From positions 1,251,444-1,315,443 of the forward strand of contig NZ_FVZC01000009.1 in NCBI RefSeq assembly GCF_900166585.1: DNA of 64,000 bases, given 5' to 3'. Shown piece after piece: positions 1 to 64,000 of the stretch. Both the position numbers and the translations under genes were made by a program. How positions within the stretch are numbered: position 1 is the first letter of the stretch; the number at the start of each line of letters is the position of its first letter. Under the pieces are notes generated by a model. It was not told the origin of the DNA, made no database searches, and saw nothing but the letters and a program-made list of their open reading frames with translations. This DNA comes from Mesobacillus jeotgali (GTDB lineage Bacteria > Bacillota > Bacilli > Bacillales > Cytobacillaceae).

Positions 1-327
1 CTTCTTAAGGGAATCGGTAATTTGAAAAGGGACGAGTCAAGACATATCGGCTATGGAACCTTCCTGCTGCAAAGGTTGATCTGCGAGCATCCTCATTTGT
101 ACGAATTTGTTGAAGGCAAAATGCAGGAGCTGACTCCGCTTGCCATCCGCTTGAACCAGGAGGGCTTCCGTGACAAGGATGTGAGCACCTTTGGCAATCA
201 AATAGAAGATACCATGAACTTCACATTAAGACAGCTCTCAGTACGGATGGAAATCCTCTCAAGAGCAAGAGGCAAAAGGATCGAAGAGATTTATAAAGTC
301 ACTGAGACAGAAATGGGAGTATTGTAG
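1..327 (+). CDS. R2-like ligand-binding oxidase (R2lox), 3' part only
   Basis: The frame is open from the first base of the window to the stop at 325-327, so the start lies upstream and about 108 residues are seen. The fragment carries the DESRHIGYGTF segment (an Glu-x-x-His metal-ligand pair on a helix) followed by a helical tail, which matches the C-terminal half of the ferritin-like R2lox family. These proteins bind a mixed Mn/Fe centre and a long-chain fatty acid ligand; the physiological reaction is not settled. An ordinary ribonucleotide reductase R2 subunit is the main alternative, but the DESRHI..GTFLL context and the lack of the R2 C-terminal tail favour R2lox. The downstream neighbours are aldehyde and alcohol dehydrogenases. 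Confidence 0.75.
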   Translation, partial: LLKGIGNLKRDESRHIGYGTFLLQRLICEHPHLYEFVEGKMQELTPLAIRLNQEGFRDKDVSTFGNQIEDTMNFTLRQLSVRMEILSRARGKRIEEIYKVTETEMGVL

Positions 328-365
328 GTTGCTAGATTTGATGTCATACGCCGGAAAAAGTTTTA

Positions 366-470
366 TGACCGATATAAATATAAATGTGGTCGATAAATCT
401 GAAAAAGTGATCGATATATTTCCAAACCTGGTCGATAAACCTGAGAATATGATCGATAAAATTCATTTTT
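366..470. repeat. 21-bp tandem array with TGRTCGATAWA core, 5 units
   Basis: Cores of the form TGRYCGATAWA begin at 366, 387, 408, 429 and 450, exactly 21 bp apart; the other 10 bp of each unit are AT-rich and variable. The array fills most of the 300-base gap between the R2lox stop and the aldehyde dehydrogenase. Short open frames run through it on both strands because 21 is a multiple of three (a heptad such as FIDHILR appears on the minus strand), but they have no ribosome site and look like by-products of the repeat. Confidence 0.8.
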
Positions 471-629
471 GCCTGATAAGCGCTAACAGTCGGCTGCTGT
501 ATTTTTCTTTTTGGCAGGCAAACCCAGTAGAAATAAACAAAGGACATCTAGATTCAGTATAACCGGATTTTTTTAATGAATGAGGAAACGTAATTGAAGT
601 TTCAAAAAAGTTATTAAGGAGGTTTCAGA

Positions 630-2159
630 ATGACTGTAAATGTCGATGTAAAAACATTTCCGTTATTTATCAATGGAAAATGGGAGGCTGCAAGCAGCCA
701 GGAAACTTTTGATGTCTTTAATCCTGCTACTGGGGAACTGGTCGCGCGTGTCGCAAAAGGCAATGCTGAGGATGTTGACCGGGCAGTTGAGGCAGCAAGA
801 AAAGCATTTGATGAAACTGACTGGAAAGATATGAAGCCTATAGACAGATCTAAGGTACTATACGCTATTTCTTATCAAATAGCTGCCAATGCAGAAGAAC
901 TCGCGTATCTTGAAGCAATCAGCTCCGGCGGCACCGTGAGGAGAATCGGAGCAAACGACATCCTGCAAATGGTTGATTTGTTTCAAACACTGGCAAAATT
1001 TGCAGAAGAATATCCTTTTTCGGAAACGCTTCCAAGCCCGCCATTCCCTGGCCCTGCACACAATTTTATCTGGCGTGAACCGATCGGCGTATGTGCTGCG
1101 ATCACTCCCTGGAACCTGCCAATGATGATTGCCACCTGGAAAATAGCTCCGGCCTTAGCGATGGGAAATACGATTGTGGTCAAGCCTGCAAGCGATACTC
1201 CTTTATCAACGCTAAAGCTTGCCGAAATCATTTCTCAAGTCGTCCCGCCGGGTGTCATTAACGTCGTAACCGGCCCGGGTGCTGAAGTTGGAGAAACACT
1301 TGTCAGCCACCCTAAAGTCGACAAGGTTGCTTTTACAGGTTCAACTGAGGTAGGCCGAAAAGTGATGCAGCTCGCTGCTGGCACAGTGAAGAATACAACA
1401 CTTGAGCTTGGCGGAAAGTCCCCAAATATCATTCTGGATGATGCCGACCTAAGCATCGCCATTCCTGGCAGCCTGTTTGGGGTTTTCCTGCATTCAGGTC
1501 AGCTATGTGAATCAGGAACGCGGTTGTTTGTACCAGATCATTTGCATGACGTAATTGTGGAAAACCTTGTTAAGCTGGCTGGTAAAATCAAGCTGGGGAA
1601 TCCTCTCGACCCTTCAACAGATGTTGGTCCCGTTATCTCTAAAAAGCAAAAAGATACAATCTTATCCTACATCCAATCTGGTAAAGAAGAAGGAGCAACT
1701 CTCGTTTGCGGAGGCCAGGAAAGAATAGTTGCGGGCTGTGAAAATGGTCATTTTATTGAACCGACGATATTTACCAATGTCACAAATGACATGAAGATCG
1801 CCCGAGAAGAAATATTCGGACCGGTCTTATCCATTATTCGATACACCGAGTTAGACCAAGCGATCAAGATGGCCAATGATTCCATTTATGGTCTTGCTGC
1901 CGGAGTATGGACACAGGATGTCAATAAAGCATATGACGTCGCACGCAAGCTGCAAGCAGGTGTTGTCTGGATCAATGACTGGCATATGCTGCGCAATGAT
2001 GCTCCATTTGGCGGTTATAAGCAGAGCGGTATTGGCCGCGAGATGGGCAAGCACTCACTTGATGCCTATACTCAAGTCAAGCATGTCCACACTTCTATGG
2101 TTCCTGAAGTCCACAAGCGGAACTGGTATGGCTTGCTTCTTTCCGATACAGCTGAATAA
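630..2159 (+). CDS. NAD(P)-dependent aldehyde dehydrogenase
   Basis: A 509-residue protein of normal family length that oxidises an aldehyde to the carboxylate. It starts at ATG 630 behind AAGGAGG. Visible family motifs in order are TPWNLP (cofactor-site entry), KPAS, the FTGSTEVGR nucleotide-binding turn, LELGGKSP with the general-base Glu, HSGQLCESGTR with the catalytic Cys, and EEIFGPVLSI near the C-terminus. The substrate cannot be read from sequence. It is followed 36 bp later by an iron alcohol dehydrogenase, so the two probably act as an alcohol-to-acid oxidation pair that feeds the acyl-CoA enzymes downstream. Confidence 0.93.
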   Translation: MTVNVDVKTFPLFINGKWEAASSQETFDVFNPATGELVARVAKGNAEDVDRAVEAARKAFDETDWKDMKPIDRSKVLYAISYQIAANAEELAYLEAISSGGTVRRIGANDILQMVDLFQTLAKFAEEYPFSETLPSPPFPGPAHNFIWREPIGVCAAITPWNLPMMIATWKIAPALAMGNTIVVKPASDTPLSTLKLAEIISQVVPPGVINVVTGPGAEVGETLVSHPKVDKVAFTGSTEVGRKVMQLAAGTVKNTTLELGGKSPNIILDDADLSIAIPGSLFGVFLHSGQLCESGTRLFVPDHLHDVIVENLVKLAGKIKLGNPLDPSTDVGPVISKKQKDTILSYIQSGKEEGATLVCGGQERIVAGCENGHFIEPTIFTNVTNDMKIAREEIFGPVLSIIRYTELDQAIKMANDSIYGLAAGVWTQDVNKAYDVARKLQAGVVWINDWHMLRNDAPFGGYKQSGIGREMGKHSLDAYTQVKHVHTSMVPEVHKRNWYGLLLSDTAE

Positions 2160-2195
2160 GACAATATATATAAAAATATTATTGAGGTGAAAAGG

Positions 2196-3410
2196 ATGCA
2201 AACGACAACTTTATCGCAATTCTCGCTTCGCTCAGCCATCTATAGCGGTTCTAATTCAAGGGCACTGGTACCTGACCTATTCAAGGGATTGGGTGCTAAA
2301 AGGGTGGTTCTTTTTAGCGACAGGGGACTTGAAAAAGCAGGTGTAGTTGAAAAGGTTGCCCAGATTTTTGAATTGACAACCAAAGGTACTGGACCTGAGC
2401 TTGCAGGTATTTATGTAGATATCGCCCAGGATGCGGAAAGCCGTTCTGTGAACGAAGCCCTGCGATACGCAAGGGAAGTTGGTGCCGATGGACTGCTTGC
2501 TGTCGGAGGCGGCAGCGTGCTCGACACGGTCAAAGGCGTGAAGTATGCCTTGCATAAAGGATTGACTGATATTAAAGAAGCCATTCCCGGCGGCTTTTTA
2601 TTCGAACAATTCCCAAAGGCTTCACATATTCCGATTCCGCACATTGCGATTCCAACCACGGCAGGTACCGGTTCAGAGGTTTCGCCAATTGCTGTTATTT
2701 TCAATGAAGATATCCAGATGAAAGGGAATATTATCAATTCTTTTATCAGCGCGGATATTGCCGTGCTCGATCCTGATTTGACTGTTGGACTCCCGCCAGC
2801 AATCACTGCATTCACCGGCTTCGATGCATTGACACATGCAATTGAAGCGTTCGCATCGCCAAACGCCAATGCCCTGACCGATTCCCATGCACTGCATGCG
2901 ATCAGGCTTATTGAAAAAAACCTTCCTCTGGCTGTGGCAGATGGCTCCAATCTCAATGCAAGAATGGAAATGCTTCAGGCCAGCCTTATGGGAATCACAG
3001 CATTCAGCTTTGCATTGAACGCCATTCCGGTCCATAACTTTGCCCATGCCTATGGAGCCCTGTTCAGGATTCCGCATGGCCTGGCGAATGCCGTATTCCT
3101 TCCTGTCGTCATGGAGTTTGTGCCAAGCCTGTATCTTCCGAAGGTAAAAGAACTGGCGTCAGCATTGCGAGTGGAATACCAATCTGATGATGAGAATGAA
3201 TCGGTACTAGCAAAGGTGGTTGAGAAAATCAGGCTGCTTCAGGTTAAGACTGGACTGCCTGCAGACTTTTCTCAGTATAATCTTACTGAAGAAGATCTGG
3301 AGCGCGTGGCTGGTGCTGTTGCGAAAGATCCTGCAGCCGTTTCATTCCCAATGCCGAAGGAACTGATTCAGGCTGTGGGCCAGCAGGTAGTGCCCATTGC
3401 TGTAAAATAA
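2196..3410 (+). CDS. Iron-containing alcohol dehydrogenase
   Basis: A 404-residue type III alcohol dehydrogenase, reducing or forming an aldehyde with NAD(H). I place the start at ATG 2196, because GAGGTG (2184-2189) sits 6 bases before it; the GTG at 2187 lies inside that ribosome site. The family features are the GGGSVLDTVKG dinucleotide loop, PTTAGTGSEVSP, and the metal-ligand series that includes HAIEAF and HNFAHAYGALFRIPHG. It shares the strand with the aldehyde dehydrogenase just upstream and is closed by a strong terminator, so genes 630 to 3410 are likely a two-gene operon. Confidence 0.92.
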   Translation: MQTTTLSQFSLRSAIYSGSNSRALVPDLFKGLGAKRVVLFSDRGLEKAGVVEKVAQIFELTTKGTGPELAGIYVDIAQDAESRSVNEALRYAREVGADGLLAVGGGSVLDTVKGVKYALHKGLTDIKEAIPGGFLFEQFPKASHIPIPHIAIPTTAGTGSEVSPIAVIFNEDIQMKGNIINSFISADIAVLDPDLTVGLPPAITAFTGFDALTHAIEAFASPNANALTDSHALHAIRLIEKNLPLAVADGSNLNARMEMLQASLMGITAFSFALNAIPVHNFAHAYGALFRIPHGLANAVFLPVVMEFVPSLYLPKVKELASALRVEYQSDDENESVLAKVVEKIRLLQVKTGLPADFSQYNLTEEDLERVAGAVAKDPAAVSFPMPKELIQAVGQQVVPIAVK

Positions 3411-3418
3411 AATATTAA

Positions 3419-3452
3419 AAAAGGGGAATCCAAAAGTGGTTTCCCCTCTTTT
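3419..3452 (+). terminator. Intrinsic terminator after the alcohol dehydrogenase
   Basis: GGGGAA at 3423-3428 pairs with TTCCCC at 3441-3446, with inner CC/GG pairs, followed by CTCTTTTAT. It separates the dehydrogenase pair from the acyl-CoA dehydrogenase that starts at 3471. Confidence 0.8.
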
Positions 3453-3470
3453 ATAACGGAGTGATTATCA

Positions 3471-4688
3471 ATGATGGATTTTGCATTTACTCAAGAGCAA
3501 AAGCTTTTAAGAAGAACGGTCAGGAATTTCGTTGACAGGGAAATCATGCCTTTTATAAAACAATGGGATGAAAACCAGCATTTCGAAACGAGTATTTTAT
3601 TGAGACTTGCCAATCTGGGGCTGATGGGTGTTTGCATACCGGAACAATATGGTGGAAGCGGGATGGACTATAATTCACTGGCCATTGTCTGCGAGGAACT
3701 GGAGCGCGGGGACACTGCCTTCAGGACGGCTGTTTCCGTTCACACCGGCCTCAACAGCATGACTTTGCTTCAATGGGGAAATGAGATGCAAAAGCAGAAG
3801 TATTTAGTGCCTCAGTCAAAAGGCGAAAAGGTTGGAGCGTTTGGGCTGACAGAACCGAATGCAGGCTCGGATGTGGCCGCGATGCAAACAACAGCCAGGG
3901 ATGCAGGGGATCATTATATCCTTAACGGTTCAAAAACCTGGATTTCCTTATGTGACGTTGCTGACCATTTCCTCGTATTCGCCTATACTGATAAAAGCAA
4001 GAAACATAATGGGATATCAGCTTTTATAGTGGAGAGAAACTGGGATGGATTTTCCTCCAGAGCAATAAAAGGGAAGCTCGGCATAAGGGCAGGAAATACA
4101 GGGGAAATCTTTTTTGACAATATAAAGGTTCCAAAAGAGAACTTGCTTGGAAAAGAAGGTGATGGTTTTAAAATCGCCATGTCTGCATTGGACAATGGCC
4201 GATTTACCGTAGCAGCGGGGGCCTGCGGAACAATTTTGGCAAGCCTTGAGGCAAGCTTGAAATACTGTCATGAACGAAGCACCTTCGGAAAGGAAATCGG
4301 CAGGCATCAGCTTGTTCAGCAAATGATTGCCAAAATGGAAGCCGGACTGGTACAGTCTCGATTGCTCGTTTACCGTGCAGGCTGGCTGAAAAATCAGGGA
4401 AAAAGAAATACACGCGAAACCTCACTCGCCAAATGGCAGGCTTGCGACCATGCCTATGAAGCTGCCAATGATGCCGTACAAATCCATGGGGCTTATGGAT
4501 TTTCCAACGAGTATCCTGTTGAGCGATATCTGCGAAATGCCAAAGCACCGGTAATTTATGAAGGGACACGAGAAATCCATACAGTCATGCAGGCTGAATA
4601 CGCATTAGGATACCGTGTCGACAAACCAATCTCCAACATGCTTCCTGCTTGGCCGTTTGAACAGATTACCGAAGAATCGATGAAATAG
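3471..4688 (+). CDS. Acyl-CoA dehydrogenase
   Basis: A 405-residue FAD enzyme that introduces an alpha,beta double bond into an acyl-CoA. The order is typical: an all-helical N-terminal domain with the IPEQYGG motif, a central beta domain with FGLTEPNAGSD and the NGSKTWIS strand, and a C-terminal helical domain with the HERSTFGKEI segment and IHGAYGFSNEYPVER. The catalytic Glu is present in YEGTREIH (about residue 364). It starts at ATG 3471 behind GGAGTGA, with a second ATG at 3474. It stands alone between a terminator and a repeat region. Closest look is to short-chain or glutaryl-type enzymes, but chain-length preference cannot be told. Confidence 0.93.
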   Translation: MMDFAFTQEQKLLRRTVRNFVDREIMPFIKQWDENQHFETSILLRLANLGLMGVCIPEQYGGSGMDYNSLAIVCEELERGDTAFRTAVSVHTGLNSMTLLQWGNEMQKQKYLVPQSKGEKVGAFGLTEPNAGSDVAAMQTTARDAGDHYILNGSKTWISLCDVADHFLVFAYTDKSKKHNGISAFIVERNWDGFSSRAIKGKLGIRAGNTGEIFFDNIKVPKENLLGKEGDGFKIAMSALDNGRFTVAAGACGTILASLEASLKYCHERSTFGKEIGRHQLVQQMIAKMEAGLVQSRLLVYRAGWLKNQGKRNTRETSLAKWQACDHAYEAANDAVQIHGAYGFSNEYPVERYLRNAKAPVIYEGTREIHTVMQAEYALGYRVDKPISNMLPAWPFEQITEESMK

Positions 4689-4745
4689 ATTAATTTTAAC
4701 ATGACTTTTGAATCCTTTTACCGCAAATCCAAAAGCGAGCGAGTT

Positions 4746-4870
4746 TCGATAAAAGGAACGGCTCTGCTTTTACCATAAAACGATGAAGGAGCCTATTTCG
4801 GTAAAAGAAAAACCTCAGCTTTTCCGAAAACGTTGCAAAAGGAAATATTGGTAAAAGGAACACCCCTGTT
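4746..4870. repeat. Degenerate repeat of about 51 bp, three units
   Basis: The segment TCGRTAAAAGR recurs at 4746, 4798 and, as TTGGTAAAAGG, at 4848 (spacings 52 and 50), each followed by a C/T-rich stretch and, in two units, CTTTTMC. It occupies the 270-base gap between two converging genes. Just after it, ACCCCTG (4862-4868) and CAGGGGT (4878-4884) can form a hairpin, but there is no T-run behind it. Confidence 0.6.
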
Positions 4871-4918
4871 AAGCTGGCAGGGGTCAATCTAGTAAATACT
4901 ACTGTAAAGGTTAAAAAA

Positions 4919-4951
4919 AGGTGATTACTTCAATGAGAAGTTAATCACCTT
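4919..4951 (-). terminator. Intrinsic terminator of the M42 peptidase gene
   Basis: GGTGATTA (4920-4927) and TAATCACC (4942-4949) form a perfect 8-bp stem; on the minus strand the stem is followed by a run of seven T. Confidence 0.85.
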
Positions 4952-4957
4952 ATTGCA

Positions 4958-6007
4958 TTATAAAATCATTTCCGATTGTACATAGTGGTATAGCAGTTTT
5001 GCTGTATTTTCGATCGATTCTTTATGTGTTCTTTCGAAAGCATGAGATGAATCGATTCCTGGTCCGATCAGGCCATGAATAATATCGTGACCGGAACGGA
5101 TTGCGGCAGAAGCATCAGATCCGTAGAATGGATAGATATCCAGCTTATAGCCGATTCCATTGTCGATCGCCAGCTTTGTCAGCCGTTTTCTTAATTCATA
5201 ATGGTATGGACCGCTTGCATCTTTGACACAGATTGATACGGTGTACTCGTCTGTTGACTGGCCATCTCCCATGGCACCCATATCTACTGCAAGGTATTCC
5301 ACTGTCTCTGGTGTAATATTTGAGTTTCCGCCGTAGCCAATTTCCTCGTTGTTTGAAATCAGGAAATGGGTTGTATAAGGTAATTCAATGGTTTCAGACT
5401 TAACTTGCTTGATTAGCTCCAGCAGGATCGCAACACTTGCCTTATCATCAAGATGGCGAGATTTAATATAGCCAGATGGAGTAAGTTGAACACGCGGATC
5501 GAACGAAACAAAATCGCCAACCTCAATGCCGAGTGCCCTTGCCTCATCAGCGCTTTTTACTTTTTCATCAATTCGGACTTCCATATTATCCTGGTTGCGT
5601 TCTGCTTTCCCGGCATCCTTATAGACGTGCACAGAAGTCTGATGCATTAAAATCGTTCCAGTGAACTTTTTGCCGCTGGATGTCTCAATTTCGCAATACT
5701 CACCCTCGATTGAGTTGTACTTGAAGCCGCCAATCAAATCAAGCTTTAACCGGCCGCTAGGCTTAATCTCTTTTACAATAGCACCAAGAGTATCGACGTG
5801 TGCAGTCAGCATTCTGTGATTTTGCTGGTCTTTCCCGGGTAAAGTGGCAATTAACCCGCCTTTACGATTCCTTTTCGTTTCTACCTGTAATTCTTTCAAA
5901 TAATTTTCCACATATGTAATGACTTCGTTTGTATTTCCTGACGGACTTGGAATGCTGACCAGTTCCTTTAATAAGTTCAATGTTTCATCCGTATTTTGAT
6001 ACGCCAT
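4958..6007 (-). CDS. M42 family metallopeptidase (aminopeptidase/endoglucanase-like)
   Basis: A 349-residue cytosolic dinuclear-metal aminopeptidase. The start chosen is the ATG at 6007 with GAGGAG seven bases upstream; a longer frame to 6040 would place that ribosome site inside the gene. Metal-binding and catalytic motifs are all visible: HVDTLGAIV, HLDDKAS, the NNEEIGYGG carboxylates, AVDMGAMGDG, and the C-terminal SSHAFERTH. M42 enzymes trim amino acids from peptide N-termini; their old annotation as endoglucanases is generally considered wrong. It is monocistronic and transcribed against the neighbouring catabolic genes. Confidence 0.9.
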   Translation of the reverse strand: MAYQNTDETLNLLKELVSIPSPSGNTNEVITYVENYLKELQVETKRNRKGGLIATLPGKDQQNHRMLTAHVDTLGAIVKEIKPSGRLKLDLIGGFKYNSIEGEYCEIETSSGKKFTGTILMHQTSVHVYKDAGKAERNQDNMEVRIDEKVKSADEARALGIEVGDFVSFDPRVQLTPSGYIKSRHLDDKASVAILLELIKQVKSETIELPYTTHFLISNNEEIGYGGNSNITPETVEYLAVDMGAMGDGQSTDEYTVSICVKDASGPYHYELRKRLTKLAIDNGIGYKLDIYPFYGSDASAAIRSGHDIIHGLIGPGIDSSHAFERTHKESIENTAKLLYHYVQSEMIL

Positions 6008-6161
6008 GACAAAACTCCTCTCATCTTTAAATCTTCGCATAATTCATATTATAAACTTTTTTCTTGAAGCAAAGTAACACTTATCAATAAATAAAGTAAT
6101 CACCTGCCCACTCTATTCATATTTTGATTATGGATGCAGTTTTGGGGAGGAGGAAATAAAA

Positions 6162-7061
6162 ATGAATGGGTATTGGTTTAAATATTCATTGCTGGGATGG
6201 TGCAGGGAGATGGAAACGAAATGGGCTTCCGTTAAAGGCCAGATCAGAGAATCAGCAGATGAGACCGCTCTGAAGCAATGGGAGGAAAGTCTTTTGTCAT
6301 TGAAATCAAAAGCAGAAAGTTACTCTGACGAAGAAGAGTTATATGTTCAGGCGAGAGACTTATATGACAAGCTTGCCGATTACCTGAATCGTGCAGGACT
6401 GGAAGATGACCGCCAGCAACCACAAAGTCTCCAGCCTGTGCCTATTGGCGGCCACAAACTGCCGCCCTTGCCATATGCTTACAATGCTCTCGAACCTGTC
6501 ATAGATAAAGAAATCATGAGACTTCATCATTCAAAGCACCACCAAAGTTATGTAGACGGTTTGAATAAAGCTGAGAAAGAAATGCAAAGAGCAAGGCAGA
6601 CAGGTGATTTCAGCTTGATTAAACATTGGGAAAGGGAAGCGGCTTTTCACGGTTCTGGGCACTATCTCCATACGATTTTCTGGAGTATCATGACACCGAA
6701 TGGCGGTGGAACACCTAAAGGACAGCTAGGCAAAGCAATCAATGATACATTCGGGAATTTTGAGTCATTTAAAAAACACTTTACTGAGGCTGCAAAAAAT
6801 GTCGAAGCTGTGGGTTGGGCAATTCTTGTCTGGTCACCACGCTCCCACCGACTTGAAATTCTGCAGGCAGAAAAGCATCAAAATTTAACACAATGGGATG
6901 TAGTGCCGCTTCTCGTTTTGGATGTCTGGGAGCATGCCTATTATCTTCAATATAAAAACGAGCGTGCGAAGTATATTGAGAACTGGTGGAACATTGTCAA
7001 TTGGAAAGAGGTTGAGCAACGGTTTAATAAAGCCAGGACTTTAGCTTGGCAGCCATTTTAG
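6162..7061 (+). CDS. Superoxide dismutase (Fe/Mn family) with N-terminal extension
   Basis: A 299-residue protein. The C-terminal 200 residues are a complete Fe/Mn superoxide dismutase: LPPLPYAYNALEP, LHHSKHHQSYV with the first His ligand, GSGHYLHTIFW with the second, and VLDVWEHAYYLQY with the Asp and His ligands. The first 95 residues are an acidic helical extension not found in standard SodA and recall the longer Bacillus SodF type. The start at ATG 6162 has GGGGAGGAGG ahead of it. It converts superoxide to peroxide and oxygen, and lacks a signal peptide. The metal cannot be predicted from what I see. Confidence 0.92.
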   Translation: MNGYWFKYSLLGWCREMETKWASVKGQIRESADETALKQWEESLLSLKSKAESYSDEEELYVQARDLYDKLADYLNRAGLEDDRQQPQSLQPVPIGGHKLPPLPYAYNALEPVIDKEIMRLHHSKHHQSYVDGLNKAEKEMQRARQTGDFSLIKHWEREAAFHGSGHYLHTIFWSIMTPNGGGTPKGQLGKAINDTFGNFESFKKHFTEAAKNVEAVGWAILVWSPRSHRLEILQAEKHQNLTQWDVVPLLVLDVWEHAYYLQYKNERAKYIENWWNIVNWKEVEQRFNKARTLAWQPF

Positions 7062-7140
7062 GAGTGACTGTTAAGTCGCTCTTCTTTACATAAAAGCCTC
7101 CTTTTAGCAAAGACTAAACATATGTTCGGGAGGTGATTTT

Positions 7141-7452
7141 ATGGAGAGCAAAGATTTTGACCAGATTTACAACGAATACAAGGATCAAAGCAAAAACCAG
7201 GCGGAAATGGAAGCTAATACAGCACAGACGGGGAAAGAACAAATTGTCGCAGTCAGGAAAAATGACGATGGGGACTTGATTGCCTTTAAAACGGAAAGCG
7301 GCAGGGAGCTGGATTATATTACAGCTCTAACAGAGGCAAAAGCGGGAAATCTCGCTCATGTTGACGTCTTCCATAAGTATGGACGCGATATCCTCAGGAG
7401 CGAACCAGACGGAATCAAGGAAAACAATCTTGATCATTTGCCTGAATTTTAG
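7141..7452 (+). CDS. DUF3892 family small protein
   Basis: A 103-residue acidic, soluble protein beginning at ATG 7141 behind GGGAGGTG. The middle part, IVAVRKNDDGDLIAFKTESG and the ALTEAKAG segment, has the look of the DUF3892 family of small Bacillaceae proteins. No function is known. It follows the superoxide dismutase by 80 bases and ends in a terminator, so it may share its transcript. Confidence 0.75.
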   Translation: MESKDFDQIYNEYKDQSKNQAEMEANTAQTGKEQIVAVRKNDDGDLIAFKTESGRELDYITALTEAKAGNLAHVDVFHKYGRDILRSEPDGIKENNLDHLPEF

Positions 7453-7476
7453 CAGGGAGTTGTCCCTGCTTTTTTA
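7451..7476 (+). terminator. Intrinsic terminator
   Basis: AGCAGGGA (7451-7458) pairs with TCCCTGCT (7463-7470), followed by a T-run. It overlaps the DUF3892 stop codon and insulates the next operon. Confidence 0.88.
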
Positions 7477-7493
7477 TTTCAAATGAAAAAAAC

Positions 7494-7522
7494 TTGATTT
7501 TTCAGAAATTTCAATCTAAAAT
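7494..7522 (+). promoter_or_regulatory. Predicted sigma-A promoter of the acyl-CoA catabolic cluster
   Basis: TTGATT at 7494-7499 and TAAAAT at 7517-7522 are separated by exactly 17 bases. Transcription would start near 7529, directly before the TetR-type palindrome. Confidence 0.7.
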
Positions 7523-7530
7523 TAAAATTA

Positions 7531-7552
7531 ACATACCAACCGGTAGGTATGT
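7531..7552. promoter_or_regulatory. TetR-type operator 1
   Basis: The 20-base core CATACCAACCGGTAGGTATG is an inverted repeat with 18 of 20 positions symmetric, and the flanking A/T extends it to 22 bases. It sits at the predicted start of transcription, the classic place for repression. A sibling site is at 12057-12078. The regulator gene is not in this window. Confidence 0.8.
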
Positions 7553-7619
7553 AAAACAGGTGTCCGCATATATATTAATAGCTAAGAAAATTATAAAAAT
7601 AAGATAGGGAGTGAAATGC

Positions 7620-8795
7620 ATGCATTTACGTTTAACAGAAGAACAAAAAATGGTGCAGAAGACAATCCGACGATTCGTTGAAAAAGAATTGATACCACTT
7701 GAAAATGATGTATTGCGAAATGAACGAGAAGGACGGCCAAGCCTCCCGCCCGGTAAACTAAAAGAACTGCAATTAAAAGCAAAGGAAGCTGGCTTCTGGG
7801 GAATCAATACTCCTGAACAATATGGCGGCGCGGATCTTGGCCAAATGATGATGGCGATTGTCTTGATGGAAGTTTCCAAGACTTTTGTCCCTTTCCAATT
7901 CGGTGGTTCTGCAGATAATATCCTTTACTACGGAAATGAAGAACAGAAGCAGAAATATTTAATCCCAACCATCGACGGAGAGAAAAAATCATGCTTTGCG
8001 ATGACAGAGCCAGGAGCTGGATCTGATACACGGAACATAAAAATGACCGCTGTCAAGGACGGAAATGAGTGGATTCTCAATGGTGAAAAGACATTTATAA
8101 CAGGCGGGAATGAAGCAGACTTCGTTATGGTTATTGCCATTACAGATAAAGAAAAACATCGTGCCACCGGCCGTGATGGTGTAACCTGCTTTATTGTTGA
8201 CCGCGATATGGGCTGGAAGTCAGAGTATATACATACGATGGGCGAGTGGGGTCCGGCCGGCCTGGTATTTGATAATGTCCGCGTTCCTGAAGAGAACATT
8301 CTTGGCGAAGTCGATGGCGGTTACAAATTGGGACTTGAATGGATCGGATTTGCCAGATGGGTTGTTGGAGCAAGGGCAATTGGAGCCGCTGAGCGCCTGC
8401 TGCAAATGGCGATTGATTATTCTAAAGAGCGCATCACTTTTGGCAAGCCGATTGCAGAAAGACAAGCCATCCAATGGATGATTGCAGACTCAGCGGTGGA
8501 GATTGAAGCGGCAAGATGGCTTGTATTGAATGCCGCGTATACTCTGGATGCTGGCGAAGATAACAGGCACATGGCATCGATGGCAAAATTGTATGGCTCT
8601 AACATGGGGAATCGTGTAGTGGACCGGGTCATGCAAATCCACGGCGGAATGGGCTATACCAGGGAATTGCCGATTGAACGATGGTATCGGGAAGCCAGGC
8701 TTTGGAGGATTTACGACGGGACGGATGAAATTCAGCGCATGATTATTGCAAGAGATCTTTTAAAAGGACATGTCAAAATCGGCCAGTTTGTATAA
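7620..8795 (+). CDS. Acyl-CoA dehydrogenase (YDGT variant)
   Basis: A 391-residue flavoprotein dehydrogenase with IPEQYGG-like NTPEQYGGAD, the FAMTEPGAGSD strand, NGEKTFITG and IHGGMGYTRELPIERWYREAR. At the position where many family members have the catalytic Glu (YEGT) this one has Asp: RIYDGTDEIQ, about residue 366. Such Asp forms occur in FadE- and ACAD10/11-like branches. I start at ATG 7620, with AGGGAGTGA well placed; GTG 7611 overlaps that site. It is the first gene of the regulated cluster, behind a promoter and TetR operator, and is followed by a cre site and a short-chain dehydrogenase. Confidence 0.92.
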   Translation: MHLRLTEEQKMVQKTIRRFVEKELIPLENDVLRNEREGRPSLPPGKLKELQLKAKEAGFWGINTPEQYGGADLGQMMMAIVLMEVSKTFVPFQFGGSADNILYYGNEEQKQKYLIPTIDGEKKSCFAMTEPGAGSDTRNIKMTAVKDGNEWILNGEKTFITGGNEADFVMVIAITDKEKHRATGRDGVTCFIVDRDMGWKSEYIHTMGEWGPAGLVFDNVRVPEENILGEVDGGYKLGLEWIGFARWVVGARAIGAAERLLQMAIDYSKERITFGKPIAERQAIQWMIADSAVEIEAARWLVLNAAYTLDAGEDNRHMASMAKLYGSNMGNRVVDRVMQIHGGMGYTRELPIERWYREARLWRIYDGTDEIQRMIIARDLLKGHVKIGQFV

Positions 8796-8799
8796 GTAT

Positions 8800-8813
8800 T
8801 GTAAGCGTTAACA
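8800..8813. promoter_or_regulatory. cre site (CcpA binding)
   Basis: TGTAAGCGTTAACA fits the Bacillus cre consensus TGWAANCGNTNWCA at every specified position. It lies between the first acyl-CoA dehydrogenase stop and the SDR start, where bound CcpA could block elongation or a local promoter in the presence of glucose. Confidence 0.75.
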
Positions 8814-8835
8814 GTTTACTAGAAAGGGAGGAATC

Positions 8836-9600
8836 ATGATGGGTAGATTTGATGGCCGAGTGGCTTTCGTGACAGGAGGCAGCCGGGGAATCGGTAAAGG
8901 AATTGTCCAGCTTTTTGCGGAAGAAGGAGCAAAGGTGGCATTTATCGATTTAAATGAAGAGGCTTTGGCAGAAACAACAAATGAGCTGAAAGAAAAAGGA
9001 TATGAAGTATATTCCAAGGTAGCGAATGTTACCGACGCGGAGCAAGTTGAACAGGCATTTAAAGAGGTGAATGACACTTTCGGCTCTGTGGATATTTTAG
9101 TGAATAATGCTGGCGTCATTCGCGACAATCTTCTTTTTAAAATGACCGACTCTGACTGGCAAACAGTCATGGATGTCCATCTTAAGGGTTCATTCAATGC
9201 ATCCAGGGCCGCACAAAAGTATATGGTGGAAAAGAAATATGGACGTATTATTAACATTTCTTCTACATCAGCCTTAGGAAACAGAGGACAGGCGAACTAT
9301 GCAGCAGCCAAAGCAGGATTACAGGGTTTCACAAAGACACTTGCGATTGAACTTGGACGTTATGGGATTACAGCGAATTCAGTAGCACCAGGGTTCATTG
9401 AAACCGAAATGACAAAGGAAACGGCCGCTCGAATCGGCATTGCTTTTGATGATCTGATTAAGCACAGTGTGGCAAGCATCCCTGTCGGAAGAAGCGGAAA
9501 GCCTGAGGATATTGCCAATGCAGTCGCTTTCTTTGCCGATGAAAAATCGTCCTTTGTAAACGGACAAGTGATTTACGTTGCGGGCGGACCTAAAAATTAA
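8836..9600 (+). CDS. Short-chain dehydrogenase (FabG-like, 3-hydroxyacyl-CoA dehydrogenase candidate)
   Basis: A 254-residue classical SDR with TGGSRGIGKG (cofactor loop), NNAGV, and the catalytic Ser142, Tyr155 and Lys159 in the SSTSALGNRGQANYAAAK region. The sequence resembles FabG, but its place directly before a MaoC-type hydratase pair and after an acyl-CoA dehydrogenase makes a 3-hydroxyacyl-CoA oxidation step more likely than fatty acid synthesis. The start is ATG 8836 (or 8839) behind AAAGGGAGG. Its TAA overlaps a possible ATG of the next gene, so translation is coupled. Confidence 0.9.
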   Translation: MMGRFDGRVAFVTGGSRGIGKGIVQLFAEEGAKVAFIDLNEEALAETTNELKEKGYEVYSKVANVTDAEQVEQAFKEVNDTFGSVDILVNNAGVIRDNLLFKMTDSDWQTVMDVHLKGSFNASRAAQKYMVEKKYGRIINISSTSALGNRGQANYAAAKAGLQGFTKTLAIELGRYGITANSVAPGFIETEMTKETAARIGIAFDDLIKHSVASIPVGRSGKPEDIANAVAFFADEKSSFVNGQVIYVAGGPKN

Positions 9601-9617
9601 TGAGAGGTGAGCAGCCA

Positions 9618-10067
9618 GTGTTTCAGGAGCATATTGGCAAGCAATCGAATAAGGTGAAAAACATTGTAGAGCGCGGTGCTGTCAAAAAATTTGCCGAAGC
9701 CATCGGTGATTTGCATCCTATTTTCGTTGACGAGGAAACGGGCAAAAAATCCAGATACAAAAGAAATATTGCTCCTCCGACTTTCCCAAGGGTTTTTGAC
9801 TATGGGACAATCGACGGATTGAACCTCCCTAATAAGGGCTTGATCCATGGTGAACAAACCTACCATTATGAGCGCCCGTTACTAGTAGGTGAAGAAATTA
9901 CATGCTATTCGGTGGTTAAAAACTATTTTGAGAAGAAAGGCACTCAGGGAGAAATGGGATTCCTTGTATTAGAAAGCTTCGGTGAAGACGAAATGGGAAA
10001 TGTGGTTTTTGCCTCCACCCAAACCGTCATTATTACAGAAGCGGTAAGGAAGGTGTTGATCGGATGA
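9618..10067 (+). CDS. MaoC-like hydratase, N-terminal-type subunit
   Basis: A 149-residue hot-dog protein of the FAS1_DH/MaoC N-terminal type (HIGKQSNKVKNIVERGAVKKFAEAIGD opening, then APPTFPRVF and HGEQTYHYERPLLVGE). I choose the GTG at 9618, because AGAGGTGA lies seven bases upstream and family members begin at this residue; the ATG at 9600 overlaps the previous stop and would put the ribosome site inside the gene. It lacks an obvious Asp/His catalytic pair, as expected of the structural half of a two-subunit (R)-specific enoyl-CoA hydratase. The catalytic partner follows with a 4-base overlap. Confidence 0.86.
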   Translation: MFQEHIGKQSNKVKNIVERGAVKKFAEAIGDLHPIFVDEETGKKSRYKRNIAPPTFPRVFDYGTIDGLNLPNKGLIHGEQTYHYERPLLVGEEITCYSVVKNYFEKKGTQGEMGFLVLESFGEDEMGNVVFASTQTVIITEAVRKVLIG

Positions 10068-10471
10068 GTAAATTGGCAGAATTGAAAATTGGCGACTCAC
10101 TTAAGGAAATCCAGCTGGACCCGGTCGATCGAATCACTTTAATTAAATACGCAGGTGCGTCTGGAGATTACAACCCAATCCACACTATTGATGATGAGGC
10201 GAAAAAAGCCGGCCTGCCGGGGATTATCGCGCACGGAATGTGGACAATGGGCAACCTGGCGAAACTGTTTACTGATTTTTACAATGAAGGGTTCATTCAG
10301 GACTATAGGATCCGCTTCAAAGGGATGGTATTCCTTAATGATGTTGTCACCCTAAAGGCTGAACTTGCAGAGGAAAATGACAATCTCCTTCGCTTTCGTG
10401 TTCAAGCTGTCAATCAGAATGGCAATGAGGTCATTAAGGGAGATGTGCTATACCACCGGTATGCTTCTTAA
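10064..10471 (+). CDS. MaoC family hydratase, catalytic subunit
   Basis: A 135-residue MaoC-domain protein. The hydratase motif is complete: YAGASGDYNPIH, which supplies the catalytic Asp and His, followed by GIIAHGMWTMG. The ATG overlaps the stop of the preceding subunit (ATGA), so the two are made together and likely form a heterodimeric enoyl-CoA hydratase similar in plan to the HadAB type. It would hydrate the 2-enoyl-CoA made by the acyl-CoA dehydrogenases, giving the substrate for the SDR. The stop codon is followed at once by a 185-bp repeat element. Confidence 0.9.
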   Translation: MSKLAELKIGDSLKEIQLDPVDRITLIKYAGASGDYNPIHTIDDEAKKAGLPGIIAHGMWTMGNLAKLFTDFYNEGFIQDYRIRFKGMVFLNDVVTLKAELAEENDNLLRFRVQAVNQNGNEVIKGDVLYHRYAS

Positions 10472-10475
10472 TAAA

Positions 10476-10660
10476 AGGCTGTTTTCGTAAAGATTGTTGT
10501 TAAAATCCTAAAGCCGATTTTAACGTGATTATAGCCATTTTGTAGGTCGGTACTAAGTTGGCAAGCTCTTTTCTCTTCAGAAGCGTTCATTTTGTGCAGA
10601 AACTTAGGCAATTCCATCCTATTTTGTCATCAATAGCAACAAAGTTTGAGAAAAGAGCCT
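10476..10660. mobile_element. 185-bp MITE-like element, copy A
   Basis: The ends are inverted repeats: AGGCTGTTTTCGTAAA on the left, and on the right the complement of AGGCTCTTTTCTCAAA. The element has no coding capacity and is flanked on both sides by AATAAA. A second copy of identical length and the same orientation lies at 25469-25653, with roughly three-quarters identity by eye. This copy begins four bases after the MaoC stop. Confidence 0.8.
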
Positions 10661-10670
10661 AATAAAAATA

Positions 10671-10696
10671 AAACCCGGCAAAAAATTGCTGGGTTT
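10671..10696 (+). terminator. Intrinsic terminator
   Basis: AAACCCGGCAA (10671-10681) pairs with TTGCTGGGTTT (10686-10696) and is followed by ATTACTAT. With the MITE hairpin before it, this likely ends the first part of the cluster. From here to 10906 I see no convincing gene or site. Confidence 0.7.
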
Positions 10697-10906
10697 ATTA
10701 CTATAGGTTCATCCTTATTTTGAAAAATAAATAGATTTTAAGGAAAATAGGTTTATTTTTAAGGAATGAATAACGAAGGTTCAGTAATATATCGTCTGGT
10801 TCAAGAAAAAAGACGGATTTTCCCGACTATCTGCCCTTCTACGCAGCTAGTCACACTTGCCTTGTTAAAAACTAGAGATTTCCCAGGAACGAGGTGTCCA
10901 ACAAAG

Positions 10907-12049
10907 GTGAATTTTGATTTTGATGAAGATTTATTGGCGTTAAAGAAGAATGTCCGTGATTTTATCCAGACGGAAGTCGAGCCTGTTGCGATGCAAATCG
11001 AAGAAGAAGATGAAATTCCTCGCAAAATCATAGAACTTTCCAAAGAAATGGGTTTGTTTGGACTCAGCATACCGGAGGAATACGGCGGACTAGGAATTGG
11101 CATGGTTGAAAAATGTGCTCTTTATGAGGAAATCGGCCAGACACACAATGGCTACACAACTTTAATAGGTGCCCACACTGGGATCGGCACGGTTGGCATA
11201 GTGGAGATGGGCAACGAGCAGCAAAAACAGAAATATTTGCCTGCTATGGCAGCTGGTGAAAAGATCGGTGCATTCGCTCTTACTGAGCCTGATGCCGGGT
11301 CTAATGCAGCGAACCTCAAGACGACCGCCGTTAAAAGAGGAGATAAATACGTACTGAATGGTTTAAAGCATTATATCACTAATGCTTTAGACGCAAGTGT
11401 TTTCACAGTAATGGCGGTGACAGCAGAAAAAGGGGCAAAAGGGATCACTTCCTTCATTGTTGAAAAGGATTTCCCCGGGTTCAAGCTTGGCAAAGTCGAA
11501 AAGAAGATGGGGCTGCGAGGCTCGCACTCAGCTGAATTGGTTTTCGAAGATTGCGAGGTCCCTGTTGAGAATGTTCTTGGAGCAGAGGGACAGGGTTATG
11601 TGAATGCTTTGAAAATCCTGGCTAACGGAAGGGCAGGACTTGCGTCTCGCAATCTTGGATCCTGCCAGAAGCTTCTCGACATGTCTGTTGCCTATGCAAA
11701 AGAGAGAATCCAATTCGGGGAACCAATCATAAGGCACCAGGCGGTTAGCCATATGCTCGCTGAGATGGCAGTGGAAATCGAAGCGCTCCGCTCATTTACA
11801 TACCGGGTTGCCTGGATGGTTGATTCGGGCAAAAAGGTGATCAAGGAAGCTGCCATGTTAAAGCTTTATGGCTCAGAAGTATACAATCGGGTCGCGGATA
11901 AAGCGGTACAAATCCACGGAGGGCTTGGTTATATATCGGATTATCCAGTAGAAAGATTTTTCAGGGATGCACGGATAACAAGAATCTATGAAGGAACGTC
12001 TGAAATCCAGAAAAATATCATAGCCGCACAGCTTGAAAAGGAATATTAG
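10907..12049 (+). CDS. Acyl-CoA dehydrogenase (short-chain type)
   Basis: A 380-residue acyl-CoA dehydrogenase with the usual [29 protein letters not shown] and [16 protein letters not shown] blocks and the catalytic Glu in [10 protein letters not shown] (about residue 362). The frame is open back to an ATG at 10766, but that would add 47 residues unlike any family member and has no ribosome site. GTG 10907, with GAGGTG about 11 bases upstream, gives the standard start [11 protein letters not shown] therefore prefer GTG, possibly an ancestral ATG that has drifted. It precedes TetR operator 2. Confidence 0.85.
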
Positions 12050-12056
12050 GATATCG

Positions 12057-12078
12057 GCATACCTACTAGTCAGTATGC
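12057..12078. promoter_or_regulatory. TetR-type operator 2
   Basis: CATACCTACTAGTCAGTATG, extended by G and C to 22 bases, is an inverted repeat with the same half-site CATAC and the same central AC-N2-GT as operator 1. It lies 27 bases before the ACAD10/11-type gene, in the short gap after the preceding stop. Confidence 0.75.
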
Positions 12079-12104
12079 AAAATGAAAAGAAAGAGGTGGC
12101 AAGG

Positions 12105-13310
12105 ATGGATTTTAATCACTCTGAAAAGGTCAAAAAATACCAGGCCAGGCTGTCAGCGTTCATGGATGAATTCATTTATCCAAATGAACAGGTGTATAAA
12201 GAGCAAATCGACAAAAACGCCCCCTTTTCAAAAGTACCTCCAATCATGGAAGAACTAAAGGAAAAGGCAAAAGAAAAAGGTCTTTGGAATCTATTTTTGC
12301 CTGAAAGCGAATATGGTGAAGGTCTTACCAATTTGGAATATGCTCCTCTCTGTGAAATCATGGGCAGATCAAGTATCGCCCCAGAGGTGTTCAACTGTGC
12401 TGCGCCTGATACAGGCAATATGGAAGTACTTGTACGTTACGGAACAGAAGCACAGAAGGAACAATGGCTAAAACCGCTCCTGAGCGGAGAAATTCGGTCA
12501 TGCTTTTCGATGACAGAACCAGATGTTGCTTCATCTGATGCGACCAACATCCAGGCAAGCATCATCCGTGATGGTGATGAGTATGTCATTAACGGAAAGA
12601 AATGGTGGTCTTCGGGGGCTGGGGATCCACGCTGCAAGATCGCGATTGTGATGGGGAAAAATGACCCTGATGCCCAGAAGCATGAGCAGCAATCTATGAT
12701 TCTCGTTCCGCTGGATACACCAGGAGTCACCATCAAAAGGATCCTGCCAGTCTTTGGTTATGATCATGCTCCCCATGGCCATGCCGAAATAGAATACAAG
12801 AATGTAAGAGTACCTGCTTCCAATATGCTTTGGGACAAGGGCAAAGGATTTGCGATTGCCCAGGGACGCCTGGGTCCTGGCAGGATCCATCATTGCATGA
12901 GAACGATCGGTGCTGCGGAACGGGCGCTTGAAGAATTGTCCAAAAGGGTTCTTGGAAGAGAAGCCTTCGGTAAAAAGCTTGCGGAACAAGGTGTCATCCA
13001 GGAATGGATCGCGGAAGCAAGAATAGATATTGAACAGGCCAGACTTTTGACTTTGAAGGCAGCCTTCATGATGGATACTGTCGGAAACAAAGAAGCGAAA
13101 GCAGAAATTGCAATGATTAAGGTCGTGGCACCAAATATGGCGTTAAAAATTATTGACAGGGCGATTCAGGCTTTTGGCGCAGCTGGTGTAAGCGATGATT
13201 TCACACTTGCAGCCTCATGGGCAAATATCCGGACCCTTCGTTTAGCTGACGGACCAGATGAGGTACACAAACGAGCAATTGCACGCTATGAACTTAAAAA
13301 ATATATGTAA
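12105..13310 (+). CDS. Acyl-CoA dehydrogenase, ACAD10/11-like
   Basis: A 401-residue protein like the dehydrogenase half of eukaryotic ACAD10/ACAD11. Marks are [27 protein letters not shown], the [13 protein letters not shown] segment and the C-terminal [19 protein letters not shown], with Asp (about residue 382) where other acyl-CoA dehydrogenases have the base Glu. I use ATG 12105 behind AGAGGTGGC. Relatives such as Pseudomonas LvaC and mammalian ACAD11 act on 4-phosphoacyl-CoA made by a kinase, and such a kinase is encoded at 15307. It leads a run of tightly packed genes to 24471. Confidence 0.9.
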
Positions 13311-13322
13311 GGAGGAGCATTA

Positions 13323-14096
13323 ATGCATGTATCAGATTTATTTTCACTCAGAGGAAAAGTAGCGATTGTTACAGGTGGCGGCCGGGGACTTGGGGAACAA
13401 ATCGCTGTAGGTTTTGCTGAAGCTGGAGCCAATGTCGTCGTTTGTTCGAGACGAGTGGAAGCCTGTGAGGAAGTAAGCCAGAAACTGAAAGAATCAGGGG
13501 TAGAATCTTTAGCGTTAAGGTGTGACATCACCAATCAAGAAGACGTGAAAAACGTAGTTCAAAAAACCTTAGAGAAATTCGGGCGGATTGACATCCTTGT
13601 CAATAACAGCGGGGCATCCTGGGGGGCGCCTGCGGAAGAGATGCCTCTAGAAGCATGGCAAAAAGTCATGAATGTCAATGTTACTGGCACCTTCTTAATG
13701 TCCCAGGCTGCAGGGAAAGTCATGCTTGAGCAAGGGGCAGGCAAAATCATTAATATTGCGTCGGTTGCTGGCCTGAAAGGATCCAATCCAAAAGTGATGG
13801 ATGCGATTGGCTATAACGCCAGCAAGGGGGCTGTCATTACATTTACAAAGGATTTGGCGGCTAAATGGGGGCCGCGCGGCATTTATGTGAATGCCATTGC
13901 CCCTGGATTCTTCCCAACGAAGATGTCGAAAGGACTGCTGGAAAAAGGCGGTCAGTCAATACTGGAAGGAACGCCATTAAGGAAATTCGGTTCTGATACC
14001 GACCTTAAGGGCGTCGCTGTATTCCTGGCGGCACCGGCATCTGACTATATTACTGGTGACGTAATTGTTGTAGATGGAGGAACACATGTGCTTTAA
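13323..14096 (+). CDS. Short-chain dehydrogenase/reductase
   Basis: A 257-residue classical SDR with TGGGRGLGEQ, NNSGAS and the catalytic Ser147, Tyr164 and Lys168. It starts at ATG 13323 behind AAGGAGGAG, 12 bases after the ACAD10/11-type gene, and stops 15 bases before the thiolase. The context points to oxidation of a hydroxyacyl-CoA or of an alcohol/ketone substituent on the pathway substrate. In the levulinate (lva) pathway an SDR also accompanies the kinase and dehydrogenase; whether this one is orthologous I cannot tell. Confidence 0.9.
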   Translation: MHVSDLFSLRGKVAIVTGGGRGLGEQIAVGFAEAGANVVVCSRRVEACEEVSQKLKESGVESLALRCDITNQEDVKNVVQKTLEKFGRIDILVNNSGASWGAPAEEMPLEAWQKVMNVNVTGTFLMSQAAGKVMLEQGAGKIINIASVAGLKGSNPKVMDAIGYNASKGAVITFTKDLAAKWGPRGIYVNAIAPGFFPTKMSKGLLEKGGQSILEGTPLRKFGSDTDLKGVAVFLAAPASDYITGDVIVVDGGTHVL

Positions 14097-14111
14097 AAGG
14101 GGGATGCAGCT

Positions 14112-15281
14112 TTGAAGAGAGATGCCGTAATCGTATCTGCAGTCAGGACAGCAATTGGCAGGCAGGGTGGAGCGCTTGCATCTGTCCCTGCACATGTATT
14201 TGGTGCGGAAGTAATAAAAGAAGCGATCAGGAGGGCAAACGTCCAGCCAGAAATGATTGAAGATGTCATTATGGGTAATGTCATCAGCGGAGGCGGGAAC
14301 ATTGCCCGTCTGACAGCTCTTCAAACCGGCTTTTCACAAGAATTGCCTGGCTTGACCATCGATCGGCAGTGCGGGTCTGGAATCAACGCTGTCAATCTCG
14401 CTGCCCAGGCAATCCGTTCAGGTGCTGGTGACGTATATATTGCTGGCGGAATCGAGAGTATGAGCAGGGCACCTTATTTAATGGATAAACCTGAAAAACC
14501 ATACAGCCCAGTACCGCCAAGCTTTAGGAAGTCCCAACTCTCGCCCAAGGAAATCGGCGATCCGCCAATGGGCATCACTGCGGAAAATCTGGTGGAAAAA
14601 TATTCGATCACAAGAGAAGAGCAGGACGAATTTGCGCTGTCCAGTCAGCAAAAAATGTCTGCTGCAATGGCTGGGGGACGTTTCGACGACCAAATCGTTC
14701 CCATCACGATCCCAGTCCGAAAAGGAGATTCCTTCATTTTTAAAAAGGATGAACACCCGAGGCCGCAAACAACATTAGAAGCGCTAACCAAGCTTCCGCC
14801 AGCCTTTTTACAGGGAGGGTCGGTTACTGCCGGCAGCAGCTCGGGATTGAATGATGGTGCAGCTGCACTAGTTATCATGTCCAGAGAGAAAGCCCAGGAA
14901 TTAGGTTTGGCACCATTGGCAATCATTAGGGAATCCTCTGTAGCTGGGGTCGATCCGAATATCATGGGCATCGGACCGGTTCCTGCGGTTAGAAAAGTTC
15001 TTCAGAAGTCCGGCCTGAAAATGGAGGACATGGACATTATTGAAATAAACGAGGCTTTCGCTGCCCAGGTCATTGCCTGCAATCGGGAGCTGAACATGGA
15101 TATGGATAAAGTGAATGTAAATGGCGGGGCGATAGCCCATGGTCATCCCCTTGGTGCTACAGGAGCAATCCTCGTCACTAAGGCTGTATATGAGCTTGAA
15201 AGAAGAGGAGGACGTTATGCCCTTATTACTGCCTGTATCGGCGGCGGACAGGGTATTGCCACAATTATCGAACGGGAATGA
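14112..15281 (+). CDS. Thiolase (acetyl-CoA acyltransferase)
   Basis: A 389-residue thiolase with all three active-site elements: nucleophile Cys87 in DRQCGSG, His345 in [10 protein letters not shown] and Cys375 in TACIGGGQG. It starts at TTG 14112, after an AAAAGGGGG ribosome site; there is no better ATG nearby. In this operon it would cleave the 3-ketoacyl-CoA made by the SDR step, releasing acetyl- or propionyl-CoA. Biosynthetic acetoacetyl-CoA thiolase is possible by sequence but not by context. Confidence 0.93.
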
Positions 15282-15306
15282 TTTTTCCAAAAGGGGGAAT
15301 GCACTT

Positions 15307-16365
15307 ATGGCTTCTGATACGATTCCAATCAGGCATGGAGAAGAACTGGATACAGCGGTCATCGAAAAGTACTTAAGGGAGCACTTACTGAATCTTCCTG
15401 AGGATAATTTGACAATCGAACAATTCAGCTTTGGAAAATCAAATTTAACCTACCAGCTGAAGATAGGTGAATGGGAAGCGGTCTTAAGACGTCCGCCGCT
15501 CGGTCCTGTAGCTCCAAAAGCTCACGATATGGAAAGGGAGTACAAGATACTTAAAGAAATCAGCCCTCACTTCGCGGCTGCTCCAAAACCTTATTTGTTT
15601 GCAGATGAAACTGTGATCGGCAGCCCATTCTTTGTCATGGAAAGAAAGCATGGTATTGTCCTTGATACTGACTTTCCTGAAGGTATAACACCTACAGAAG
15701 AGATGTGCAGAACCTTATCAGTAACGATGGTCGAACATCTGGCTGAGCTGCACAGTATTGATTATAAAAAGACAAAGCTAGCCGAAATGACCAAACCTGC
15801 AGGGTTCATGGAACGGCAAGTCATTGGCTGGATCCGCCGTTATGAGCGGGCGGAAACAGACATTGTCGATGGTGTGGAGCAGCTTAAGCAATGGATGATG
15901 AAGAATGTGTCAGAATCTGAAACGCCAGCAATCATCCATTATGATTATAAACTGAATAACTCCATGTTCAATAAAGAATTGACACAAATGGTCGGCCTAT
16001 TTGATTGGGAGATGACCACAGTCGGTGACCCGCTTGCCGATTTGGGAGTCGCCATGAGCTACTGGATTGAGCCAGATGATTCTGACCTGTTAAAAAGAGG
16101 AATGGGCAAGCCGCCTGTAACAGTGGCACCTGGTTTTATGACTCGTGAAGAATTCATGGATCTGTATGCAAACAAAAGCGGCAGGAATCTGGATAATATG
16201 AATTTTTATCAAACCTTTGCATATTTCAAGCTTGCCGTCATTTGCCAGCAAATTTATTACAGATGGAAGAAGGGTCAGACAAAGGATAGCCGATTTGCGC
16301 ACCTTGACCAGTTTGTCAGCAGCTTGATCCAATATTCGTTATACACAGCAGGGAAGAAGGGTTGA
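15307..16365 (+). CDS. APH-family phosphotransferase (ACAD10/11-type kinase)
   Basis: A 352-residue protein with an aminoglycoside phosphotransferase fold: FGKSNLTYQL near the N-terminus, the catalytic loop IIHYDYKLNNSMFN, and the metal-binding FDWEMTTVGDPLADLG. This is the subgroup fused to acyl-CoA dehydrogenase in eukaryotic ACAD10/11 and represented by LvaA in Pseudomonas, which phosphorylates the 4-hydroxyl of a hydroxyacyl-CoA. ATG 15307 follows AAAAGGGGG; the open frame extends further upstream inside the thiolase but has no ribosome site. Drug resistance is not implied. Its proximity to the ACAD10/11-like gene supports a joint role. Confidence 0.87.
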   Translation: MASDTIPIRHGEELDTAVIEKYLREHLLNLPEDNLTIEQFSFGKSNLTYQLKIGEWEAVLRRPPLGPVAPKAHDMEREYKILKEISPHFAAAPKPYLFADETVIGSPFFVMERKHGIVLDTDFPEGITPTEEMCRTLSVTMVEHLAELHSIDYKKTKLAEMTKPAGFMERQVIGWIRRYERAETDIVDGVEQLKQWMMKNVSESETPAIIHYDYKLNNSMFNKELTQMVGLFDWEMTTVGDPLADLGVAMSYWIEPDDSDLLKRGMGKPPVTVAPGFMTREEFMDLYANKSGRNLDNMNFYQTFAYFKLAVICQQIYYRWKKGQTKDSRFAHLDQFVSSLIQYSLYTAGKKG

Positions 16366-16370
16366 AGAAC

Positions 16371-18089
16371 ATGATGAAAATTCACCTTTTGCTGAAAAAG
16401 GAAGACATCGATAAGAAAAAGATGGCTGACAACAAAATTGCTGTCGTTTTCGACGTACTCCTGGCTACTTCTACAATTACATCAGCACTGGAATTCGGAG
16501 CTAAAGAAGTGATTCCTGTCCTGGATGGAAAAGCGGCACAACAAGAAGCGGCTGGCATGGAAAATGACAGTTATGTCCTTGTTGGAGAATATCAGGGGAA
16601 AACAATCGATGGGTTTCTCTCACCAAACCCTCTGGAATTAAGGAAAAAAATCGAGGGTAAGTCCGTCATTCTGTCTACCACGAACGGAACTGTTGCACTA
16701 AAGAATTCTGCAGATGCGAATGCTGTCTATGCAGCATCCCTGATGAACTGCCAGGCAGTTGCTAATCATATTTTAAAAGATTATCGAGGGGAAACCATTG
16801 TAGTCGTCTGCTCTGGCTCATCCAATGAGTTCAATGTAGAGGATTTTCACGGGGCCGGATGCTTCATTGACTGCCTGATCAAGCAATGTGACATGGAGTT
16901 TTTCCTGACAGATTCTGCTTATGCTGCACACAGTTTCTACCATGCCCACACTCAAAACAGTGTTGATATATTAAAAGCTTCGAGAGTCGGCCGGATGCTT
17001 AGTAAACATAGTTTTAGCAGGGAAATTGAATTTGTGTCACAGGAAAATATATTTTCACAAGTCCCTATGCTGATTGATAAAAAAAGAATTATTGCACTTG
17101 CGGATGATAACGTTTACAAAAAAGGAGATGACTGGATGTCATTAAAACCCGAAGTTAAAGCATTACTTGAAGCCTTAGCAAAAAATCCTGTGCCGCCATT
17201 GGAACAACTGCCGCTTACCGAAGCAAGGAAAGGTTTTGAACTATCTGCAAAACAAATGAGTAAAGCCGAGAAACTCGCAAAAACTCAGAATCGCAGAATC
17301 CCTGGATACAAGGATGAAATCAATATAAGGATTTATGCACCAGAGGATGCAAAAGGGTCAAAGCTCCCAGCTATCGTCTATTACCATGGAGGCGGCTGGG
17401 TGATCGGCAATATCGATACTCATGATGCCCTTTGCCATACATTGTCCTGCGAAGCAAACTGTATAGTCGTCTCGGTGGATTACAGTCTCGCTCCAGAAAG
17501 CAAATTTCCAGTTGCCGTTGAAGATTCCTATTTAGCTGCCAAATGGGTGTTTGAAAACGCTGCTGATTTGAACATTGATGAAGACTTTATCGCTGTGGCG
17601 GGAGATAGTGCAGGGGGAAACCTTGCAGCAGCAGTTTGTTACCTAGCTGTCCAAAGAAAGACAACTTCGATCGCATACCAGATGTTGTTTTACCCGTCTA
17701 CTGGCTTTGAATATACGCCATCATATGAAAAATTCGGGGAAGGCTACTATTTGACAAAGTCTACAATGACCTGGTTCCGCGAACAATACCTGAACTCAAT
17801 TGAAGATACACAAAACCCCCTGGCCGCGCCTATGCTAATACCTGATGAGATAACGCCTCTTTTGCCGCCAGCATATATCCTGACAGCGGAGCTTGACCCA
17901 TTATGTGATGGCGGAGAGAGTTTTGCCACGAAACTTAAAAATGCGGGTGTAGAGACACAATATGTTTGCGCACCCGGCATGCTTCACGGTTTTCTCGGTA
18001 TGACTGAACACTTGCCAGATGGAAAACAAGCTATCAAAGATGCTGCTGCAGCCTTCAAGAAGAGAAGTTCGCTTAAACCGGTTGAATAA
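16371..18089 (+). CDS. ComB-like phosphatase domain fused in frame to an HSL-type alpha/beta hydrolase
   Basis: One open frame of 572 codons encodes two proteins in tandem. Residues 1 to about 250 resemble ComB, 2-phosphosulfolactate phosphatase (FDVLLATSTI, GEYQGKTIDGF, STTNGTVAL, CSGSSNEFNVEDFHGAG). The rest is a full hormone-sensitive-lipase-type esterase (HGGGWVIG oxyanion motif, GDSAGG with Ser413, LDPLCDGG and MLHGFLG completing the triad). Both parts have normal domain length. A textbook ribosome site and ATG at 17136 allow the esterase to be made alone. The join hangs on a run of six A: seven would put a stop there. I start at ATG 16371; TTG 16362 has no spaced ribosome site. Confidence 0.8.
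   Translation: MMKIHLLLKKEDIDKKKMADNKIAVVFDVLLATSTITSALEFGAKEVIPVLDGKAAQQEAAGMENDSYVLVGEYQGKTIDGFLSPNPLELRKKIEGKSVILSTTNGTVALKNSADANAVYAASLMNCQAVANHILKDYRGETIVVVCSGSSNEFNVEDFHGAGCFIDCLIKQCDMEFFLTDSAYAAHSFYHAHTQNSVDILKASRVGRMLSKHSFSREIEFVSQENIFSQVPMLIDKKRIIALADDNVYKKGDDWMSLKPEVKALLEALAKNPVPPLEQLPLTEARKGFELSAKQMSKAEKLAKTQNRRIPGYKDEINIRIYAPEDAKGSKLPAIVYYHGGGWVIGNIDTHDALCHTLSCEANCIVVSVDYSLAPESKFPVAVEDSYLAAKWVFENAADLNIDEDFIAVAGDSAGGNLAAAVCYLAVQRKTTSIAYQMLFYPSTGFEYTPSYEKFGEGYYLTKSTMTWFREQYLNSIEDTQNPLAAPMLIPDEITPLLPPAYILTAELDPLCDGGESFATKLKNAGVETQYVCAPGMLHGFLGMTEHLPDGKQAIKDAAAAFKKRSSLKPVE
17121..17138 (+). promoter_or_regulatory. Internal ribosome site and start for the esterase half (17136-18089)
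   Basis: AAAGGAGATGA lies just upstream of ATG 17136, which is in frame with the ComB part. The resulting 317-residue product begins MSLKPEVKALLEAL, the usual N-terminus of stand-alone HSL esterases. The sequence supports an independently translated esterase, whatever the status of the fusion. Confidence 0.8.
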
Positions 18090-18111
18090 TAATTTTCAGG
18101 GGGAATATCCA

Positions 18112-19788
18112 ATGCCTAATCTTCATTATGATCATTGGCCGAAAATCTCTAAATCACTCACCTTGCCGGAAACATCACTCTATGAAAATTTGAAAGTCAG
18201 TGCTGAGCGGTATCCGGACCAGAACGCAATCTATTACTATGGAAAAGCGCTATCCTATAGGGAGCTTGATGAAGATGTAAATATGCTTGCAGGTTTCCTT
18301 CAGCAAAAACTTGGCGTTGCCAAAGGGGATAGAGTTCTTTTATTCATGCAAAATTCTCCCCAGTTTGTCATTGGTTTTTACGCAATATCCAGGGCTGATG
18401 CTATCGTTGTGCCCATCAATCCAATGCTTACTGCAGACGAACTTAGTTTTTATATCAAGGATTGCAGTATCACCTCAGCACTGGTTGGCCAGGAGCTCTA
18501 TGATAAAGTAGAGCCGCTCATTGGTACTACACCTTTAAAGAATGTCGTCATTGCAGCTTATTCAGATTACAAAGGGGAAAATTTAAGAGGCATTGTTCCT
18601 CCAGAGGTCGAAGCAGCCAAAGTAGTATACGGGCAACCGGGACATTTTCACTGGAGCGAAGCCATTTCCGCAAAATATGAAGCAGGTGCCCATACGACAA
18701 AAGCTGATGACCTGGTTGTGCTTCCTTACACATCAGGGACAACAGGGCTGCCAAAAGGGTGTATGCACACTAACCGGACAGTTCAGGCAAATACAATCGG
18801 TGCCTATCACTGGTCAAGTTCCACTACTAGTGCAGTGCATCTGACTACACTGCCATTATTCCATGTAACTGGTATGGTACACAGCATGCATATGCCAATC
18901 TTTTCCGGCAGTACGATGGTCTTGATGACAAGATGGAATCGAGAGGCAGCGGTCGAGTTGATTAAATCGCAGGGCTGTACTCATTGGGTAGCAATTGCCA
19001 CGATGATCGTCGATTTCCTGGCAAATCCAAAGCTAAACCCGGAAGATATCTCTACACTAACCTCTATTTCTGGCGGTGGCGCCGCACTTCCAGAAGCGGT
19101 TGGAGAAAAATTGTACAATTTGACAGGTCTTAGGTTTGTAGAAGGCTATGGCCTTTCCGAAACAATTGCCCAAACACATTTCAATCCGCCAGACCGTCCA
19201 AAAATGCAATGTCTTGGCATTCCGTCCTTTGATGTCGATGCGAGGGTGATTGAACCGAGCACTGGAAAGGAACTGGGTGCTGGTGAAGCAGGCGAAATTA
19301 TCGTGAATGGGCCTCAAGTCATGGTCGGCTATTACAACAGGGAGGATGAAAACAGAAGTTCCTTTATTGAATTAGAAGGCAAAAGGTTCTTCAGAACAGG
19401 TGATATTGGAAGATATGATGAGGAAGGGTACTACTTTATGGTCGACCGCGTGAAAAGGATGATAAATGCATCAGGATACAAGGTTTGGCCTACGGAGGTA
19501 GAATCTTATCTTTATAAGCATCCGGCAATCCAGCAGGCAGTAGTTGTTGGCATACCGGATCCTAGAAGAGGCGAATCGGTCAAGGCATTTGTAATTTTAA
19601 ACGATGGGTTTGAGGGAAGTATCAGTGAAGAAGAAATAATCGAATGGTCCAAACAGCATATGGCGGCCTACAAATATCCTCGCGAGGTTGAATTCAGGAA
19701 GCAATTCCCAATGACAAGCAGCGGAAAAATCCTCTGGCGGAAGCTTCAGGAGGAAGAGAGGGAGAAAGCTGAAAAACAAGTAAGGTAA
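18112..19788 (+). CDS. Acyl-CoA ligase (AMP-forming)
   Basis: A 558-residue adenylate-forming enzyme, probably a fatty acid or related carboxylate-CoA ligase. It has the P-loop YTSGTTGLPKG, the GYGLSETIAQTHFNP motif, the YYFMVDRVKRMINASGYKVWPTEVE hinge region in the C-terminal domain, and the catalytic Lys in SSGKILWRKL. I place the start at ATG 18112 behind CAGGGGG; the open frame extends 93 bases into the preceding gene without a ribosome site. It should activate the acid brought in by the Liv-type importer encoded next, committing it to the dehydrogenases and thiolase upstream. Confidence 0.92.
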   Translation: MPNLHYDHWPKISKSLTLPETSLYENLKVSAERYPDQNAIYYYGKALSYRELDEDVNMLAGFLQQKLGVAKGDRVLLFMQNSPQFVIGFYAISRADAIVVPINPMLTADELSFYIKDCSITSALVGQELYDKVEPLIGTTPLKNVVIAAYSDYKGENLRGIVPPEVEAAKVVYGQPGHFHWSEAISAKYEAGAHTTKADDLVVLPYTSGTTGLPKGCMHTNRTVQANTIGAYHWSSSTTSAVHLTTLPLFHVTGMVHSMHMPIFSGSTMVLMTRWNREAAVELIKSQGCTHWVAIATMIVDFLANPKLNPEDISTLTSISGGGAALPEAVGEKLYNLTGLRFVEGYGLSETIAQTHFNPPDRPKMQCLGIPSFDVDARVIEPSTGKELGAGEAGEIIVNGPQVMVGYYNREDENRSSFIELEGKRFFRTGDIGRYDEEGYYFMVDRVKRMINASGYKVWPTEVESYLYKHPAIQQAVVVGIPDPRRGESVKAFVILNDGFEGSISEEEIIEWSKQHMAAYKYPREVEFRKQFPMTSSGKILWRKLQEEEREKAEKQVR

Positions 19789-19830
19789 AAACTCCGTCAC
19801 TGCAGCTATCAAATTTTAAGGAGGATCTTG

Positions 19831-20694
19831 ATGGAGATATTGGTTCAGCAGCTGTTCAATGGTCTGACCATCGGCAGCGTATATGCCTTAGTAGCTCTTG
19901 GACTCACTCTTGTATACGGTATCCTTCATATCCCGAATTTCGCCCATGGCGCGTTATACATGATGGGTGGATATATAACCTTGATGATGATGGTCCAATA
20001 TGGTCTTCATTACTGGCTGGCGATTCTCATTTCAGTCTTCGCTGTCGGATTAATTGGCGTATTGATGGAACGATTGGTCTTCCATCCATTAAGGCATGCA
20101 CCGCCGATTCATGACAAAATAGCAGCGATTGGAATTCTGTTATTTTTGGAAGCATTCGCTCAATTTATTTGGGGTGCTGATTATCAGATGATGACAACAC
20201 CATATGACCAGGTTGTACAGTTATTCGGTTTGACCTTCACGATGCAAAGATTGCTGATTATCATCTCTGCCATAGGTGTAATGGTATTGCTTTACCTGTT
20301 CCTGAAAAAAACGTTTACTGGTGCTACAATCATTGCTATGTCACAGGATCGTGATGGTGCCAACCTGGTAGGTATCAATACAAACCGGGTGGCGATGCTG
20401 ACATTCCTTATTTCCGGAGGGCTTGCTGCCATTGCCAGTTCACTGGCATCACCTATTAATCTAGTTTTTCCCGGAATGGGCCAGCTGGTAATCCTGAAAG
20501 CTTTTGTCATCATCATCCTGGGTGGAATGGGCAGTATTCCCGGTGCGATCATCGGGGGTTATATTCTAGGATTCAGTGAAAGCCTGGGGGCAACGTATAT
20601 CTCTAATGATTACAAAGACATCATTGCGTTCATCCTGCTTGTCATCATTCTAACAGTAAAACCAACCGGCCTGTTTGCTAAGGGGGGACATTGA
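19831..20694 (+). CDS. livH: Branched-chain amino acid-type ABC transporter permease LivH
   Basis: A 287-residue membrane protein with about eight hydrophobic segments. The opening GLTIGSVYALVALGLTLVYGI and the FAHGALYMMGGY turn are LivH hallmarks, and GGMGSIPGAIIGGYILG near the C-terminus is the coupling region. ATG 19831 follows AAGGAGGATC; TTG 19828 is less likely. It pairs with LivM, whose start overlaps this stop. Liv-type importers in catabolic clusters often carry carboxylates, aromatic acids or amides rather than amino acids, which fits the acyl-CoA ligase next door. Confidence 0.92.
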   Translation: MEILVQQLFNGLTIGSVYALVALGLTLVYGILHIPNFAHGALYMMGGYITLMMMVQYGLHYWLAILISVFAVGLIGVLMERLVFHPLRHAPPIHDKIAAIGILLFLEAFAQFIWGADYQMMTTPYDQVVQLFGLTFTMQRLLIIISAIGVMVLLYLFLKKTFTGATIIAMSQDRDGANLVGINTNRVAMLTFLISGGLAAIASSLASPINLVFPGMGQLVILKAFVIIILGGMGSIPGAIIGGYILGFSESLGATYISNDYKDIIAFILLVIILTVKPTGLFAKGGH

Positions 20695-21719
20695 TGGCGA
20701 AAGTGGTCAATAAACGCAATATCATACTTGCACTCTTGTTATTTGCGATTGTATTTCCATTAATTACGCAAAACGATTATTTCATCCATGTAATGACTCT
20801 TTCATTCATCTGGATGATTGGGGTGTATGGGCTTAACCTATTGGCCGGCTATACGGGATATCTATCACTGGCGCATGCTGGATTTTTCGCGATAGGCGCT
20901 TATTCTTTAGGCTTACTAACGGTAAAAGCTCAGATGAATTTTTGGCTTGCTTTTGTGCTTTCACTAGTCATTACAAGCATTCTTGGGTTTTTAGTCGGCC
21001 TGATAGCCTTACGGACAAAAGAGCATTTCTTTGCCATTTACACCCTGTGTGTCGGGTATATCATTTACCTTATCATCGATAAATGGGACAGTCTAACAGA
21101 AGGCGTCCGCGGTTTGATTGGAATTCCAGCACCGGCGAATATCGGGCCTGTTTCTTTTGAGACACCTCTATCACAATATTATCTCGTTCTGGCGATTCTG
21201 CTTTTGGTCATTCTGGTTGTTTATCGGATTGTGCACTCTTTGACAGGAAGGACATACATGGCAATTCGCAACAGCGAGGACCTCGCACAGACGATTGGAA
21301 TCTCAACAATGAAAAATAAACTGGAAGTATTCGTGCTGTCGACTTTTTTTGCCGGCCTGTCAGGAGCGCTTTATGCCTCATTCATCCGCTTTATCGGACC
21401 TGATATTGGGAACATCGTTATCACGTTTGATTTGCTGACATATCTGCTGATTGGAGGAATAGGCACTCTGTCTGGACCCATCGTGGGCACTGTATTGGTA
21501 GTATGGATCTCACAGCAGCTCCAGTTTCTTCAGGATTACCGGATGCTCATTTTCGGTCCTGTTTTAACACTCCTGGTTATTTTTTACCCTCGTGGGATCG
21601 CCGGGGCAGTCGGCGGCTGGAGCTTAAAACGTGCTGAGAAAAAACTGCAGAATTCCAAGGTGCGAGCAGGTTCCTCGCAAAGCCCTATCACTGCAGACAA
21701 TCAGGTTAAGGAGGGTTGA
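20694..21719 (+). CDS. livM: Branched-chain amino acid-type ABC transporter permease LivM
   Basis: A 341-residue permease with about nine hydrophobic segments, the LivM signature GYTGYLSLAHAGFFAIGAY, and the GGIGTLSGPIVGTVLV coupling segment. ATG 20694 overlaps the LivH stop (TGATG) and has AAGGGGGG upstream. The hydrophilic C-terminal tail ends just before livG. It forms the second half of the transmembrane channel. Confidence 0.92.
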   Translation: MAKVVNKRNIILALLLFAIVFPLITQNDYFIHVMTLSFIWMIGVYGLNLLAGYTGYLSLAHAGFFAIGAYSLGLLTVKAQMNFWLAFVLSLVITSILGFLVGLIALRTKEHFFAIYTLCVGYIIYLIIDKWDSLTEGVRGLIGIPAPANIGPVSFETPLSQYYLVLAILLLVILVVYRIVHSLTGRTYMAIRNSEDLAQTIGISTMKNKLEVFVLSTFFAGLSGALYASFIRFIGPDIGNIVITFDLLTYLLIGGIGTLSGPIVGTVLVVWISQQLQFLQDYRMLIFGPVLTLLVIFYPRGIAGAVGGWSLKRAEKKLQNSKVRAGSSQSPITADNQVKEG

Positions 21720-21721
21720 GA

Positions 21722-22486
21722 ATGTTTCTGGAAACCAAGAAGTTAACAAAGAAATTCGGCGGGCTGACGGCCGTTAATAGTGTTGATTTTTCTATAGAAA
21801 AAGGGAAAATCAATGCGATTATCGGTCCGAACGGAGCAGGCAAGTCGACTTTTTTCAATCTTATAAGCGGCTTCCACCCTCCGACATCAGGGAATATTAT
21901 TTTTAAAGGCCAGGACATTACAAACCTGCCTTCAAATAAAATAGCGGAACTGGGAATAGCTCGTACCTTTCAAACGACAAACCTTTTTGAACAATCCACT
22001 GTCCTTGATAACGTGTTCGTCGGTCACAGACTAAGGACAAAATCCAATTTAATGGATGCGGTTTTTAGGTCAAAAAGACTAAAAAGGGATGAAGAAAAAT
22101 GCCTTGAAAAAGCGATAGAGGTCATAGAATTCGCAGGATTGCAAAAAGTGTCAGACAAACTAGTCGGCAGTCTTACTCAGGAAGAAAAGAAACGGACCGC
22201 GTTTGCACTGGCATTGGCAACAGAGCCTGAAATTGTGTTCCTTGATGAACCTGCAGCAGGAGTGAACCCTGACGAAACGGAGGGATTGGCTGAACTGATA
22301 AGAAAAATGGCCAATAAAGGGATTACTGTCTGTTTGATCGAGCACAAAATGCAAATGATCATGAAGCTGGCAGATAAAATCATGGTCCTCAATTACGGAG
22401 AGAAGATTGCTGAGGGAAATGCAGACGAAATACGGAACAATCCTATTGTCATCAAGGCTTACCTGGGAGGGAGCGCCAGTGCTTGA
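21722..22486 (+). CDS. livG: ABC transporter ATP-binding protein LivG
   Basis: A 254-residue ATPase with Walker A GPNGAGKST, the Q-loop region ARTFQTTNLFEQ, Walker B IVFLDEPAAGVNP and the switch His in LIEHKM. The ABC signature is unusual: SLTQEEKKRTAFALAL takes the place of the common LSGGQ or LSYGQ form. ATG 21722 is used, with AAGGAGGG upstream; TTG 21716 sits too close to that site. The gene overlaps livF by eight bases. Apart from the signature, the protein looks intact. Confidence 0.9.
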   Translation: MFLETKKLTKKFGGLTAVNSVDFSIEKGKINAIIGPNGAGKSTFFNLISGFHPPTSGNIIFKGQDITNLPSNKIAELGIARTFQTTNLFEQSTVLDNVFVGHRLRTKSNLMDAVFRSKRLKRDEEKCLEKAIEVIEFAGLQKVSDKLVGSLTQEEKKRTAFALALATEPEIVFLDEPAAGVNPDETEGLAELIRKMANKGITVCLIEHKMQMIMKLADKIMVLNYGEKIAEGNADEIRNNPIVIKAYLGGSASA

Positions 22487-23186
22487 ACTGAGAGATGTTA
22501 CAGTTAAATATGGCAGCTATGCAGCTGTCCAAAATGTCAGCCTTGAAGTTGCTCCTGGAGAAGTCGTTGTCCTTCTAGGAGCGAACGGTGCCGGAAAAAG
22601 CACGATTTTCAAGACAATCAGCGGATTAAATAAATGCTCTTTAGGAGATATCCTCTTTGAGGGAGAACTACTAAATATACGAAGTCCTGATAAAATCGTG
22701 CAATCGGGCATTGTCCAATGCGCTGAGGGGCGAAAGCTGTTTCCATCCATGACAGTATATGAGAATTTGAGAATGGGCGCTTATGTTCACCGGAGGCACA
22801 AAAAAGGGATAAAAGATTCAATGGAACACGTGTTTGAACTGTTTCCGATTCTAAAAGAGAAACAGCACGATATGGCAGGTTCACTCAGCGGCGGGCAGCA
22901 GCAAATGCTGGCTATTGGGAGGGCATTGATGGCAAAGCCAAAACTTATGCTTCTTGATGAGCCCTCAATCGGCCTTGCACCGTTGATTGTCGAGCAAATG
23001 TTTGAAGTGATCCAGACCATCAATCGAGAGGGAACCACCATCCTGCTTGCCGAACAAAATGCGAATGCTGCCCTGAAAATTGCAAATAAAGGCTATGTAT
23101 TCGAAAACGGTTCTGTAGTACTGGAAGGAACATCCGATGAATTATTTGCAAATGAAGACATAAAAAAGGCATATATCGGTGCCTAA
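22479..23186 (+). CDS. livF: ABC transporter ATP-binding protein LivF
   Basis: A 235-residue ATPase with Walker A GANGAGKST, a standard signature LSGGQQQMLAIGRAL, Walker B LMLLDEPSIGLAP and the LLAEQNA switch region. It begins at GTG 22479, behind GGGAGGGAG and inside the last codons of livG, so the two nucleotide-binding subunits are translationally coupled. Upstream starts in the same frame lie inside livG and lack a ribosome site. Confidence 0.92.
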   Translation: MLELRDVTVKYGSYAAVQNVSLEVAPGEVVVLLGANGAGKSTIFKTISGLNKCSLGDILFEGELLNIRSPDKIVQSGIVQCAEGRKLFPSMTVYENLRMGAYVHRRHKKGIKDSMEHVFELFPILKEKQHDMAGSLSGGQQQMLAIGRALMAKPKLMLLDEPSIGLAPLIVEQMFEVIQTINREGTTILLAEQNANAALKIANKGYVFENGSVVLEGTSDELFANEDIKKAYIGA

Positions 23187-23271
23187 GATTACTTTCTGCC
23201 TTTAGGGAGGTGGTTGACAAGCGGTATGCATAATTAATTCTGAATATTAAAAATTTTGAGGGGGAAACCAA

Positions 23272-24471
23272 ATGAAGAAGTCCAAATTATTGCTGGTCTT
23301 AAGTGTAATGTTTGCCTTGATTTTCACTCTAGCCGCTTGCAACAGTTCAGAAAAAACAGGTACAGGAGGTAACGATTCAAAGGCAGCGCCAGGTGAAGGA
23401 ACAATTAATATTGGATATACAGGTCCATTGAGCGGACCCGCTGCATTTTATGGCGAAAGGACATTGAACGGTGTCCAGATGGCAGCTGAAGAACTTAATG
23501 CAGCAGGTGGAATTGAAGTAAACGGCAAGAAGTATAAATTTAATATTGTCTCACTGGACGATAAGTACTTGCCTAATGAAGCAGGAGCGAATGCAAAAAG
23601 ACTCATGCAGGAAAACAAAACACCTATTATCTTTACCCCTCACAGCGGTGGTGTGGCAGCTATGCAAGTATTTAACCAGCAGGAAAAATTCATTATTGGA
23701 GCCTATACTAGTGAACCTAAGGTAACAGAAGGAGGAAATAAGTTAACGGTTAGAATCCCTCCCCGTTATGACGGCTATCTGGAGCCATTCACTAATTATA
23801 CTATGGAGAAGTTCGGCAAGAAAATCGCCTTCCTGCCGACAGCTTCACAGTATGGAAAGGACTGGGCCGAAAAGCTTCAGCCTCACTGGGAAAAAGCCGG
23901 CGGGAAAGTGGTTTTTAATTCGTCAATTGACTTTGCGAAGGACACTGATTTCTTTACGATCATTACCAATGCTTTAAAGGAGAAGCCTGATGTACTATTC
24001 ATTGGCGGACCTTCAGAGCCAACAGCAAAAGTAGCCAAACAGGCTAGGGAGTTAGGCTTTAAAGGTGGATTTATCGTGATGGACCAGGCCAAATTCGACG
24101 AGATGAAAAAAGTTACAGGCAGCTATGACATTCTAAACGGTGCAATTGGTGTCATGCCGCTCGTCAACTCAGATAGTCCCGGCATACCAGAATTCGTTAA
24201 AAACTATAAAGCAAAATACAATGAGGATCCAGGTTCTGAAGCTGGCTTGAATTACATTGCGATGCATGTTTTTGCGGAAGCCATAAAAGCCGCTGGTTCT
24301 GTTGATGATCCAGAAAAAATAATGGCCCATATGCAGGACGGGCTGGATAACCTGCCGGAGGACAAAAAAGTGTATGTAATCCCAAAAATCGACCCTAATG
24401 GCGGATTTGAAGGTGAGCTGATTGTGGCAGCGATAGAGGATGGAAAAGTCGTGCCAATAAAGGCTGATTAA
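23272..24471 (+). CDS. Liv-type ABC transporter substrate-binding lipoprotein
   Basis: A 399-residue type I periplasmic-binding-fold lipoprotein. The N-terminus has two Lys, a hydrophobic stretch and the lipobox LAAC, so Cys23 is the likely lipid anchor on the outer face of the membrane. Residues about 40-395 match the LivJ/amide-binding family (NIGYTGPLSGPAAFYGE, then LNAAGGIEVNGKKY). It completes the importer encoded by livHMGF, 85 bases downstream of livF. That gap contains only a ribosome site, GAGGGGG, and a poorly spaced TTGACA. The ligand cannot be predicted; the cluster suggests a carboxylic acid. Confidence 0.92.
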   Translation: MKKSKLLLVLSVMFALIFTLAACNSSEKTGTGGNDSKAAPGEGTINIGYTGPLSGPAAFYGERTLNGVQMAAEELNAAGGIEVNGKKYKFNIVSLDDKYLPNEAGANAKRLMQENKTPIIFTPHSGGVAAMQVFNQQEKFIIGAYTSEPKVTEGGNKLTVRIPPRYDGYLEPFTNYTMEKFGKKIAFLPTASQYGKDWAEKLQPHWEKAGGKVVFNSSIDFAKDTDFFTIITNALKEKPDVLFIGGPSEPTAKVAKQARELGFKGGFIVMDQAKFDEMKKVTGSYDILNGAIGVMPLVNSDSPGIPEFVKNYKAKYNEDPGSEAGLNYIAMHVFAEAIKAAGSVDDPEKIMAHMQDGLDNLPEDKKVYVIPKIDPNGGFEGELIVAAIEDGKVVPIKAD

Positions 24472-24553
24472 AAGGCTGGTGTTCAAACCGGACACTAATT
24501 CAAAAATCATGAGAATCAAAGCTTGATTTAAAAACTATAAAGTTATTACTGGT

Positions 24554-24583
24554 AAACGGCAGTTAAAATAAACTGCCGTTTTT
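24554..24583 (+). terminator. Intrinsic terminator of the catabolic cluster
   Basis: AAACGGCAGTT (24554-24564) pairs perfectly with AACTGCCGTTT (24571-24581), followed by TT and CATT. It closes the long operon that ends with the binding protein. Confidence 0.88.
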
Positions 24584-24660
24584 CATTGCGATCAAGGTTC
24601 CCAAAAACATAAAATAAAAATAAAGGAAAAGCCTGCAAATAGGCATAAAAGGGGAGAGCT

Positions 24661-25461
24661 ATGAATAATAGAATCGGCATAGATGGTGGAGGTTCATTAA
24701 TTAAAATTGTTTTTGAAGAAAAAGGCAAATTACATTTTCGGAAACAGCGTATTGAAGAATTGGATGAGGTGATGCGGTGGCTGAAAATCATCTCTCCAAA
24801 TAAGATAGTCCATCTGACAGGCGGAAGGGCAAGAAAACTTAAATCGATGTACTTTCCAGAAGGAAAGGTTGTGGATGAATTTTCCGCTGTGTGCAAAGGT
24901 GCTAACTATTTGATGAGAAAGAATGGAATATTGACGAATGAACATTCTTTGCTAGTCAACATCGGCACAGGTACATCCTGGTTTAAATTAAACGGGGAAC
25001 AATATGCCAGGGTCCTTGGCAGCGGGATTGGGGGCGGAACTTTTATGGGGTTGGGCAAAATCATCACTGATAGTGGTGATTTTGCCGATCTCGTGAGTTT
25101 TGCAGCCGCTGGTGAAAAGGGTCTCGTCGATCTGCTGGTGAAGGATATCTATGATGCAGAAGAAGCACCTATTTCTGGCAACTTAACTGCGAGCAATTTT
25201 GCCAAATTGCAAGGAATCTCCTCCAGCTCACCATCTGATAAAATCGCTTCTTTAATTAATATGATTGCAGAAACAATAACCCTCTTAACAGCCCAAACCG
25301 CAACAATTCACAGAATAAAAAAAGTGTTCTTTATTGGCAGTACTCTCGCAGGGAATCAACCTCTTCAGGAAAGCCTGATGACATATTGTGAAATGTCCAG
25401 CTTAGATTCAAACTTTTTGGGAAACGGGGAGTTTAGCGGGGCTATCGGTGCAATGCTTTAG
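24661..25461 (+). CDS. coaW: Type II pantothenate kinase
   Basis: A 266-residue ASKHA-fold kinase that phosphorylates pantothenate in the first step of coenzyme A synthesis. The family motifs are the phosphate loop GIDGGGSLIKIVF, LVNIGTGTSWF and GSGIGGGTFMGLGKII. Type II enzymes of this kind are found in Staphylococcus and part of the Bacillaceae and escape CoA feedback. ATG 24661 follows GGGGAGAG. Its place right after a CoA-consuming catabolic cluster may be more than chance, but a terminator separates the two. Confidence 0.92.
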   Translation: MNNRIGIDGGGSLIKIVFEEKGKLHFRKQRIEELDEVMRWLKIISPNKIVHLTGGRARKLKSMYFPEGKVVDEFSAVCKGANYLMRKNGILTNEHSLLVNIGTGTSWFKLNGEQYARVLGSGIGGGTFMGLGKIITDSGDFADLVSFAAAGEKGLVDLLVKDIYDAEEAPISGNLTASNFAKLQGISSSSPSDKIASLINMIAETITLLTAQTATIHRIKKVFFIGSTLAGNQPLQESLMTYCEMSSLDSNFLGNGEFSGAIGAML

Positions 25462-25468
25462 TAATAAA

Positions 25469-25653
25469 AGGCTGCTTTCGGAAAGATTGTTGTTAAAATC
25501 CTAAAGGCGATTTAACGTGATAAAATGCCGTTATGTAGTCCGGTATTAAGTATGCAAGCTCTTTCACATAATAAGCTTTAACTTTTTGTTTAGAAACATA
25601 GGTCATTCAACCATATTTCGTTGTCAATAGCACAAAGTTTGAGAAAAGAGCCT
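25469..25653. mobile_element. 185-bp MITE-like element, copy B
   Basis: It has the same length, orientation and terminal inverted repeats as copy A at 10476-10660 (left end AGGCTGCTTTCGGAAA; right end TTTGAGAAAAGAGCCT identical in both). It starts seven bases after the coaW stop, and AATAAA flanks both ends, as in copy A. No coding sequence is visible. Confidence 0.8.
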
Positions 25654-25656
25654 AAT

Positions 25657-25694
25657 AAATAAGAGGATAAGCATTTTAGCTTCTCCTCTTATTT
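25657..25694. terminator. Bidirectional terminator between coaW and the LLM oxidoreductase
   Basis: AAATAAGAGGA (25657-25667) and TCCTCTTATTT (25684-25694) form the stem. A and T runs on its two sides make it usable from both converging genes. Confidence 0.78.
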
Positions 25695-25700
25695 GGTATT

Positions 25701-26723
25701 TTACAGATGTCCTTTAAATACGTCCGAAACGATTTCAAAGGATTTCAGTCTTGCCTTATGATCAAAGATTTGAGCGTTGATGATCATTTCATCTGCCTGG
25801 GTATCATCCAGGAATTTCTGAAGCTTTGCTTTGATTGTCTGTGGACTGCCTACAATTGAAGAACCAATCCGGCTGTCCAGCAGCATCTTTTCATACTCAC
25901 TGACTTGTTCTTCGAAATTTTTGACAGGCGGCAGCAGCGGACTAGGATTATTCCTGAAGAGATTCAGGAATTGCTGCTGCATCGATGTTGCCAGAAATTC
26001 CGCTTCCTCATCGGTTTCGGCAGTGATCACATTTACACCCACCATCGCGTAAGGCTTTTCTAAAATGTCTGAAGGCTGGAAGTTTCTCCTGTAAAGATTG
26101 AGAGCTCCTAATGTATTTTCCGGGGAAAAATGGCTGGCGAATGAAAAAGGCAAGCCGAGTTGACCTGCAAGCTGTGCACTATAGCCACTGGAGCCAAGCA
26201 GCCAGATTGGGATATTCAATCCCTCACCTGGAATTGCTCTTACACTTCGATACTGTGAATCAAGTTCCGGGTTAAAATAAGCACGCAGCTCATCTAATTG
26301 CTCAGGAAAGTCCTGGCCATCACTTCGGCGTTCGCGTCTTAGTGCATAAGCTGTCACCTGGTCAGTACCAGGGGCGCGCCCGAGACCCAGGTCAATACGT
26401 CCAGGGAAAAGAGACTCCAGTGTCCCGAATTGTTCAGCAATTACTAAGGGAGCATGATTAGGAAGCATGATACCGCCAGAGCCTACCCTAATTGTTGATG
26501 TTCCTGCTGCAACATGGCCAATTACAACAGAAGTAGCAGAGCTGGCAATTCCTGGCATATTATGATGCTCCGCAAGCCAGTAACGGCGGTAACCCCATTG
26601 TTCTGCATGCTTTGCAAGATCAAGTGTATTTTTAAGTGCATCTGCCGCCGTGCTGCCTTCAATAATAGGAGCAAGATCAAGTATTGAATATTTTATATCT
26701 TTTAAACGTTTGCTTTCTGTCAT
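25701..26723 (-). CDS. LLM class flavin-dependent oxidoreductase
   Basis: A 340-residue protein of the bacterial luciferase-like family with a TIM-barrel fold using FMN. Recognisable blocks are [53 protein letters not shown] and [18 protein letters not shown]. It starts at ATG 26723 behind GGAAGATG. The family includes alkanal, alkanesulfonate and other monooxygenases as well as reductases; which reaction applies here is open. A paralogue sits at 37072. From 26724 to 26857 I see nothing of note. Confidence 0.88.
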
Positions 26724-26857
26724 GATTACATCTTCCTTTATTGAATAATATTAGCAGCCAGGAACAACATCCTTACTATTCCCAGCGTATATACAATTCA
26801 ATAGTAACAATAATCTTTCGGTAATCAAAACAAAAGGTTTCAGAGTTGGATTTGAAG

Positions 26858-28174
26858 TTAATTGACGGTCTGCTGCTGCGGGACTAAGGGAAGGTCGGCA
26901 GTATGGACAGTTACAGATTCCTTAGAGCTTTGTTCCATATTAATAAATTCGGGATAGCCATAATTCCCGTGTTCACTAATGTCCAGTCCAATATTTTCCT
27001 CCTCTTCAGTGACCCGCAAACCGTTCATTGCCGTCTTCATGCACAATAAGATTAAATATGAAACGATGAAGGCAAAAGCACCTGACACCACAACTCCTAC
27101 TGACTGGACAGCGAGCTGCTCAAAACCGCCTCCATAAAATAAACCGGGTTTTCCGACTGCAGCCAATTCAGGCGTAGCGAAAAAACCAGTGGATAAGGTG
27201 CCCCAAACACCTGCTGCCCCGTGGACGGATAGTGCAAAGATAGGATCATCTATCTGCTTGCTTTCAAAGAAACGGATACTGTAGAAGACAAGAATTCCCG
27301 CAACTAATCCAATCACCACTGCTGCCCAGGTATCAACAAAGGCACAAGATGCAGTGATCGCAACAAGTCCAGCAAGTGTACCATTCAGCATCATAGGGAT
27401 ATCTGCCTTTCCAAGTACAATCCATGATATAGCCAGTGCGGCAACTGTGCCTGCAGCAGCTGCAAGATTGGTGTTCAAAGCAACAAAGCCAAAGAATGCC
27501 CCCTCAACTGATACGGTGCTCCCTGCATTGAACCCAAACCAGCCAACCCATAGGAAAAGTACACTTAATGCGGTAAATACCAGGTTATGACCATCTATTT
27601 TATTGGCTGTTCCATCATGATTGAATTTGCCAATGCGCGGCTTCAAAAGGAGCGTTGCTGCCAGTGCAGCCATTGCCCCGGTAAGGTGTACAACAGTCGA
27701 ACCAGCAAAATCCTGTTTTCCATGTTCTGCGAGCCAGCCGCCACCCCAAATCCAGTGGGCGATGATTGGGTAGACAAAAATAGAAAACAATAGAGCAAAA
27801 ACAACGTAAACGGATAATTTTGCTCTTTCTGCAAATCCGCCAAAAGCGATCGTTATTGAAATTCCAGCGAAAGCCAATTGAAAGAGGAAAAAAATTGGTC
27901 CTGAGAGTGCTAATCCCTCAACGTCATAGCCTGAATAAAAGAAATCAGAGAATCCCACTATCGAGTTTCCTTTACCGAAAATCAGCCCATAACCAATCGC
28001 CCAGAAAACAATAGAGGATATGCCGAAAGTTAATATAGTTTTTCCGGCTATATGTCCCGCATTTTTCATTCTTGTGGACCCAGTTTCAAGTAGAATGAAT
28101 CCCCCAATCATCAAGATAACCAATACTGCGGAGACCATTACCCATAAACTATTCATTAAAAAAACAGTATCCAA
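26858..28174 (-). CDS. amt: Ammonium transporter (Amt family)
   Basis: A 438-residue membrane protein with eleven hydrophobic segments that carries ammonium/ammonia. Amt landmarks include GGFILLETGSTRMKNAGHIAGK, the AGSTVVHLTGAMAALAA segment with the first pore His, and LSVHGAAGVWGTLSTG with the second. TTG 28174 is the best start, nine bases after AAGGGAG; TTG 28183 directly abuts that site, and ATG 28156 would trim the first helix. A PII-type glnK gene, the usual partner, is not adjacent. The TnrA box and promoter upstream predict activation under nitrogen limitation. Confidence 0.9.
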   Translation of the reverse strand: MDTVFLMNSLWVMVSAVLVILMIGGFILLETGSTRMKNAGHIAGKTILTFGISSIVFWAIGYGLIFGKGNSIVGFSDFFYSGYDVEGLALSGPIFFLFQLAFAGISITIAFGGFAERAKLSVYVVFALLFSIFVYPIIAHWIWGGGWLAEHGKQDFAGSTVVHLTGAMAALAATLLLKPRIGKFNHDGTANKIDGHNLVFTALSVLFLWVGWFGFNAGSTVSVEGAFFGFVALNTNLAAAAGTVAALAISWIVLGKADIPMMLNGTLAGLVAITASCAFVDTWAAVVIGLVAGILVFYSIRFFESKQIDDPIFALSVHGAAGVWGTLSTGFFATPELAAVGKPGLFYGGGFEQLAVQSVGVVVSGAFAFIVSYLILLCMKTAMNGLRVTEEEENIGLDISEHGNYGYPEFINMEQSSKESVTVHTADLPLVPQQQTVN

Positions 28175-28209
28175 AACGTTCAACTCCCTTATTTATGAAT
28201 GTAATAGCT

Positions 28210-28261
28210 ATTTTGTCATCTAATGGGAGTTAAAACTACAATCATGTAAGAAAACCTTACG
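28210..28261 (-). promoter_or_regulatory. GlnR/TnrA box (28245-28261) and -10 element of amt
   Basis: On the minus strand CGTAAGGTTTTCTTACA matches TGTNANATTTTNTNACA except at positions 1 and 7. A possible -10, CAAAAT, is at 28215-28210, giving a start near 28203. The box centre would be about 50 bases upstream of it, the spacing known for TnrA-activated promoters. Confidence 0.68.
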
Positions 28262-28303
28262 TATTTTTTAAAAAAAAGAAAAAACCTTCCGTGTAAGAAG
28301 GTT
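28262..28303 (-). terminator. Intrinsic terminator of tnrA
   Basis: AACCTTC (28283-28289) and GAAGGTT (28297-28303) form the stem; reading the minus strand, it is followed by a T-rich run to 28262. It separates tnrA from amt. Confidence 0.85.
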
Positions 28304-28310
28304 CTGCATA

Positions 28311-28640
28311 TTAATATTTCTGTATCCCGAATCGCGCATTTAATTGTCCCTGGATCATTTTTTTATGAGCTTCTTCCTGACTTCGCTTCTTTTGCTTTAG
28401 CATTTCCTGCCGTATTTCATACGTCTGTACCCCGTCTTCGATTTTATTTGCTATCTCCACCAAATGCTCCACATCTGCAAACGAATATCTCCTGCTCCCA
28501 CCTGGGGTTCGATCGGGAAAAATTAATTTTCTTTCTTCATAATACCTTATTTGTCTTTCTGAAAGTCCTGTCAGTTCACTGACAATGCCTATTGTAATGA
28601 CTTTTTTATCTTTATAGGAGGAGGAGTCAGCCAATATCAT
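28311..28640 (-). CDS. tnrA: Nitrogen regulator TnrA (MerR family)
   Basis: A 109-residue MerR-type regulator. The N-terminal winged helix-turn-helix ([24 protein letters not shown], then [12 protein letters not shown]) is the GlnR/TnrA type, and the short C-terminal tail [11 protein letters not shown] resembles the region by which TnrA is held by feedback-inhibited glutamine synthetase. The length of about 110 residues favours TnrA over GlnR (about 135). ATG 28640 is chosen; GTG 28646 and a TTG shortly downstream are possible because the ribosome site is weak. The gene lies upstream of amt on the same strand, and both carry a TnrA box. Confidence 0.87.
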
Positions 28641-28660
28641 CACCACACTTCAATTTCTTG

Positions 28661-28677
28661 TGTTATATTTTCTCACA
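28661..28677. promoter_or_regulatory. GlnR/TnrA box upstream of tnrA
   Basis: TGTTATATTTTCTCACA fits the GlnR/TnrA consensus TGTNANATTTTNTNACA at every specified base. It lies 20 bases upstream of the tnrA start, which suggests autoregulation or GlnR control. Confidence 0.78.
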
Positions 28678-28715
28678 TGAACTTAATTCTTGTAAATGAA
28701 ATTCGTTAATTTTCA

Positions 28716-28859
28716 TCACCCATTTATTAAATTTTTAAGTTCTGTCAAAGTTAATTTCCTTAATTCCTTTTCACTTTCATTAGTTAGCCTCGTTTTAATC
28801 AAATGCTGAATATAGTAATCTTTTAGTTTATCAACCGCAGTCCGTAAGTATAATGACAT
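28716..28859 (-). CDS. FbpA-like small basic protein
   Basis: A 47-residue basic peptide that is too short for usual ORF cut-offs. It starts at ATG 28859 behind a strong AAGGAGGAAGTC site. The pattern LKDYYIQHLIKTR followed by LRKLTLTELKNLI resembles the Fur-regulated basic protein A (FbpA) family, in which a Leu-Thr-Leu-x-Glu-Leu motif ends the protein. I see no clear Fur box, so iron control is not shown. The upstream tiny gene ends 19 bases before it, and the two probably form one operon. The family call rests on a short motif only. Confidence 0.5.
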   Translation of the reverse strand: MSLYLRTAVDKLKDYYIQHLIKTRLTNESEKELRKLTLTELKNLING

Positions 28860-28878
28860 TTTGACTTCCTCCTTAAAA

Positions 28879-29016
28879 TCATCCATTTTGAATATTTCGC
28901 AGTATTTCTAAAGCCTGACTTCCATTCTTTCTTAAAAATTCCTCATACAATTGATCACGAAAAAGATCAATAACCACTATCAGCCTCGCCAAATCAGTTC
29001 CACTTTGTCTGTCCAT
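28879..29016 (-). CDS. Unrecognised 45-residue protein
   Basis: ATG 29016 to TGA 28879 encodes a small protein with a hydrophobic centre (LARLIVVIDLFRDQLYEEF) and a charged tail. GAGGAAAT lies just upstream as a modest ribosome site. It is followed by the FbpA-like gene, whose ribosome site is in the 19-base gap. The size and predicted helices recall small phosphatase- or FbpA-type regulators of Bacillus, but I cannot assign a family. Confidence 0.45.
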   Translation of the reverse strand: MDRQSGTDLARLIVVIDLFRDQLYEEFLRKNGSQALEILRNIQNG

Positions 29017-29190
29017 TGGATTTCCTCATCTCCTCTATATTGAATCTCATTTTTTAAATCTTAACGTCTGCCTTCTGTAACTTCATTAAGTTCGATAGGA
29101 TATCTGACAGGATTTTTAATGACATGAGTAATGAATGAGGCACGAATCGGAAAACCTATAATGATGATTTTGACTATAAGGAGGAGTATG

Positions 29191-30051
29191 ATGGAACAGA
29201 AACTAAAGCCTGAAAACAGAGGGTTTATCTTAAATGAATATGATGTACTTAAGAAAGTAATACTTTGCCAGCCGCAATATATGACCATCCGTGACGTGAT
29301 AAATGAAACTCAGAAACATTTCAAAGATGAGGGCATACATATTGAGCTTGCTTTGGAGCAGCACAGTGAGTTTGTCAATACATTGAAAAATTTTGGTGTA
29401 GAGGTGATTCTGCTTCCATACCATAAAAAATATCCAGAGCAAGTTTTCACAAGGGACATTGGTTTTACGCTTGGCCAGACTATTTTTGTTGCTGACATGG
29501 CAAGTGATATCCGCAAAGGGGAAGAGGATGTCCTAAAACAATGGCTGGAGGATGAAGAAATATCCTACTATAATCTGTTAGGCGATCAGATTGAGGGCGG
29601 TGATGTTGTCATTGATCAGGATACTGTTTATGTAGGATTGAGCAATCGGACAAACCAGCAGGCAGCGGAACATTTGCAAGGATTGCTTTCAGACTTTAAC
29701 GTTAGGCCCATTCCGTTCAAAGCTGAATATCTCCATCTAGACTGCGTCTTTAATGTTGTATCTCCAGAAGTGGCGCTAATTTATCGGCCAGCTTTAACAG
29801 ATGAAGACATAAAACTATTCAGTTCGCGCTACGAACTTATTGATGTCAGCGAAGAAGAACAATTCACACTTGGAACCAATGTACTATGTATCGGCAACCA
29901 ACGCATCCTAAGTCTTCCTGTAAATAAAGGAGTAAATGAACAGCTAAGGAAAAAAGGCTTCGAAGTAGTCGAAGTAGATATAACCGAAATCATCAAATCC
30001 GGCGGTTCATTCCGATGCTGCACACTTCCAATTTTGCGTGAGAGTATTTGA
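29191..30051 (+). CDS. DDAH/amidinotransferase family hydrolase
   Basis: A 286-residue pentein-fold protein similar to Bacillus YkgA and dimethylarginine dimethylaminohydrolases. Catalytic elements are EGGDVV, the His in EYLHLDCVFNVV and the C-terminal Cys in SFRCCTLPI. The enzyme would hydrolyse a guanidino or related group, releasing an amine or ammonia; the true substrate is unknown. ATG 29191 is used, with AAGGAGGAG six bases before it. The frame stays open upstream to 29131 without a ribosome site. The terminator at 30135 ends the gene. Confidence 0.87.
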   Translation: MEQKLKPENRGFILNEYDVLKKVILCQPQYMTIRDVINETQKHFKDEGIHIELALEQHSEFVNTLKNFGVEVILLPYHKKYPEQVFTRDIGFTLGQTIFVADMASDIRKGEEDVLKQWLEDEEISYYNLLGDQIEGGDVVIDQDTVYVGLSNRTNQQAAEHLQGLLSDFNVRPIPFKAEYLHLDCVFNVVSPEVALIYRPALTDEDIKLFSSRYELIDVSEEEQFTLGTNVLCIGNQRILSLPVNKGVNEQLRKKGFEVVEVDITEIIKSGGSFRCCTLPILRESI

Positions 30052-30134
30052 TATTTGTTTTGTTCGATAAGGAAGCTAAACCTTCCAAACTCTTTATATG
30101 ACAAGAAGTGGCGGGATATTCGATCATTACATCA

Positions 30135-30163
30135 AGCAGGGGACCTTTTCTCCTGCTTTTTTC
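30135..30163 (+). terminator. Intrinsic terminator
   Basis: AGCAGG (30135-30140) pairs with CCTGCT (30152-30157) with additional inner pairs, followed by a run of T. It ends the DDAH-family gene and stands just before the minisatellite. Confidence 0.75.
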
Positions 30164-30242
30164 CTTATGCAAGCAACCAGGGAAGCGTCATAAGATAAAC
30201 CGTCGAAAGTTTCAGAACAAGAGGCAGCTTTTGCACAGTAAT

Positions 30243-30950
30243 GAGTGTTATCTCAAAAAGATGGCAGAAGCTGAGGTTTCTTTGGACAGCTGTGAAGGCT
30301 TTTCTAAAAATGATGGCAGAAGCTGAGGCAGCTTTGGACAGGTTCGAGGGCTTTTCTGAAAATGATGGCAGAAGCTGAGGCATCTTTGGACAGCTTAGAT
30401 GGTTTTTCTGAAAATGATGGCAGAAGCTGAGGCAGCTTTGGACAGCTTTAAGGTTTTTTCTGAAAATGATGGCAGAAGCTGAGGCAGCTTTGGACAGGTT
30501 CGAGGGCTTTTCTGAAAATGATGGCAGAAGCTGAGGCATCTTTGGACAGCTTAGATGGTTTTTCTGAAAATGATGGCAGAAGCTGAGGCATCTTTGGACA
30601 GCCTAGATGGTTTTTCTGAAAATGATGGCAGAACCTCAGGCAGCTTTGGACAGCTGCGAAGGTTTTTTCTGAAAATGATGGCAGAAGCTGAGGCATCTTT
30701 GGACAGCTTAGATGGTTTTTCTGAAAATGATGGCAGAACCTCAGGCAGCTTTGGACAGGTTCGAGGGCTTTTCTGAAAATGATGGCAGAAGCTGAGGCAT
30801 CTTTGGACAGCTTAGATGGTTTTTCTGAAAATGATGGCAGAACCTCAGGCAGCTTTGGACAGCTGCGAAGGTTTTTCTGAAAATGATGGCAGAAGCTGAG
30901 GCATCTTTGGACAGCTTTGAGTGTTAATTTCAAAAAGCTGGCAGAATAGG
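30243..30950. repeat. 52-bp minisatellite, about 14 units
   Basis: The word GATGGCAG starts units at 30260, 30312, 30364, 30416, 30468, 30520, 30572, 30624, 30677, 30729, 30781, 30833 and 30885 (spacing 52, once 53), with a degenerate last unit at 30937. Two parts vary: GAAGCTGAGGCATC, GAAGCTGAGGCAGC or GAACCTCAGGCAGC, and a 10-base segment after TTTGGACAG that takes a few recurring forms. Both array edges carry GAGTGTTA followed by TCAAAAAG. 52 is not a multiple of three, so the open frames that run through it change register and are not credible genes. Confidence 0.92.
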
Positions 30951-31136
30951 ACGATTCATTGTGCAAATTTAAAGGATCCCAGTCTAAGCTTACACATCAT
31001 CATCAAAACAGAAAAAATCAGAATGAAAACTAACAAAAACACACTGATATTTTTTATAAAAAAACAGCCGAAATTGTCGAATTTTCTGTAGTTATACAGT
31101 TCAATAAAATACTTTCTGTTAAACATCAGTTTTTGA

Positions 31137-31165
31137 TTGTCCTTTTAGCCTAATTATCTTATAAT
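31137..31165 (+). promoter_or_regulatory. Predicted sigma-A promoter of the first alanine symporter
   Basis: TTGTCC (31137-31142) and TATAAT (31160-31165) with a 17-base spacer, about 40 bases upstream of the TTG start at 31206. Confidence 0.65.
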
Positions 31166-31205
31166 TCGAAATAGAAAGAAATCAATCAAGTAAAGGGGGA
31201 TTCAT

Positions 31206-32666
31206 TTGGAAGCTTTTGTTTCTTGGCTTAATGGGATTTTGTGGAGCAACCCGGTCATTTATATCATTTTAGGAATCGGCCTGGTGTTTTCAATCCTGAC
31301 ACGTTTTTTACAAGTTAGACTCTTAAAGGACATGGTAATGCTCATGTTCCAGGGAAAAAGTTCCGAAGCGGGAGTTTCATCTTTTCAGGCCTTATCTATT
31401 GCTTTATCAGGCCGTGTAGGGACTGGTAATATTGCAGGTACTGCTACTGCCATCGCAATGGGGGGACCTGGTGCGGTTTTCTGGATGTGGGCGATTGCGT
31501 TTATCGGGGCAAGCAGCGCGTTTGTTGAGTCAACATTAGCGCAGATTTACAAGGTGAAGCAAGATGGTCTTTATCGAGGCGGTCCTGCTTACTTCATCGA
31601 AAAAGGTCTTGGTATTAAATGGTTTGCCATCGTTTTTTCGATAGCAGCATTGCTGGCAATGGCCCTTTTAATGCCGGGAATTCAGTCAAACTCGATTGCA
31701 CTTGGTCTTGAGAATGCTTTTGGTGTCAGCAAATCAGTGTCTGGTTTGATTATCATTGCTCTTTTAGGCTTTATCATTTTTGGCGGAGTAAAAAGGATTG
31801 CAACAGTGGCCCAGTATACTGTTCCATTCATGGCAATCGGATACATCCTTGTTGCTCTTATCATTATTGGAATGAATATCTCTCAAGTACCTGAGGTTTT
31901 CGCTTTGATTTTCAAAAGCGCTTTCGGGGCTGATTCCATGTTTGGCGGTATCTTGGGCAGTGCGATTGCATGGGGAGTTAAACGCGGTATTTATTCCAAT
32001 GAAGCAGGACAGGGAACAGGTGCTCACGCAGCTGCAGCAGCTGAAGTTTCCCACCCGGCTAAACAGGGGCTTGTCCAGGCATTCTCGGTCTATATTGATA
32101 CTCTATTCGTTTGTTCGGCAACAGCATTCATGATTCTGTTTACTGGGATGTTCAATACAGTTGGCGCTGACGGATCGTTCATTGTAGAAAACCTGAAAGG
32201 TGTTGAAGCTGGTCCTGGATATACACAGGCAGCTGTTGATGCTGTCTTACCGGGATTCGGGGCTGAGTTTGTTGCGATAGCTTTGTTCTTCTTCGCTTTC
32301 ACAACTATCATGGCCTATTATTATATGGCAGAAACAAATATTGCATATCTTCTCAGAGGAAGAAATAGCAAGACTCCAATGTTCATCCTGAAAGTCGTCA
32401 TCCTTGGGTCAACTTTCTATGGTGCAGTGAAGGAAGCATCACTTGCATGGGCACTTGGAGATGCTGGTCTGGGATTGATGGTGTGGCTGAATTTAATCGC
32501 TATTGTCCTGCTTGCTAAGCCGGCGCTCATTGCGTTGAAAGATTATGAGAGTCAGAAAAAACAAGGTCTCGACCCTGTATTCAATTCCAAAAAACTCGGG
32601 ATCAAGAATGCGGAGTATTGGGAAGAGGAATATTCCTTTAATCATGAAAACGAAAAAGTTTCATAA
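31206..32666 (+). CDS. Sodium:alanine symporter (AGCS family)
   Basis: A 486-residue membrane transporter that takes up alanine or glycine with sodium. AGCS landmarks are SIALSGRVGTGNIAGTATAIAMGGPGAVFWMW, GGPAYFIEKGL and KRGIYSNEAGQGTGAHAAAAAEVSHP. The start is TTG 31206 behind AAAGGGGGA. It is monocistronic between its own promoter and the terminator at 32681. A paralogue is encoded at 56011 on the other strand. Confidence 0.92.
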   Translation: MEAFVSWLNGILWSNPVIYIILGIGLVFSILTRFLQVRLLKDMVMLMFQGKSSEAGVSSFQALSIALSGRVGTGNIAGTATAIAMGGPGAVFWMWAIAFIGASSAFVESTLAQIYKVKQDGLYRGGPAYFIEKGLGIKWFAIVFSIAALLAMALLMPGIQSNSIALGLENAFGVSKSVSGLIIIALLGFIIFGGVKRIATVAQYTVPFMAIGYILVALIIIGMNISQVPEVFALIFKSAFGADSMFGGILGSAIAWGVKRGIYSNEAGQGTGAHAAAAAEVSHPAKQGLVQAFSVYIDTLFVCSATAFMILFTGMFNTVGADGSFIVENLKGVEAGPGYTQAAVDAVLPGFGAEFVAIALFFFAFTTIMAYYYMAETNIAYLLRGRNSKTPMFILKVVILGSTFYGAVKEASLAWALGDAGLGLMVWLNLIAIVLLAKPALIALKDYESQKKQGLDPVFNSKKLGIKNAEYWEEEYSFNHENEKVS

Positions 32667-32680
32667 AATAGTCAAACCTG

Positions 32681-32712
32681 AAGAGCTGCCTTTCAAATGG
32701 CAGCTCTTCTTA
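32681..32712 (+). terminator. Intrinsic terminator
   Basis: AAGAGCTGCC (32681-32690) pairs with GGCAGCTCTT (32699-32708), followed by CTTATTGTTT. Confidence 0.8.
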
Positions 32713-32780
32713 TTGTTTATTCATATTGTTTTAGTGGAATGGGAAGGATGATAGTACTAAGTTAGTTGCGGGGGAATATG

Positions 32781-33695
32781 ATGAAGTTGTTATGCATTGA
32801 CGGTGGAGGTATCAGAGGTGTTTTCCCGATTGCTATACTGCAGGCAATGGAAGAGGAGTTTGGAAAACCAGCGGGACAACTGTTCGATGTCGTATCCGGG
32901 ACAAGCACAGGGGCTATCATTGCGGCTTCAGTAGCTTTGAATACATCGATGGAAGAGTTGATGAAAAAGTATGAAACTTACGGAAAAAAAATTTTCATCA
33001 AGAAATCCAAAGTAGGACTCTTTAAAAGTGTCTACAGTGACCGTTATTTAAGGAGGCTGCTTAAGCATGCATTCAAAGACCTTACCCTGGGAGATATTGA
33101 AAAGCCTTTATTGATTCCAGCTGTTGATATTACTCACGGAAAACCGTATGTTCACCGGTCCGACTTTGGGTTTTCTTCAAAAAATGAATTATCATTGAAT
33201 TTGTGGGATGCTGTACTTTCTTCATGTTCAGCACCTGTTTATTTCCCCCCAAACAATGTAAACAATCAATATTTATCAATCGATGGCGGATTGTGGGCTA
33301 ATAACCCTTCATTGGTTTGTGTCACTGAAGCGTTACATCATTTTAAAACGGATTTAAGTGCTATAAGGATCCTCTCCATCGGCACCGGCCAGCAGAATAT
33401 CGATTTCTCGATACAGGAGGATAAACACTGGGGAATCCGCCAGTGGCTCCCCTTCCATTTTCCATCTTTGAAAGTCACTCCAAAACTCCTTGATTTGGCT
33501 ATGGACCTATCGTCTGAATCTGTCACCTACCATTGCAGGCTTTTACTAGGTGACCATTACCTTCGTTTGAATACTGAGTTATCGAAGGAAATCCCATTTG
33601 ACGATTTTACCTATATGGGTGAATTAAAGGATATGGGGAGGCAGGTTTTCGAGAAACATAAAGAACAGATTGCAGCGTTTCTTTCTGAGAGTTGA
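32781..33695 (+). CDS. Patatin-like phospholipase
   Basis: A 304-residue patatin-domain lipid acyl hydrolase. It has the oxyanion loop DGGGIRGVFP, the nucleophile elbow GTSTGAI and the catalytic-dyad Asp in SIDGGLWANNP. No signal peptide is seen, so it is probably cytosolic. ATG 32781 is chosen, six bases after GGGGG; ATG 32778 is an alternative. The form is like the CapV-type effectors of CBASS phage defence, but no cyclase or other defence gene is nearby, so a housekeeping lipase role is more likely. Confidence 0.88.
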   Translation: MKLLCIDGGGIRGVFPIAILQAMEEEFGKPAGQLFDVVSGTSTGAIIAASVALNTSMEELMKKYETYGKKIFIKKSKVGLFKSVYSDRYLRRLLKHAFKDLTLGDIEKPLLIPAVDITHGKPYVHRSDFGFSSKNELSLNLWDAVLSSCSAPVYFPPNNVNNQYLSIDGGLWANNPSLVCVTEALHHFKTDLSAIRILSIGTGQQNIDFSIQEDKHWGIRQWLPFHFPSLKVTPKLLDLAMDLSSESVTYHCRLLLGDHYLRLNTELSKEIPFDDFTYMGELKDMGRQVFEKHKEQIAAFLSES

Positions 33696-33790
33696 AAAAC
33701 CTTCCAGCAGGTTGTAGACTTTAGAGAATGCAACGTCAAATTTTTTGACATACTATCTTTGGACATCATATCCAGACAGGGGGAGTTACG

Positions 33791-34060
33791 ATGGAAAAAC
33801 TTGAAGTAGGCGAAGTATTCACAATTAGTGATGAGAACGATGTTGAACAAGAGGTAGAGGTGATCGGGGCTTTGACAATTGAAGGTACTGACTATGCGGC
33901 AGTAAGCTTCGTAGAAGATCTTCAAACAGAGACTGACGACGATATTGATATTTTTTTCCTCAAGATGGATGAAGATGGAGATTTAGCCGCCATAGAATCT
34001 GATGACGAATTTGAGAAGGTTTCTTCAGCCTTTGACGAGATGATGAATGAAGAAGAATAG
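33791..34060 (+). CDS. DUF1292 family protein
   Basis: An 89-residue very acidic protein (FTISDENDVEQEVEVIG, FFLKMDEDGDLAAI). This is the DUF1292 family, common in Firmicutes and often encoded near mreB- or yrrK-type genes, though not here. It starts at ATG 33791 behind GGGGGAG. Function is unknown. A terminator follows. Confidence 0.8.
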   Translation: MEKLEVGEVFTISDENDVEQEVEVIGALTIEGTDYAAVSFVEDLQTETDDDIDIFFLKMDEDGDLAAIESDDEFEKVSSAFDEMMNEEE

Positions 34061-34063
34061 CAG

Positions 34064-34097
34064 GGAGGGGGAGGTTAATCCCCTCTCCTTTTTTGGT
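34064..34097 (+). terminator. Intrinsic terminator
   Basis: GGAGGGGGA (34064-34072) and TCCCCTCTCC (34079-34088) pair with one bulge and are followed by TTTTTT. Confidence 0.75.
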
Positions 34098-34192
34098 ATA
34101 TATACATATGTTGAATCCTTTTATCAAAAATACTGTAAATAGAAGGAAATCATTCAAATTTGTCGAATTGATTTTGAAAGGAGTTGATTCAA

Positions 34193-34462
34193 TTGGATAG
34201 CGTCATCCTTGTAACCTTTAAGATTAAGGGAATCCCGATTCCTATCAAAATAGCATCTACCACTGAACCGAGCAGAGAGCAGATTTTCAAGAAAATATCT
34301 GATTTAGCCAAAGGATATGATTTATCTGGCGAGATTCAATTCAAGAAGCTCCTCAAAGAAAACGGCCATAAAATGTATTTATATGAGATTGGTGATAAGA
34401 GATGCAGGGTGCTGGTCGAGAGACTCGAGAAAATCAAAGAGTTTGAAGAAATAGGTTCTTAG
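34193..34462 (+). CDS. Hypothetical protein, 89 residues
   Basis: I do not recognise the family. The product is basic and soluble, with two beta-like stretches (SVILVTFKIKGIPIPIKIAS and GHKMYLYEIGDKRCRVLVE) around a helix. TTG 34193 is the likely start, nine bases after AAAGGAG; TTG 34184 directly abuts that site. It stands alone between a terminator and a converging gene, and codon use is like that of the neighbours. Confidence 0.6.
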   Translation: MDSVILVTFKIKGIPIPIKIASTTEPSREQIFKKISDLAKGYDLSGEIQFKKLLKENGHKMYLYEIGDKRCRVLVERLEKIKEFEEIGS

Positions 34463-34580
34463 CAATGCTAAGTCAACACATCTGAGTATAAGCAGGCAAT
34501 ATTAAAATTAATTTCATCTCTTGCAACAACCCAAAATTTTTACTGCTATCTTATTCATACAATCTTCCATCTCTTAAAGC

Positions 34581-34606
34581 AAAAAAGCCCATCAAAGGCT
34601 TTTTTA
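34581..34606 (-). terminator. Intrinsic terminator of the GH18 gene
   Basis: AAAAAAGCC (34581-34589) and GGCTTTTTT (34598-34606) form the stem, which overlaps the GH18 stop codon; A/T runs on both flanks could also serve the plus strand. Confidence 0.8.
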
Positions 34607-35749
34607 CTTTCTTGTATAATAGCGTACGTCCTGGTGCTTGTTAAGCTCATTTGCAATCAGTATGGTTGCGCTTTGATTCCCCGCTGCGTCAAGTCCCGCT
34701 TCCCAAAGCATCATACCTCCAAGCTGCTGTGAAAGTGCCAGTTCAGTCTTTTTTTTCAGGGTAGAGTGTCCATTATAATAGTAAGTCGTTCCATTTATAT
34801 TGACCTGATCCTTAACGGCATTCCCAGGTGCATGTTCTGTTATTGCTTTATAAGAGAGCTGTTTTGCTGAAGGATTTTCTGGCTGAGCATAAAGAGGGAC
34901 CCCGAGAACGAGTTTCTCTCTTGAATAGCCATGTTGATCAAATAGCGAGGTCCAATAGCTAACTATATTGGCAGAATAAGAGAATGGCGATAAATTCGCA
35001 GCATTATATTCTCCATCCCATTGACCATCATATGCCATCAAATTGACGTGGTCAAAATACTTAAACATAGATGGCTCAAACACGACGGAGTGAATTTCAG
35101 TCCCTGTTACGCTGTGTACCTTTGCATTAACAGCGATGGACAACTCTTTAGCGATTGGTTTCAGCTGTGCACTTAAATCTTTGGAAAAAAGGGCAAGATA
35201 AAGGGCATCTTCTTTTGAGCGTGGGTGCTCAAAATCGATGTCGACTCCATCCAGATTTTCTCTTTTGGTAAAACTGACAAGCTCTTGTACTAGTTTTTTT
35301 CTGGCTTCAGGGTGTGAAATCGCTGTCTTAAAGTAATCATAAGATTCTCCGCCATTGATATGGTACCAGCCTCCAATAGCCAGCATCACCTTTGTATCAG
35401 TTTTTTGAGCGTTCGCAACAACCGCCCTCAAGTTTTTGATAGCATGATCCCCATTCATTATAATTGAGCCATCTACAGCAGGATGAACAAAAGAGAAAAC
35501 AACATGTGTTAAACCGTCATAATCGATTGTTTCAGGATTTCGAAAGTCCTGGACATAGCCAATCAAGACCTTAGAGGCCTGTTTCATTTCCGGGACAATT
35601 TTTACAGCAGGTGTTTTCGCGGATAATGATGCATTATTGAAGTTGGAGGCCTCTTGGTTTTGGCGTTTATTGGCAAGTAATGAACCAGATAGAAAACCGC
35701 CTATGAAGATTAAAATTATCATCAATATTGCCAGGAAGCGTTTTGTCAT
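34604..35749 (-). CDS. Membrane-anchored glycoside hydrolase family 18 protein
   Basis: A 381-residue protein. Residues 5-26 are a hydrophobic signal or anchor helix, followed by a GH18 TIM barrel with the catalytic motif DGVDIDFEHP (Asp167, Asp170, Asp172, Glu174). VMLAIGGWY and NLMAYDGQWDGEY are further GH18 strands. Such Bacillus enzymes cleave peptidoglycan or chitin-like N-acetylglucosamine polymers. Unlike the spore cortex enzymes YaaH and YdhD, it has no LysM domains. It starts at ATG 35749. I cannot tell chitinase from N-acetylglucosaminidase activity. Confidence 0.88.
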   Translation of the reverse strand: MTKRFLAILMIILIFIGGFLSGSLLANKRQNQEASNFNNASLSAKTPAVKIVPEMKQASKVLIGYVQDFRNPETIDYDGLTHVVFSFVHPAVDGSIIMNGDHAIKNLRAVVANAQKTDTKVMLAIGGWYHINGGESYDYFKTAISHPEARKKLVQELVSFTKRENLDGVDIDFEHPRSKEDALYLALFSKDLSAQLKPIAKELSIAVNAKVHSVTGTEIHSVVFEPSMFKYFDHVNLMAYDGQWDGEYNAANLSPFSYSANIVSYWTSLFDQHGYSREKLVLGVPLYAQPENPSAKQLSYKAITEHAPGNAVKDQVNINGTTYYYNGHSTLKKKTELALSQQLGGMMLWEAGLDAAGNQSATILIANELNKHQDVRYYTRK

Positions 35750-35909
35750 TTTTGATTCCTCCAGAATTTATTCAACTTTAAAATTGTAACAGAGAAGCGA
35801 CGATTATTGCTGTGGTAATATCAGGCTATCAACATCAATCTTAAAAGTAAGATTAGTAATGCTCATTAGGGGAATAAACTAATTAGTAGAAAAGATAGGA
35901 GCGAATGAA

Positions 35910-36701
35910 ATGAATTCCAAGAAAATAAACGCAGCTAACACTGAAATTAGTTTTTATGATGAAGGAAAAGGAAAACCAGTCGTACTAATCCATGGTTTTG
36001 CCGGCGGAAAGCAATATTGGGACAAAGTCCTGCCTCAATTGGCTGAGGGGAACAGAGTCATAGCTCTGGATTTGCCTGGACATGGACAATCTGGAATGGC
36101 GAAGGAAAGTTACTCCATAGAAGATATGGCAGCAACAATCAAAGAATTACTTGATCAATTAGGAGTAGACAAAGTGACAATGTTTGGTCATTCTCTCGGG
36201 GGATATATAGCTCTCGCCTTTGCAGAAATATATCCACATAATTTAAACGGTTTTTCATTGGTTCATTCTACTGCGAATCCTGACACTAAGGAAGCCAGGG
36301 AAGGCAGGGAAACAAATGCAGCGAAAATTCGGGAAGATGGACCGGATTCTTTTATAGAGGGACTTTCCAAAAAGCTTTTCTCACCAGAAAACAATGACCT
36401 TAACTCCTACGATATCCTTCAAACGGTCAAAATCGGAATGAATACAACTGTAGAGGGCCTTGTCAGTGCTTTGATTGCTATGAAGAACAGGTCAGACAGG
36501 AATCATGTGCTGGAAGAAACTGAGCTCCCGGTACTCCTGATTGCAGGTGAAAAAGATCAAATAATTCCACCTGAAAAAACGTTCAGTGTCAGTAAAACCA
36601 ATATCAATAAGAGCATCATCAAAAACGCCGGCCATATGAGCATGTATGAACAGCCAGAAGAACTAGTAAGAACAATGAAGGAGTTTCTTGCCAGTCTGTA
36701 A
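35910..36701 (+). CDS. Alpha/beta hydrolase
   Basis: A 263-residue alpha/beta-hydrolase with the HGFAGGKQYW oxyanion region, nucleophile Ser in FGHSLGGYIAL, an Asp in GEKDQIIPP and the His in NAGHMSMYEQPEE. It begins at ATG 35910 behind TAGGAGCGA. It is a single-gene unit closed by a terminator. The substrate is unknown; the sequence fits an esterase, a C-C hydrolase such as MenH, or a haloperoxidase-like enzyme. Confidence 0.88.
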   Translation: MNSKKINAANTEISFYDEGKGKPVVLIHGFAGGKQYWDKVLPQLAEGNRVIALDLPGHGQSGMAKESYSIEDMAATIKELLDQLGVDKVTMFGHSLGGYIALAFAEIYPHNLNGFSLVHSTANPDTKEAREGRETNAAKIREDGPDSFIEGLSKKLFSPENNDLNSYDILQTVKIGMNTTVEGLVSALIAMKNRSDRNHVLEETELPVLLIAGEKDQIIPPEKTFSVSKTNINKSIIKNAGHMSMYEQPEELVRTMKEFLASL

Positions 36702-36712
36702 TCATACCTTCG

Positions 36713-36747
36713 GCCTGTCCCTTTTTTAGGGCAGGCATCATTTTTTT
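36713..36747 (+). terminator. Intrinsic terminator
   Basis: GCCTGTCC (36713-36720) pairs with GGGCAGGC (36728-36735), followed by ATCATTTTTTT. Confidence 0.78.
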
Positions 36748-36786
36748 AATGAAGAGAATTGAACTGCAAAATAGGAGTGATGATAT

Positions 36787-37068
36787 TTGGTTAATGAAAT
36801 TTTATTAGATGGTTATCCCATCGCAGTCAGTAAATTTGAATCTTTACTTAAAAACGGTCTGCAACATGTTTCAGTCGAATTTCCTGTGACTAGTGAGCGC
36901 TACCACGATGTCACCACCTTATTGTATAAAGGTGAATTTGAAGTGAACATTCCTGGTTATCCAGCCTTTCAGGGAAAGATTGTCCATTACTCCACTTCTG
37001 TAACCAACCTGTATGAAAGCGGGCAGATTGGCCAGTTCAAATTAGAATTATCGGAGGTGAAAAGGTAA
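36787..37068 (+). CDS. DUF3219 family protein (YkvR-like)
   Basis: A 93-residue protein that resembles Bacillus YkvR (DUF3219): EILLDGYPI near the N-terminus and YKGEFEVNIPGYPAFQGKIVHYSTSVTNLYE in the middle. It begins at TTG 36787 behind AGGAGTGAT. The gene ends three bases before the LLM oxidoreductase start, so the two are co-transcribed. The function is unknown, but the tight pairing suggests a role linked to that flavoenzyme. Confidence 0.72.
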   Translation: MVNEILLDGYPIAVSKFESLLKNGLQHVSVEFPVTSERYHDVTTLLYKGEFEVNIPGYPAFQGKIVHYSTSVTNLYESGQIGQFKLELSEVKR

Positions 37069-37071
37069 GCA

Positions 37072-38070
37072 ATGAAATTAAGCATTCTTGATCAGGCACC
37101 TGTCTCGGCAAACCAAACAGCCAAACAAGCATTGGAGCAATCTGTCTTGCTGGCACAGGCAGGAGAAAAGCTAGGATATACACGGTACTGGATCGCCGAG
37201 CACCATGATATGCCGGGACTAGCCTGTCCAGCACCCGAAGTAATGCTCCCATATATAGGTGCCAGGACAAGCAGGATCCGTATAGGTTCTGGTGCTGTTT
37301 TGCTCCCTCATTACAAGCCTTACAAAGTCGCAGAGATATACAATCTGCTGGCCACTCTATTCCCGGCTCGCGTTGATATTGGGATTGGCCGGGCTCCAGG
37401 GGGATCTGCAGAAGTAACAAATGCTTTGTCTGAACATTTTCTTCAAAATGTATGGAAGATGCCTGAATCTTTAAAGGATTTGCTTCATTTCATACGAAAC
37501 GATCACCCTGCTGGAAGTGAACTTGCAAAAATCACAGCCTCTCCAGTGCCAGAAACTCCTCCAGAACCGTGGCTGCTGGGGACCAGCGAGAAAAGTGCTT
37601 TGCTTGCAGCGGAACAAGGGATTGCCTATGCATTTGGGTTGTTTATGAGCGACAAGGATGCCCGAGAGCTCTTACATAGTTATAAAAATTCTTTCCAGCC
37701 GGGGAGTTTTCAAAAGCCGAAAACAATATTGGCTGTTTCAGCAATATGTGCTGAAACTAGTGAACAAGCTGAGGAAATTTCCTTAAGCTCTCTCATTTGG
37801 AGTATTCAGAGAAGTAAGGGAATGGGCCTCCCTGGGGTTCCTTCGATTACTGAGGCAAAGTCACACCGTTTATCTGCAACTGAAAAGGATGAGATTGACC
37901 GTATGAGACAAAAGATGATCATTGGAAATCCTGTTGAGGTAAAAAATAGACTTCTTGAGCTACATAACCAAACTCAAACAGATGAAATTATGATTGTAAC
38001 CATTACACATTCGCCAGAGGATCGGCAGAATTCCTATAAATTGATTTCAGAACAATTGCTGGAACCGTAA
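37072..38070 (+). CDS. LLM class flavin-dependent oxidoreductase
   Basis: A 332-residue luciferase-like protein paralogous to the one at 25701, with WIAEHHDMPGLACPAPEV, GSGAVLLPHYKPYKVAEIYNLLATLFPARVDIGIGRAPG and LLGTSEKSALLAAEQGIAYAFG. ATG 37072 is served by GGAGGTGAAAAGG, partly inside the DUF3219 gene. The reaction cannot be predicted. From 38071 to 38206 nothing stands out. Confidence 0.88.
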   Translation: MKLSILDQAPVSANQTAKQALEQSVLLAQAGEKLGYTRYWIAEHHDMPGLACPAPEVMLPYIGARTSRIRIGSGAVLLPHYKPYKVAEIYNLLATLFPARVDIGIGRAPGGSAEVTNALSEHFLQNVWKMPESLKDLLHFIRNDHPAGSELAKITASPVPETPPEPWLLGTSEKSALLAAEQGIAYAFGLFMSDKDARELLHSYKNSFQPGSFQKPKTILAVSAICAETSEQAEEISLSSLIWSIQRSKGMGLPGVPSITEAKSHRLSATEKDEIDRMRQKMIIGNPVEVKNRLLELHNQTQTDEIMIVTITHSPEDRQNSYKLISEQLLEP

Positions 38071-38206
38071 TTGAGCGAAACGTTATGACTACAGACTATA
38101 TTGGAAGTAACTAAATGATTTGAAAGATGAAAAATACACCATAACAGTCATAACCTAAGGTAATCTCTCAAATATTCCACCTGGCATCACGCGCAATTGT
38201 TTTCTA

Positions 38207-38234
38207 TTAACAAGTTGCCTTTTTAAGGTATAAT
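38207..38234 (+). promoter_or_regulatory. Predicted sigma-A promoter of the YebC-family gene
   Basis: TTAACA (38207-38212) and TATAAT (38229-38234) with a 16-base spacer, about 80 bases before the gene. Confidence 0.55.
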
Positions 38235-38316
38235 ATTATTTGTGAAAGGCTGCATCGCTGTCTTATAGTCCTTCAGCTTGCAGTGATCTGATATAAGGTG
38301 AAAGAGAGTGGAATAT

Positions 38317-39033
38317 ATGGGTCGTAAATGGAACAACATCAAAGAAAAAAAAGCTTCGAAGGATGCAAATACAAGCAGGGTTTATTCAAAATTTGCGCTT
38401 GAAATTTATGTTGCAGCCAGACAAGGTGAGCCAAATCCAGAATCCAACCAGGCGCTTAAATTCGTCCTAGAAAGAGCGAAGACATATAATGTACCAAGGG
38501 TGATCATTGACCGCGCAATTGATAAAGCAAAGGGCGGAGCTGAGGAAAATTATCAGGAGCTGCGATACGAAGGGTTTGGTCCTAATGGCTCCATGGTTAT
38601 CGTTGATGCCCTTACAAACAATGTAAACCGTACCGCGTCCAATGTTCGGGCAGCGTTCGGCAAGAACGGCGGAAACATGGGGGTTGCCGGATCAGTTTCC
38701 TATATGTTCGATAAAACGGCGGTAATCGGGTTTGAAGGAAAATCAGCTGATGAGGCACTCGAAATATTAATGGAAGCAGATCTTGACGCACGTGATATAC
38801 TTGAGGAAGAAGAATCTGTCATTATTTATGGTGAACCGGATCAATTCCATGCTATCCAGGAAGCATTCAGAAATGCGGGTATTACTGATTTTACTGTAGC
38901 CGAACTGACCATGCTTCCACAGACTGAAGTCACTCTTGATGCAGAAACTGAAGCACAGTTCGAAAAGCTTGTTGATGCACTGGAAGATCTGGAAGATGTC
39001 CAGCAAGTTTACCATAATGTTGAATTGTCCTAA
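38317..39033 (+). CDS. YebC/PmpR family protein (YeeI type)
   Basis: A 238-residue protein of the YebC/TACO1 family, described as transcriptional regulators and, more recently, as translation factors that help ribosomes through proline stretches. The opening [21 protein letters not shown] is the YeeI subtype. [26 protein letters not shown] and [14 protein letters not shown] are conserved blocks. ATG 38317 is the family start, although GTG 38308 lies in the same frame. The window does not include the Holliday-junction genes that accompany the paralogue in other genomes. Confidence 0.9.
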
Positions 39034-39036
39034 CAC

Positions 39037-39072
39037 AAAAAACCCATTCCTACTGTCGGAATGGGTTTTTTT
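39037..39072. terminator. Bidirectional terminator
   Basis: AAAAAACCCATTCC and GGAATGGGTTTTTTT form a perfect stem with a seven-base loop between two converging genes. Confidence 0.88.
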
Positions 39073-39079
39073 AATCTTT

Positions 39080-39406
39080 TCAACCTGCCAGCTTATGTTT
39101 ATGAAGTTCCTCGTCCAGTTTCCCAAATAAAATAAGCCGGTACATGCGGAAGTCTGCCCGAAGAGACCAGACAGGGTGGCCAAAAGTGGCCGGCTTGTTG
39201 CCTTCAATAAAGAAATGGCTGAACCAGGCGAATGCATAAGCGGTTATAGGTGCAAACAAAATCAACCACAACTTCATTGTAAACAACGCCGCTAAGACAA
39301 ATATAAAAACGAAACTAGTGCCGACAAAGTGCCATTGTCTGGTTGAACGTTTACTATGTTGCGACAAATAGAATGGCCAGAATTCTTCGAAATGTTTAAA
39401 CACCAT
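39080..39406 (-). CDS. DUF962/Mpo1-like membrane protein
   Basis: A 108-residue protein with two or three hydrophobic segments (FVGTSFVFIFVLAALF and LWLILFAPITAYAFAWFSHF). The histidines in YLSQHSKRSTRQWHFVGT and the SHFFIEGNKPATFGHPVWSL block are those of the DUF962 family, whose yeast member Mpo1 is an iron-dependent dioxygenase of 2-hydroxy fatty acids. ATG 39406 follows AGGAGG; the longer frame from 39421 contains that site. Bacterial members are uncharacterised, so the enzymatic role is an inference. Confidence 0.8.
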   Translation of the reverse strand: MVFKHFEEFWPFYLSQHSKRSTRQWHFVGTSFVFIFVLAALFTMKLWLILFAPITAYAFAWFSHFFIEGNKPATFGHPVWSLRADFRMYRLILFGKLDEELHKHKLAG

Positions 39407-39592
39407 ATTAAACCTCCTCATAATAATTACTAAATATAGTTCTATTTCCTAGCGATAATCCCTTTATTTTTTTGATACTGATTTCCCGGCGGATCTCCGG
39501 GTAAATTAAAAAGGGGTTTAGTAAGGGTTTTCTAAAAACTTTGTTACTCCTATAAGCAGAAATAGAGTAATTACATTATTTGGAGGTGCGGA

Positions 39593-40834
39593 ATGGTTAA
39601 TAACCAAAAGCTGATTCAATCTATCGGAGAACATGCGATTAAGATTGATACATACAATGATCTTGACAGTATGATTGAAGCTGCGGCAAATAAAAAGTAT
39701 GTCATGCTTGGTGAAGCTTCTCACGGAACATCGGAGTTCTATACACTGAGGGCTGAGCTCAGCAAAAGACTAATTAAAGATCACGGCTTTTCGTTCATAG
39801 CTGTGGAAGGGGATTGGCCGTCTTGTTTCACAGTGAATCAATATATTAAAGGATACATCAGTGGGGATGCGCGTAAAGCATTAAAAGATTTTGACCGCTG
39901 GCCTTCCTGGATGTGGGCCAACGAGGAGATTCTTGAACTTGTGAATTGGTTAAAGAGCCATAACGTATCAGCGAAGGACAAGGTGGGCTTTTATGGTCTT
40001 GATGTCTATAGCCTGTGGGAGTCAATGGAGGAAATCATCTGGCAGCTTGAAAAAATCTCACCGGGTGATGTGGAATCAGCTAAGCAGGCATTTTCCTGTT
40101 TTGAACCGTTTGACCGGCGTGGGGAAAATTATGCTATCTCATCGGCTTATTATGGAGAAGATTGTACCGAAGAAGTGATCAAAGTATTGATTGACCTTCA
40201 GAAGAAGCGAAGGCATTATCCACAGGAGCAGGAAGGAGACTTGAATCTTGAAGTCAACAGCCTGGTGATGCTGGATGCAGAACGTTATTACAGAGCCATG
40301 GCCAGGGGCGGTGCAGAGGATTGGAATATCCGGGATACCCATATGGTTACCGCATTGGAAAAAGTGATGAAAGTGCATGGAGAAGGTGCAAAAGCAATCA
40401 TCTGGGAGCATAACACACATATTGGAGATGCAAGGGCAACAGATATGGCAGAGGAAGGGATGATAAACGTAGGGCAAATTTTACGGGAGAAATACGGGCA
40501 GCAGGTTTATGCTATCGGTTTTGGGACTCATCATGGCACAGTCATTGCATCAGACGAATGGGGAGGCAGCGTCGAAGTTATGGAGGTGCCGGATGCTGAA
40601 ACTGGAAGTTGGGAGGATGCTTTGCATCAAGCGGGCGCCTTTGATAAATATCTTCTCTTCAATAAAAACAACAAAAAGGAATTTGGAAATGTGGTCGGAC
40701 ACCGGGCAATAGGAGTGGTATATGATCCTGAGCTAGAACATTTAGGAAACTATGTCCCATCCAGAATCGCTGAAAGATATGATGCGTTTATTTTTGCCGA
40801 TAAGACAACTGCTTTGATTCCACTATTCAAATGA
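39593..40834 (+). CDS. Erythromycin esterase family protein
   Basis: A 413-residue protein of the EreA/EreB superfamily. GEASHGTSEFYTLRAELSKRL and FIAVEGDWPSCFTVNQYI hold the conserved His and Glu of the active site, and IIWEHNTHIGDARATDM the second His region. True Ere enzymes open macrolide rings, but most chromosomal Bacillus members, and the succinoglycan-synthesis-like relatives, are not resistance factors. The substrate is unknown. It starts at ATG 39593 behind TTGGAGGTG. Confidence 0.85.
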   Translation: MVNNQKLIQSIGEHAIKIDTYNDLDSMIEAAANKKYVMLGEASHGTSEFYTLRAELSKRLIKDHGFSFIAVEGDWPSCFTVNQYIKGYISGDARKALKDFDRWPSWMWANEEILELVNWLKSHNVSAKDKVGFYGLDVYSLWESMEEIIWQLEKISPGDVESAKQAFSCFEPFDRRGENYAISSAYYGEDCTEEVIKVLIDLQKKRRHYPQEQEGDLNLEVNSLVMLDAERYYRAMARGGAEDWNIRDTHMVTALEKVMKVHGEGAKAIIWEHNTHIGDARATDMAEEGMINVGQILREKYGQQVYAIGFGTHHGTVIASDEWGGSVEVMEVPDAETGSWEDALHQAGAFDKYLLFNKNNKKEFGNVVGHRAIGVVYDPELEHLGNYVPSRIAERYDAFIFADKTTALIPLFK

Positions 40835-40838
40835 ACCA

Positions 40839-40865
40839 AAAAAACGTCCTCTAAGGGACGTTTTT
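40839..40865. terminator. Bidirectional terminator
   Basis: AAAAACGTCC (40840-40849) and GGACGTTTTT (40856-40865) form the stem between converging genes. Confidence 0.88.
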
Positions 40866-40874
40866 CTATGAGTA

Positions 40875-42011
40875 TTAAGGTTTGAGAACCACTTTAATGC
40901 AGCCATCTGTCCTGGTGTCAAATATTTGATAGCCATGCGTGGCCTGGTCTAGCGGGAGAATGTGGGTAATGACGTCACTGAGATCCATTTTACGATTAGA
41001 AATAAGATCATAAAGAAAAGACATATACGGAATTACCGAAGCCTGTCCCATTTTCAAATCAACATTACGCTGGAAAAGGTCACCCAATGGGAAGGCATTA
41101 TACCTGCCTCCATACACCCCAGTGATTTGGATTGTACCTGCTTTGCGAACCGCCTGTGAGGCAATAACAAGACCGCCCATTGCACCGCCATGCAGCTTCA
41201 AGCCGGAAGCCAGGTACTCAAGCGGTGACATTTTGCCGCTCATACCGGTGCAGTCAATGACGATATCTGCTCCGCCTTTGGTGATTTCTTTCAAATATTC
41301 ACCGGTGTTCTGGTGTTCCTCTATATTCACAGTTTCAACCTTATTTGTCTTTTTCGCATGTTCCAGGCGATAATTCAAATGATCAACGGCGATAACTCGT
41401 TTTGCACCTTTGAACCAGGCAAACTTTTGGGCGAGCAAACCAACTGGACCACAGCCTAAAACAACCACTGTATCCCCGGATTTAACTCCTGCGTGATCGA
41501 CACTCCACAAAGCCGTTGCAGCTGCGTCTGCCAATAAAACCAATTTCTCATCCTCAACTTCACAGTTCTCGGGAATTTTAAAGGGTGTGAAATTACCATA
41601 TGGTACACGCATATATTCAGCCTGGCCGCCTGCATATCCCCCTGTTGTTTCCGAATACCCAAAGAATCCGCCCATTTCCCCATGGGGATTGGAATTATCA
41701 CACTGTGAGGTGATGTCATGCTTGCAGTACCAGCATTCTCCACAGCTGACATTGAAAGGGATGATCACCCGATCGCCTTTCTTTAGTTGGCTCACGCCAG
41801 GTCCTACTTCTTCTACTACACCCATTGGTTCATGGCCAATAACATAGTCAGTAGGCAAGTTGGGAATCATCTGATGCAGAAGGTGAAGATCGGAGCCGCA
41901 AATAGCCGACGCTGTTACTTTTATGATAATGTCGTCCGAGTTCTTTATTTCAGGGTCTTTGACATTTTTGACCTCTATATTCTTGCTGCCTTGATACGTA
42001 ACGGCTTTCAT
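40875..42011 (-). CDS. Zinc-dependent alcohol dehydrogenase (formaldehyde dehydrogenase-like)
   Basis: A 378-residue medium-chain dehydrogenase. It has the catalytic-zinc residues in ICGSDLH and GHEPMGVVEEVG, the structural-zinc lobe CGECWYCKHDITSQC, and the GCGPVGLLAQ NAD-binding turn. The large loop HGEMGGFFGYSETTGGYAGGQAEYMRVP is typical of the glutathione-independent formaldehyde/threonine dehydrogenase-like subgroup. ATG 42011 is chosen, about ten bases after AAAGGAGGG; the ATG nine bases upstream touches that site. It follows two coat-protein-like genes on the same strand. Confidence 0.9.
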   Translation of the reverse strand: MKAVTYQGSKNIEVKNVKDPEIKNSDDIIIKVTASAICGSDLHLLHQMIPNLPTDYVIGHEPMGVVEEVGPGVSQLKKGDRVIIPFNVSCGECWYCKHDITSQCDNSNPHGEMGGFFGYSETTGGYAGGQAEYMRVPYGNFTPFKIPENCEVEDEKLVLLADAAATALWSVDHAGVKSGDTVVVLGCGPVGLLAQKFAWFKGAKRVIAVDHLNYRLEHAKKTNKVETVNIEEHQNTGEYLKEITKGGADIVIDCTGMSGKMSPLEYLASGLKLHGGAMGGLVIASQAVRKAGTIQITGVYGGRYNAFPLGDLFQRNVDLKMGQASVIPYMSFLYDLISNRKMDLSDVITHILPLDQATHGYQIFDTRTDGCIKVVLKP

Positions 42012-42027
42012 ATTGGTCATCCCTCCT

Positions 42028-42393
42028 TTATTTATTCGGTGTCGCGAACATTCCAAGCCGATCCGTGTCAATCGGGAAAAGATCCATTTTACCGATGCTG
42101 ACTGCCATGTCAGCAGATTTCAAATCCAGTTCAACTTGTTTCCCAACATCATGTGGATAAAGCCAGCCCTTTTCCATCATTAAATCGGTTACTTCGGCAT
42201 GAAGGTCTATTGCTAATTCCATTTGTTTGTACAAAGCATTCCTTAGTTCCCCGTTGGCTACTTCTGTTAAAGCGATACCGTAAGTATGTATTCCGGTTTT
42301 GATCCAGAGGAGAAAATCAAGTGCAAAGGATGCATCTGCCATTTCAGGCATGTGCTCGGCACCTTGGGGATCAAGATAATCCATTTCCATCAT
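42028..42393 (-). CDS. CotF-type spore coat protein
   Basis: A 121-residue protein of the coat F family: an all-helical, ferritin-like fold with FALDFLLWIKTGIHTYGIALTEVANGELRNAL, then EVTDLMMEKGWLYPHD. Such proteins are deposited in the spore coat late in sporulation. It overlaps the smaller upstream gene by four bases (ATGA). The pair is mirrored by a plus-strand pair at 42747-43249. Confidence 0.85.
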   Translation of the reverse strand: MMEMDYLDPQGAEHMPEMADASFALDFLLWIKTGIHTYGIALTEVANGELRNALYKQMELAIDLHAEVTDLMMEKGWLYPHDVGKQVELDLKSADMAVSIGKMDLFPIDTDRLGMFATPNK

Positions 42394-42617
42394 TGGTCAC
42401 CTTCCTTCATTGGTTTAGTCCTGGCACCCTTATAAAATCCTTTTAACTCCTCAATCGCAGCTATTGATTGTTGAACATCCTTATCCATCAATGCCTTTAA
42501 ATCGTTATCAAAACAAAGGCCTTGCATTAATTTGGACTTTAGGACACTTATCGTTTTATAATTCAATATTTCATGTGCTTCCATCGTCTCGTGGAAAGCA
42601 AGAGTATCTTTTTCCAT
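42390..42617 (-). CDS. Small CotF-associated coat protein
   Basis: A 75-residue protein (AFHETMEAHEILNYKTISVLKSKLM) that looks like the N-terminal half of a CotF-like helical bundle. It starts at ATG 42617 behind TTGGAGGTG and overlaps the start of the full CotF domain gene. It is similar in size and pattern to the plus-strand gene at 42747. Confidence 0.7.
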   Translation of the reverse strand: MEKDTLAFHETMEAHEILNYKTISVLKSKLMQGLCFDNDLKALMDKDVQQSIAAIEELKGFYKGARTKPMKEGDQ

Positions 42618-42746
42618 ATGAATCACCTCCAAAAAGAACATTTTTAATTTCCCATTAAATGATTTGGATTATGCAGGAATGCCGAATAATGAAATATATT
42701 AAAGGAAACATAACAGGGAAGACGTTATTAATAGGAGAGATCCCCA

Positions 42747-42956
42747 ATGACAAGATATTTAGGAATACATGAGACCTTAGAACTGCTAGAGGTACTGACA
42801 TTTAAAAGTGTTACATTGACCAAAGCAACCACAATGGGTTTGCTTGTAAAAGACTTAAGGCTAAAAGAAATCCTTTCAAATGAAGTCACTGTATCAACTG
42901 CACAAATCAATCGCATGAAGGAATTATTGACAAATAGGGAGGGCAATCGCGAATGA
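42747..42956 (+). CDS. Small CotF-associated coat protein
   Basis: A 69-residue helical protein, LGIHETLELLEVLTFKSVTLTKATTM, aligning by eye with the minus-strand gene at 42390-42617 (HE-x-x-E-x-x-E/x-L-x-x-K-S-x-x-L). It starts at ATG 42747 behind TAGGAGAGA, and its end overlaps the next gene by four bases. The 129-base gap between the two divergent pairs holds both promoters, but I could not fix a sporulation sigma-factor site with confidence. Confidence 0.68.
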   Translation: MTRYLGIHETLELLEVLTFKSVTLTKATTMGLLVKDLRLKEILSNEVTVSTAQINRMKELLTNREGNRE

Positions 42957-43249
42957 CAAATATTTTGCACAATTTGGCTGGAATGGCTGGGATGACAGAT
43001 CAAGTAATCGCAGCAGATTATCTGATTTCCATTAAGTCTGCCATACGCAATCTTTCATTTGCCATAACGGAAACAGCTACACCTGAATTAAGAGATGCTT
43101 TTCGTGAACAGCTCAGATCAGCTGTAGAGAACCATGAAAATATCACTAACTACCTGATTGAAACTGGGTTTTATCACCCTCATAATCTTAGTGAACAAAT
43201 CAGGGTGGATATTGATACAGCCGATACTGCTTTGAAGCTTGCTGATTAG
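42953..43249 (+). CDS. CotF-type spore coat protein
   Basis: A 98-residue coat F domain, IAADYLISIKSAIRNLSFAITETATPELRDAFREQL then ENITNYLIETGFYHPHN, clearly related to the minus-strand CotF protein at 42028 (same YGIALTE/FAITET, ELR and Y-P/H-H-D/N positions). It starts at ATG 42953, coupled to the preceding small gene. A terminator follows at 43266. Confidence 0.85.
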   Translation: MTNILHNLAGMAGMTDQVIAADYLISIKSAIRNLSFAITETATPELRDAFREQLRSAVENHENITNYLIETGFYHPHNLSEQIRVDIDTADTALKLAD

Positions 43250-43265
43250 AAAAGAATAAAACTAG

Positions 43266-43300
43266 AAGGCTGCCAAAACCAAAAGGATGGCAGCTTTTTA
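43266..43300 (+). terminator. Intrinsic terminator
   Basis: AAGGCTGCC (43266-43274) pairs with GGCAGCTTTTT (43289-43299). Confidence 0.78.
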
Positions 43301-43393
43301 ATCACTTGCCTCATCCTAGCTTTTAATTCTAGAAAGTTTAAAGCACCTGCAATACAGGAATAGACAGATATATCAAATTTGCAGGTGGTTTTT

Positions 43394-44467
43394 GTGGTAG
43401 ATACTATTATCAGGGACATTTCCCGCGAGGATATCATCAGACTGGCGATATTCCTGGCTCTGATCATTCTTTTAAATTGGGGAATTAAAAGGATCGCTCA
43501 GTTAACTGCAGCAAAGCAATCAAGATGGTTTCAGAAAGCACTGCCAATAATCGATTCCTTGGCAGACTGGATAACCTTTTATGGCATAATCATTTTGCTC
43601 CTGTTAACTTTTTCAAAGAATGACTGGCTTTTTTATACGCTTTATACTCACGGTGAAGTAGAGGTCACAGCCTTGCTGATTGTCATAGCTTTTTTGATTG
43701 TGTCTCTGGCACACAGACTGGTAAAGCTTTTCAACAAGTATATTTTGTCTTCTGTCTACGATTACTATGGAGTGGACAGAGGCCTGGGTTATACCTTCAA
43801 TCAAATCATTTATTATATCGTTATGTTTGCAGCATTGGCTGTAAGCCTGACAAGTGTCGGGATTAACCTGACTGCCATCGGGGCGGTGTTCGGTGTCCTG
43901 GGCATTGGCATTGGCTTTGGAATGAGGAATGTTGCAGGTAACTTTGTTTCCGGAATCATCATTTTGTTTGAAAGACCGATTGAAGTAGGGGAGATTATCC
44001 AAATCAATGAAAAAGTAGGGCGTGTTGAAAAAATACGATTAAGATCAACCATCATTCGTACTGCTAAGGAAGGCACTTTGATTGTTCCTAATCAATATTT
44101 TATTGAACAGATCATCAAGAACCGAACAAGTGCAAGAATGATGGCTCAGGTAAGGGTAAGTATCGCTTTTGGCATTGATACCGAAGTTGTACAGGCACTT
44201 CTTGAGCAAGCAGCCACTGAAATCAAGGAAAAAGAAAATGGCATCCTCGATTCTCCAGAGCCAGACATCCGTTTTGTTGATTTTAATAGCAGGGCTATGG
44301 AGTTTCTGATTGAAATCCCCGTAGTGAACTTCGAAATCAAAGAAAAAATAGAAAGTAAAATGAGGCATATGGCGGCCGCAATTTTCATTAAAAATAATAT
44401 CCAGCTGCCGAGCATTCCGTTTCAAATAATCGATAAAAGCGAACCACCATTCGGAAATGAGGGTTAA
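43394..44467 (+). CDS. MscS family mechanosensitive ion channel
   Basis: A 357-residue membrane protein with about four hydrophobic segments. The last, with AIGAVFGVLGIGIGFGMRNVAGNFVSGIIILFERPI, is the pore helix TM3 and the start of the MscS beta domain. It releases solutes on sudden hypo-osmotic shock. GTG 43394 is used, five bases after GCAGGTGG; TTG 43379 has no ribosome site. Confidence 0.9.
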   Translation: MVDTIIRDISREDIIRLAIFLALIILLNWGIKRIAQLTAAKQSRWFQKALPIIDSLADWITFYGIIILLLLTFSKNDWLFYTLYTHGEVEVTALLIVIAFLIVSLAHRLVKLFNKYILSSVYDYYGVDRGLGYTFNQIIYYIVMFAALAVSLTSVGINLTAIGAVFGVLGIGIGFGMRNVAGNFVSGIIILFERPIEVGEIIQINEKVGRVEKIRLRSTIIRTAKEGTLIVPNQYFIEQIIKNRTSARMMAQVRVSIAFGIDTEVVQALLEQAATEIKEKENGILDSPEPDIRFVDFNSRAMEFLIEIPVVNFEIKEKIESKMRHMAAAIFIKNNIQLPSIPFQIIDKSEPPFGNEG

Positions 44468-44494
44468 TCGCCAGATTCCAGTTTGAATCTGACA

Positions 44495-44533
44495 ACCAAA
44501 AAGAGTTTACCAGGCTGGTAAACTCTTTTTGGT
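44495..44533. terminator. Bidirectional terminator
   Basis: CCAAAAAGAGTTTACC and GGTAAACTCTTTTTGG form a 16-bp perfect stem between the converging channel and SDR genes. Confidence 0.9.
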
Positions 44534-45178
44534 TTATAAGCTTTTAAGTGCCTCAGCCACTTCTGTATCCCCGGATAATAAGTCAAAAGACTTCTTGAAA
44601 GTCCTTTCTTCATTCAAACATGCAAGGATGGTCCTGGCTACGTCAATCCTAGGTATAGTGCCGCTTCCAAGGTTTTCGGCAACCATAATTTTACCGGTAC
44701 CTTGTTCATTCAGTAAACCGCCAGGCCTGATAATGGTATAGTTCAAGCTGCTCTGAAGCAAGGCCCGGTCAGCATAGTGTTTTGCGACATAATAAGGCTT
44801 TATTGTCTCTGACCAATTCTCACGATTGTGTGCTTGCAGGGCACTGATCATTATGAACCTGTCAATACCCGCCTGTTCTGCAGCTTCCACTGTTTTAACG
44901 GCACCGTCTAGATCGACCAGGAGAGTTTTATCGAGACCTGTTTGTCCTCCTGAACCTGCTGCGAATACAACCGCATCGCAGCCTTTTGCGGCTGATGCAA
45001 TATCCTCTACTGATCCTTCTAAGCTGGCGATTGCCGTTTCTATACCTTTTGTTTCAAATTCCTTAGCCTGTTCCTGTTTTCTAAGCATGGCTCTTACGTT
45101 ATGGTCAGCGCTTTCCTTAAGAAACTCAACAAGTAGTTTGCCAATCTGCCCGTTTGCACCAACAACAAATACTTTCAT
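44534..45178 (-). CDS. NAD(P)-binding SDR family protein (YhfK-like)
   Basis: A 214-residue atypical short-chain dehydrogenase with the opening VFVVGANGQIGKLLVEFL, FAAGSGGQTGLDKTLLVD and YYVAKHYADRALLQSSLNYTIIRPGGL. It matches Bacillus YhfK in size and pattern. ATG 45178 is preferred (seven bases after GGAGG), with ATG 45181 an alternative. The function is unknown; relatives are flavin or quinone reductase-like proteins of stress responses. Confidence 0.85.
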   Translation of the reverse strand: MKVFVVGANGQIGKLLVEFLKESADHNVRAMLRKQEQAKEFETKGIETAIASLEGSVEDIASAAKGCDAVVFAAGSGGQTGLDKTLLVDLDGAVKTVEAAEQAGIDRFIMISALQAHNRENWSETIKPYYVAKHYADRALLQSSLNYTIIRPGGLLNEQGTGKIMVAENLGSGTIPRIDVARTILACLNEERTFKKSFDLLSGDTEVAEALKSL

Positions 45179-45339
45179 CATTCGACCTCCTTTTATCATC
45201 CATATATAATCTACCCGTTATTTACTATAATAAAAGAAAATGAATGGGCAAATTTATGCCAGAGAATCCTATTACAGGTATGATTCATGTAAAATGGGGA
45301 AAATAAAAAGAAACTTCTAGCCATTTAGGGGGGGACAGG

Positions 45340-46710
45340 ATGGAGAATTACAGTGATTTAATTGAAAAACAAAGAGAATTTTTTCTTAGCGGCAAAACAA
45401 AGAATCTTTCATTCAGACTAGAGGCTTTGAACTTGTTAAGGCGATTGATTAAGAGTCACGAACAGGAACTGATGGATGCTTTAAAAGCGGATTTGAATAA
45501 AACGGAATTTGATTCATACTTAACAGAGATTGGAATTGTTCTAGAGGAATTGCGTTTCACCATAAAACATGTTCGTAAGTGGGCACGGCCTCGAAAAGTA
45601 AAGTCGACTCTGACCTTGTTTGGTTCAAAAAGTTTTATATATCCTGAGCCTTATGGAGTTGCTCTTGTCATCGCTCCATGGAATTATCCTTTCCAGCTGG
45701 CCGTAGCTCCGTTGATTGGTGCTATAGCAGCGGGCAACTGTGCGATTTTAAAGCCTTCTGAACTGACTCCCCATACGTCCGGTGTTCTTTCAAAGCTCAT
45801 TCATGAAAACTTTCCTGAGGAGTACGTGGCAGTGGTAGAAGGAGGCGTGGAAGCAAGCCAGGGTTTGCTAAAAGAGAAACTGGATTATATTTTTTTTACA
45901 GGCAGTGTTCCAGTCGGCAGGATCATTATGGAAGCCGCAGCAAAGAACCTGACACCTGTTACACTTGAATTGGGCGGAAAAAGTCCATGCATAGTACATC
46001 ATGATGCCCACTTAAAATTCGCAGCAAAAAGGATAGCCTGGGGCAAGTTCATGAATGCGGGTCAAACTTGCGTGGCTCCCGATTATCTATATGTCCATAA
46101 AAGGGTAAAAGAAGAATTCTTGATGCTGCTAAAGGAATCAGTAAAAGAATTATACACCATGGATGCCATCTCAAGCGGTAACTTTACGAAAATTGTAAGT
46201 GAAAGACACTTTAACAGATTAGCAGCATTCCTCGATAATGGTAAGACATACTTTGGAGGAAGAACAAATAAAGAAGCTCTTGCAATTGAGCCTACTGTTC
46301 TTACAAATATCGATTGGAAGGATAAAGTAATGGAGGATGAAATTTTCGGCCCCATACTTCCTGTCCTTGAGTATGATGATTTGCCAGAAATGATATCTAA
46401 AATAAATGCCCGTCCCAAGCCGCTCGCACTCTATATTTTTTCAGAAAGTGAACAAGTCCAAAAAATGATCCTTGATCATATATCCTTTGGCGGAGGATGC
46501 ATCAATGATACCGTTTACCACCTAAGTTCGCCTTATCTGCCGTTTGGAGGCGTAGGTGAAAGCGGCATCGGTGCCTACCATGGACAAGGCAGTTTTGATG
46601 TGTTTTCACATGAAAAAAGTGTGTTGAAGCAAACCACTCGCTTCGATCTTCCTTTCCGGTATCCCAATACGAAGGATGCTCTAAAAAAAGTGAAGCTATT
46701 TATCAAGTAG
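45340..46710 (+). CDS. Aldehyde dehydrogenase, class 3 type (YwdH-like)
   Basis: A 456-residue aldehyde dehydrogenase of the shorter, fatty-aldehyde type. The motifs are IAPWNYPFQL, KPSELTPHTS, FFTGSVPVGR, TLELGGKSPCIV with the Glu, and FMNAGQTCVAPDY with the catalytic Cys. There is no C-terminal membrane helix. It starts at ATG 45340 after TTAGGGGGGGACAGG. The length equals that of Bacillus YwdH. A short DUF5370-like gene follows. Confidence 0.9.
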   Translation: MENYSDLIEKQREFFLSGKTKNLSFRLEALNLLRRLIKSHEQELMDALKADLNKTEFDSYLTEIGIVLEELRFTIKHVRKWARPRKVKSTLTLFGSKSFIYPEPYGVALVIAPWNYPFQLAVAPLIGAIAAGNCAILKPSELTPHTSGVLSKLIHENFPEEYVAVVEGGVEASQGLLKEKLDYIFFTGSVPVGRIIMEAAAKNLTPVTLELGGKSPCIVHHDAHLKFAAKRIAWGKFMNAGQTCVAPDYLYVHKRVKEEFLMLLKESVKELYTMDAISSGNFTKIVSERHFNRLAAFLDNGKTYFGGRTNKEALAIEPTVLTNIDWKDKVMEDEIFGPILPVLEYDDLPEMISKINARPKPLALYIFSESEQVQKMILDHISFGGGCINDTVYHLSSPYLPFGGVGESGIGAYHGQGSFDVFSHEKSVLKQTTRFDLPFRYPNTKDALKKVKLFIK

Positions 46711-46739
46711 GAATGCAACTAATCAGGAGGGATTAGCAG

Positions 46740-46934
46740 ATGGGTGCTATCGAACGCAGCGGGTTTATTTTTGAACCTGAATATAGTGTCATTAACCAAA
46801 ACGGTGCCATTCATGTTTATCACCAAGGGAAATTAGTCGAGGAATTGAAATTTTCTTTTGACGGCGACGCTCCTGATCCGAGTTTTACAGAGCGTCTGAT
46901 TGACCATTACTGTGAAAAACATGGAATAGAATAA
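46740..46934 (+). CDS. Small conserved protein (YbxH-like)
   Basis: A 64-residue acidic protein, MGAIERSGFIFEPEYSVINQ at the start and a helical end, resembling the small Bacillus YbxH/DUF5370 proteins. ATG 46740 is behind CAGGAGGGA. It follows the aldehyde dehydrogenase by 29 bases. The function is unknown, and the family call comes from recall of its N-terminus only. Confidence 0.6.
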   Translation: MGAIERSGFIFEPEYSVINQNGAIHVYHQGKLVEELKFSFDGDAPDPSFTERLIDHYCEKHGIE

Positions 46935-46942
46935 GATGTTCC

Positions 46943-46972
46943 TATCCAGCTGCCCTATATTTGGGCAGCTAT
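46943..46972 (+). terminator. Intrinsic terminator
   Basis: AGCTGCCC (46943-46950) pairs with GGGCAGCT (46958-46965), followed by ATTTTTTATT. Confidence 0.85.
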
Positions 46973-47114
46973 TTTTTATTCTTGGACCAGCAGCAGATAC
47001 CACTTGAACGCTGCTAACCAGTCTGACAGTAAATATAGCTGTCCTAAGCCATAATCAAGTGATTTGTTCTATGGTATAGTCGAATTAACTATATTTCAAA
47101 GGCAGTGAAATAAA

Positions 47115-47687
47115 TTGGAAGCAAAAGAAAAATGGAATTCAAAATACAGGAATCGATTGATGAATGAAACCCCTACGGAAGCAAATAAAAGATTACAACT
47201 TATGTCAGATTATCTTAAGGGAGGAACAGCAATCGATATTGCTTCTGGACTTGGAGGCAATAGCATTTTCCTTGCTGAGAATGGGTATAAAGTGACCGCA
47301 ATTGACATTTCGGAAGTTGCCATTAATTTCGTCAAGGAGCAGGCAGCGGGCCGAAAATTGAATATTAAGGCAAAAACAGCTGATTTGACGAGTGAAAGGT
47401 CCGATTTTTTCAGTCAAGAATACGACCTTTCCATCCTAACCTATTATTTAGACCGTTCATTATTTCAAGTCATGAAGGAAGTTGTAAAAGAAGGCGGCTA
47501 TCTATTCTTCGAAACCTATTACCAAAATGCAGCAACGGAGAGCCAGCATGTTTCAAATCGGTATAAACTGTTTTCAAATGAATTACTTAAGGAATTCAGT
47601 AAGTGGAGAGTTCTATATTTTGAAGAAAATGAACAGGAAGGCCGACAAACAATTTTTTGCCAGAAACCATCCTTTATATCTCCATAA
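47115..47687 (+). CDS. Class I SAM-dependent methyltransferase
   Basis: A 190-residue methyltransferase of TehB-like size. Motif I is AIDIASGLGGNSIFLAENG, followed by VTAIDISEVAINF (the acidic residue that binds the ribose) and LSILTYYLDRSLF. It starts at TTG 47115 behind AAAGGCAGTG. The methyl acceptor is unknown; small-molecule or metalloid acceptors are typical for relatives. Confidence 0.85.
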   Translation: MEAKEKWNSKYRNRLMNETPTEANKRLQLMSDYLKGGTAIDIASGLGGNSIFLAENGYKVTAIDISEVAINFVKEQAAGRKLNIKAKTADLTSERSDFFSQEYDLSILTYYLDRSLFQVMKEVVKEGGYLFFETYYQNAATESQHVSNRYKLFSNELLKEFSKWRVLYFEENEQEGRQTIFCQKPSFISP

Positions 47688-47697
47688 AAGAAGTAAA

Positions 47698-47728
47698 AAG
47701 CAGAAACATGCGACTACTGTTTCTGCTT
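47698..47728. terminator. Bidirectional terminator
   Basis: AAGCAGAAAC (47698-47707) pairs with GTTTCTGCTT (47719-47728) between converging genes. Confidence 0.85.
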
Positions 47729-47735
47729 CATATAT

Positions 47736-48962
47736 TTAAAGAGATTCTGCTATTACTCTGCGTTCTAATTTGATAGCAACAAACAAGAAAGAGAACGCGG
47801 CAATCATCCTGAACAATGAAATCAAATTCATAGCTGAGGCCATGCCAAAACCATTTAATAGCATGACACCCATCTGCGGGGCAATAAATCCAACAATTGA
47901 AAGCAGGAAGTTATAGTTCGCAATATAATTTGTACGGCCTTTTTCAGGCGAGGTCTTTAGAAGCTGGTTAAATAACAGAAGGTTGGTTCCAGAGACGAAT
48001 AAGCCAATCCATAGATTGATCAAAGTTAAATATACAAGATTGGTTGAAAGAATCGTTAAAGCAAGAGCTGTAGCCATCCCCGCAGCAGCGAGGAATAAAA
48101 CAAAGCTGTTGCCCCTCCGGTCGGCAGCATTTGCCCACCATTTGATACTGATGATTTGTGCCAGCTGGTTGGTAACCGAAAACAAACTCAGCCAGAGGGC
48201 TGTCGCGTTTGCCTCTTTTATTTGATAGATACTGAACAGGGACCAAGCCATCTGCGCAGAAAAACTGAACAATAATGCGGATATTACGAACGCTAAAAAA
48301 GGTTTATGATTGTACAAATTAAGCAAGAGCTTCTTGCCTTTTTCTTCTTTGTTATCTATTACTTTTGCTTTTTTAGGTTCTTGGTGTTTAACAAGAAAAT
48401 ACACTTCTAATACGGCAAATAATAATGCAGCAACAAATAATAGCTGATAAGGAAACGCATTTTCTTTATCAAATTGCTGCAAAAACACTCCGGTACCAAA
48501 AGTTATAGCCATAGCAGCGATTGTGTTATATCTATTGCGTGAGCTGAAAAATTCTCCTCGCCGCTTTTCAGGTACCAGGTCACCAATCATGGATTGCCAA
48601 GAAAGACCTGATAGAGCACCAGGGAAGTTGAGCAGAGCGATCAGGATTACCAGCCCCCATGCTGCATACTGATTCCCCAGAAAAGGGACAAAAAGAATCA
48701 AGCTGAATAGCAAACGGGTGAATAAAGTAGAGATAACCGCAAAATTCTTTTTGCTTTGGACACGGTTAAGCCAAATGGCACCTGGAATCAATGCAAGCAT
48801 CCCTATAATTGAAGGAAGAGAGACAATCAGCCCTAATTGCTGGTTTGTGGCTCCGAGAACACTTATAGCAAACAATGGTATATACCCATTAACCATATTT
48901 GTAGCGGCGGTTGAAGCAAGTCCGTTATAAATGCTCAACTTCTCATTTTCACGAAATTTCAA
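47736..48962 (-). CDS. MFS transporter
   Basis: A 408-residue major facilitator protein with about twelve hydrophobic segments and no close specificity marker. TTG 48962 is the likely start, eight bases after GAAAGGGG; the frame stays open to 48989. IGDLVPEKRRGEFFSSRNRYN is the loop between helices. Substrate and direction are unknown. Confidence 0.85.
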   Translation of the reverse strand: MKFRENEKLSIYNGLASTAATNMVNGYIPLFAISVLGATNQQLGLIVSLPSIIGMLALIPGAIWLNRVQSKKNFAVISTLFTRLLFSLILFVPFLGNQYAAWGLVILIALLNFPGALSGLSWQSMIGDLVPEKRRGEFFSSRNRYNTIAAMAITFGTGVFLQQFDKENAFPYQLLFVAALLFAVLEVYFLVKHQEPKKAKVIDNKEEKGKKLLLNLYNHKPFLAFVISALLFSFSAQMAWSLFSIYQIKEANATALWLSLFSVTNQLAQIISIKWWANAADRRGNSFVLFLAAAGMATALALTILSTNLVYLTLINLWIGLFVSGTNLLLFNQLLKTSPEKGRTNYIANYNFLLSIVGFIAPQMGVMLLNGFGMASAMNLISLFRMIAAFSFLFVAIKLERRVIAESL

Positions 48963-49180
48963 TCTGTTTTCCCCTTTCAAAAAAATCACACGAGATGGAT
49001 TGTACGATTTTGCTTCTCAAATAGCAATAGAAGCAAAAAAAAACAGGCAATTGTGCATACCTTCTCAATTAAGAACACCCTTAAGATTAGATGGAAAGGA
49101 AAGCAATTTTAAAAAAAGAATGAAAGCATAAAGACTGAGAATATAATAAACAATGAGATGGAAAGGCAGGGAAGGGCGCC

Positions 49181-50149
49181 ATGTATAATATTCTTTTGTT
49201 TACCGATTCCGGGGTCGATGATTCTTTGGCCTTGATGTATGCTTTGCTGCATCCCGAACTTAATGTTGTTGGTGTTGTAACTGGCTATGGAAACATCACA
49301 AAAGAACAGGCAATTAACAATACAGCCTATTTATTGCAGCTGGGGGGAAGAGAGGACATACCAATCATTGCAGGCGCTTCAGGTCCATTATCCGGTGAAA
49401 TTGCGACCTTTTATCCAGAGATTCATGGTCCAGAGGGGCTGGGACCTATTCGGCCGCCGGAAGACCTTGGAGAAGTAAAAGTTTACGATATAGATAAGAT
49501 ACTTGAATTAGTTAATCAGTATCCTGATAATATAGTCATCGTCGGTGTCGGAAGGCAGACAGAACTGGCGATTCCTTTTATCCTGTATGGCTCAGAAGCT
49601 TTCAATAAAGTAAATGCTTTTTATATCATGGGAGGAGCATTCCTCGTTCCCGGGAATGTTACAGCAGAAGCTGAGGCAAACTTTTATGCCGATCCAATTG
49701 CAGCCAATCAGGTCCTTGAAAAGGCGAGGAATGTTTTCCTGCATCCTTTGAACATTACCAATAAAGCCATTATTCCTCCTGAAGTAATCGACTATCTTGC
49801 CGAAAACAGCCAATCTCCTTTTAAAAATCTGATAAAACCTGTTTATGATTATTACCTTGAAGCCTATAAAAAAAACGTTCCGGGTATCAAGGGCGCACCA
49901 CTCCATGATGTGATAACCTTAAGCGCCCTTGTGAACAAAAATCTGGTCCGATATTTGCCAAGAAGAGTAACAGTGGAGTTGTTTGGGCGTGCCCGGGGGA
50001 AAAGCATTGCGGACTTCAGGCCAAAGCCAGAGCCGGAGCCTGAGGAAGAACTTGACTGGATCGGCATGGAAGCAGATATTCCAGCTTTTATTGAAGACTT
50101 CACCATTGTTTTCATGGGAGAATCACCAGCAAAAAAAGAACTCCCGTAG
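49181..50149 (+). CDS. Nucleoside hydrolase (inosine/uridine-preferring type)
   Basis: A 322-residue protein of the nucleoside hydrolase family, which splits ribonucleosides to base and ribose. The calcium/ribose-binding cluster near the N-terminus reads LFTDSGVDDSLAL, a variation of the usual DTDPGIDDA; FYIMGGAF and EANFYADPIAANQVL are further family blocks. It starts at ATG 49181 after GGCAGGGAAGG. The altered first motif leaves the substrate range open. Confidence 0.85.
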   Translation: MYNILLFTDSGVDDSLALMYALLHPELNVVGVVTGYGNITKEQAINNTAYLLQLGGREDIPIIAGASGPLSGEIATFYPEIHGPEGLGPIRPPEDLGEVKVYDIDKILELVNQYPDNIVIVGVGRQTELAIPFILYGSEAFNKVNAFYIMGGAFLVPGNVTAEAEANFYADPIAANQVLEKARNVFLHPLNITNKAIIPPEVIDYLAENSQSPFKNLIKPVYDYYLEAYKKNVPGIKGAPLHDVITLSALVNKNLVRYLPRRVTVELFGRARGKSIADFRPKPEPEPEEELDWIGMEADIPAFIEDFTIVFMGESPAKKELP

Positions 50150-50162
50150 GCGGGGAGTTCTT
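50136..50162 (-). terminator. Intrinsic terminator of the second MFS gene
   Basis: AAGAACTCCC (50136-50145 region) pairs with GGGAGTTCTT; on the minus strand a seven-T run follows. The stem overlaps the last codons of the nucleoside hydrolase. Confidence 0.8.
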
Positions 50163-50183
50163 CGTCAAAAAAAGCAAAGGTTA

Positions 50184-51401
50184 TCAGCTTTGATTAACTT
50201 CTTTATATTTTTCTATGGAGGCATTTGAGTATAGTAACACTAGAATGCTTGCTGTAACCAAGATTCCATGTAAAATCCAGACCATTTTTGATAATGAAAG
50301 AGCCTCCAGCAGGATAGGTGCCGCGACAAAGCCCAGCGCAAACCCTAATGACTTTAATAGCATGCCCACTCCAAATATTCTTCCTCTAATGTGATTTTCT
50401 ATTTGCTGGAGGATCGTAGCATGCAAAGTAGTAAAGCATGCGTCAAAAATTCCGGTAAATAACGCAAATAGAAGAACAATCCAGATATTCATGTTCGATA
50501 AGAAAGTAATGAAGCCAGCTGACATCAATATTGCTGAGAGAAAATACGTCCGATATAGGAGTTTCCCCTTGATGAAATTTGCTCTGGGCAGGAGAAGGGT
50601 GGCCAAGACAGAACCAATTCCCCAAACGCCCCAAATCAAGCCGTAAATCAAGCTTTGCTTTTCTGAATTTATTGATTCTGCCAGTAATGGAATTCCCAGG
50701 TTATGAGAGGCACCGGCAAATGAACCGACCAGAAAAATGATGTTAATATATAACAACATTGGCACTGAAAGAATAAAAGAATATACTTCTTTTAAATCTT
50801 TGCCAATCTGGGATACTTTTTGTCTCACACCAGTTTTTAGTTGCTCTCCAGCAACAGGTGCAGTTGTTTGCCATTTGATTTTAATAAGTACAGCAGCTGA
50901 TATCAGATATGTGGATGCATCGATGACGAGAGTAGCCTGATAACCAAGAAAATCAGTAATCACTCCTGCGCCAATGAAGCCAAAAACAAGGCTGATCGAT
51001 GTCAGTCGTGAAATCAGAGCATTCGTCTCAAGGATTTTTTCCTGCCCGAAAATCTGCGGAATTTCAGCACTATAGCTTACAGCAAAAAAACTGCTAGTCA
51101 AACCGATCAAGAAGCAAACAATCAAAATCATAACTGGATTAGGGAAGGGGATCAAGCTAAGAATGATGATGGCCCTAAAAACATCTGTCCAAATCATGAT
51201 TTTCCTGCGGTTAAGACGGTCTGCCAGCACACCAGAAAATAAACTGGATAAAACTCCGCCTAAAGTACGGAACGCCATTGTTGCAGCAAGCCAGGCGGGG
51301 CTGCCGGTCGCAATATACATTAAAACGTTGATTGCAATTAGATCCATGAATGTTCCAAGGTCAGAAAATGCTTTCACATAAAGAAAAACTTTGCGGTTCA
51401 T
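50184..51401 (-). CDS. MFS transporter
   Basis: A 405-residue major facilitator protein with about eleven hydrophobic segments and the family loop GVLADRLNRRKIMIWTD between helices 2 and 3, which is typical of drug-type exporters. It starts at ATG 51401 behind AAGGGAG. The substrate is unknown. From 51402 to 51570 I see only a ribosome site. Confidence 0.87.
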   Translation of the reverse strand: MNRKVFLYVKAFSDLGTFMDLIAINVLMYIATGSPAWLAATMAFRTLGGVLSSLFSGVLADRLNRRKIMIWTDVFRAIIILSLIPFPNPVMILIVCFLIGLTSSFFAVSYSAEIPQIFGQEKILETNALISRLTSISLVFGFIGAGVITDFLGYQATLVIDASTYLISAAVLIKIKWQTTAPVAGEQLKTGVRQKVSQIGKDLKEVYSFILSVPMLLYINIIFLVGSFAGASHNLGIPLLAESINSEKQSLIYGLIWGVWGIGSVLATLLLPRANFIKGKLLYRTYFLSAILMSAGFITFLSNMNIWIVLLFALFTGIFDACFTTLHATILQQIENHIRGRIFGVGMLLKSLGFALGFVAAPILLEALSLSKMVWILHGILVTASILVLLYSNASIEKYKEVNQS

Positions 51402-51570
51402 TAGAAATCTCCCTTAATCCTGAGTTGGTGTCGTCGGCTATTCTGTTTTATTTTAAAGATTTTGAATTTACTTCGCAATGCGAAATTTCAGTTTTTTGTT
51501 ATAATTAAACAAAAATATTTTTTTTAAACACCAGGGAGTCCAACAATGAATACCGAAAGGAACAATGAGG

Positions 51571-52131
51571 ATGATACAAACAGTCAATCAAACAGTAATG
51601 CATAGTTACCCAGGAATGGTGGCCCTCGTTACAGTTACGCATAAAGGGGAAAATAATATTATGGCAGCTGGCTGGCACACTTATATATCTTATGATCCGC
51701 CAATTTATGGGGTCGCAATCGGACGTGAACGTCATACATATCAAATGATAAAAGATGCAGAGAAATTTGCCATTAATTTTGTTCCATTTGAAAATTCAAG
51801 CCTCATTCAGCAAGCAGGTGTATATTCTGGTTCTAGGGTCAATAAATTCGAGAAAGAGAACATACGTTTCGAACATGGTTCAGCAACAAATTCACCAATT
51901 CTCCATGATGCTTACATAGCATATGAATGTGAAGTGATGGACCGCAACAGTTATGGAGACCACGATTGGTTCGTTGGCAAAATCGTACAATTTTACAAAG
52001 ATAAAGATAAATTTTATAAAAATGGCTTGCCTAACTTCGATAAATTAACAATACCGCTTTATTTGGGAAGATCACAATATACTTGTATCGGCAAAAAAAG
52101 TGAATTTGTTTCTCATAAGATAGAAGAATAG
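51571..52131 (+). CDS. Flavin reductase-like domain protein
   Basis: A 186-residue FMN-binding split-barrel protein of the DIM6/NTAB family: YPGMVALVTVTHKGENNIMAAGWHTYISYDPPIYGVAIGRERHTYQMI holds the flavin-binding strands. ATG 51571 is preferred (nine bases after GAAAGGA); ATG 51565 is the alternative. Family members reduce flavin for a monooxygenase partner or act as flavin oxidoreductases. The two LLM proteins in this window are possible but distant partners. Confidence 0.83.
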   Translation: MIQTVNQTVMHSYPGMVALVTVTHKGENNIMAAGWHTYISYDPPIYGVAIGRERHTYQMIKDAEKFAINFVPFENSSLIQQAGVYSGSRVNKFEKENIRFEHGSATNSPILHDAYIAYECEVMDRNSYGDHDWFVGKIVQFYKDKDKFYKNGLPNFDKLTIPLYLGRSQYTCIGKKSEFVSHKIEE

Positions 52132-52179
52132 AAAGTAAAACAATAGAAAAAAATCATTTTTTTTATTAGACGGTAACAC

Positions 52180-52284
52180 AGGAAATCCCATTTCAAAATG
52201 GAAAAGGGGAGACTAACTTTTTTAAAATTAATCGGCAACTATTAAAAGTTTCAGGGCACCTTAAATGGTGTCCTTTTATTTTTT
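52180..52284 (+). terminator. Structured intergenic segment ending in a terminator
   Basis: The stem AGGGCACC (52253-52260) with GGTGTCCT (52267-52274) is followed by TTTATTTTTT, a good terminator. About 60 bases upstream CCATTTCAAAATGG (within 52188-52202) and TCCC/GGGGA can form a second hairpin. The segment precedes, and is not part of, the permease promoter at 52367. I cannot match it to a known riboswitch. Confidence 0.6.
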
Positions 52285-52366
52285 AAAAACAGTTCTTCAG
52301 GAAAAAGATAATGACGATTTATATTTTCACAATTTAATAATTTGGTGAAAATTAAAAAAATTTTCA

Positions 52367-52395
52367 TTTACAAACAGGTTCTTTGTTAGTAAAAT
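52367..52395 (+). promoter_or_regulatory. Predicted sigma-A promoter of the amino acid permease
   Basis: TTTACA (52367-52372) and TAAAAT (52390-52395) with a 17-base spacer. The start of transcription would be near 52402, leaving a leader of about 43 bases. Confidence 0.7.
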
Positions 52396-52444
52396 AAGCA
52401 ATTGTATTCGACTAAATTCGACACAAATTAATCTGGGGGCTTTT

Positions 52445-53830
52445 ATGAGTTTATTGAGGAAAAAACAAGTATCAAATGAATTATCGGATAATTCACTTAA
52501 TAGAGTATTGGGTGCATTGGATTTAACCATGCTTGGTGTAGGTGCAATTATTGGAACTGGCGTGTTCGTATTAACCGGCGTAGCTGCTGCAAAATACGCT
52601 GGTCCTGCATTAATATTATCTTTTATCATTGCTGGCTTGGCTTGTGTTTTTGCCGCATTATGCTATTCGGAATTCGCTTCAATGATTCCACAATCGGGGA
52701 GTGCTTATACTTATAGCTATGTTGCATTCGGAGAAATCTTTGCCTGGATACTTGGATGGGATTTAGTTTTAGAATATGGGCTTGCATCATCAGCAGTAGC
52801 AAGCGGCTGGTCGGGATATTTTCAAAGTCTTTTATCCGGTTTTGGAATTCATATTCCAACAGCATTGACAAGTGCTTTTGATCCAACAAAAGGGACTGTG
52901 ATTGATTTACCGGCAGTAATTATAGTTCTTTTGGTTACATTATTACTCTCCAGAGGAGTAAAGGAATCGGCTAAGTTTAACGCAATTATGGTTGTAATAA
53001 AGGTTGCGGTAGTACTTCTCTTTATTGTTGTGGGAGTTTGGTATGTAGAGCCAGCTAACTGGTCACCATTTATGCCTTTTGGATTTTCTGGTGTAACCGC
53101 TGGGGCTGCAGTTGTGGTTTTTGCTTACTTTGGATTTGATGCAGTTTCGACTGCCGCCGAGGAAGTAAAAAATCCTCAGCGGAATCTCCCAATAGGAATT
53201 ATCTCTGCACTGGTAATATGTACAATTCTTTATATTGCTGTTTCACTTATCTTAACAGGAATCGTTCCTTTCAATATGTTAAACGTGAAGGATCCGGTCG
53301 CTTTTGCATTACAGTTTATCGGGCTGGACTGGGCAGCAGGCTTCATCTCACTTGGTGCGATAGTAGGTATCACTACAGTACTAATTGTTATGATGTTTGG
53401 ACAAACAAGATTATTCTTTGCAATGGGCCGTGATGGACTTTTGCCTAAGGCTATGTCAACAGTGAATGAAAAGTCAAAGGTGCCATTCACGAGTACATGG
53501 ATTACTGGTATTCTAGTATCCCTTTTTGCTGGTTTTGTTCCTCTGGATAAGTTAGCAGAGCTTACAAGTATCGGTACTTTATTCGCATTTGCCACTGTTT
53601 CTCTGGGAGTCGCTGTCCTTCGTAAAACCCGCCCGGAAATTAAACGCGGTTTTAAAACCCCTTGGGTTCCTCTGATACCAGCTTTGGCAGTGATATTTTG
53701 TTTATACTTGATGTTACAGCTTTCAGCATTTACATGGAAAGGGTTCTTTGTGTGGCTAGTATTGGGTCTAGTGATTTACGCAGGATATGGATACAAAAAT
53801 AGTATATTGAATAAGGTAAAAGGAAAATAA
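52445..53830 (+). CDS. Amino acid permease (APC family, YfnA-like)
   Basis: A 461-residue transporter with twelve hydrophobic segments. LTMLGVGAIIGTGVFVLTGVAA is the APC helix 1, and CYSEFASMIPQSGSAYTYSYVAFGE follows. The sequence and length resemble Bacillus subtilis YfnA, which has been linked to methylthioribose or amino acid uptake. Unlike YfnA, no SAM (S-box) leader is seen ahead of it. It starts at ATG 52445 behind CTGGGGGC. Confidence 0.88.
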   Translation: MSLLRKKQVSNELSDNSLNRVLGALDLTMLGVGAIIGTGVFVLTGVAAAKYAGPALILSFIIAGLACVFAALCYSEFASMIPQSGSAYTYSYVAFGEIFAWILGWDLVLEYGLASSAVASGWSGYFQSLLSGFGIHIPTALTSAFDPTKGTVIDLPAVIIVLLVTLLLSRGVKESAKFNAIMVVIKVAVVLLFIVVGVWYVEPANWSPFMPFGFSGVTAGAAVVVFAYFGFDAVSTAAEEVKNPQRNLPIGIISALVICTILYIAVSLILTGIVPFNMLNVKDPVAFALQFIGLDWAAGFISLGAIVGITTVLIVMMFGQTRLFFAMGRDGLLPKAMSTVNEKSKVPFTSTWITGILVSLFAGFVPLDKLAELTSIGTLFAFATVSLGVAVLRKTRPEIKRGFKTPWVPLIPALAVIFCLYLMLQLSAFTWKGFFVWLVLGLVIYAGYGYKNSILNKVKGK

Positions 53831-53853
53831 TTATTCCATTCATCTACAAAATG

Positions 53854-53903
53854 CCCCGAATAAAGCCCGCTTAAAAGAAAAGTGAGCACTTTCGGGGTTT
53901 TTT
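53854..53903 (+). terminator. Intrinsic terminator with long hairpin
   Basis: CCCCGAA (53854-53860) pairs with TTCGGGG (53891-53897), with a 30-base interior that folds partly on itself, followed by TTTTTT. Confidence 0.75.
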
Positions 53904-53907
53904 ATTG

Positions 53908-54570
<663 letters not shown>

Positions 54571-54577
54571 AAAAATA

Positions 54578-54601
54578 AAACACAGGCCTAAACCTGTGTT
54601 T
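54578..54601 (-). terminator. Intrinsic terminator of the stay-green gene
   Basis: AAACACAGG and CCTGTGTTT (54578-54601) form the stem; on the minus strand TTTTATTTTTTT follows. It overlaps the stop codon. Confidence 0.85.
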
Positions 54602-55079
54602 CTGCAATTCTTTCACTTTTTGCTTTGTTCAGATAGAATCTTGGGGTTCCATAATAAGCGATTTCATTAAATTCTTGAAAACTGGATAAGAACTGTACAT
54701 AGATCGGTGCATCCAGCAATAAAGGATGATAGGTAAAAAATCGTCTGTCTCCATAAATCATTGCTGTCAATGCCAAATCCAATTCTCTTTTGAAAATCAT
54801 ATATCGGATCCGTGACATATTCAGGTCGTATTCTCCATTGCTGACATAAACTTTCGTATAAAGGATATATTCACCATTCATAGTTATCCAGTCTGCCAAT
54901 ACTTCATCCCGCATTTTATAGTTGATGGCCTGGTAATCATAAACATTCCCGATTGATAAAAATAAATCCCCTGTAAGATCGGAATGTGTTAAAGTATATT
55001 TCCGGCTATCTATAGGCACTAATGCAGTTGCTGGAGGAATAAAATTAACCGTCAATTTCTCTGGCTTAAATTTGCTCAT
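54588..55079 (-). CDS. Stay-green (SGR) family protein
   Basis: A 163-residue soluble protein recognised by FKPEKLTVNFIPPATALVPIDSRKYTLTHSDLTGDLFLSIG, VLADW...YVYVSNGE-type strands, and FKRELDLALTAMIYGDRRFF followed by LLLDAPIYVQFLS. These are the conserved blocks of the stay-green family, known in plants as chlorophyll a magnesium-dechelatase and found also in some Bacilli and Clostridia. ATG 55079 follows AAGGAG at proper distance; a longer frame begins at 55100. A chlorophyll substrate is unlikely here, so the native role is unknown. It is a single gene with its own terminator. Confidence 0.8.
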   Translation of the reverse strand: MSKFKPEKLTVNFIPPATALVPIDSRKYTLTHSDLTGDLFLSIGNVYDYQAINYKMRDEVLADWITMNGEYILYTKVYVSNGEYDLNMSRIRYMIFKRELDLALTAMIYGDRRFFTYHPLLLDAPIYVQFLSSFQEFNEIAYYGTPRFYLNKAKSERIAETQV

Positions 55080-55159
55080 GGCTAAGGCTCCTTCCTGCAA
55101 AAAAGATCCTTTTCCAATAGCTTATGCCATACAGCGTGAATCCGTGACAATCGCCTAAA

Positions 55160-55918
55160 TCAACGGGATCCAAGATTGGCTGCGCTTGCATTCAGTAATT
55201 TCCATTTCCCATCATTATATAACCAGCTAGATTCCAAATTTGCTATAACATCGGCATTATAAGCTCCATTTATTCGCTGGCTGCCTGCTAAACCATAGTG
55301 GTCACCTTTGAGTTTAATTGGTTTTAATGTTCCAAATGGAAGAACCATAAGTTCGGTTGGTTCATTTAACTTACCATTATGAAAAAGACCGAGCCGGTCA
55401 TAATCTTCTTTTCTGTCGCTTAAGTTAAAATTGTAAGATTGGCCTGTTTCCACTATTGACAAGTAGGCTTTATACCCGTCTTGAAATTGACTGTTTGCAG
55501 ACAAAGGTTCAGGTACAGTCAAATTGGCAACCTTAAAATCCTTTAAAGTGTATAAATAAAAATGGGAAAGTCCTCCACTACCTCCTGTAGGAACACTTAT
55601 AAAAATGTCCTTTACAGAATCCCGATTCAAATCCTTATACTCAGTTGATGGATCATATCCCCCATCGAGTTGAATTTTATATGTCTGGCCATTTGAAGCT
55701 TTTATTTTCAAATATATCTTCTTAAGAAACTGTGCACCTTCCCCATAAGGCACTCCTTTTACATAAACTAAGTCCTTTTTTCCGTCTCCTGTGACATCTA
55801 CCTTATCTTCTTGTACTGTAACTGTTTTCTCCCTTGACTCACCCGCATATGCACCGGTTAAGGCTGTCAATGACATAAAAAAGAAAGCGGTGAAGGTCAT
55901 TAAAAGTTCCTTTTTCAT
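55160..55918 (-). CDS. Secreted protein of unknown function
   Basis: A 252-residue protein with a clear signal peptide (KKELLMTFTAFFFMSLTALTGAYAGES) and cleavage probably after AYA. The mature part contains VDVTGDGKKDLVYVKG and DLNRDSVKDIFISVPTGG, which look like the Asp-rich metal-binding turns of FG-GAP/VCBS repeats. I do not recognise a named family. ATG 55918 is chosen, behind TTGGAGGG; the frame begins at TTG 55933. Confidence 0.7.
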   Translation of the reverse strand: MKKELLMTFTAFFFMSLTALTGAYAGESREKTVTVQEDKVDVTGDGKKDLVYVKGVPYGEGAQFLKKIYLKIKASNGQTYKIQLDGGYDPSTEYKDLNRDSVKDIFISVPTGGSGGLSHFYLYTLKDFKVANLTVPEPLSANSQFQDGYKAYLSIVETGQSYNFNLSDRKEDYDRLGLFHNGKLNEPTELMVLPFGTLKPIKLKGDHYGLAGSQRINGAYNADVIANLESSWLYNDGKWKLLNASAANLGSR

Positions 55919-55972
55919 TGTGCATCCCTCCAATATAGTTAATATCTCTAAAAATGGAAAAAAGATACACTG

Positions 55973-56000
55973 AAAACCCTCTGATTACTCAGAGGGTTTT
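55973..56000. terminator. Intrinsic terminator of the second alanine symporter
   Basis: AAAACCCTCTG (55973-55983) pairs with CAGAGGGTTTT (55990-56000) around a six-base loop. A/T-rich flanks allow use from the minus strand. Confidence 0.85.
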
Positions 56001-56010
56001 GGAATTTTTA

Positions 56011-57435
56011 TTATTCCTTCGTTTGCGCGTTCTTTCGGCATTCCCATGACTCTATTCCCTTTAAACCATCAATTGAATCTGCATAAAATACAGGGTCTCT
56101 TCCTTGTTTTCGCTGTTCCCTGTAATCCTTTAATGCTGCCATGGCAATCTTGGCAAGCAAAGTAATTGCCAAAAGGTTAATTAGTGCCATAATCCCCATG
56201 AATAAATCTGCCAGGTTCCAGACAATCGCTAAATCGACGACTGAACCGAATAAAACCATGGCGATTACTGCAAGTCGATATACAAATAAAGCAGTTTTAC
56301 TTTCTTTTATGAACTCGATATTCGTTTCGCCGTAATAGTAATTTCCAATAATCGAAGTGAAAGCAAACAGGAATATAGCTGCTCCAACGAATGTTGGTGC
56401 CCATGCCCCAACATGGGTTGTCAATGCTGCCTGGGTTAATTGTATACCATCTAAATCAGCATTTGTATACTCTCCGGACATAATGATGATGAACGCTGTT
56501 GCTGAACAAATCAAAATCGTATCAGTAAATACTCCGAGTGTTTGGATTAATCCCTGTTTTACTGGATGTGTCACAGCAGCAGTAGCAGCTGCATTCGGTG
56601 CACTGCCCATCCCGGCTTCGTTTGAGAAAAGCCCTCGTTTGATTCCCATCATGACTGCTGCTCCCATACCTCCTCCGACGGCTTCTTGAAGTCCAAAAGC
56701 GTTTTTGAAGATCAGTGAGAACATGGCTGGTATTTCACTAAAATTTGTGAAAACGATGTACAAAGCCAGAATCAAATATAGAACCGCCATAATTGGTACA
56801 ATGATTTGGGATACAAACGCAATCCTTTTTATACCTCCAAAAATGATTGCTGCAGTCATTGCGCTCAAAATAATTCCCATCCAGAAACGATCAAATCCAA
56901 AGGCCTGGTCAAACGCAAGAGAGATGGTGTTTGATTGTACAGAACTAAATACCAGACCAAAGGTAAAGACAATGATGACTGCAAATAGGATTCCAAGCCA
57001 CCTTTTGTTCAAGCCTCGTTCCATATAGTAGGCCGGCCCGCCTCTGTATTCATCCTTGTCCTTTACTTTATAAATCTGGGCCAGGGTGCTCTCAATAAAG
57101 GCTGAAGCTGCGCCAATAAAAGCAATAAGCCACATCCAAAACACTGCGCCGGGTCCGCCTGCTGAAATGGCTGTTGCCACACCGGCAAGGTTGCCTGTAC
57201 CAACCCTCGAAGCAAGACTGACCGTAAAGGCTTGAAACGAGGATCTTCCCCTTTTCCCTTCAGAAGAAACGGTTGCAGGATCCTTTAATACCCTGATCAT
57301 TTCCGGGAAGTATTTAAACTGGACAAATCTTGTCCTGAAAGTGAAATATGTACCTAATATAACGAGGACCGCAATTAAGATATAGCTCCACATATAGTCG
57401 TTCAATTGAGTTATAATATTGTTGAAAATTTCCAT
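56011..57435 (-). CDS. Sodium:alanine symporter (AGCS family)
   Basis: A 474-residue AGCS transporter paralogous to the one at 31206. It shares SLASRVGTGNLAGVATAISAGGPGAVFWMW, GGPAYYMERGL and KRGLFSNEAGMGSAPNAAATAAVTHP. It begins at ATG 57435 behind AAGGAG. The two differ in the GMGSAPN versus GQGTGAH region that lines the substrate path, so preferences for alanine, glycine or glutamine may differ. Confidence 0.92.
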   Translation of the reverse strand: MEIFNNIITQLNDYMWSYILIAVLVILGTYFTFRTRFVQFKYFPEMIRVLKDPATVSSEGKRGRSSFQAFTVSLASRVGTGNLAGVATAISAGGPGAVFWMWLIAFIGAASAFIESTLAQIYKVKDKDEYRGGPAYYMERGLNKRWLGILFAVIIVFTFGLVFSSVQSNTISLAFDQAFGFDRFWMGIILSAMTAAIIFGGIKRIAFVSQIIVPIMAVLYLILALYIVFTNFSEIPAMFSLIFKNAFGLQEAVGGGMGAAVMMGIKRGLFSNEAGMGSAPNAAATAAVTHPVKQGLIQTLGVFTDTILICSATAFIIIMSGEYTNADLDGIQLTQAALTTHVGAWAPTFVGAAIFLFAFTSIIGNYYYGETNIEFIKESKTALFVYRLAVIAMVLFGSVVDLAIVWNLADLFMGIMALINLLAITLLAKIAMAALKDYREQRKQGRDPVFYADSIDGLKGIESWECRKNAQTKE

Positions 57436-57585
57436 AGAAAACTCCTTATCGTTTTTAAAGTTATTTTGATATAGTTCTTAATGTACCAAAAGGGAAACCT
57501 CATTACAATGGTTCCTGATTGCCATATACCAATTAATTCGATGTTTTAACCTCTAAGCATTTAGCTTAAATTCGTAAATAAAAAC

Positions 57586-57615
57586 AAAAAACACAGCAAA
57601 ATCGCTGTGTTTTTT
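57586..57615 (-). terminator. Intrinsic terminator of parEC
   Basis: AAAAAACACAGC pairs with GCTGTGTTTTTT across a six-base loop; on the minus strand a T-run follows. Confidence 0.88.
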
Positions 57616-57622
57616 ATGTTTA

Positions 57623-60058
57623 TTATTCTGTTTTCTGATCGTTTTCACTTTTCCACATCTTTGTCAGCTTTCCTGTTTCACTTTCATCGACCAGGAAAGA
57701 ACCGTTAGTATAGCGGTCACTGAATCTTAATTGTGAGGCCTTAAGCGAAACAATTTGCTGTTTTTCAGACTGAAATAAGATTTCTTCATCGTCACGTACG
57801 GCTTCTACCCCGATAATGCGGTGCGGGTTTGCTTTTAATTCACGAAGCATCACAACCCCGCGTTTTGCCCGAGATGTTTTCTCGAACTCAGACAGCTTCA
57901 TTTTTTTAACCGCGCCACGCTGGGTTGCAATGACAATGGCTGGACTTTCATTCATATCGACAATTTTTCCGCCGACAACATAGTCTCCATCCTTCAGGTT
58001 CATTCCCTTTACCCCTGCGGCCCTGACACCAATCGGGCTAACTTCCTCTTCGCCGAACCATAGCGCATAACCAAAGTGAGTGGCAAGGAACAAATCTTTT
58101 TCCCCATTTGTAACATGTACATCAACGACTCGATCATCACCCTTCACATTAACAGCAGTTAACGGCTTGGAGTAACGCTGAGCCTTATAGAGGCTCAAAT
58201 CGGATTTTTTCACCATGCCATTCCTCGTAACAAAAACGAAGAATAAGTTCTGGTTGAAATCTGTAACAGGGACGGCTTTAAGGATTTCTTCATCCCGGTC
58301 GAGCGGCACGATATTCGCTACATGCTGGCCAAGGTCCTTCCAGCGGATATCAGGAAGTTCATGAACCGGCAAGTGAAGATAGCTGCCCTTATTGGTAAAC
58401 AGGAGCAAGACATCGGTTGTATTCATATTCAACTGGGACAACAGCCGGTCCGTATCCTTCATTGCGAAATCCTGCCCATTGGAAGCCGCATAAGATCTTT
58501 GGCTTGTTCGCTTGATATATCCATCTTTTGTTACAGTAACAATAACATCTTCGCTAGCGATCAAGACCTCGAGATTGATTTTGATTTCCTCGATTTCTTC
58601 CTCAATCCTTGTTCGGCGATCGTCTGAAAAGCGCTTTTTAACATCTTTCAGTTCTTTTTTAATAACAGACAAAAGCTTCTTCTCGCTCCCAAGAATTGCT
58701 GTTAGCTCATCCACCTTCTTGGAAAGCTCCTCTGCTTCTGCCTGAAGCGCTGTAATATCAGTATTTGTCAGGCGGTATAGCTGTAAAGAAACGATTGCTT
58801 CAGCTTGTACTTCTGTAAATTCGAACTTTTTGATTAAATTATCTTTCGCGTTTCGCTTATCCTTCGAAGCTCGGATAGTAGCAATCACTTGATCCAGGAT
58901 GGAGAGAGCCTTCATAAGGCCCTCGACGATATGCTGTCGGTCGCGTGCTTTTTGGAGATCATACTGGGATCGTTTTGTTACGACATCCTTCTGGTGATCG
59001 ATATAGGCATCGAGCAGCTCGGCTAGACCCATCAATACAGGCCTTTTCTTGTTAATGGCAACCATATTGAAGTTATAGGTAATCTGCAAGTCGCTGTTTT
59101 TATAAAGGTAGTTCAAAACGCCGTTAGCATCTGCTTCCTTTTTAAGCTCAATGACTACCCGCAGTCCCGTCCGGTCTGTTTCATCGCGAACCTCTGAAAT
59201 TCCTTCCACTTTTCGATCCAAACGGAATTCATCAATTCTCTTTACAAGGTTTGCTTTATTGATTTCATAAGGAATTTCCGTGATGACTATCTGCTGTTTG
59301 CCGCCGCGAATATCCTCAATTTCTGCTTTACCGCGGACAATGACCTTACCTTTACCTGTCTTGTAAGCTTTGGCAATTCCTTCCACACCCTGGATGATTC
59401 CCCCAGTTGGGAAGTCCGGTCCTTTGATGACCTTCATCAAATCTTCTACTGTGCATGCTGGGTTTTCCATCCTCATGATGACCCCATCAATCACTTCGGC
59501 CAGATTATGTGGAGGAATATCAGTAGCATAACCTGCAGAAATTCCGGTCGATCCATTCACAAGCAAGTTCGGGAACATGGCAGGAAGCACTGTAGGTTCA
59601 CTTGAGGTATCATCAAAATTCGGAATGAACTCGACGGTCCTCTTTTCAATATCCCTTAAAAGTTCCCCCGCTATCGCCGATAATCTTGCTTCGGTATAAC
59701 GCATCGCCGCTGGGGGATCACCATCGATACTTCCATTATTTCCGTGCATTTCAACAAGGTAATTCCGCACTTTCCAATCCTGGCTCATCCGCACCATTGC
59801 TTCATAAACAGAGGAGTCGCCATGCGGATGGTAATTACCAATTACGTTTCCGACTGTCTTCGCCGATTTACGGAACCCTTTTTCACTTGTATTACCTTCA
59901 ACATGCATAGCGTATAAAATCCTGCGCTGTACAGGCTTCAGGCCATCCCGGGCATCCGGGAGGGCACGTTCCTGGATAATATATTTACTATAACGGCCGA
60001 AACGGTCGCCCAATACGTCTTCTAAAGGGAGGTCACGAAATTTTTCGACTGAACTCAT
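57623..60058 (-). CDS. parC: DNA topoisomerase IV subunit A
   Basis: An 811-residue type IIA topoisomerase subunit, which decatenates daughter chromosomes together with ParE. The active-site Tyr is residue 121 in [10 protein letters not shown]. The quinolone-response region around [13 protein letters not shown] has Ser at 82/83 and Glu at 86, as in sensitive strains. The C-terminal domain has the beta-pinwheel repeats (for example [24 protein letters not shown]). ATG 60058 overlaps the parE stop by four bases. Confidence 0.97.
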
Positions 60059-62034
60059 TCGCCTGGAACCTCCTCTGTAACTGAGATATTTTCATTTTCA
60101 AGAATGTTTCCGTCTTCTTCAAGGCCGAAAGCGACATTTGATTCAATCCATTTCCTTCGTGGCTCGACCTTGTCACCCATAAGCGTCGTGACTCTTCGCT
60201 CAGCTCTTGCAGCATCATCTATCCTAACGCGAATCAAGGTCCTGGTCTCCGGATCCATTGTCGTTTCCCAAAGCTGGTCAGCATTCATTTCGCCGAGTCC
60301 TTTATAACGCTGGATGATATAGCCTTTGCCGACCTTCTTCATAGCACCCTTCAGCTCATCATCGCTCCAGGCATACTCAATGACTTCTTTTTTTCCAGTC
60401 CCCCTGCTGACTTTGTATAACGGAGGAAGGGCAATAAATACTTTGCCCGCTTCAATTAGAGGCTTCATATACCTGTAAAAGAACGTCAATAACAACACCT
60501 GGATATGAGCGCCGTCAGTATCGGCATCTGTCATGATAACAATTTTGTCATAATTAATATCTTCCACATTGAAGTCGGAGCCTACACCGGCACCAATCGC
60601 GTGGATTATTGTATTGATTTCCTCATTTTTAAAAATATCCTGAAGCTTTGCCTTTTCTGTGTTGATGACTTTTCCTCGCAACGGAAGTACTGCCTGGAAC
60701 TTCCTGTCGCGGCCCTGTTTCGCAGAGCCGCCGGCAGAATCCCCCTCGACAAGGTATAGTTCATTTTTTGCAGGATTCTTTGACTGCGCTGGCGTCAATT
60801 TGCCCGATAGCATGGCATCCGATTTTTTTCTCTTTTTCCCGCTACGTGCATCCTCCCGTGCTTTCCGGGCTGCTTCACGTGCCTGGTAAGCCTTAATAGA
60901 CTTACGAATCAGTAATGTACTGAAATCAGGATTTTCCTCAAGGAAATAAGACAGATGTGCGGAAACAACTGAGTCCACTGCAGACCTTGCTTCACTAGTA
61001 CCCAGCTTTCCCTTAGTCTGGCCTTCAAACTGCAGCAGTTCTTCTGGAATTCGGACAGAAACAATTCCAGCGAGTCCTTCGCGGATATCTGCGCCTTCAA
61101 GGTTCTTGTCTTTTTCCTTAAGCAGTCCAACCTTGCGGGCGTATTCATTGAATACCCGGGTCATTGCTGTTTTGGCACCTGCTTCATGTGTTCCGCCATC
61201 TTTGGTACGTACATTATTAACGAATGAAAGGACATTCTCAGAGAATCCATCATTAAACTGGAAGGCAAACTCAACTTCTATTTTGCTGTATTCTCCTTCA
61301 AAGCTGACAACCGGATGCATAACATCCTTTTCTTCGTTTAAATATTCAACAAAAGCTTGAATTCCGGTTTCAAAATGAAAAATTTCTTTTTCGTTATTAC
61401 GCTCATCGATTAATTCTATTTTCAAACCTTTTAACAAGAAGGCAGATTCACGGAGTCTCTCAGACAGAGTGTCATAATTATAAGTCAAAGTAGAGAAAAT
61501 CTCAGCGTCCGGCTTAAAATGGATAGTTGTTCCTGTCTGATTGGTCTTTCCTATCTTCTCGAGAGTAGTCACTGGCTTTCCGCCATTCTCGAAACGCTGC
61601 TCATATACAAAGCCATCCCGTTTGATTGTGACAACGAGCCATTCTGACAGCGCATTAACAACAGAAGCGCCGACACCATGCAGTCCGCCGCTTGTTTTAT
61701 AGCCACCTTGTCCAAATTTGCCGCCAGCGTGCAGCACAGTCAGAATGACTTCCGGAGTTGGTTTTCCAAGCTTATGCATCCCAGTAGGCATGCCTCGGCC
61801 TTTATCCTGGACACTGATTGAATTATCTTTATGAATTTTAACGATGATGTGATTACCGTAGCCGCCGAGTGCTTCGTCAACGGAGTTATCTACGATTTCA
61901 TACACCAAGTGGTGAAGACCCCTGGTATCTGTGCTGCCAATATACATACCCGGCCTTTTGCGGACCGCTTCAAGCCCCTCCAGTACCTGTATCGCATCAT
62001 CATTATAATCGAAAGCTTGCTGATTTCTTGCCAC
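60055..62034 (-). CDS. parE: DNA topoisomerase IV subunit B
   Basis: A 659-residue ATPase subunit. It has the GHKL site ([38 protein letters not shown]), the transducer, and the TOPRIM domain with [15 protein letters not shown] and [14 protein letters not shown] 62034 is chosen: AAAGGGG lies seven bases upstream and the product begins (M)[20 protein letters not shown] like other ParE. ATG 62040 touches the ribosome site. parC follows with ATGA coupling. The divergent plsY gene found next to parE in B. subtilis is not here; a subtilase is instead. Confidence 0.96.
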
Positions 62035-62331
62035 GAACATACCCCTTTCATTTCTTGCAAACAACATTGACGGTTTTTATGTATAGTGTCAATGAATTCC
62101 TTAACTATTCCTCTTTTTAAGATCGTTTTTTTTTCGCAATATTTTATTGTTTCAACTTGAATACCCTTTTTTGGGTGTTTACGATCCTTTTCACGCGGGA
62201 ATCGGACATATTTACGAAAAAATTCCGGATGCTTTTTAGCTGTGTTTCCACACACTCAACATAGCAACAATGGATGGAAACGCATAGCACATAAAAAAGG
62301 ATATTGAATAAAATGCCCTTTTTTCCTTAAC

Positions 62332-62345
62332 AGAACAATTGTTCT
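62332..62345. promoter_or_regulatory. LexA (SOS) box candidate
   Basis: AGAACAATTGTTCT is a perfect palindrome that contains GAAC-N4-GTTC, the core of the Bacillus LexA site, although the outer bases differ from the full CGAAC/GTTCG form. It lies about 300 bases upstream of parE, next to a TAAAAT -10-like element on the minus strand. Confidence 0.5.
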
Positions 62346-62474
62346 CTTGTTTATTTTACCATAAGTTTGGCGTCTATGCTTAATTGTAGCGATTAATTGG
62401 GATTTGGCAAACGGATTTAAAGAATTAATTCGGAAATTTGTCATAAAAAACAGGATTTTTGGTTACTTGTGCAC

Positions 62475-62513
62475 ACGATAAAGCAAACTTTAGCCATGTC
62501 TTTATCGTTTTTT
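62475..62513 (+). terminator. Terminator-like hairpin upstream of the subtilase
   Basis: ACGATAAAG (62475-62483) pairs perfectly with CTTTATCGT (62500-62508) and is followed by T-rich bases to 62513. There is no plus-strand gene before it, so it would end a short transcript or act as an attenuator 105 bases upstream of the subtilase. Confidence 0.65.
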
Positions 62514-62617
62514 CACTTCCTGTTTCCCATACACGAAACTGCCAGTGATTACCGCCATTAATTTTATAAAATGTTCTGCAATATAAGAACAAATTCATTT
62601 TTTGGAGGGCTTTTATA

Positions 62618-64000
62618 ATGAAAAGCACGAAGGTTTTCATCTTAGTTGCATCGATAAGCCTCGTTCTTGCCCTTACTGCGGCCGGCGTGTTCAGAAATGA
62701 ACCTGGGAATAGCAGCAACTATGGAGCAAAAACTAATTCGTCTGGACAGCAAGTCATGAAGATTAAGGCAATGGCAAATGTAAATAATGTGACGATAGGA
62801 GAGAGTATCAAGAAGCAACTAGATACCCAAGAAGAGGTCACACTTATTTTTCATAATAAGAAAGATACAAGCCATTATTATGACCATGAAGCAACGGTAG
62901 ATTTCGCAATCGAACCAAGCGCTGAAGAAATCGATGAAATCACCCGTGACATTAACGGCTGGGTGATTAAACATTTAAATTCGATCTATATTTTCAGGTC
63001 CACAGTGATGGAAACACCAGAAATGATTGAGTATTTTAACCAAAGAGAAAATATTGAGTATGCAGAGCCTAATTTTATTTTAATGCAAAATGATGTTAAT
63101 GGACCAAATGATCTACTTTACCAGGAGAAATATCAGTGGAATCTGCCGGTAATCGGAACGGAACAAGGCTGGAATATTACCCGCGGAAAGGAAGACATAA
63201 AAATAGCGGTTGTTGACACCGGAGTTGATCTGAACCACCCTGAATTAAGGAACCGCCTCGTGGCAGGCTACAATGTGATTGATGAAGAAGCTGAGCCTGA
63301 TGATGACAATGGCCACGGAACCCATGTTGCCGGGATCATTGCATCAGAAACGAATAACAATGAAGGTGTTGCAGGTATGACTTGGTTCAGCAAAATCATG
63401 CCTGTTAAAGCCATGGGAGCTAAAGGATATGGAACAACATTTGATATTGCAAAAGGAATCGTATGGGCAGTTGACCATGGAGCAGATGTCATTAACATGA
63501 GCCTGGGTAATTACCAGCCATCAAAGGTTTTGGAAGAGGCTGTCCAATATGCGTTTGAAAAGGATGTTGTTTTGGTATCTGCAGCCGGTAATGACAGCTC
63601 CAATCAGCCAACCTATCCATCGGCATACCCAGAAGTGTTAAGTGTTGCGGCCGTTGATTATAATGGTAACAGAGCAAGCTTTTCCAATTACGGTGACTAT
63701 ATTGACATTGCTGCTCCAGGCGTTTATATACCCAGCACTTATTTCAACGAGCAATACGCTGCCCTTTCAGGAACTTCCATGGCCGCCCCTCATGTCGCAG
63801 GACTGGCCGCATTGATAAAATCAGCAAATCCAGATTTGAAAAGTTCCCAGATTATCGACATCATAAAGAAGTCCGCCATTGACCTTGGCGAACAGGGAAA
63901 GGACACTGATTATGGCAGCGGCTTAATTGATGTTAACTCAGCATTGCAGGAAGCGGACGTAGCAAAACCCGCACGAAAAGCGCCGCAAAAATCGTTATTT
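62618..64000 (+). CDS. S8 family serine peptidase (subtilase), 3' end cut by window
   Basis: The open frame runs from ATG 62618, behind TTGGAGGG, to the window end (461 codons seen). It has a signal peptide or anchor (KVFILVASISLVLALTAAGVF), an inhibitor-like propeptide to about residue 165 (with YFNQRENIEYAEPNFIL), and a subtilisin domain with Asp200 in VVDTGVDLNHP, His233 in NGHGTHVAGI and Ser387 in SGTSMAAPHVAGL. It is a secreted endopeptidase. Because the 3' end is missing, extra C-terminal domains cannot be excluded. Confidence 0.93.
   Translation, partial: MKSTKVFILVASISLVLALTAAGVFRNEPGNSSNYGAKTNSSGQQVMKIKAMANVNNVTIGESIKKQLDTQEEVTLIFHNKKDTSHYYDHEATVDFAIEPSAEEIDEITRDINGWVIKHLNSIYIFRSTVMETPEMIEYFNQRENIEYAEPNFILMQNDVNGPNDLLYQEKYQWNLPVIGTEQGWNITRGKEDIKIAVVDTGVDLNHPELRNRLVAGYNVIDEEAEPDDDNGHGTHVAGIIASETNNNEGVAGMTWFSKIMPVKAMGAKGYGTTFDIAKGIVWAVDHGADVINMSLGNYQPSKVLEEAVQYAFEKDVVLVSAAGNDSSNQPTYPSAYPEVLSVAAVDYNGNRASFSNYGDYIDIAAPGVYIPSTYFNEQYAALSGTSMAAPHVAGLAALIKSANPDLKSSQIIDIIKKSAIDLGEQGKDTDYGSGLIDVNSALQEADVAKPARKAPQKSLF

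Follow-up and report, generated by a model that had tools for sequence, protein, structure and literature searches.

Gene content and extent of the block

The window analysed here (64,000 nucleotides of Mesobacillus jeotgali contig NZ_FVZC01000009.1) contains a plus-strand block of catabolic genes that a first-pass annotation had placed at 7494..24471. Every gene named in that annotation is present as an intact open reading frame (ORF) on the plus strand, but a large ORF at 16362-18089 was missing from its list. The features of the block are as follows.

7532..7551, no strand: operator-like palindrome before acdA, exact CATACCNACNNGTNGGTATG
7620..8795, plus: acdA, acyl-CoA dehydrogenase with Asp where the catalytic Glu is usual (IYDGTDEIQ); searches were run with 7626-8795
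8836..9600, plus: sdr1, FabG-like short-chain dehydrogenase
9600..10067, plus: maoC1, FAS1_DH_region hydratase subunit
10064..10471, plus: maoC2, MaoC hydratase subunit
10766..12049, plus: acdB, acyl-CoA dehydrogenase with Glu at the catalytic position (IYEGTSEIQ); the real start is probably ≈10908
12058..12077, no strand: operator-like palindrome before acd11, one mismatch
12105..13310, plus: acd11, predicted ACAD10/11/LvaC-type phosphate-eliminating dehydrogenase-like enzyme (R255, H263-C264-M265-R266, D382)
13323..14096, plus: sdr2, SDR that passes the NF006070 (PRK08213) cut-off
14112..15281, plus: thl, acetyl-CoA acyltransferase
15307..16365, plus: aph, predicted ACAD10/11-LvaA type kinase (D213, N218, R170; R77 next to E78)
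16362..17132, plus: comB, kinase-linked ComB-family domain with Leu instead of the DxxR Arg; predicted fold similar to 1vr0
17136..18089, plus: hsl, hormone-sensitive-lipase-type esterase, fused to comB but retaining its own AAAAGGAG and ATG
18112..19788, plus: lig, AMP-forming acyl-CoA ligase that passes the NF006181 (PRK08314) cut-off; searches were run with 18109-19788
19828..20694, plus: livH-like permease
20691..21719, plus: livM-like permease
21716..22486, plus: livG-like ATPase
22407..23186, plus: livF-like ATPase, start uncertain
23272..24471, plus: sbp, Peripla_BP_6 binding protein, with just 79 bits to LivJ

While the genes within the original limits were confirmed, the start at 7494 was not: as far out as 10 kb before the window there are further genes with the same palindrome, and the block belongs to a TetR-type regulon whose start is 10 kb ahead of the window. 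The block itself probably comprises more than one transcription unit, since a gene-free gap separates position 10471 from acdB (≈290 to 440 bp, depending on the acdB start) and palindromes are located at 7532-7551 and 12058-12077. Promoter and terminator scans of the sequence gave results at chance level and were left unused.

A synteny check, as the first-pass annotation had suggested, showed that eight congener loci (L032, L033, L034, L036, L037, L050, L081 and L107) have the full set from acdA through the binding protein, and the gene order is thus not due to chance. Nearly the whole gene set is contiguous in three other genera, and in 35 of 53 Bacillales loci the distance between sdr2 and the kinase is at most 10 kb. 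Beyond what had been annotated before, the analysis brought out the TetR-type regulon with its lactonase, the recurring palindrome, and the ComB-family gene that follows the kinase.

The kinase and its ACAD11-type partner

Mammalian ACAD10 and ACAD11 have been assigned to the breakdown of 4-hydroxy acids by two papers, from 2024 and 2025 (PMC11342911 and PMC12440821, both in excerpt). In a PDB search, the 12105 product scored 465–474 bits with ACAD11 chains and with 4hr3, and the next acyl-CoA dehydrogenase scored 151 bits. The strong PDB matches of the 15307 product were 9o56, the ACAD11 kinase and 3dxp, and its fifth and last match reached 35 bits. The residues described as essential in the dehydrogenase part of ACAD10/11, namely the HCMR motif, an upstream Arg (R626) and the catalytic Asp (D753) (PMC12440821, in excerpt), are all kept in the acd11 product as H263, C264, M265 and R266, R255, and D382. 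Residue comparison found the HCMR-type motif absent from acdA, acdB and the 3471 dehydrogenase. A sequence pattern written for the catalytic Asp was present in 40 of the 44 close relatives of acd11, the other four being Asp variants, and in none of the 11 distant ones.

The kinase keeps the Asp and Asn of the HxD..N motif (D213 and N218), and a motif of this type was present in all 78 kinases of the locus set (56 with the tight pattern, 22 with variants). R170 is the counterpart of R176, an Arg in the CoA-binding region according to the excerpted account. R77-E78 aligns with an Arg-Glu pair of ACAD11 that we count as 84-85, a numbering that disagrees with that of the excerpted paper, where the CoA-contacting Arg is R86. 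A single set of 150 genomes, of the same order as the host, underlies the acd11, kinase, lactonase, ComB and palindrome searches, as taken from the agreeing labels among the genomes listed. The kinase and acd11 occurred in exactly the same 70 of these genomes, with none discordant, and in 68 of the 70 they were ≤10 kb apart on one strand.

Both proteins therefore stay within the ACAD10/11/Lva groups to which they had been provisionally assigned, on a placement that, as for ComB, was made by scores and residues rather than by a tree. A position outside these groups was among the refuting conditions of the first-pass annotation, and it was not borne out. That they would act as a kinase-and-eliminase pair, as in human ACAD10/ACAD11, is well supported at the level of sequence. 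The mammalian system and the block have the kinase and acyl-CoA dehydrogenase families and the essential residues in common (PMC12440821 and PMC11342911, in excerpt). Here, however, the kinase and dehydrogenase are separate proteins, and they belong to a bacterial regulon that includes a lactonase and an importer.

The palindrome, its putative regulator and the upstream lactonase

The palindrome CATACYAACYRGTTRGTATG precedes acdA and acd11. These two matches in the window compare with a mean of 0.04 in shuffles. With up to three mismatches allowed, it was found in 38 of the 53 Bacillales loci and in none of 25 other loci; it lies 35–49 bp upstream of acd11 in 31 of the 53, and 50–99 bp upstream of acdA in 12 Bacillales loci. 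Unlinked acdA genes in two other genomes also have the palindrome upstream. In a pattern search of 22 chosen genomes, sites were present in 10 of 12 kinase-positive and one of 10 kinase-negative genomes, and in the latter (G051) the site is located beside a TetR relative. Another match in the host genome, on contig C8 (L116), was rejected, as it departs from the consensus and has no pathway genes nearby. The regulon's TetR-type regulator consists of TetR_N and TetR_C_24, with KstR2 fourth-best in the PDB list. From the adjacency of site and gene, we infer that this protein contacts the palindrome.

The part of the regulon upstream of the window includes a gene for a phosphotriesterase-like lactonase. 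Aligned over 324 residues, the protein shares 67% identity with its best PDB match. This chain is among the 18 with the top scores, a group to which Geobacillus kaustophilus GkaP (3orw and 3tn3) also belongs. The six metal ligands of this lactonase group (H, H, K, H, H, D) are kept, all within identical stretches of the alignment. GkaP opens both γ- and δ-lactones, favors hydrophobic side chains and prefers δ-lactones, with kcat/Km at 75 °C of 7.3e4 for γ-hexyl-γ-butyrolactone and 9.9e5 for δ-decanolactone (PMC4338136, in excerpt). In that excerpt it was studied as an isolated, promiscuous enzyme, whereas its relative here belongs to a regulon with a predicted 4-hydroxyacyl-CoA kinase pair.

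The lactonase was found in 20 of the 150 genomes, all 20 of them kinase-positive (hypergeometric, 4.5e-8). The association held when counted by genus (14 of 14, 2e-5), this per-genus count being the only way in which relatedness was handled in the co-occurrence tests. In nine of the 20 genomes the lactonase lies ≤20 kb from the kinase. In 50 of the 70 kinase-positive genomes it was below the cut-off or missing, and lactones therefore cannot be the sole source of the pathway's substrates. The first-pass annotation had proposed lactone-derived acids as substrates, and this reading gains support from a lactonase gene in the same regulon, while short-chain levulinate received no special support. 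A point against the lactone reading is that the 5-hydroxy acids released from the δ-lactones preferred by GkaP would not need the kinase/acd11 pair.

The ComB-family protein and the proposed pathway

Pfam recognizes two fused domains in ORF 16362-18089, one of the ComB family (PF04029) and one a hydrolase of the hormone-sensitive-lipase type (PF07859). An assembly error was considered and rejected, since the fusion is present in four genomes (G000, G013, G020 and G010); it is real but lineage-specific. Pfam and NCBIfam models label the comB product as a member of the 2-phosphosulfolactate phosphatase family, and the predicted structure of the domain has the ComB fold and matches 1vr0. Canonical ComB substrates are 2-phospho acids, not 4-phospho acyl chains, which counts against the role proposed for ComB below.

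At E ≤ 1e-20, ComB was found in 61 of 70 kinase-positive and one of 80 kinase-negative genomes, and 36 of 37 ComB genera in the 150-genome set are kinase genera. The gene lies ≤200 bp from the kinase in 51 of the 70 kinase-positive genomes and ≤10 kb from it in 37 of the 53 Bacillales loci (the whole-genome count is higher); it also adjoins the kinase in two Rubrobacteraceae loci. In G097, comB is unlinked to the kinase but has the palindrome directly upstream. Nine of the 70 kinase-positive genomes gave no ComB match at the cut-off, and ComB is thus not indispensable, although the match in G071 falls narrowly below the cut-off and adjoins the kinase, and G039 has a ComB fragment next to the kinase.

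The DxxR arginine, present in the three solved ComBs (1vr0, 2yyv and 2z0j), is replaced in all 61 distinct kinase-type ComBs (79 loci), by Leu in 53, including the window copy, by Phe in five and by Met in three. (This count omits L159 and L079, which are partial and do not cover the position, and L157, which had no usable row.) At the same position, 37 other ComBs have Arg (33) or Ser (4), so that the split between kinase-type and other ComBs read is complete, and the genomic setting differs as well. Linkage to the kinase as a habit of the whole family was rejected: among 249 genomes of the phylum, 130 have ComB and five have the kinase. ComBs from 31 of these 130 genomes, read as "others", all have Arg at DxxR; 28 of the 31 genomes are kinase-free, and three (G189, G236 and G275) have a kinase to which ComB is unlinked. 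The conservation of the arginine suggests that it may line the ComB active site.

We consider it probable that the regulon specifies a γ-lactone/4-hydroxy-acid pathway in which a phosphatase clears stalled 4-phospho intermediates. The Liv-type importer would take up the acid, and the upstream lactonase, perhaps together with the HSL-type esterase, would open the lactone. The AMP-forming ligase would then yield the 4-hydroxyacyl-CoA, the APH-type kinase would phosphorylate its 4-hydroxyl, and the ACAD11-type enzyme would eliminate the phosphate to give the trans-2-enoyl-CoA, with the MaoC pair, SDR and thiolase completing the β-oxidation cycle. Expression may be controlled by the KstR2-like TetR regulator via the CATACYAACYRGTTRGTATG palindrome. 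The ComB-family protein would dephosphorylate 4-phospho intermediates that stall. Its likeliest substrate would be the free 4-phospho acid produced when the regulon's 4HBT thioesterase cuts 4-phosphoacyl-CoA, and its action would leave CoA and the hydroxy acid free for reuse. Gene content, diagnostic residues, co-occurrence, the conserved order and palindrome and the predicted ComB fold come from this analysis; from them we infer all reactions proposed for this organism, the substrate, the importer ligand and the phosphatase role of ComB.

ComB might instead be non-enzymatic and act as an allosteric brake on the kinase. ACAD10 also has a phosphatase-family domain beside its kinase (HAD, of a different fold from ComB), and this domain restrains the kinase in spite of negligible phosphatase activity (PMC11342911, in excerpt). 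The replacement of the DxxR Arg in every distinct kinase-type ComB fits such a role, which we nevertheless regard as rather unlikely. The Pfam and NCBIfam names of ComB would agree with a protein that still has its classical function on 2-phosphosulfolactate and is just carried along by the operon, but this is very improbable given the closeness of comB to the kinase in 51 genomes, the near-complete overlap of ComB and kinase genera, and the clean split at the DxxR residue.

The nature of the substrate can also be read in other ways. Long hydroxy fatty acids might reach the pathway with the hydroxyl at position 4 only after rounds of β-oxidation, which would make the lactonase incidental. The full β-oxidation route with its three dehydrogenases and the 50 kinase-positive genomes without the lactonase are consistent with this; the 20 of 20 association and the presence of the lactonase inside the cluster in several genera argue against it, and we rate it as somewhat improbable. 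In Pseudomonas putida, the lva operon groups a kinase, a phosphate-eliminating enzyme, an SDR and a CoA ligase, as does the present block. The presence of the kinase, LvaC-type enzyme, SDR and ligase, as in lvaEDABC (PMC9628823, in excerpt), and the fact that in many genera sdr2 is a near neighbor of both acd11 and the kinase could indicate a Gram-positive counterpart for short-chain levulinate or 4-hydroxyvalerate, with sdr2 as the 4-oxo reductase. This is distinctly unlikely, however: the ligase scores above the threshold of a model for long-chain fatty-acid ligases, GkaP, the relative of the linked lactonase, favors hydrophobic side chains (PMC4338136, in excerpt), and no LvaR-like regulator was noticed on a general reading of the ORFs. 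The block also differs from the lva operon in its full β-oxidation set, TetR-type regulator and palindrome, Liv-type importer, ComB and lactonase, the last two not being named in the lvaEDABC gene list as excerpted (PMC9628823). We give scarcely any credence to the breakdown of N-acyl-homoserine lactones. Quorum quenching by phosphotriesterase-like lactonases is a topic of the excerpted literature, but a general reading of the ORFs and Pfam results brought up no acylase or homoserine gene, and most kinase-positive genomes are without the lactonase.

Returning to the γ-lactone/4-hydroxy-acid pathway, a further-reaching proposal is possible, and we put it forward tentatively, at slightly less than even chances. 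The kinase-linked ComBs may form a new phosphatase subfamily, marked by the loss of the DxxR Arg, that hydrolyzes 4-phospho fatty acids or their CoA esters, as a kinase-phosphatase safety valve that evolved independently of, and parallel to, the HAD domain of ACAD10; the regulon would then give Geobacillus-type lactonases a physiological role in γ-lactone opening. The palindrome and regulator would provide an inducible marker with which the true substrate could be sought. The link to the lactonase suggests a natural role for a group of enzymes known mostly from work on engineered and promiscuous activities. The unstudied phosphatase-like partner could be the safety valve of the pathway, and ComB travelling with the kinase in Bacillales offers a testable answer to how cells avoid the build-up of phosphorylated intermediates.

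The kinase–dehydrogenase pair

The core chemistry of the proposed pathway is taken from two papers (PMC12440821 and PMC11342911). Four residues of mouse ACAD11 are described as required for the conversion of 4-phosphoacyl-CoA to 2-enoyl-CoA: R626, H634 and R637, which share a helix, and the catalytic D753 (PMC12440821). ACAD10 domains could be replaced in vitro by orthologs from another bacterium (PMC11342911). The genes most relevant here are:

7620–8795, plus strand: acdA, a dehydrogenase
12105–13310, plus strand: acd11, the ACAD10/11/LvaC-type partner
15307–16365, plus strand: the kinase (aph)
16362–18089, plus strand: a single ORF comprising comB (16362–17132) and a lipase-type gene (17136–18089)

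In a PDB search, the acd11 product scored 465–474 bits against 4hr3 and the ACAD11 chains, with the next acyl-CoA dehydrogenase reaching 151 bits, and alignment placed all essential ACAD11 residues in it (R255, H263, C264, M265, R266 and D382). The HCMR-type motif was not found in three nearby dehydrogenases (3471, acdA and acdB). Among the compared loci, R-x7-HCMR was present in 44/44 acd11-like ORFs at ≥65% identity and in 9/11 more distant ones; the catalytic Asp was present in the 44 close ORFs, 40 by pattern and 4 as variants. The strong PDB matches of the kinase were 9o56 (480 bits), the ACAD11 kinase (182–186 bits) and 3dxp (157 bits). D213 and N218 were retained as its catalytic Asp and Asn, as was R170; R77-E78 aligned with an Arg-Glu pair taken as the published R86 site, which is 84 by our own count. 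Apart from the R86 site, where the numbering disagrees, every sequence feature tested, scores and residues alike, bore out the ACAD10/11-like pair proposed in the first-pass annotation, and on these features the two proteins are assigned to the ACAD10/11-Lva kind.

We compared 150 genomes from the same order, including this one, using cutoffs of E ≤ 1e-90 for acd11 and E ≤ 1e-40 for the kinase. The same 70 genomes were positive for both, with none discordant, and in 68 of these the two genes were on the same strand, ≤10 kb apart (exceptions, genomes G087 and G042).

Extent of the gene block

The window corresponds to C9:1251444–1315443 in a genome of 4.6 Mb, for which the nearest named protein matches come from Mesobacillus and Bacillus records. 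All genes listed in the first-pass annotation for the catabolic unit proposed at 7494..24471 were found, each as an intact ORF. It had missed ORF 16362–18089, in which a Pfam search located PF04029 (2-phosphosulfolactate phosphatase, ComB) at residues 12–237 and PF07859 (hormone-sensitive-lipase-type hydrolase) at residues 338–545. This single ORF is shared with three congeners, while other Mesobacillus have two ORFs; within the fusion, the lipase-type gene retains its own ribosome site and ATG. The binding-protein gene is directly followed, in congeners too, by the gene for a Fumble-type (type II) pantothenate kinase (24661–25461), which could increase the supply of CoA. The gap between maoC2 and acdB (10472–10900) contains a stretch near 10674 that looks hairpin-like by eye, and acdB is absent at the corresponding place in two Cytobacillus-like loci (L038, L039).

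The unit reaches upstream beyond the window. Two further palindrome sites (see below) lie outside it in the same genome (L115, an upstream stretch of the contig), one before an SDR gene and one between the TetR and thioesterase genes. The TetR protein combines a TetR_N with a TetR_C_24 domain, and KstR2 ranks among its best PDB matches. Between these outer palindromes and the window are a ligase, SDRs, an enoyl-CoA hydratase, a zinc-type reductase, a phosphotriesterase-family protein and a metallo-beta-lactamase-fold protein; this ligase, the second, was identified by reading. The SDR gene preceding it (L115:8101–8691) has only 196 codons, short for the family, and may be truncated.

A conserved palindrome

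The palindrome CATACCAACCGGTAGGTATG occurs at 7532–7551, with a near copy at 12058–12077; these two matches in the window compare with a mean of 0.04 in shuffles. A looser form was found at five places in the whole genome, four of them inside one 22.5-kb stretch of contig C9, and nowhere for a reversed control. Allowing ≤3 mismatches, we found 60 sites in 38 of the 53 loci that we classed as Bacillales (1.07 Mb) and none in the 25 other loci (0.48 Mb). It lies 35–49 bp upstream of acd11 in 31 loci and 50–99 bp upstream of acdA in 12; seven sites precede the kinase gene and six have no tested gene behind them. Even away from the kinase cluster, an acdA-matching ORF (genomes G117 and G048) and an unlinked comB (G097) stand behind the palindrome.

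Several side observations were made. The acdA product, whose gene has the palindrome upstream even when unlinked, lacks the HCMR motif and has Asp at the position of the catalytic Glu of ordinary acyl-CoA dehydrogenases. Behind the unlinked comB of G097 comes an ORF similar to the upstream enoyl-CoA hydratase (L175:2340–3018). In three genomes from two genera (loci L178, L179 and L184), the palindrome precedes an ORF reading like a molybdopterin oxidoreductase, a putative regulon member. Two Mesobacillus- or Bacillus-like loci (L037, L040) carry the record titles Chryseobacterium and Pseudomonas, labels that look wrong.

The lactonase and a proposed role of ComB

The best PDB match of the phosphotriesterase-family protein (L115:14269–15279), at 67% identity over 324 residues, is one of 18 near-equal-scoring chains, among them GkaP, a lactonase of Geobacillus kaustophilus (3orw, 3tn3), and all six metal ligands fall within identical stretches of the alignment. 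According to PMC4338136, GkaP hydrolyses gamma-hexyl-gamma-butyrolactone, and delta-decanolactone better. The lactonase (E ≤ 1e-80) was present in 20/150 genomes, all 20 kinase-positive (hypergeometric, 4.5e-8). Counted by genus, 14/14 fell inside the kinase genera (42/83; 2e-5), an incomplete correction for relatedness. It lies ≤20 kb from the kinase in 9 of the 20 genomes, and in three genomes (G132, G040 and G117) a near-complete set is contiguous from acd11 to the lactonase, in this order:

acd11, sdr2, thiolase, SDR, ligase, tetR, thioesterase, kinase, comB
then SDR, hydratase, reductase or none, Liv importer, ligase, lactonase

Searches of the open-licence PMC literature showed no paper that describes the kinase/acd11 pair within an operon of Bacillus, a ComB link, or a comparable setting for the lactonase.

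PMC11342911 reports free 4-phospho acid measured in cells, and considers the HAD domain of ACAD10 a guard against accumulation of the phospho-intermediate, while giving its phosphatase activity as negligible. Of the 53 named loci, 21 have a thioesterase gene directly 5' of the kinase and 36 have comB after the kinase. The gene order thioesterase–kinase–comB suggests a salvage loop, in which we infer a role for ComB in removing phosphate: a stalled 4-phospho acid would be set free by the thioesterase, the phosphate would then be taken off the freed acid by ComB, and the dephosphorylated acid would be recharged by the ligase.
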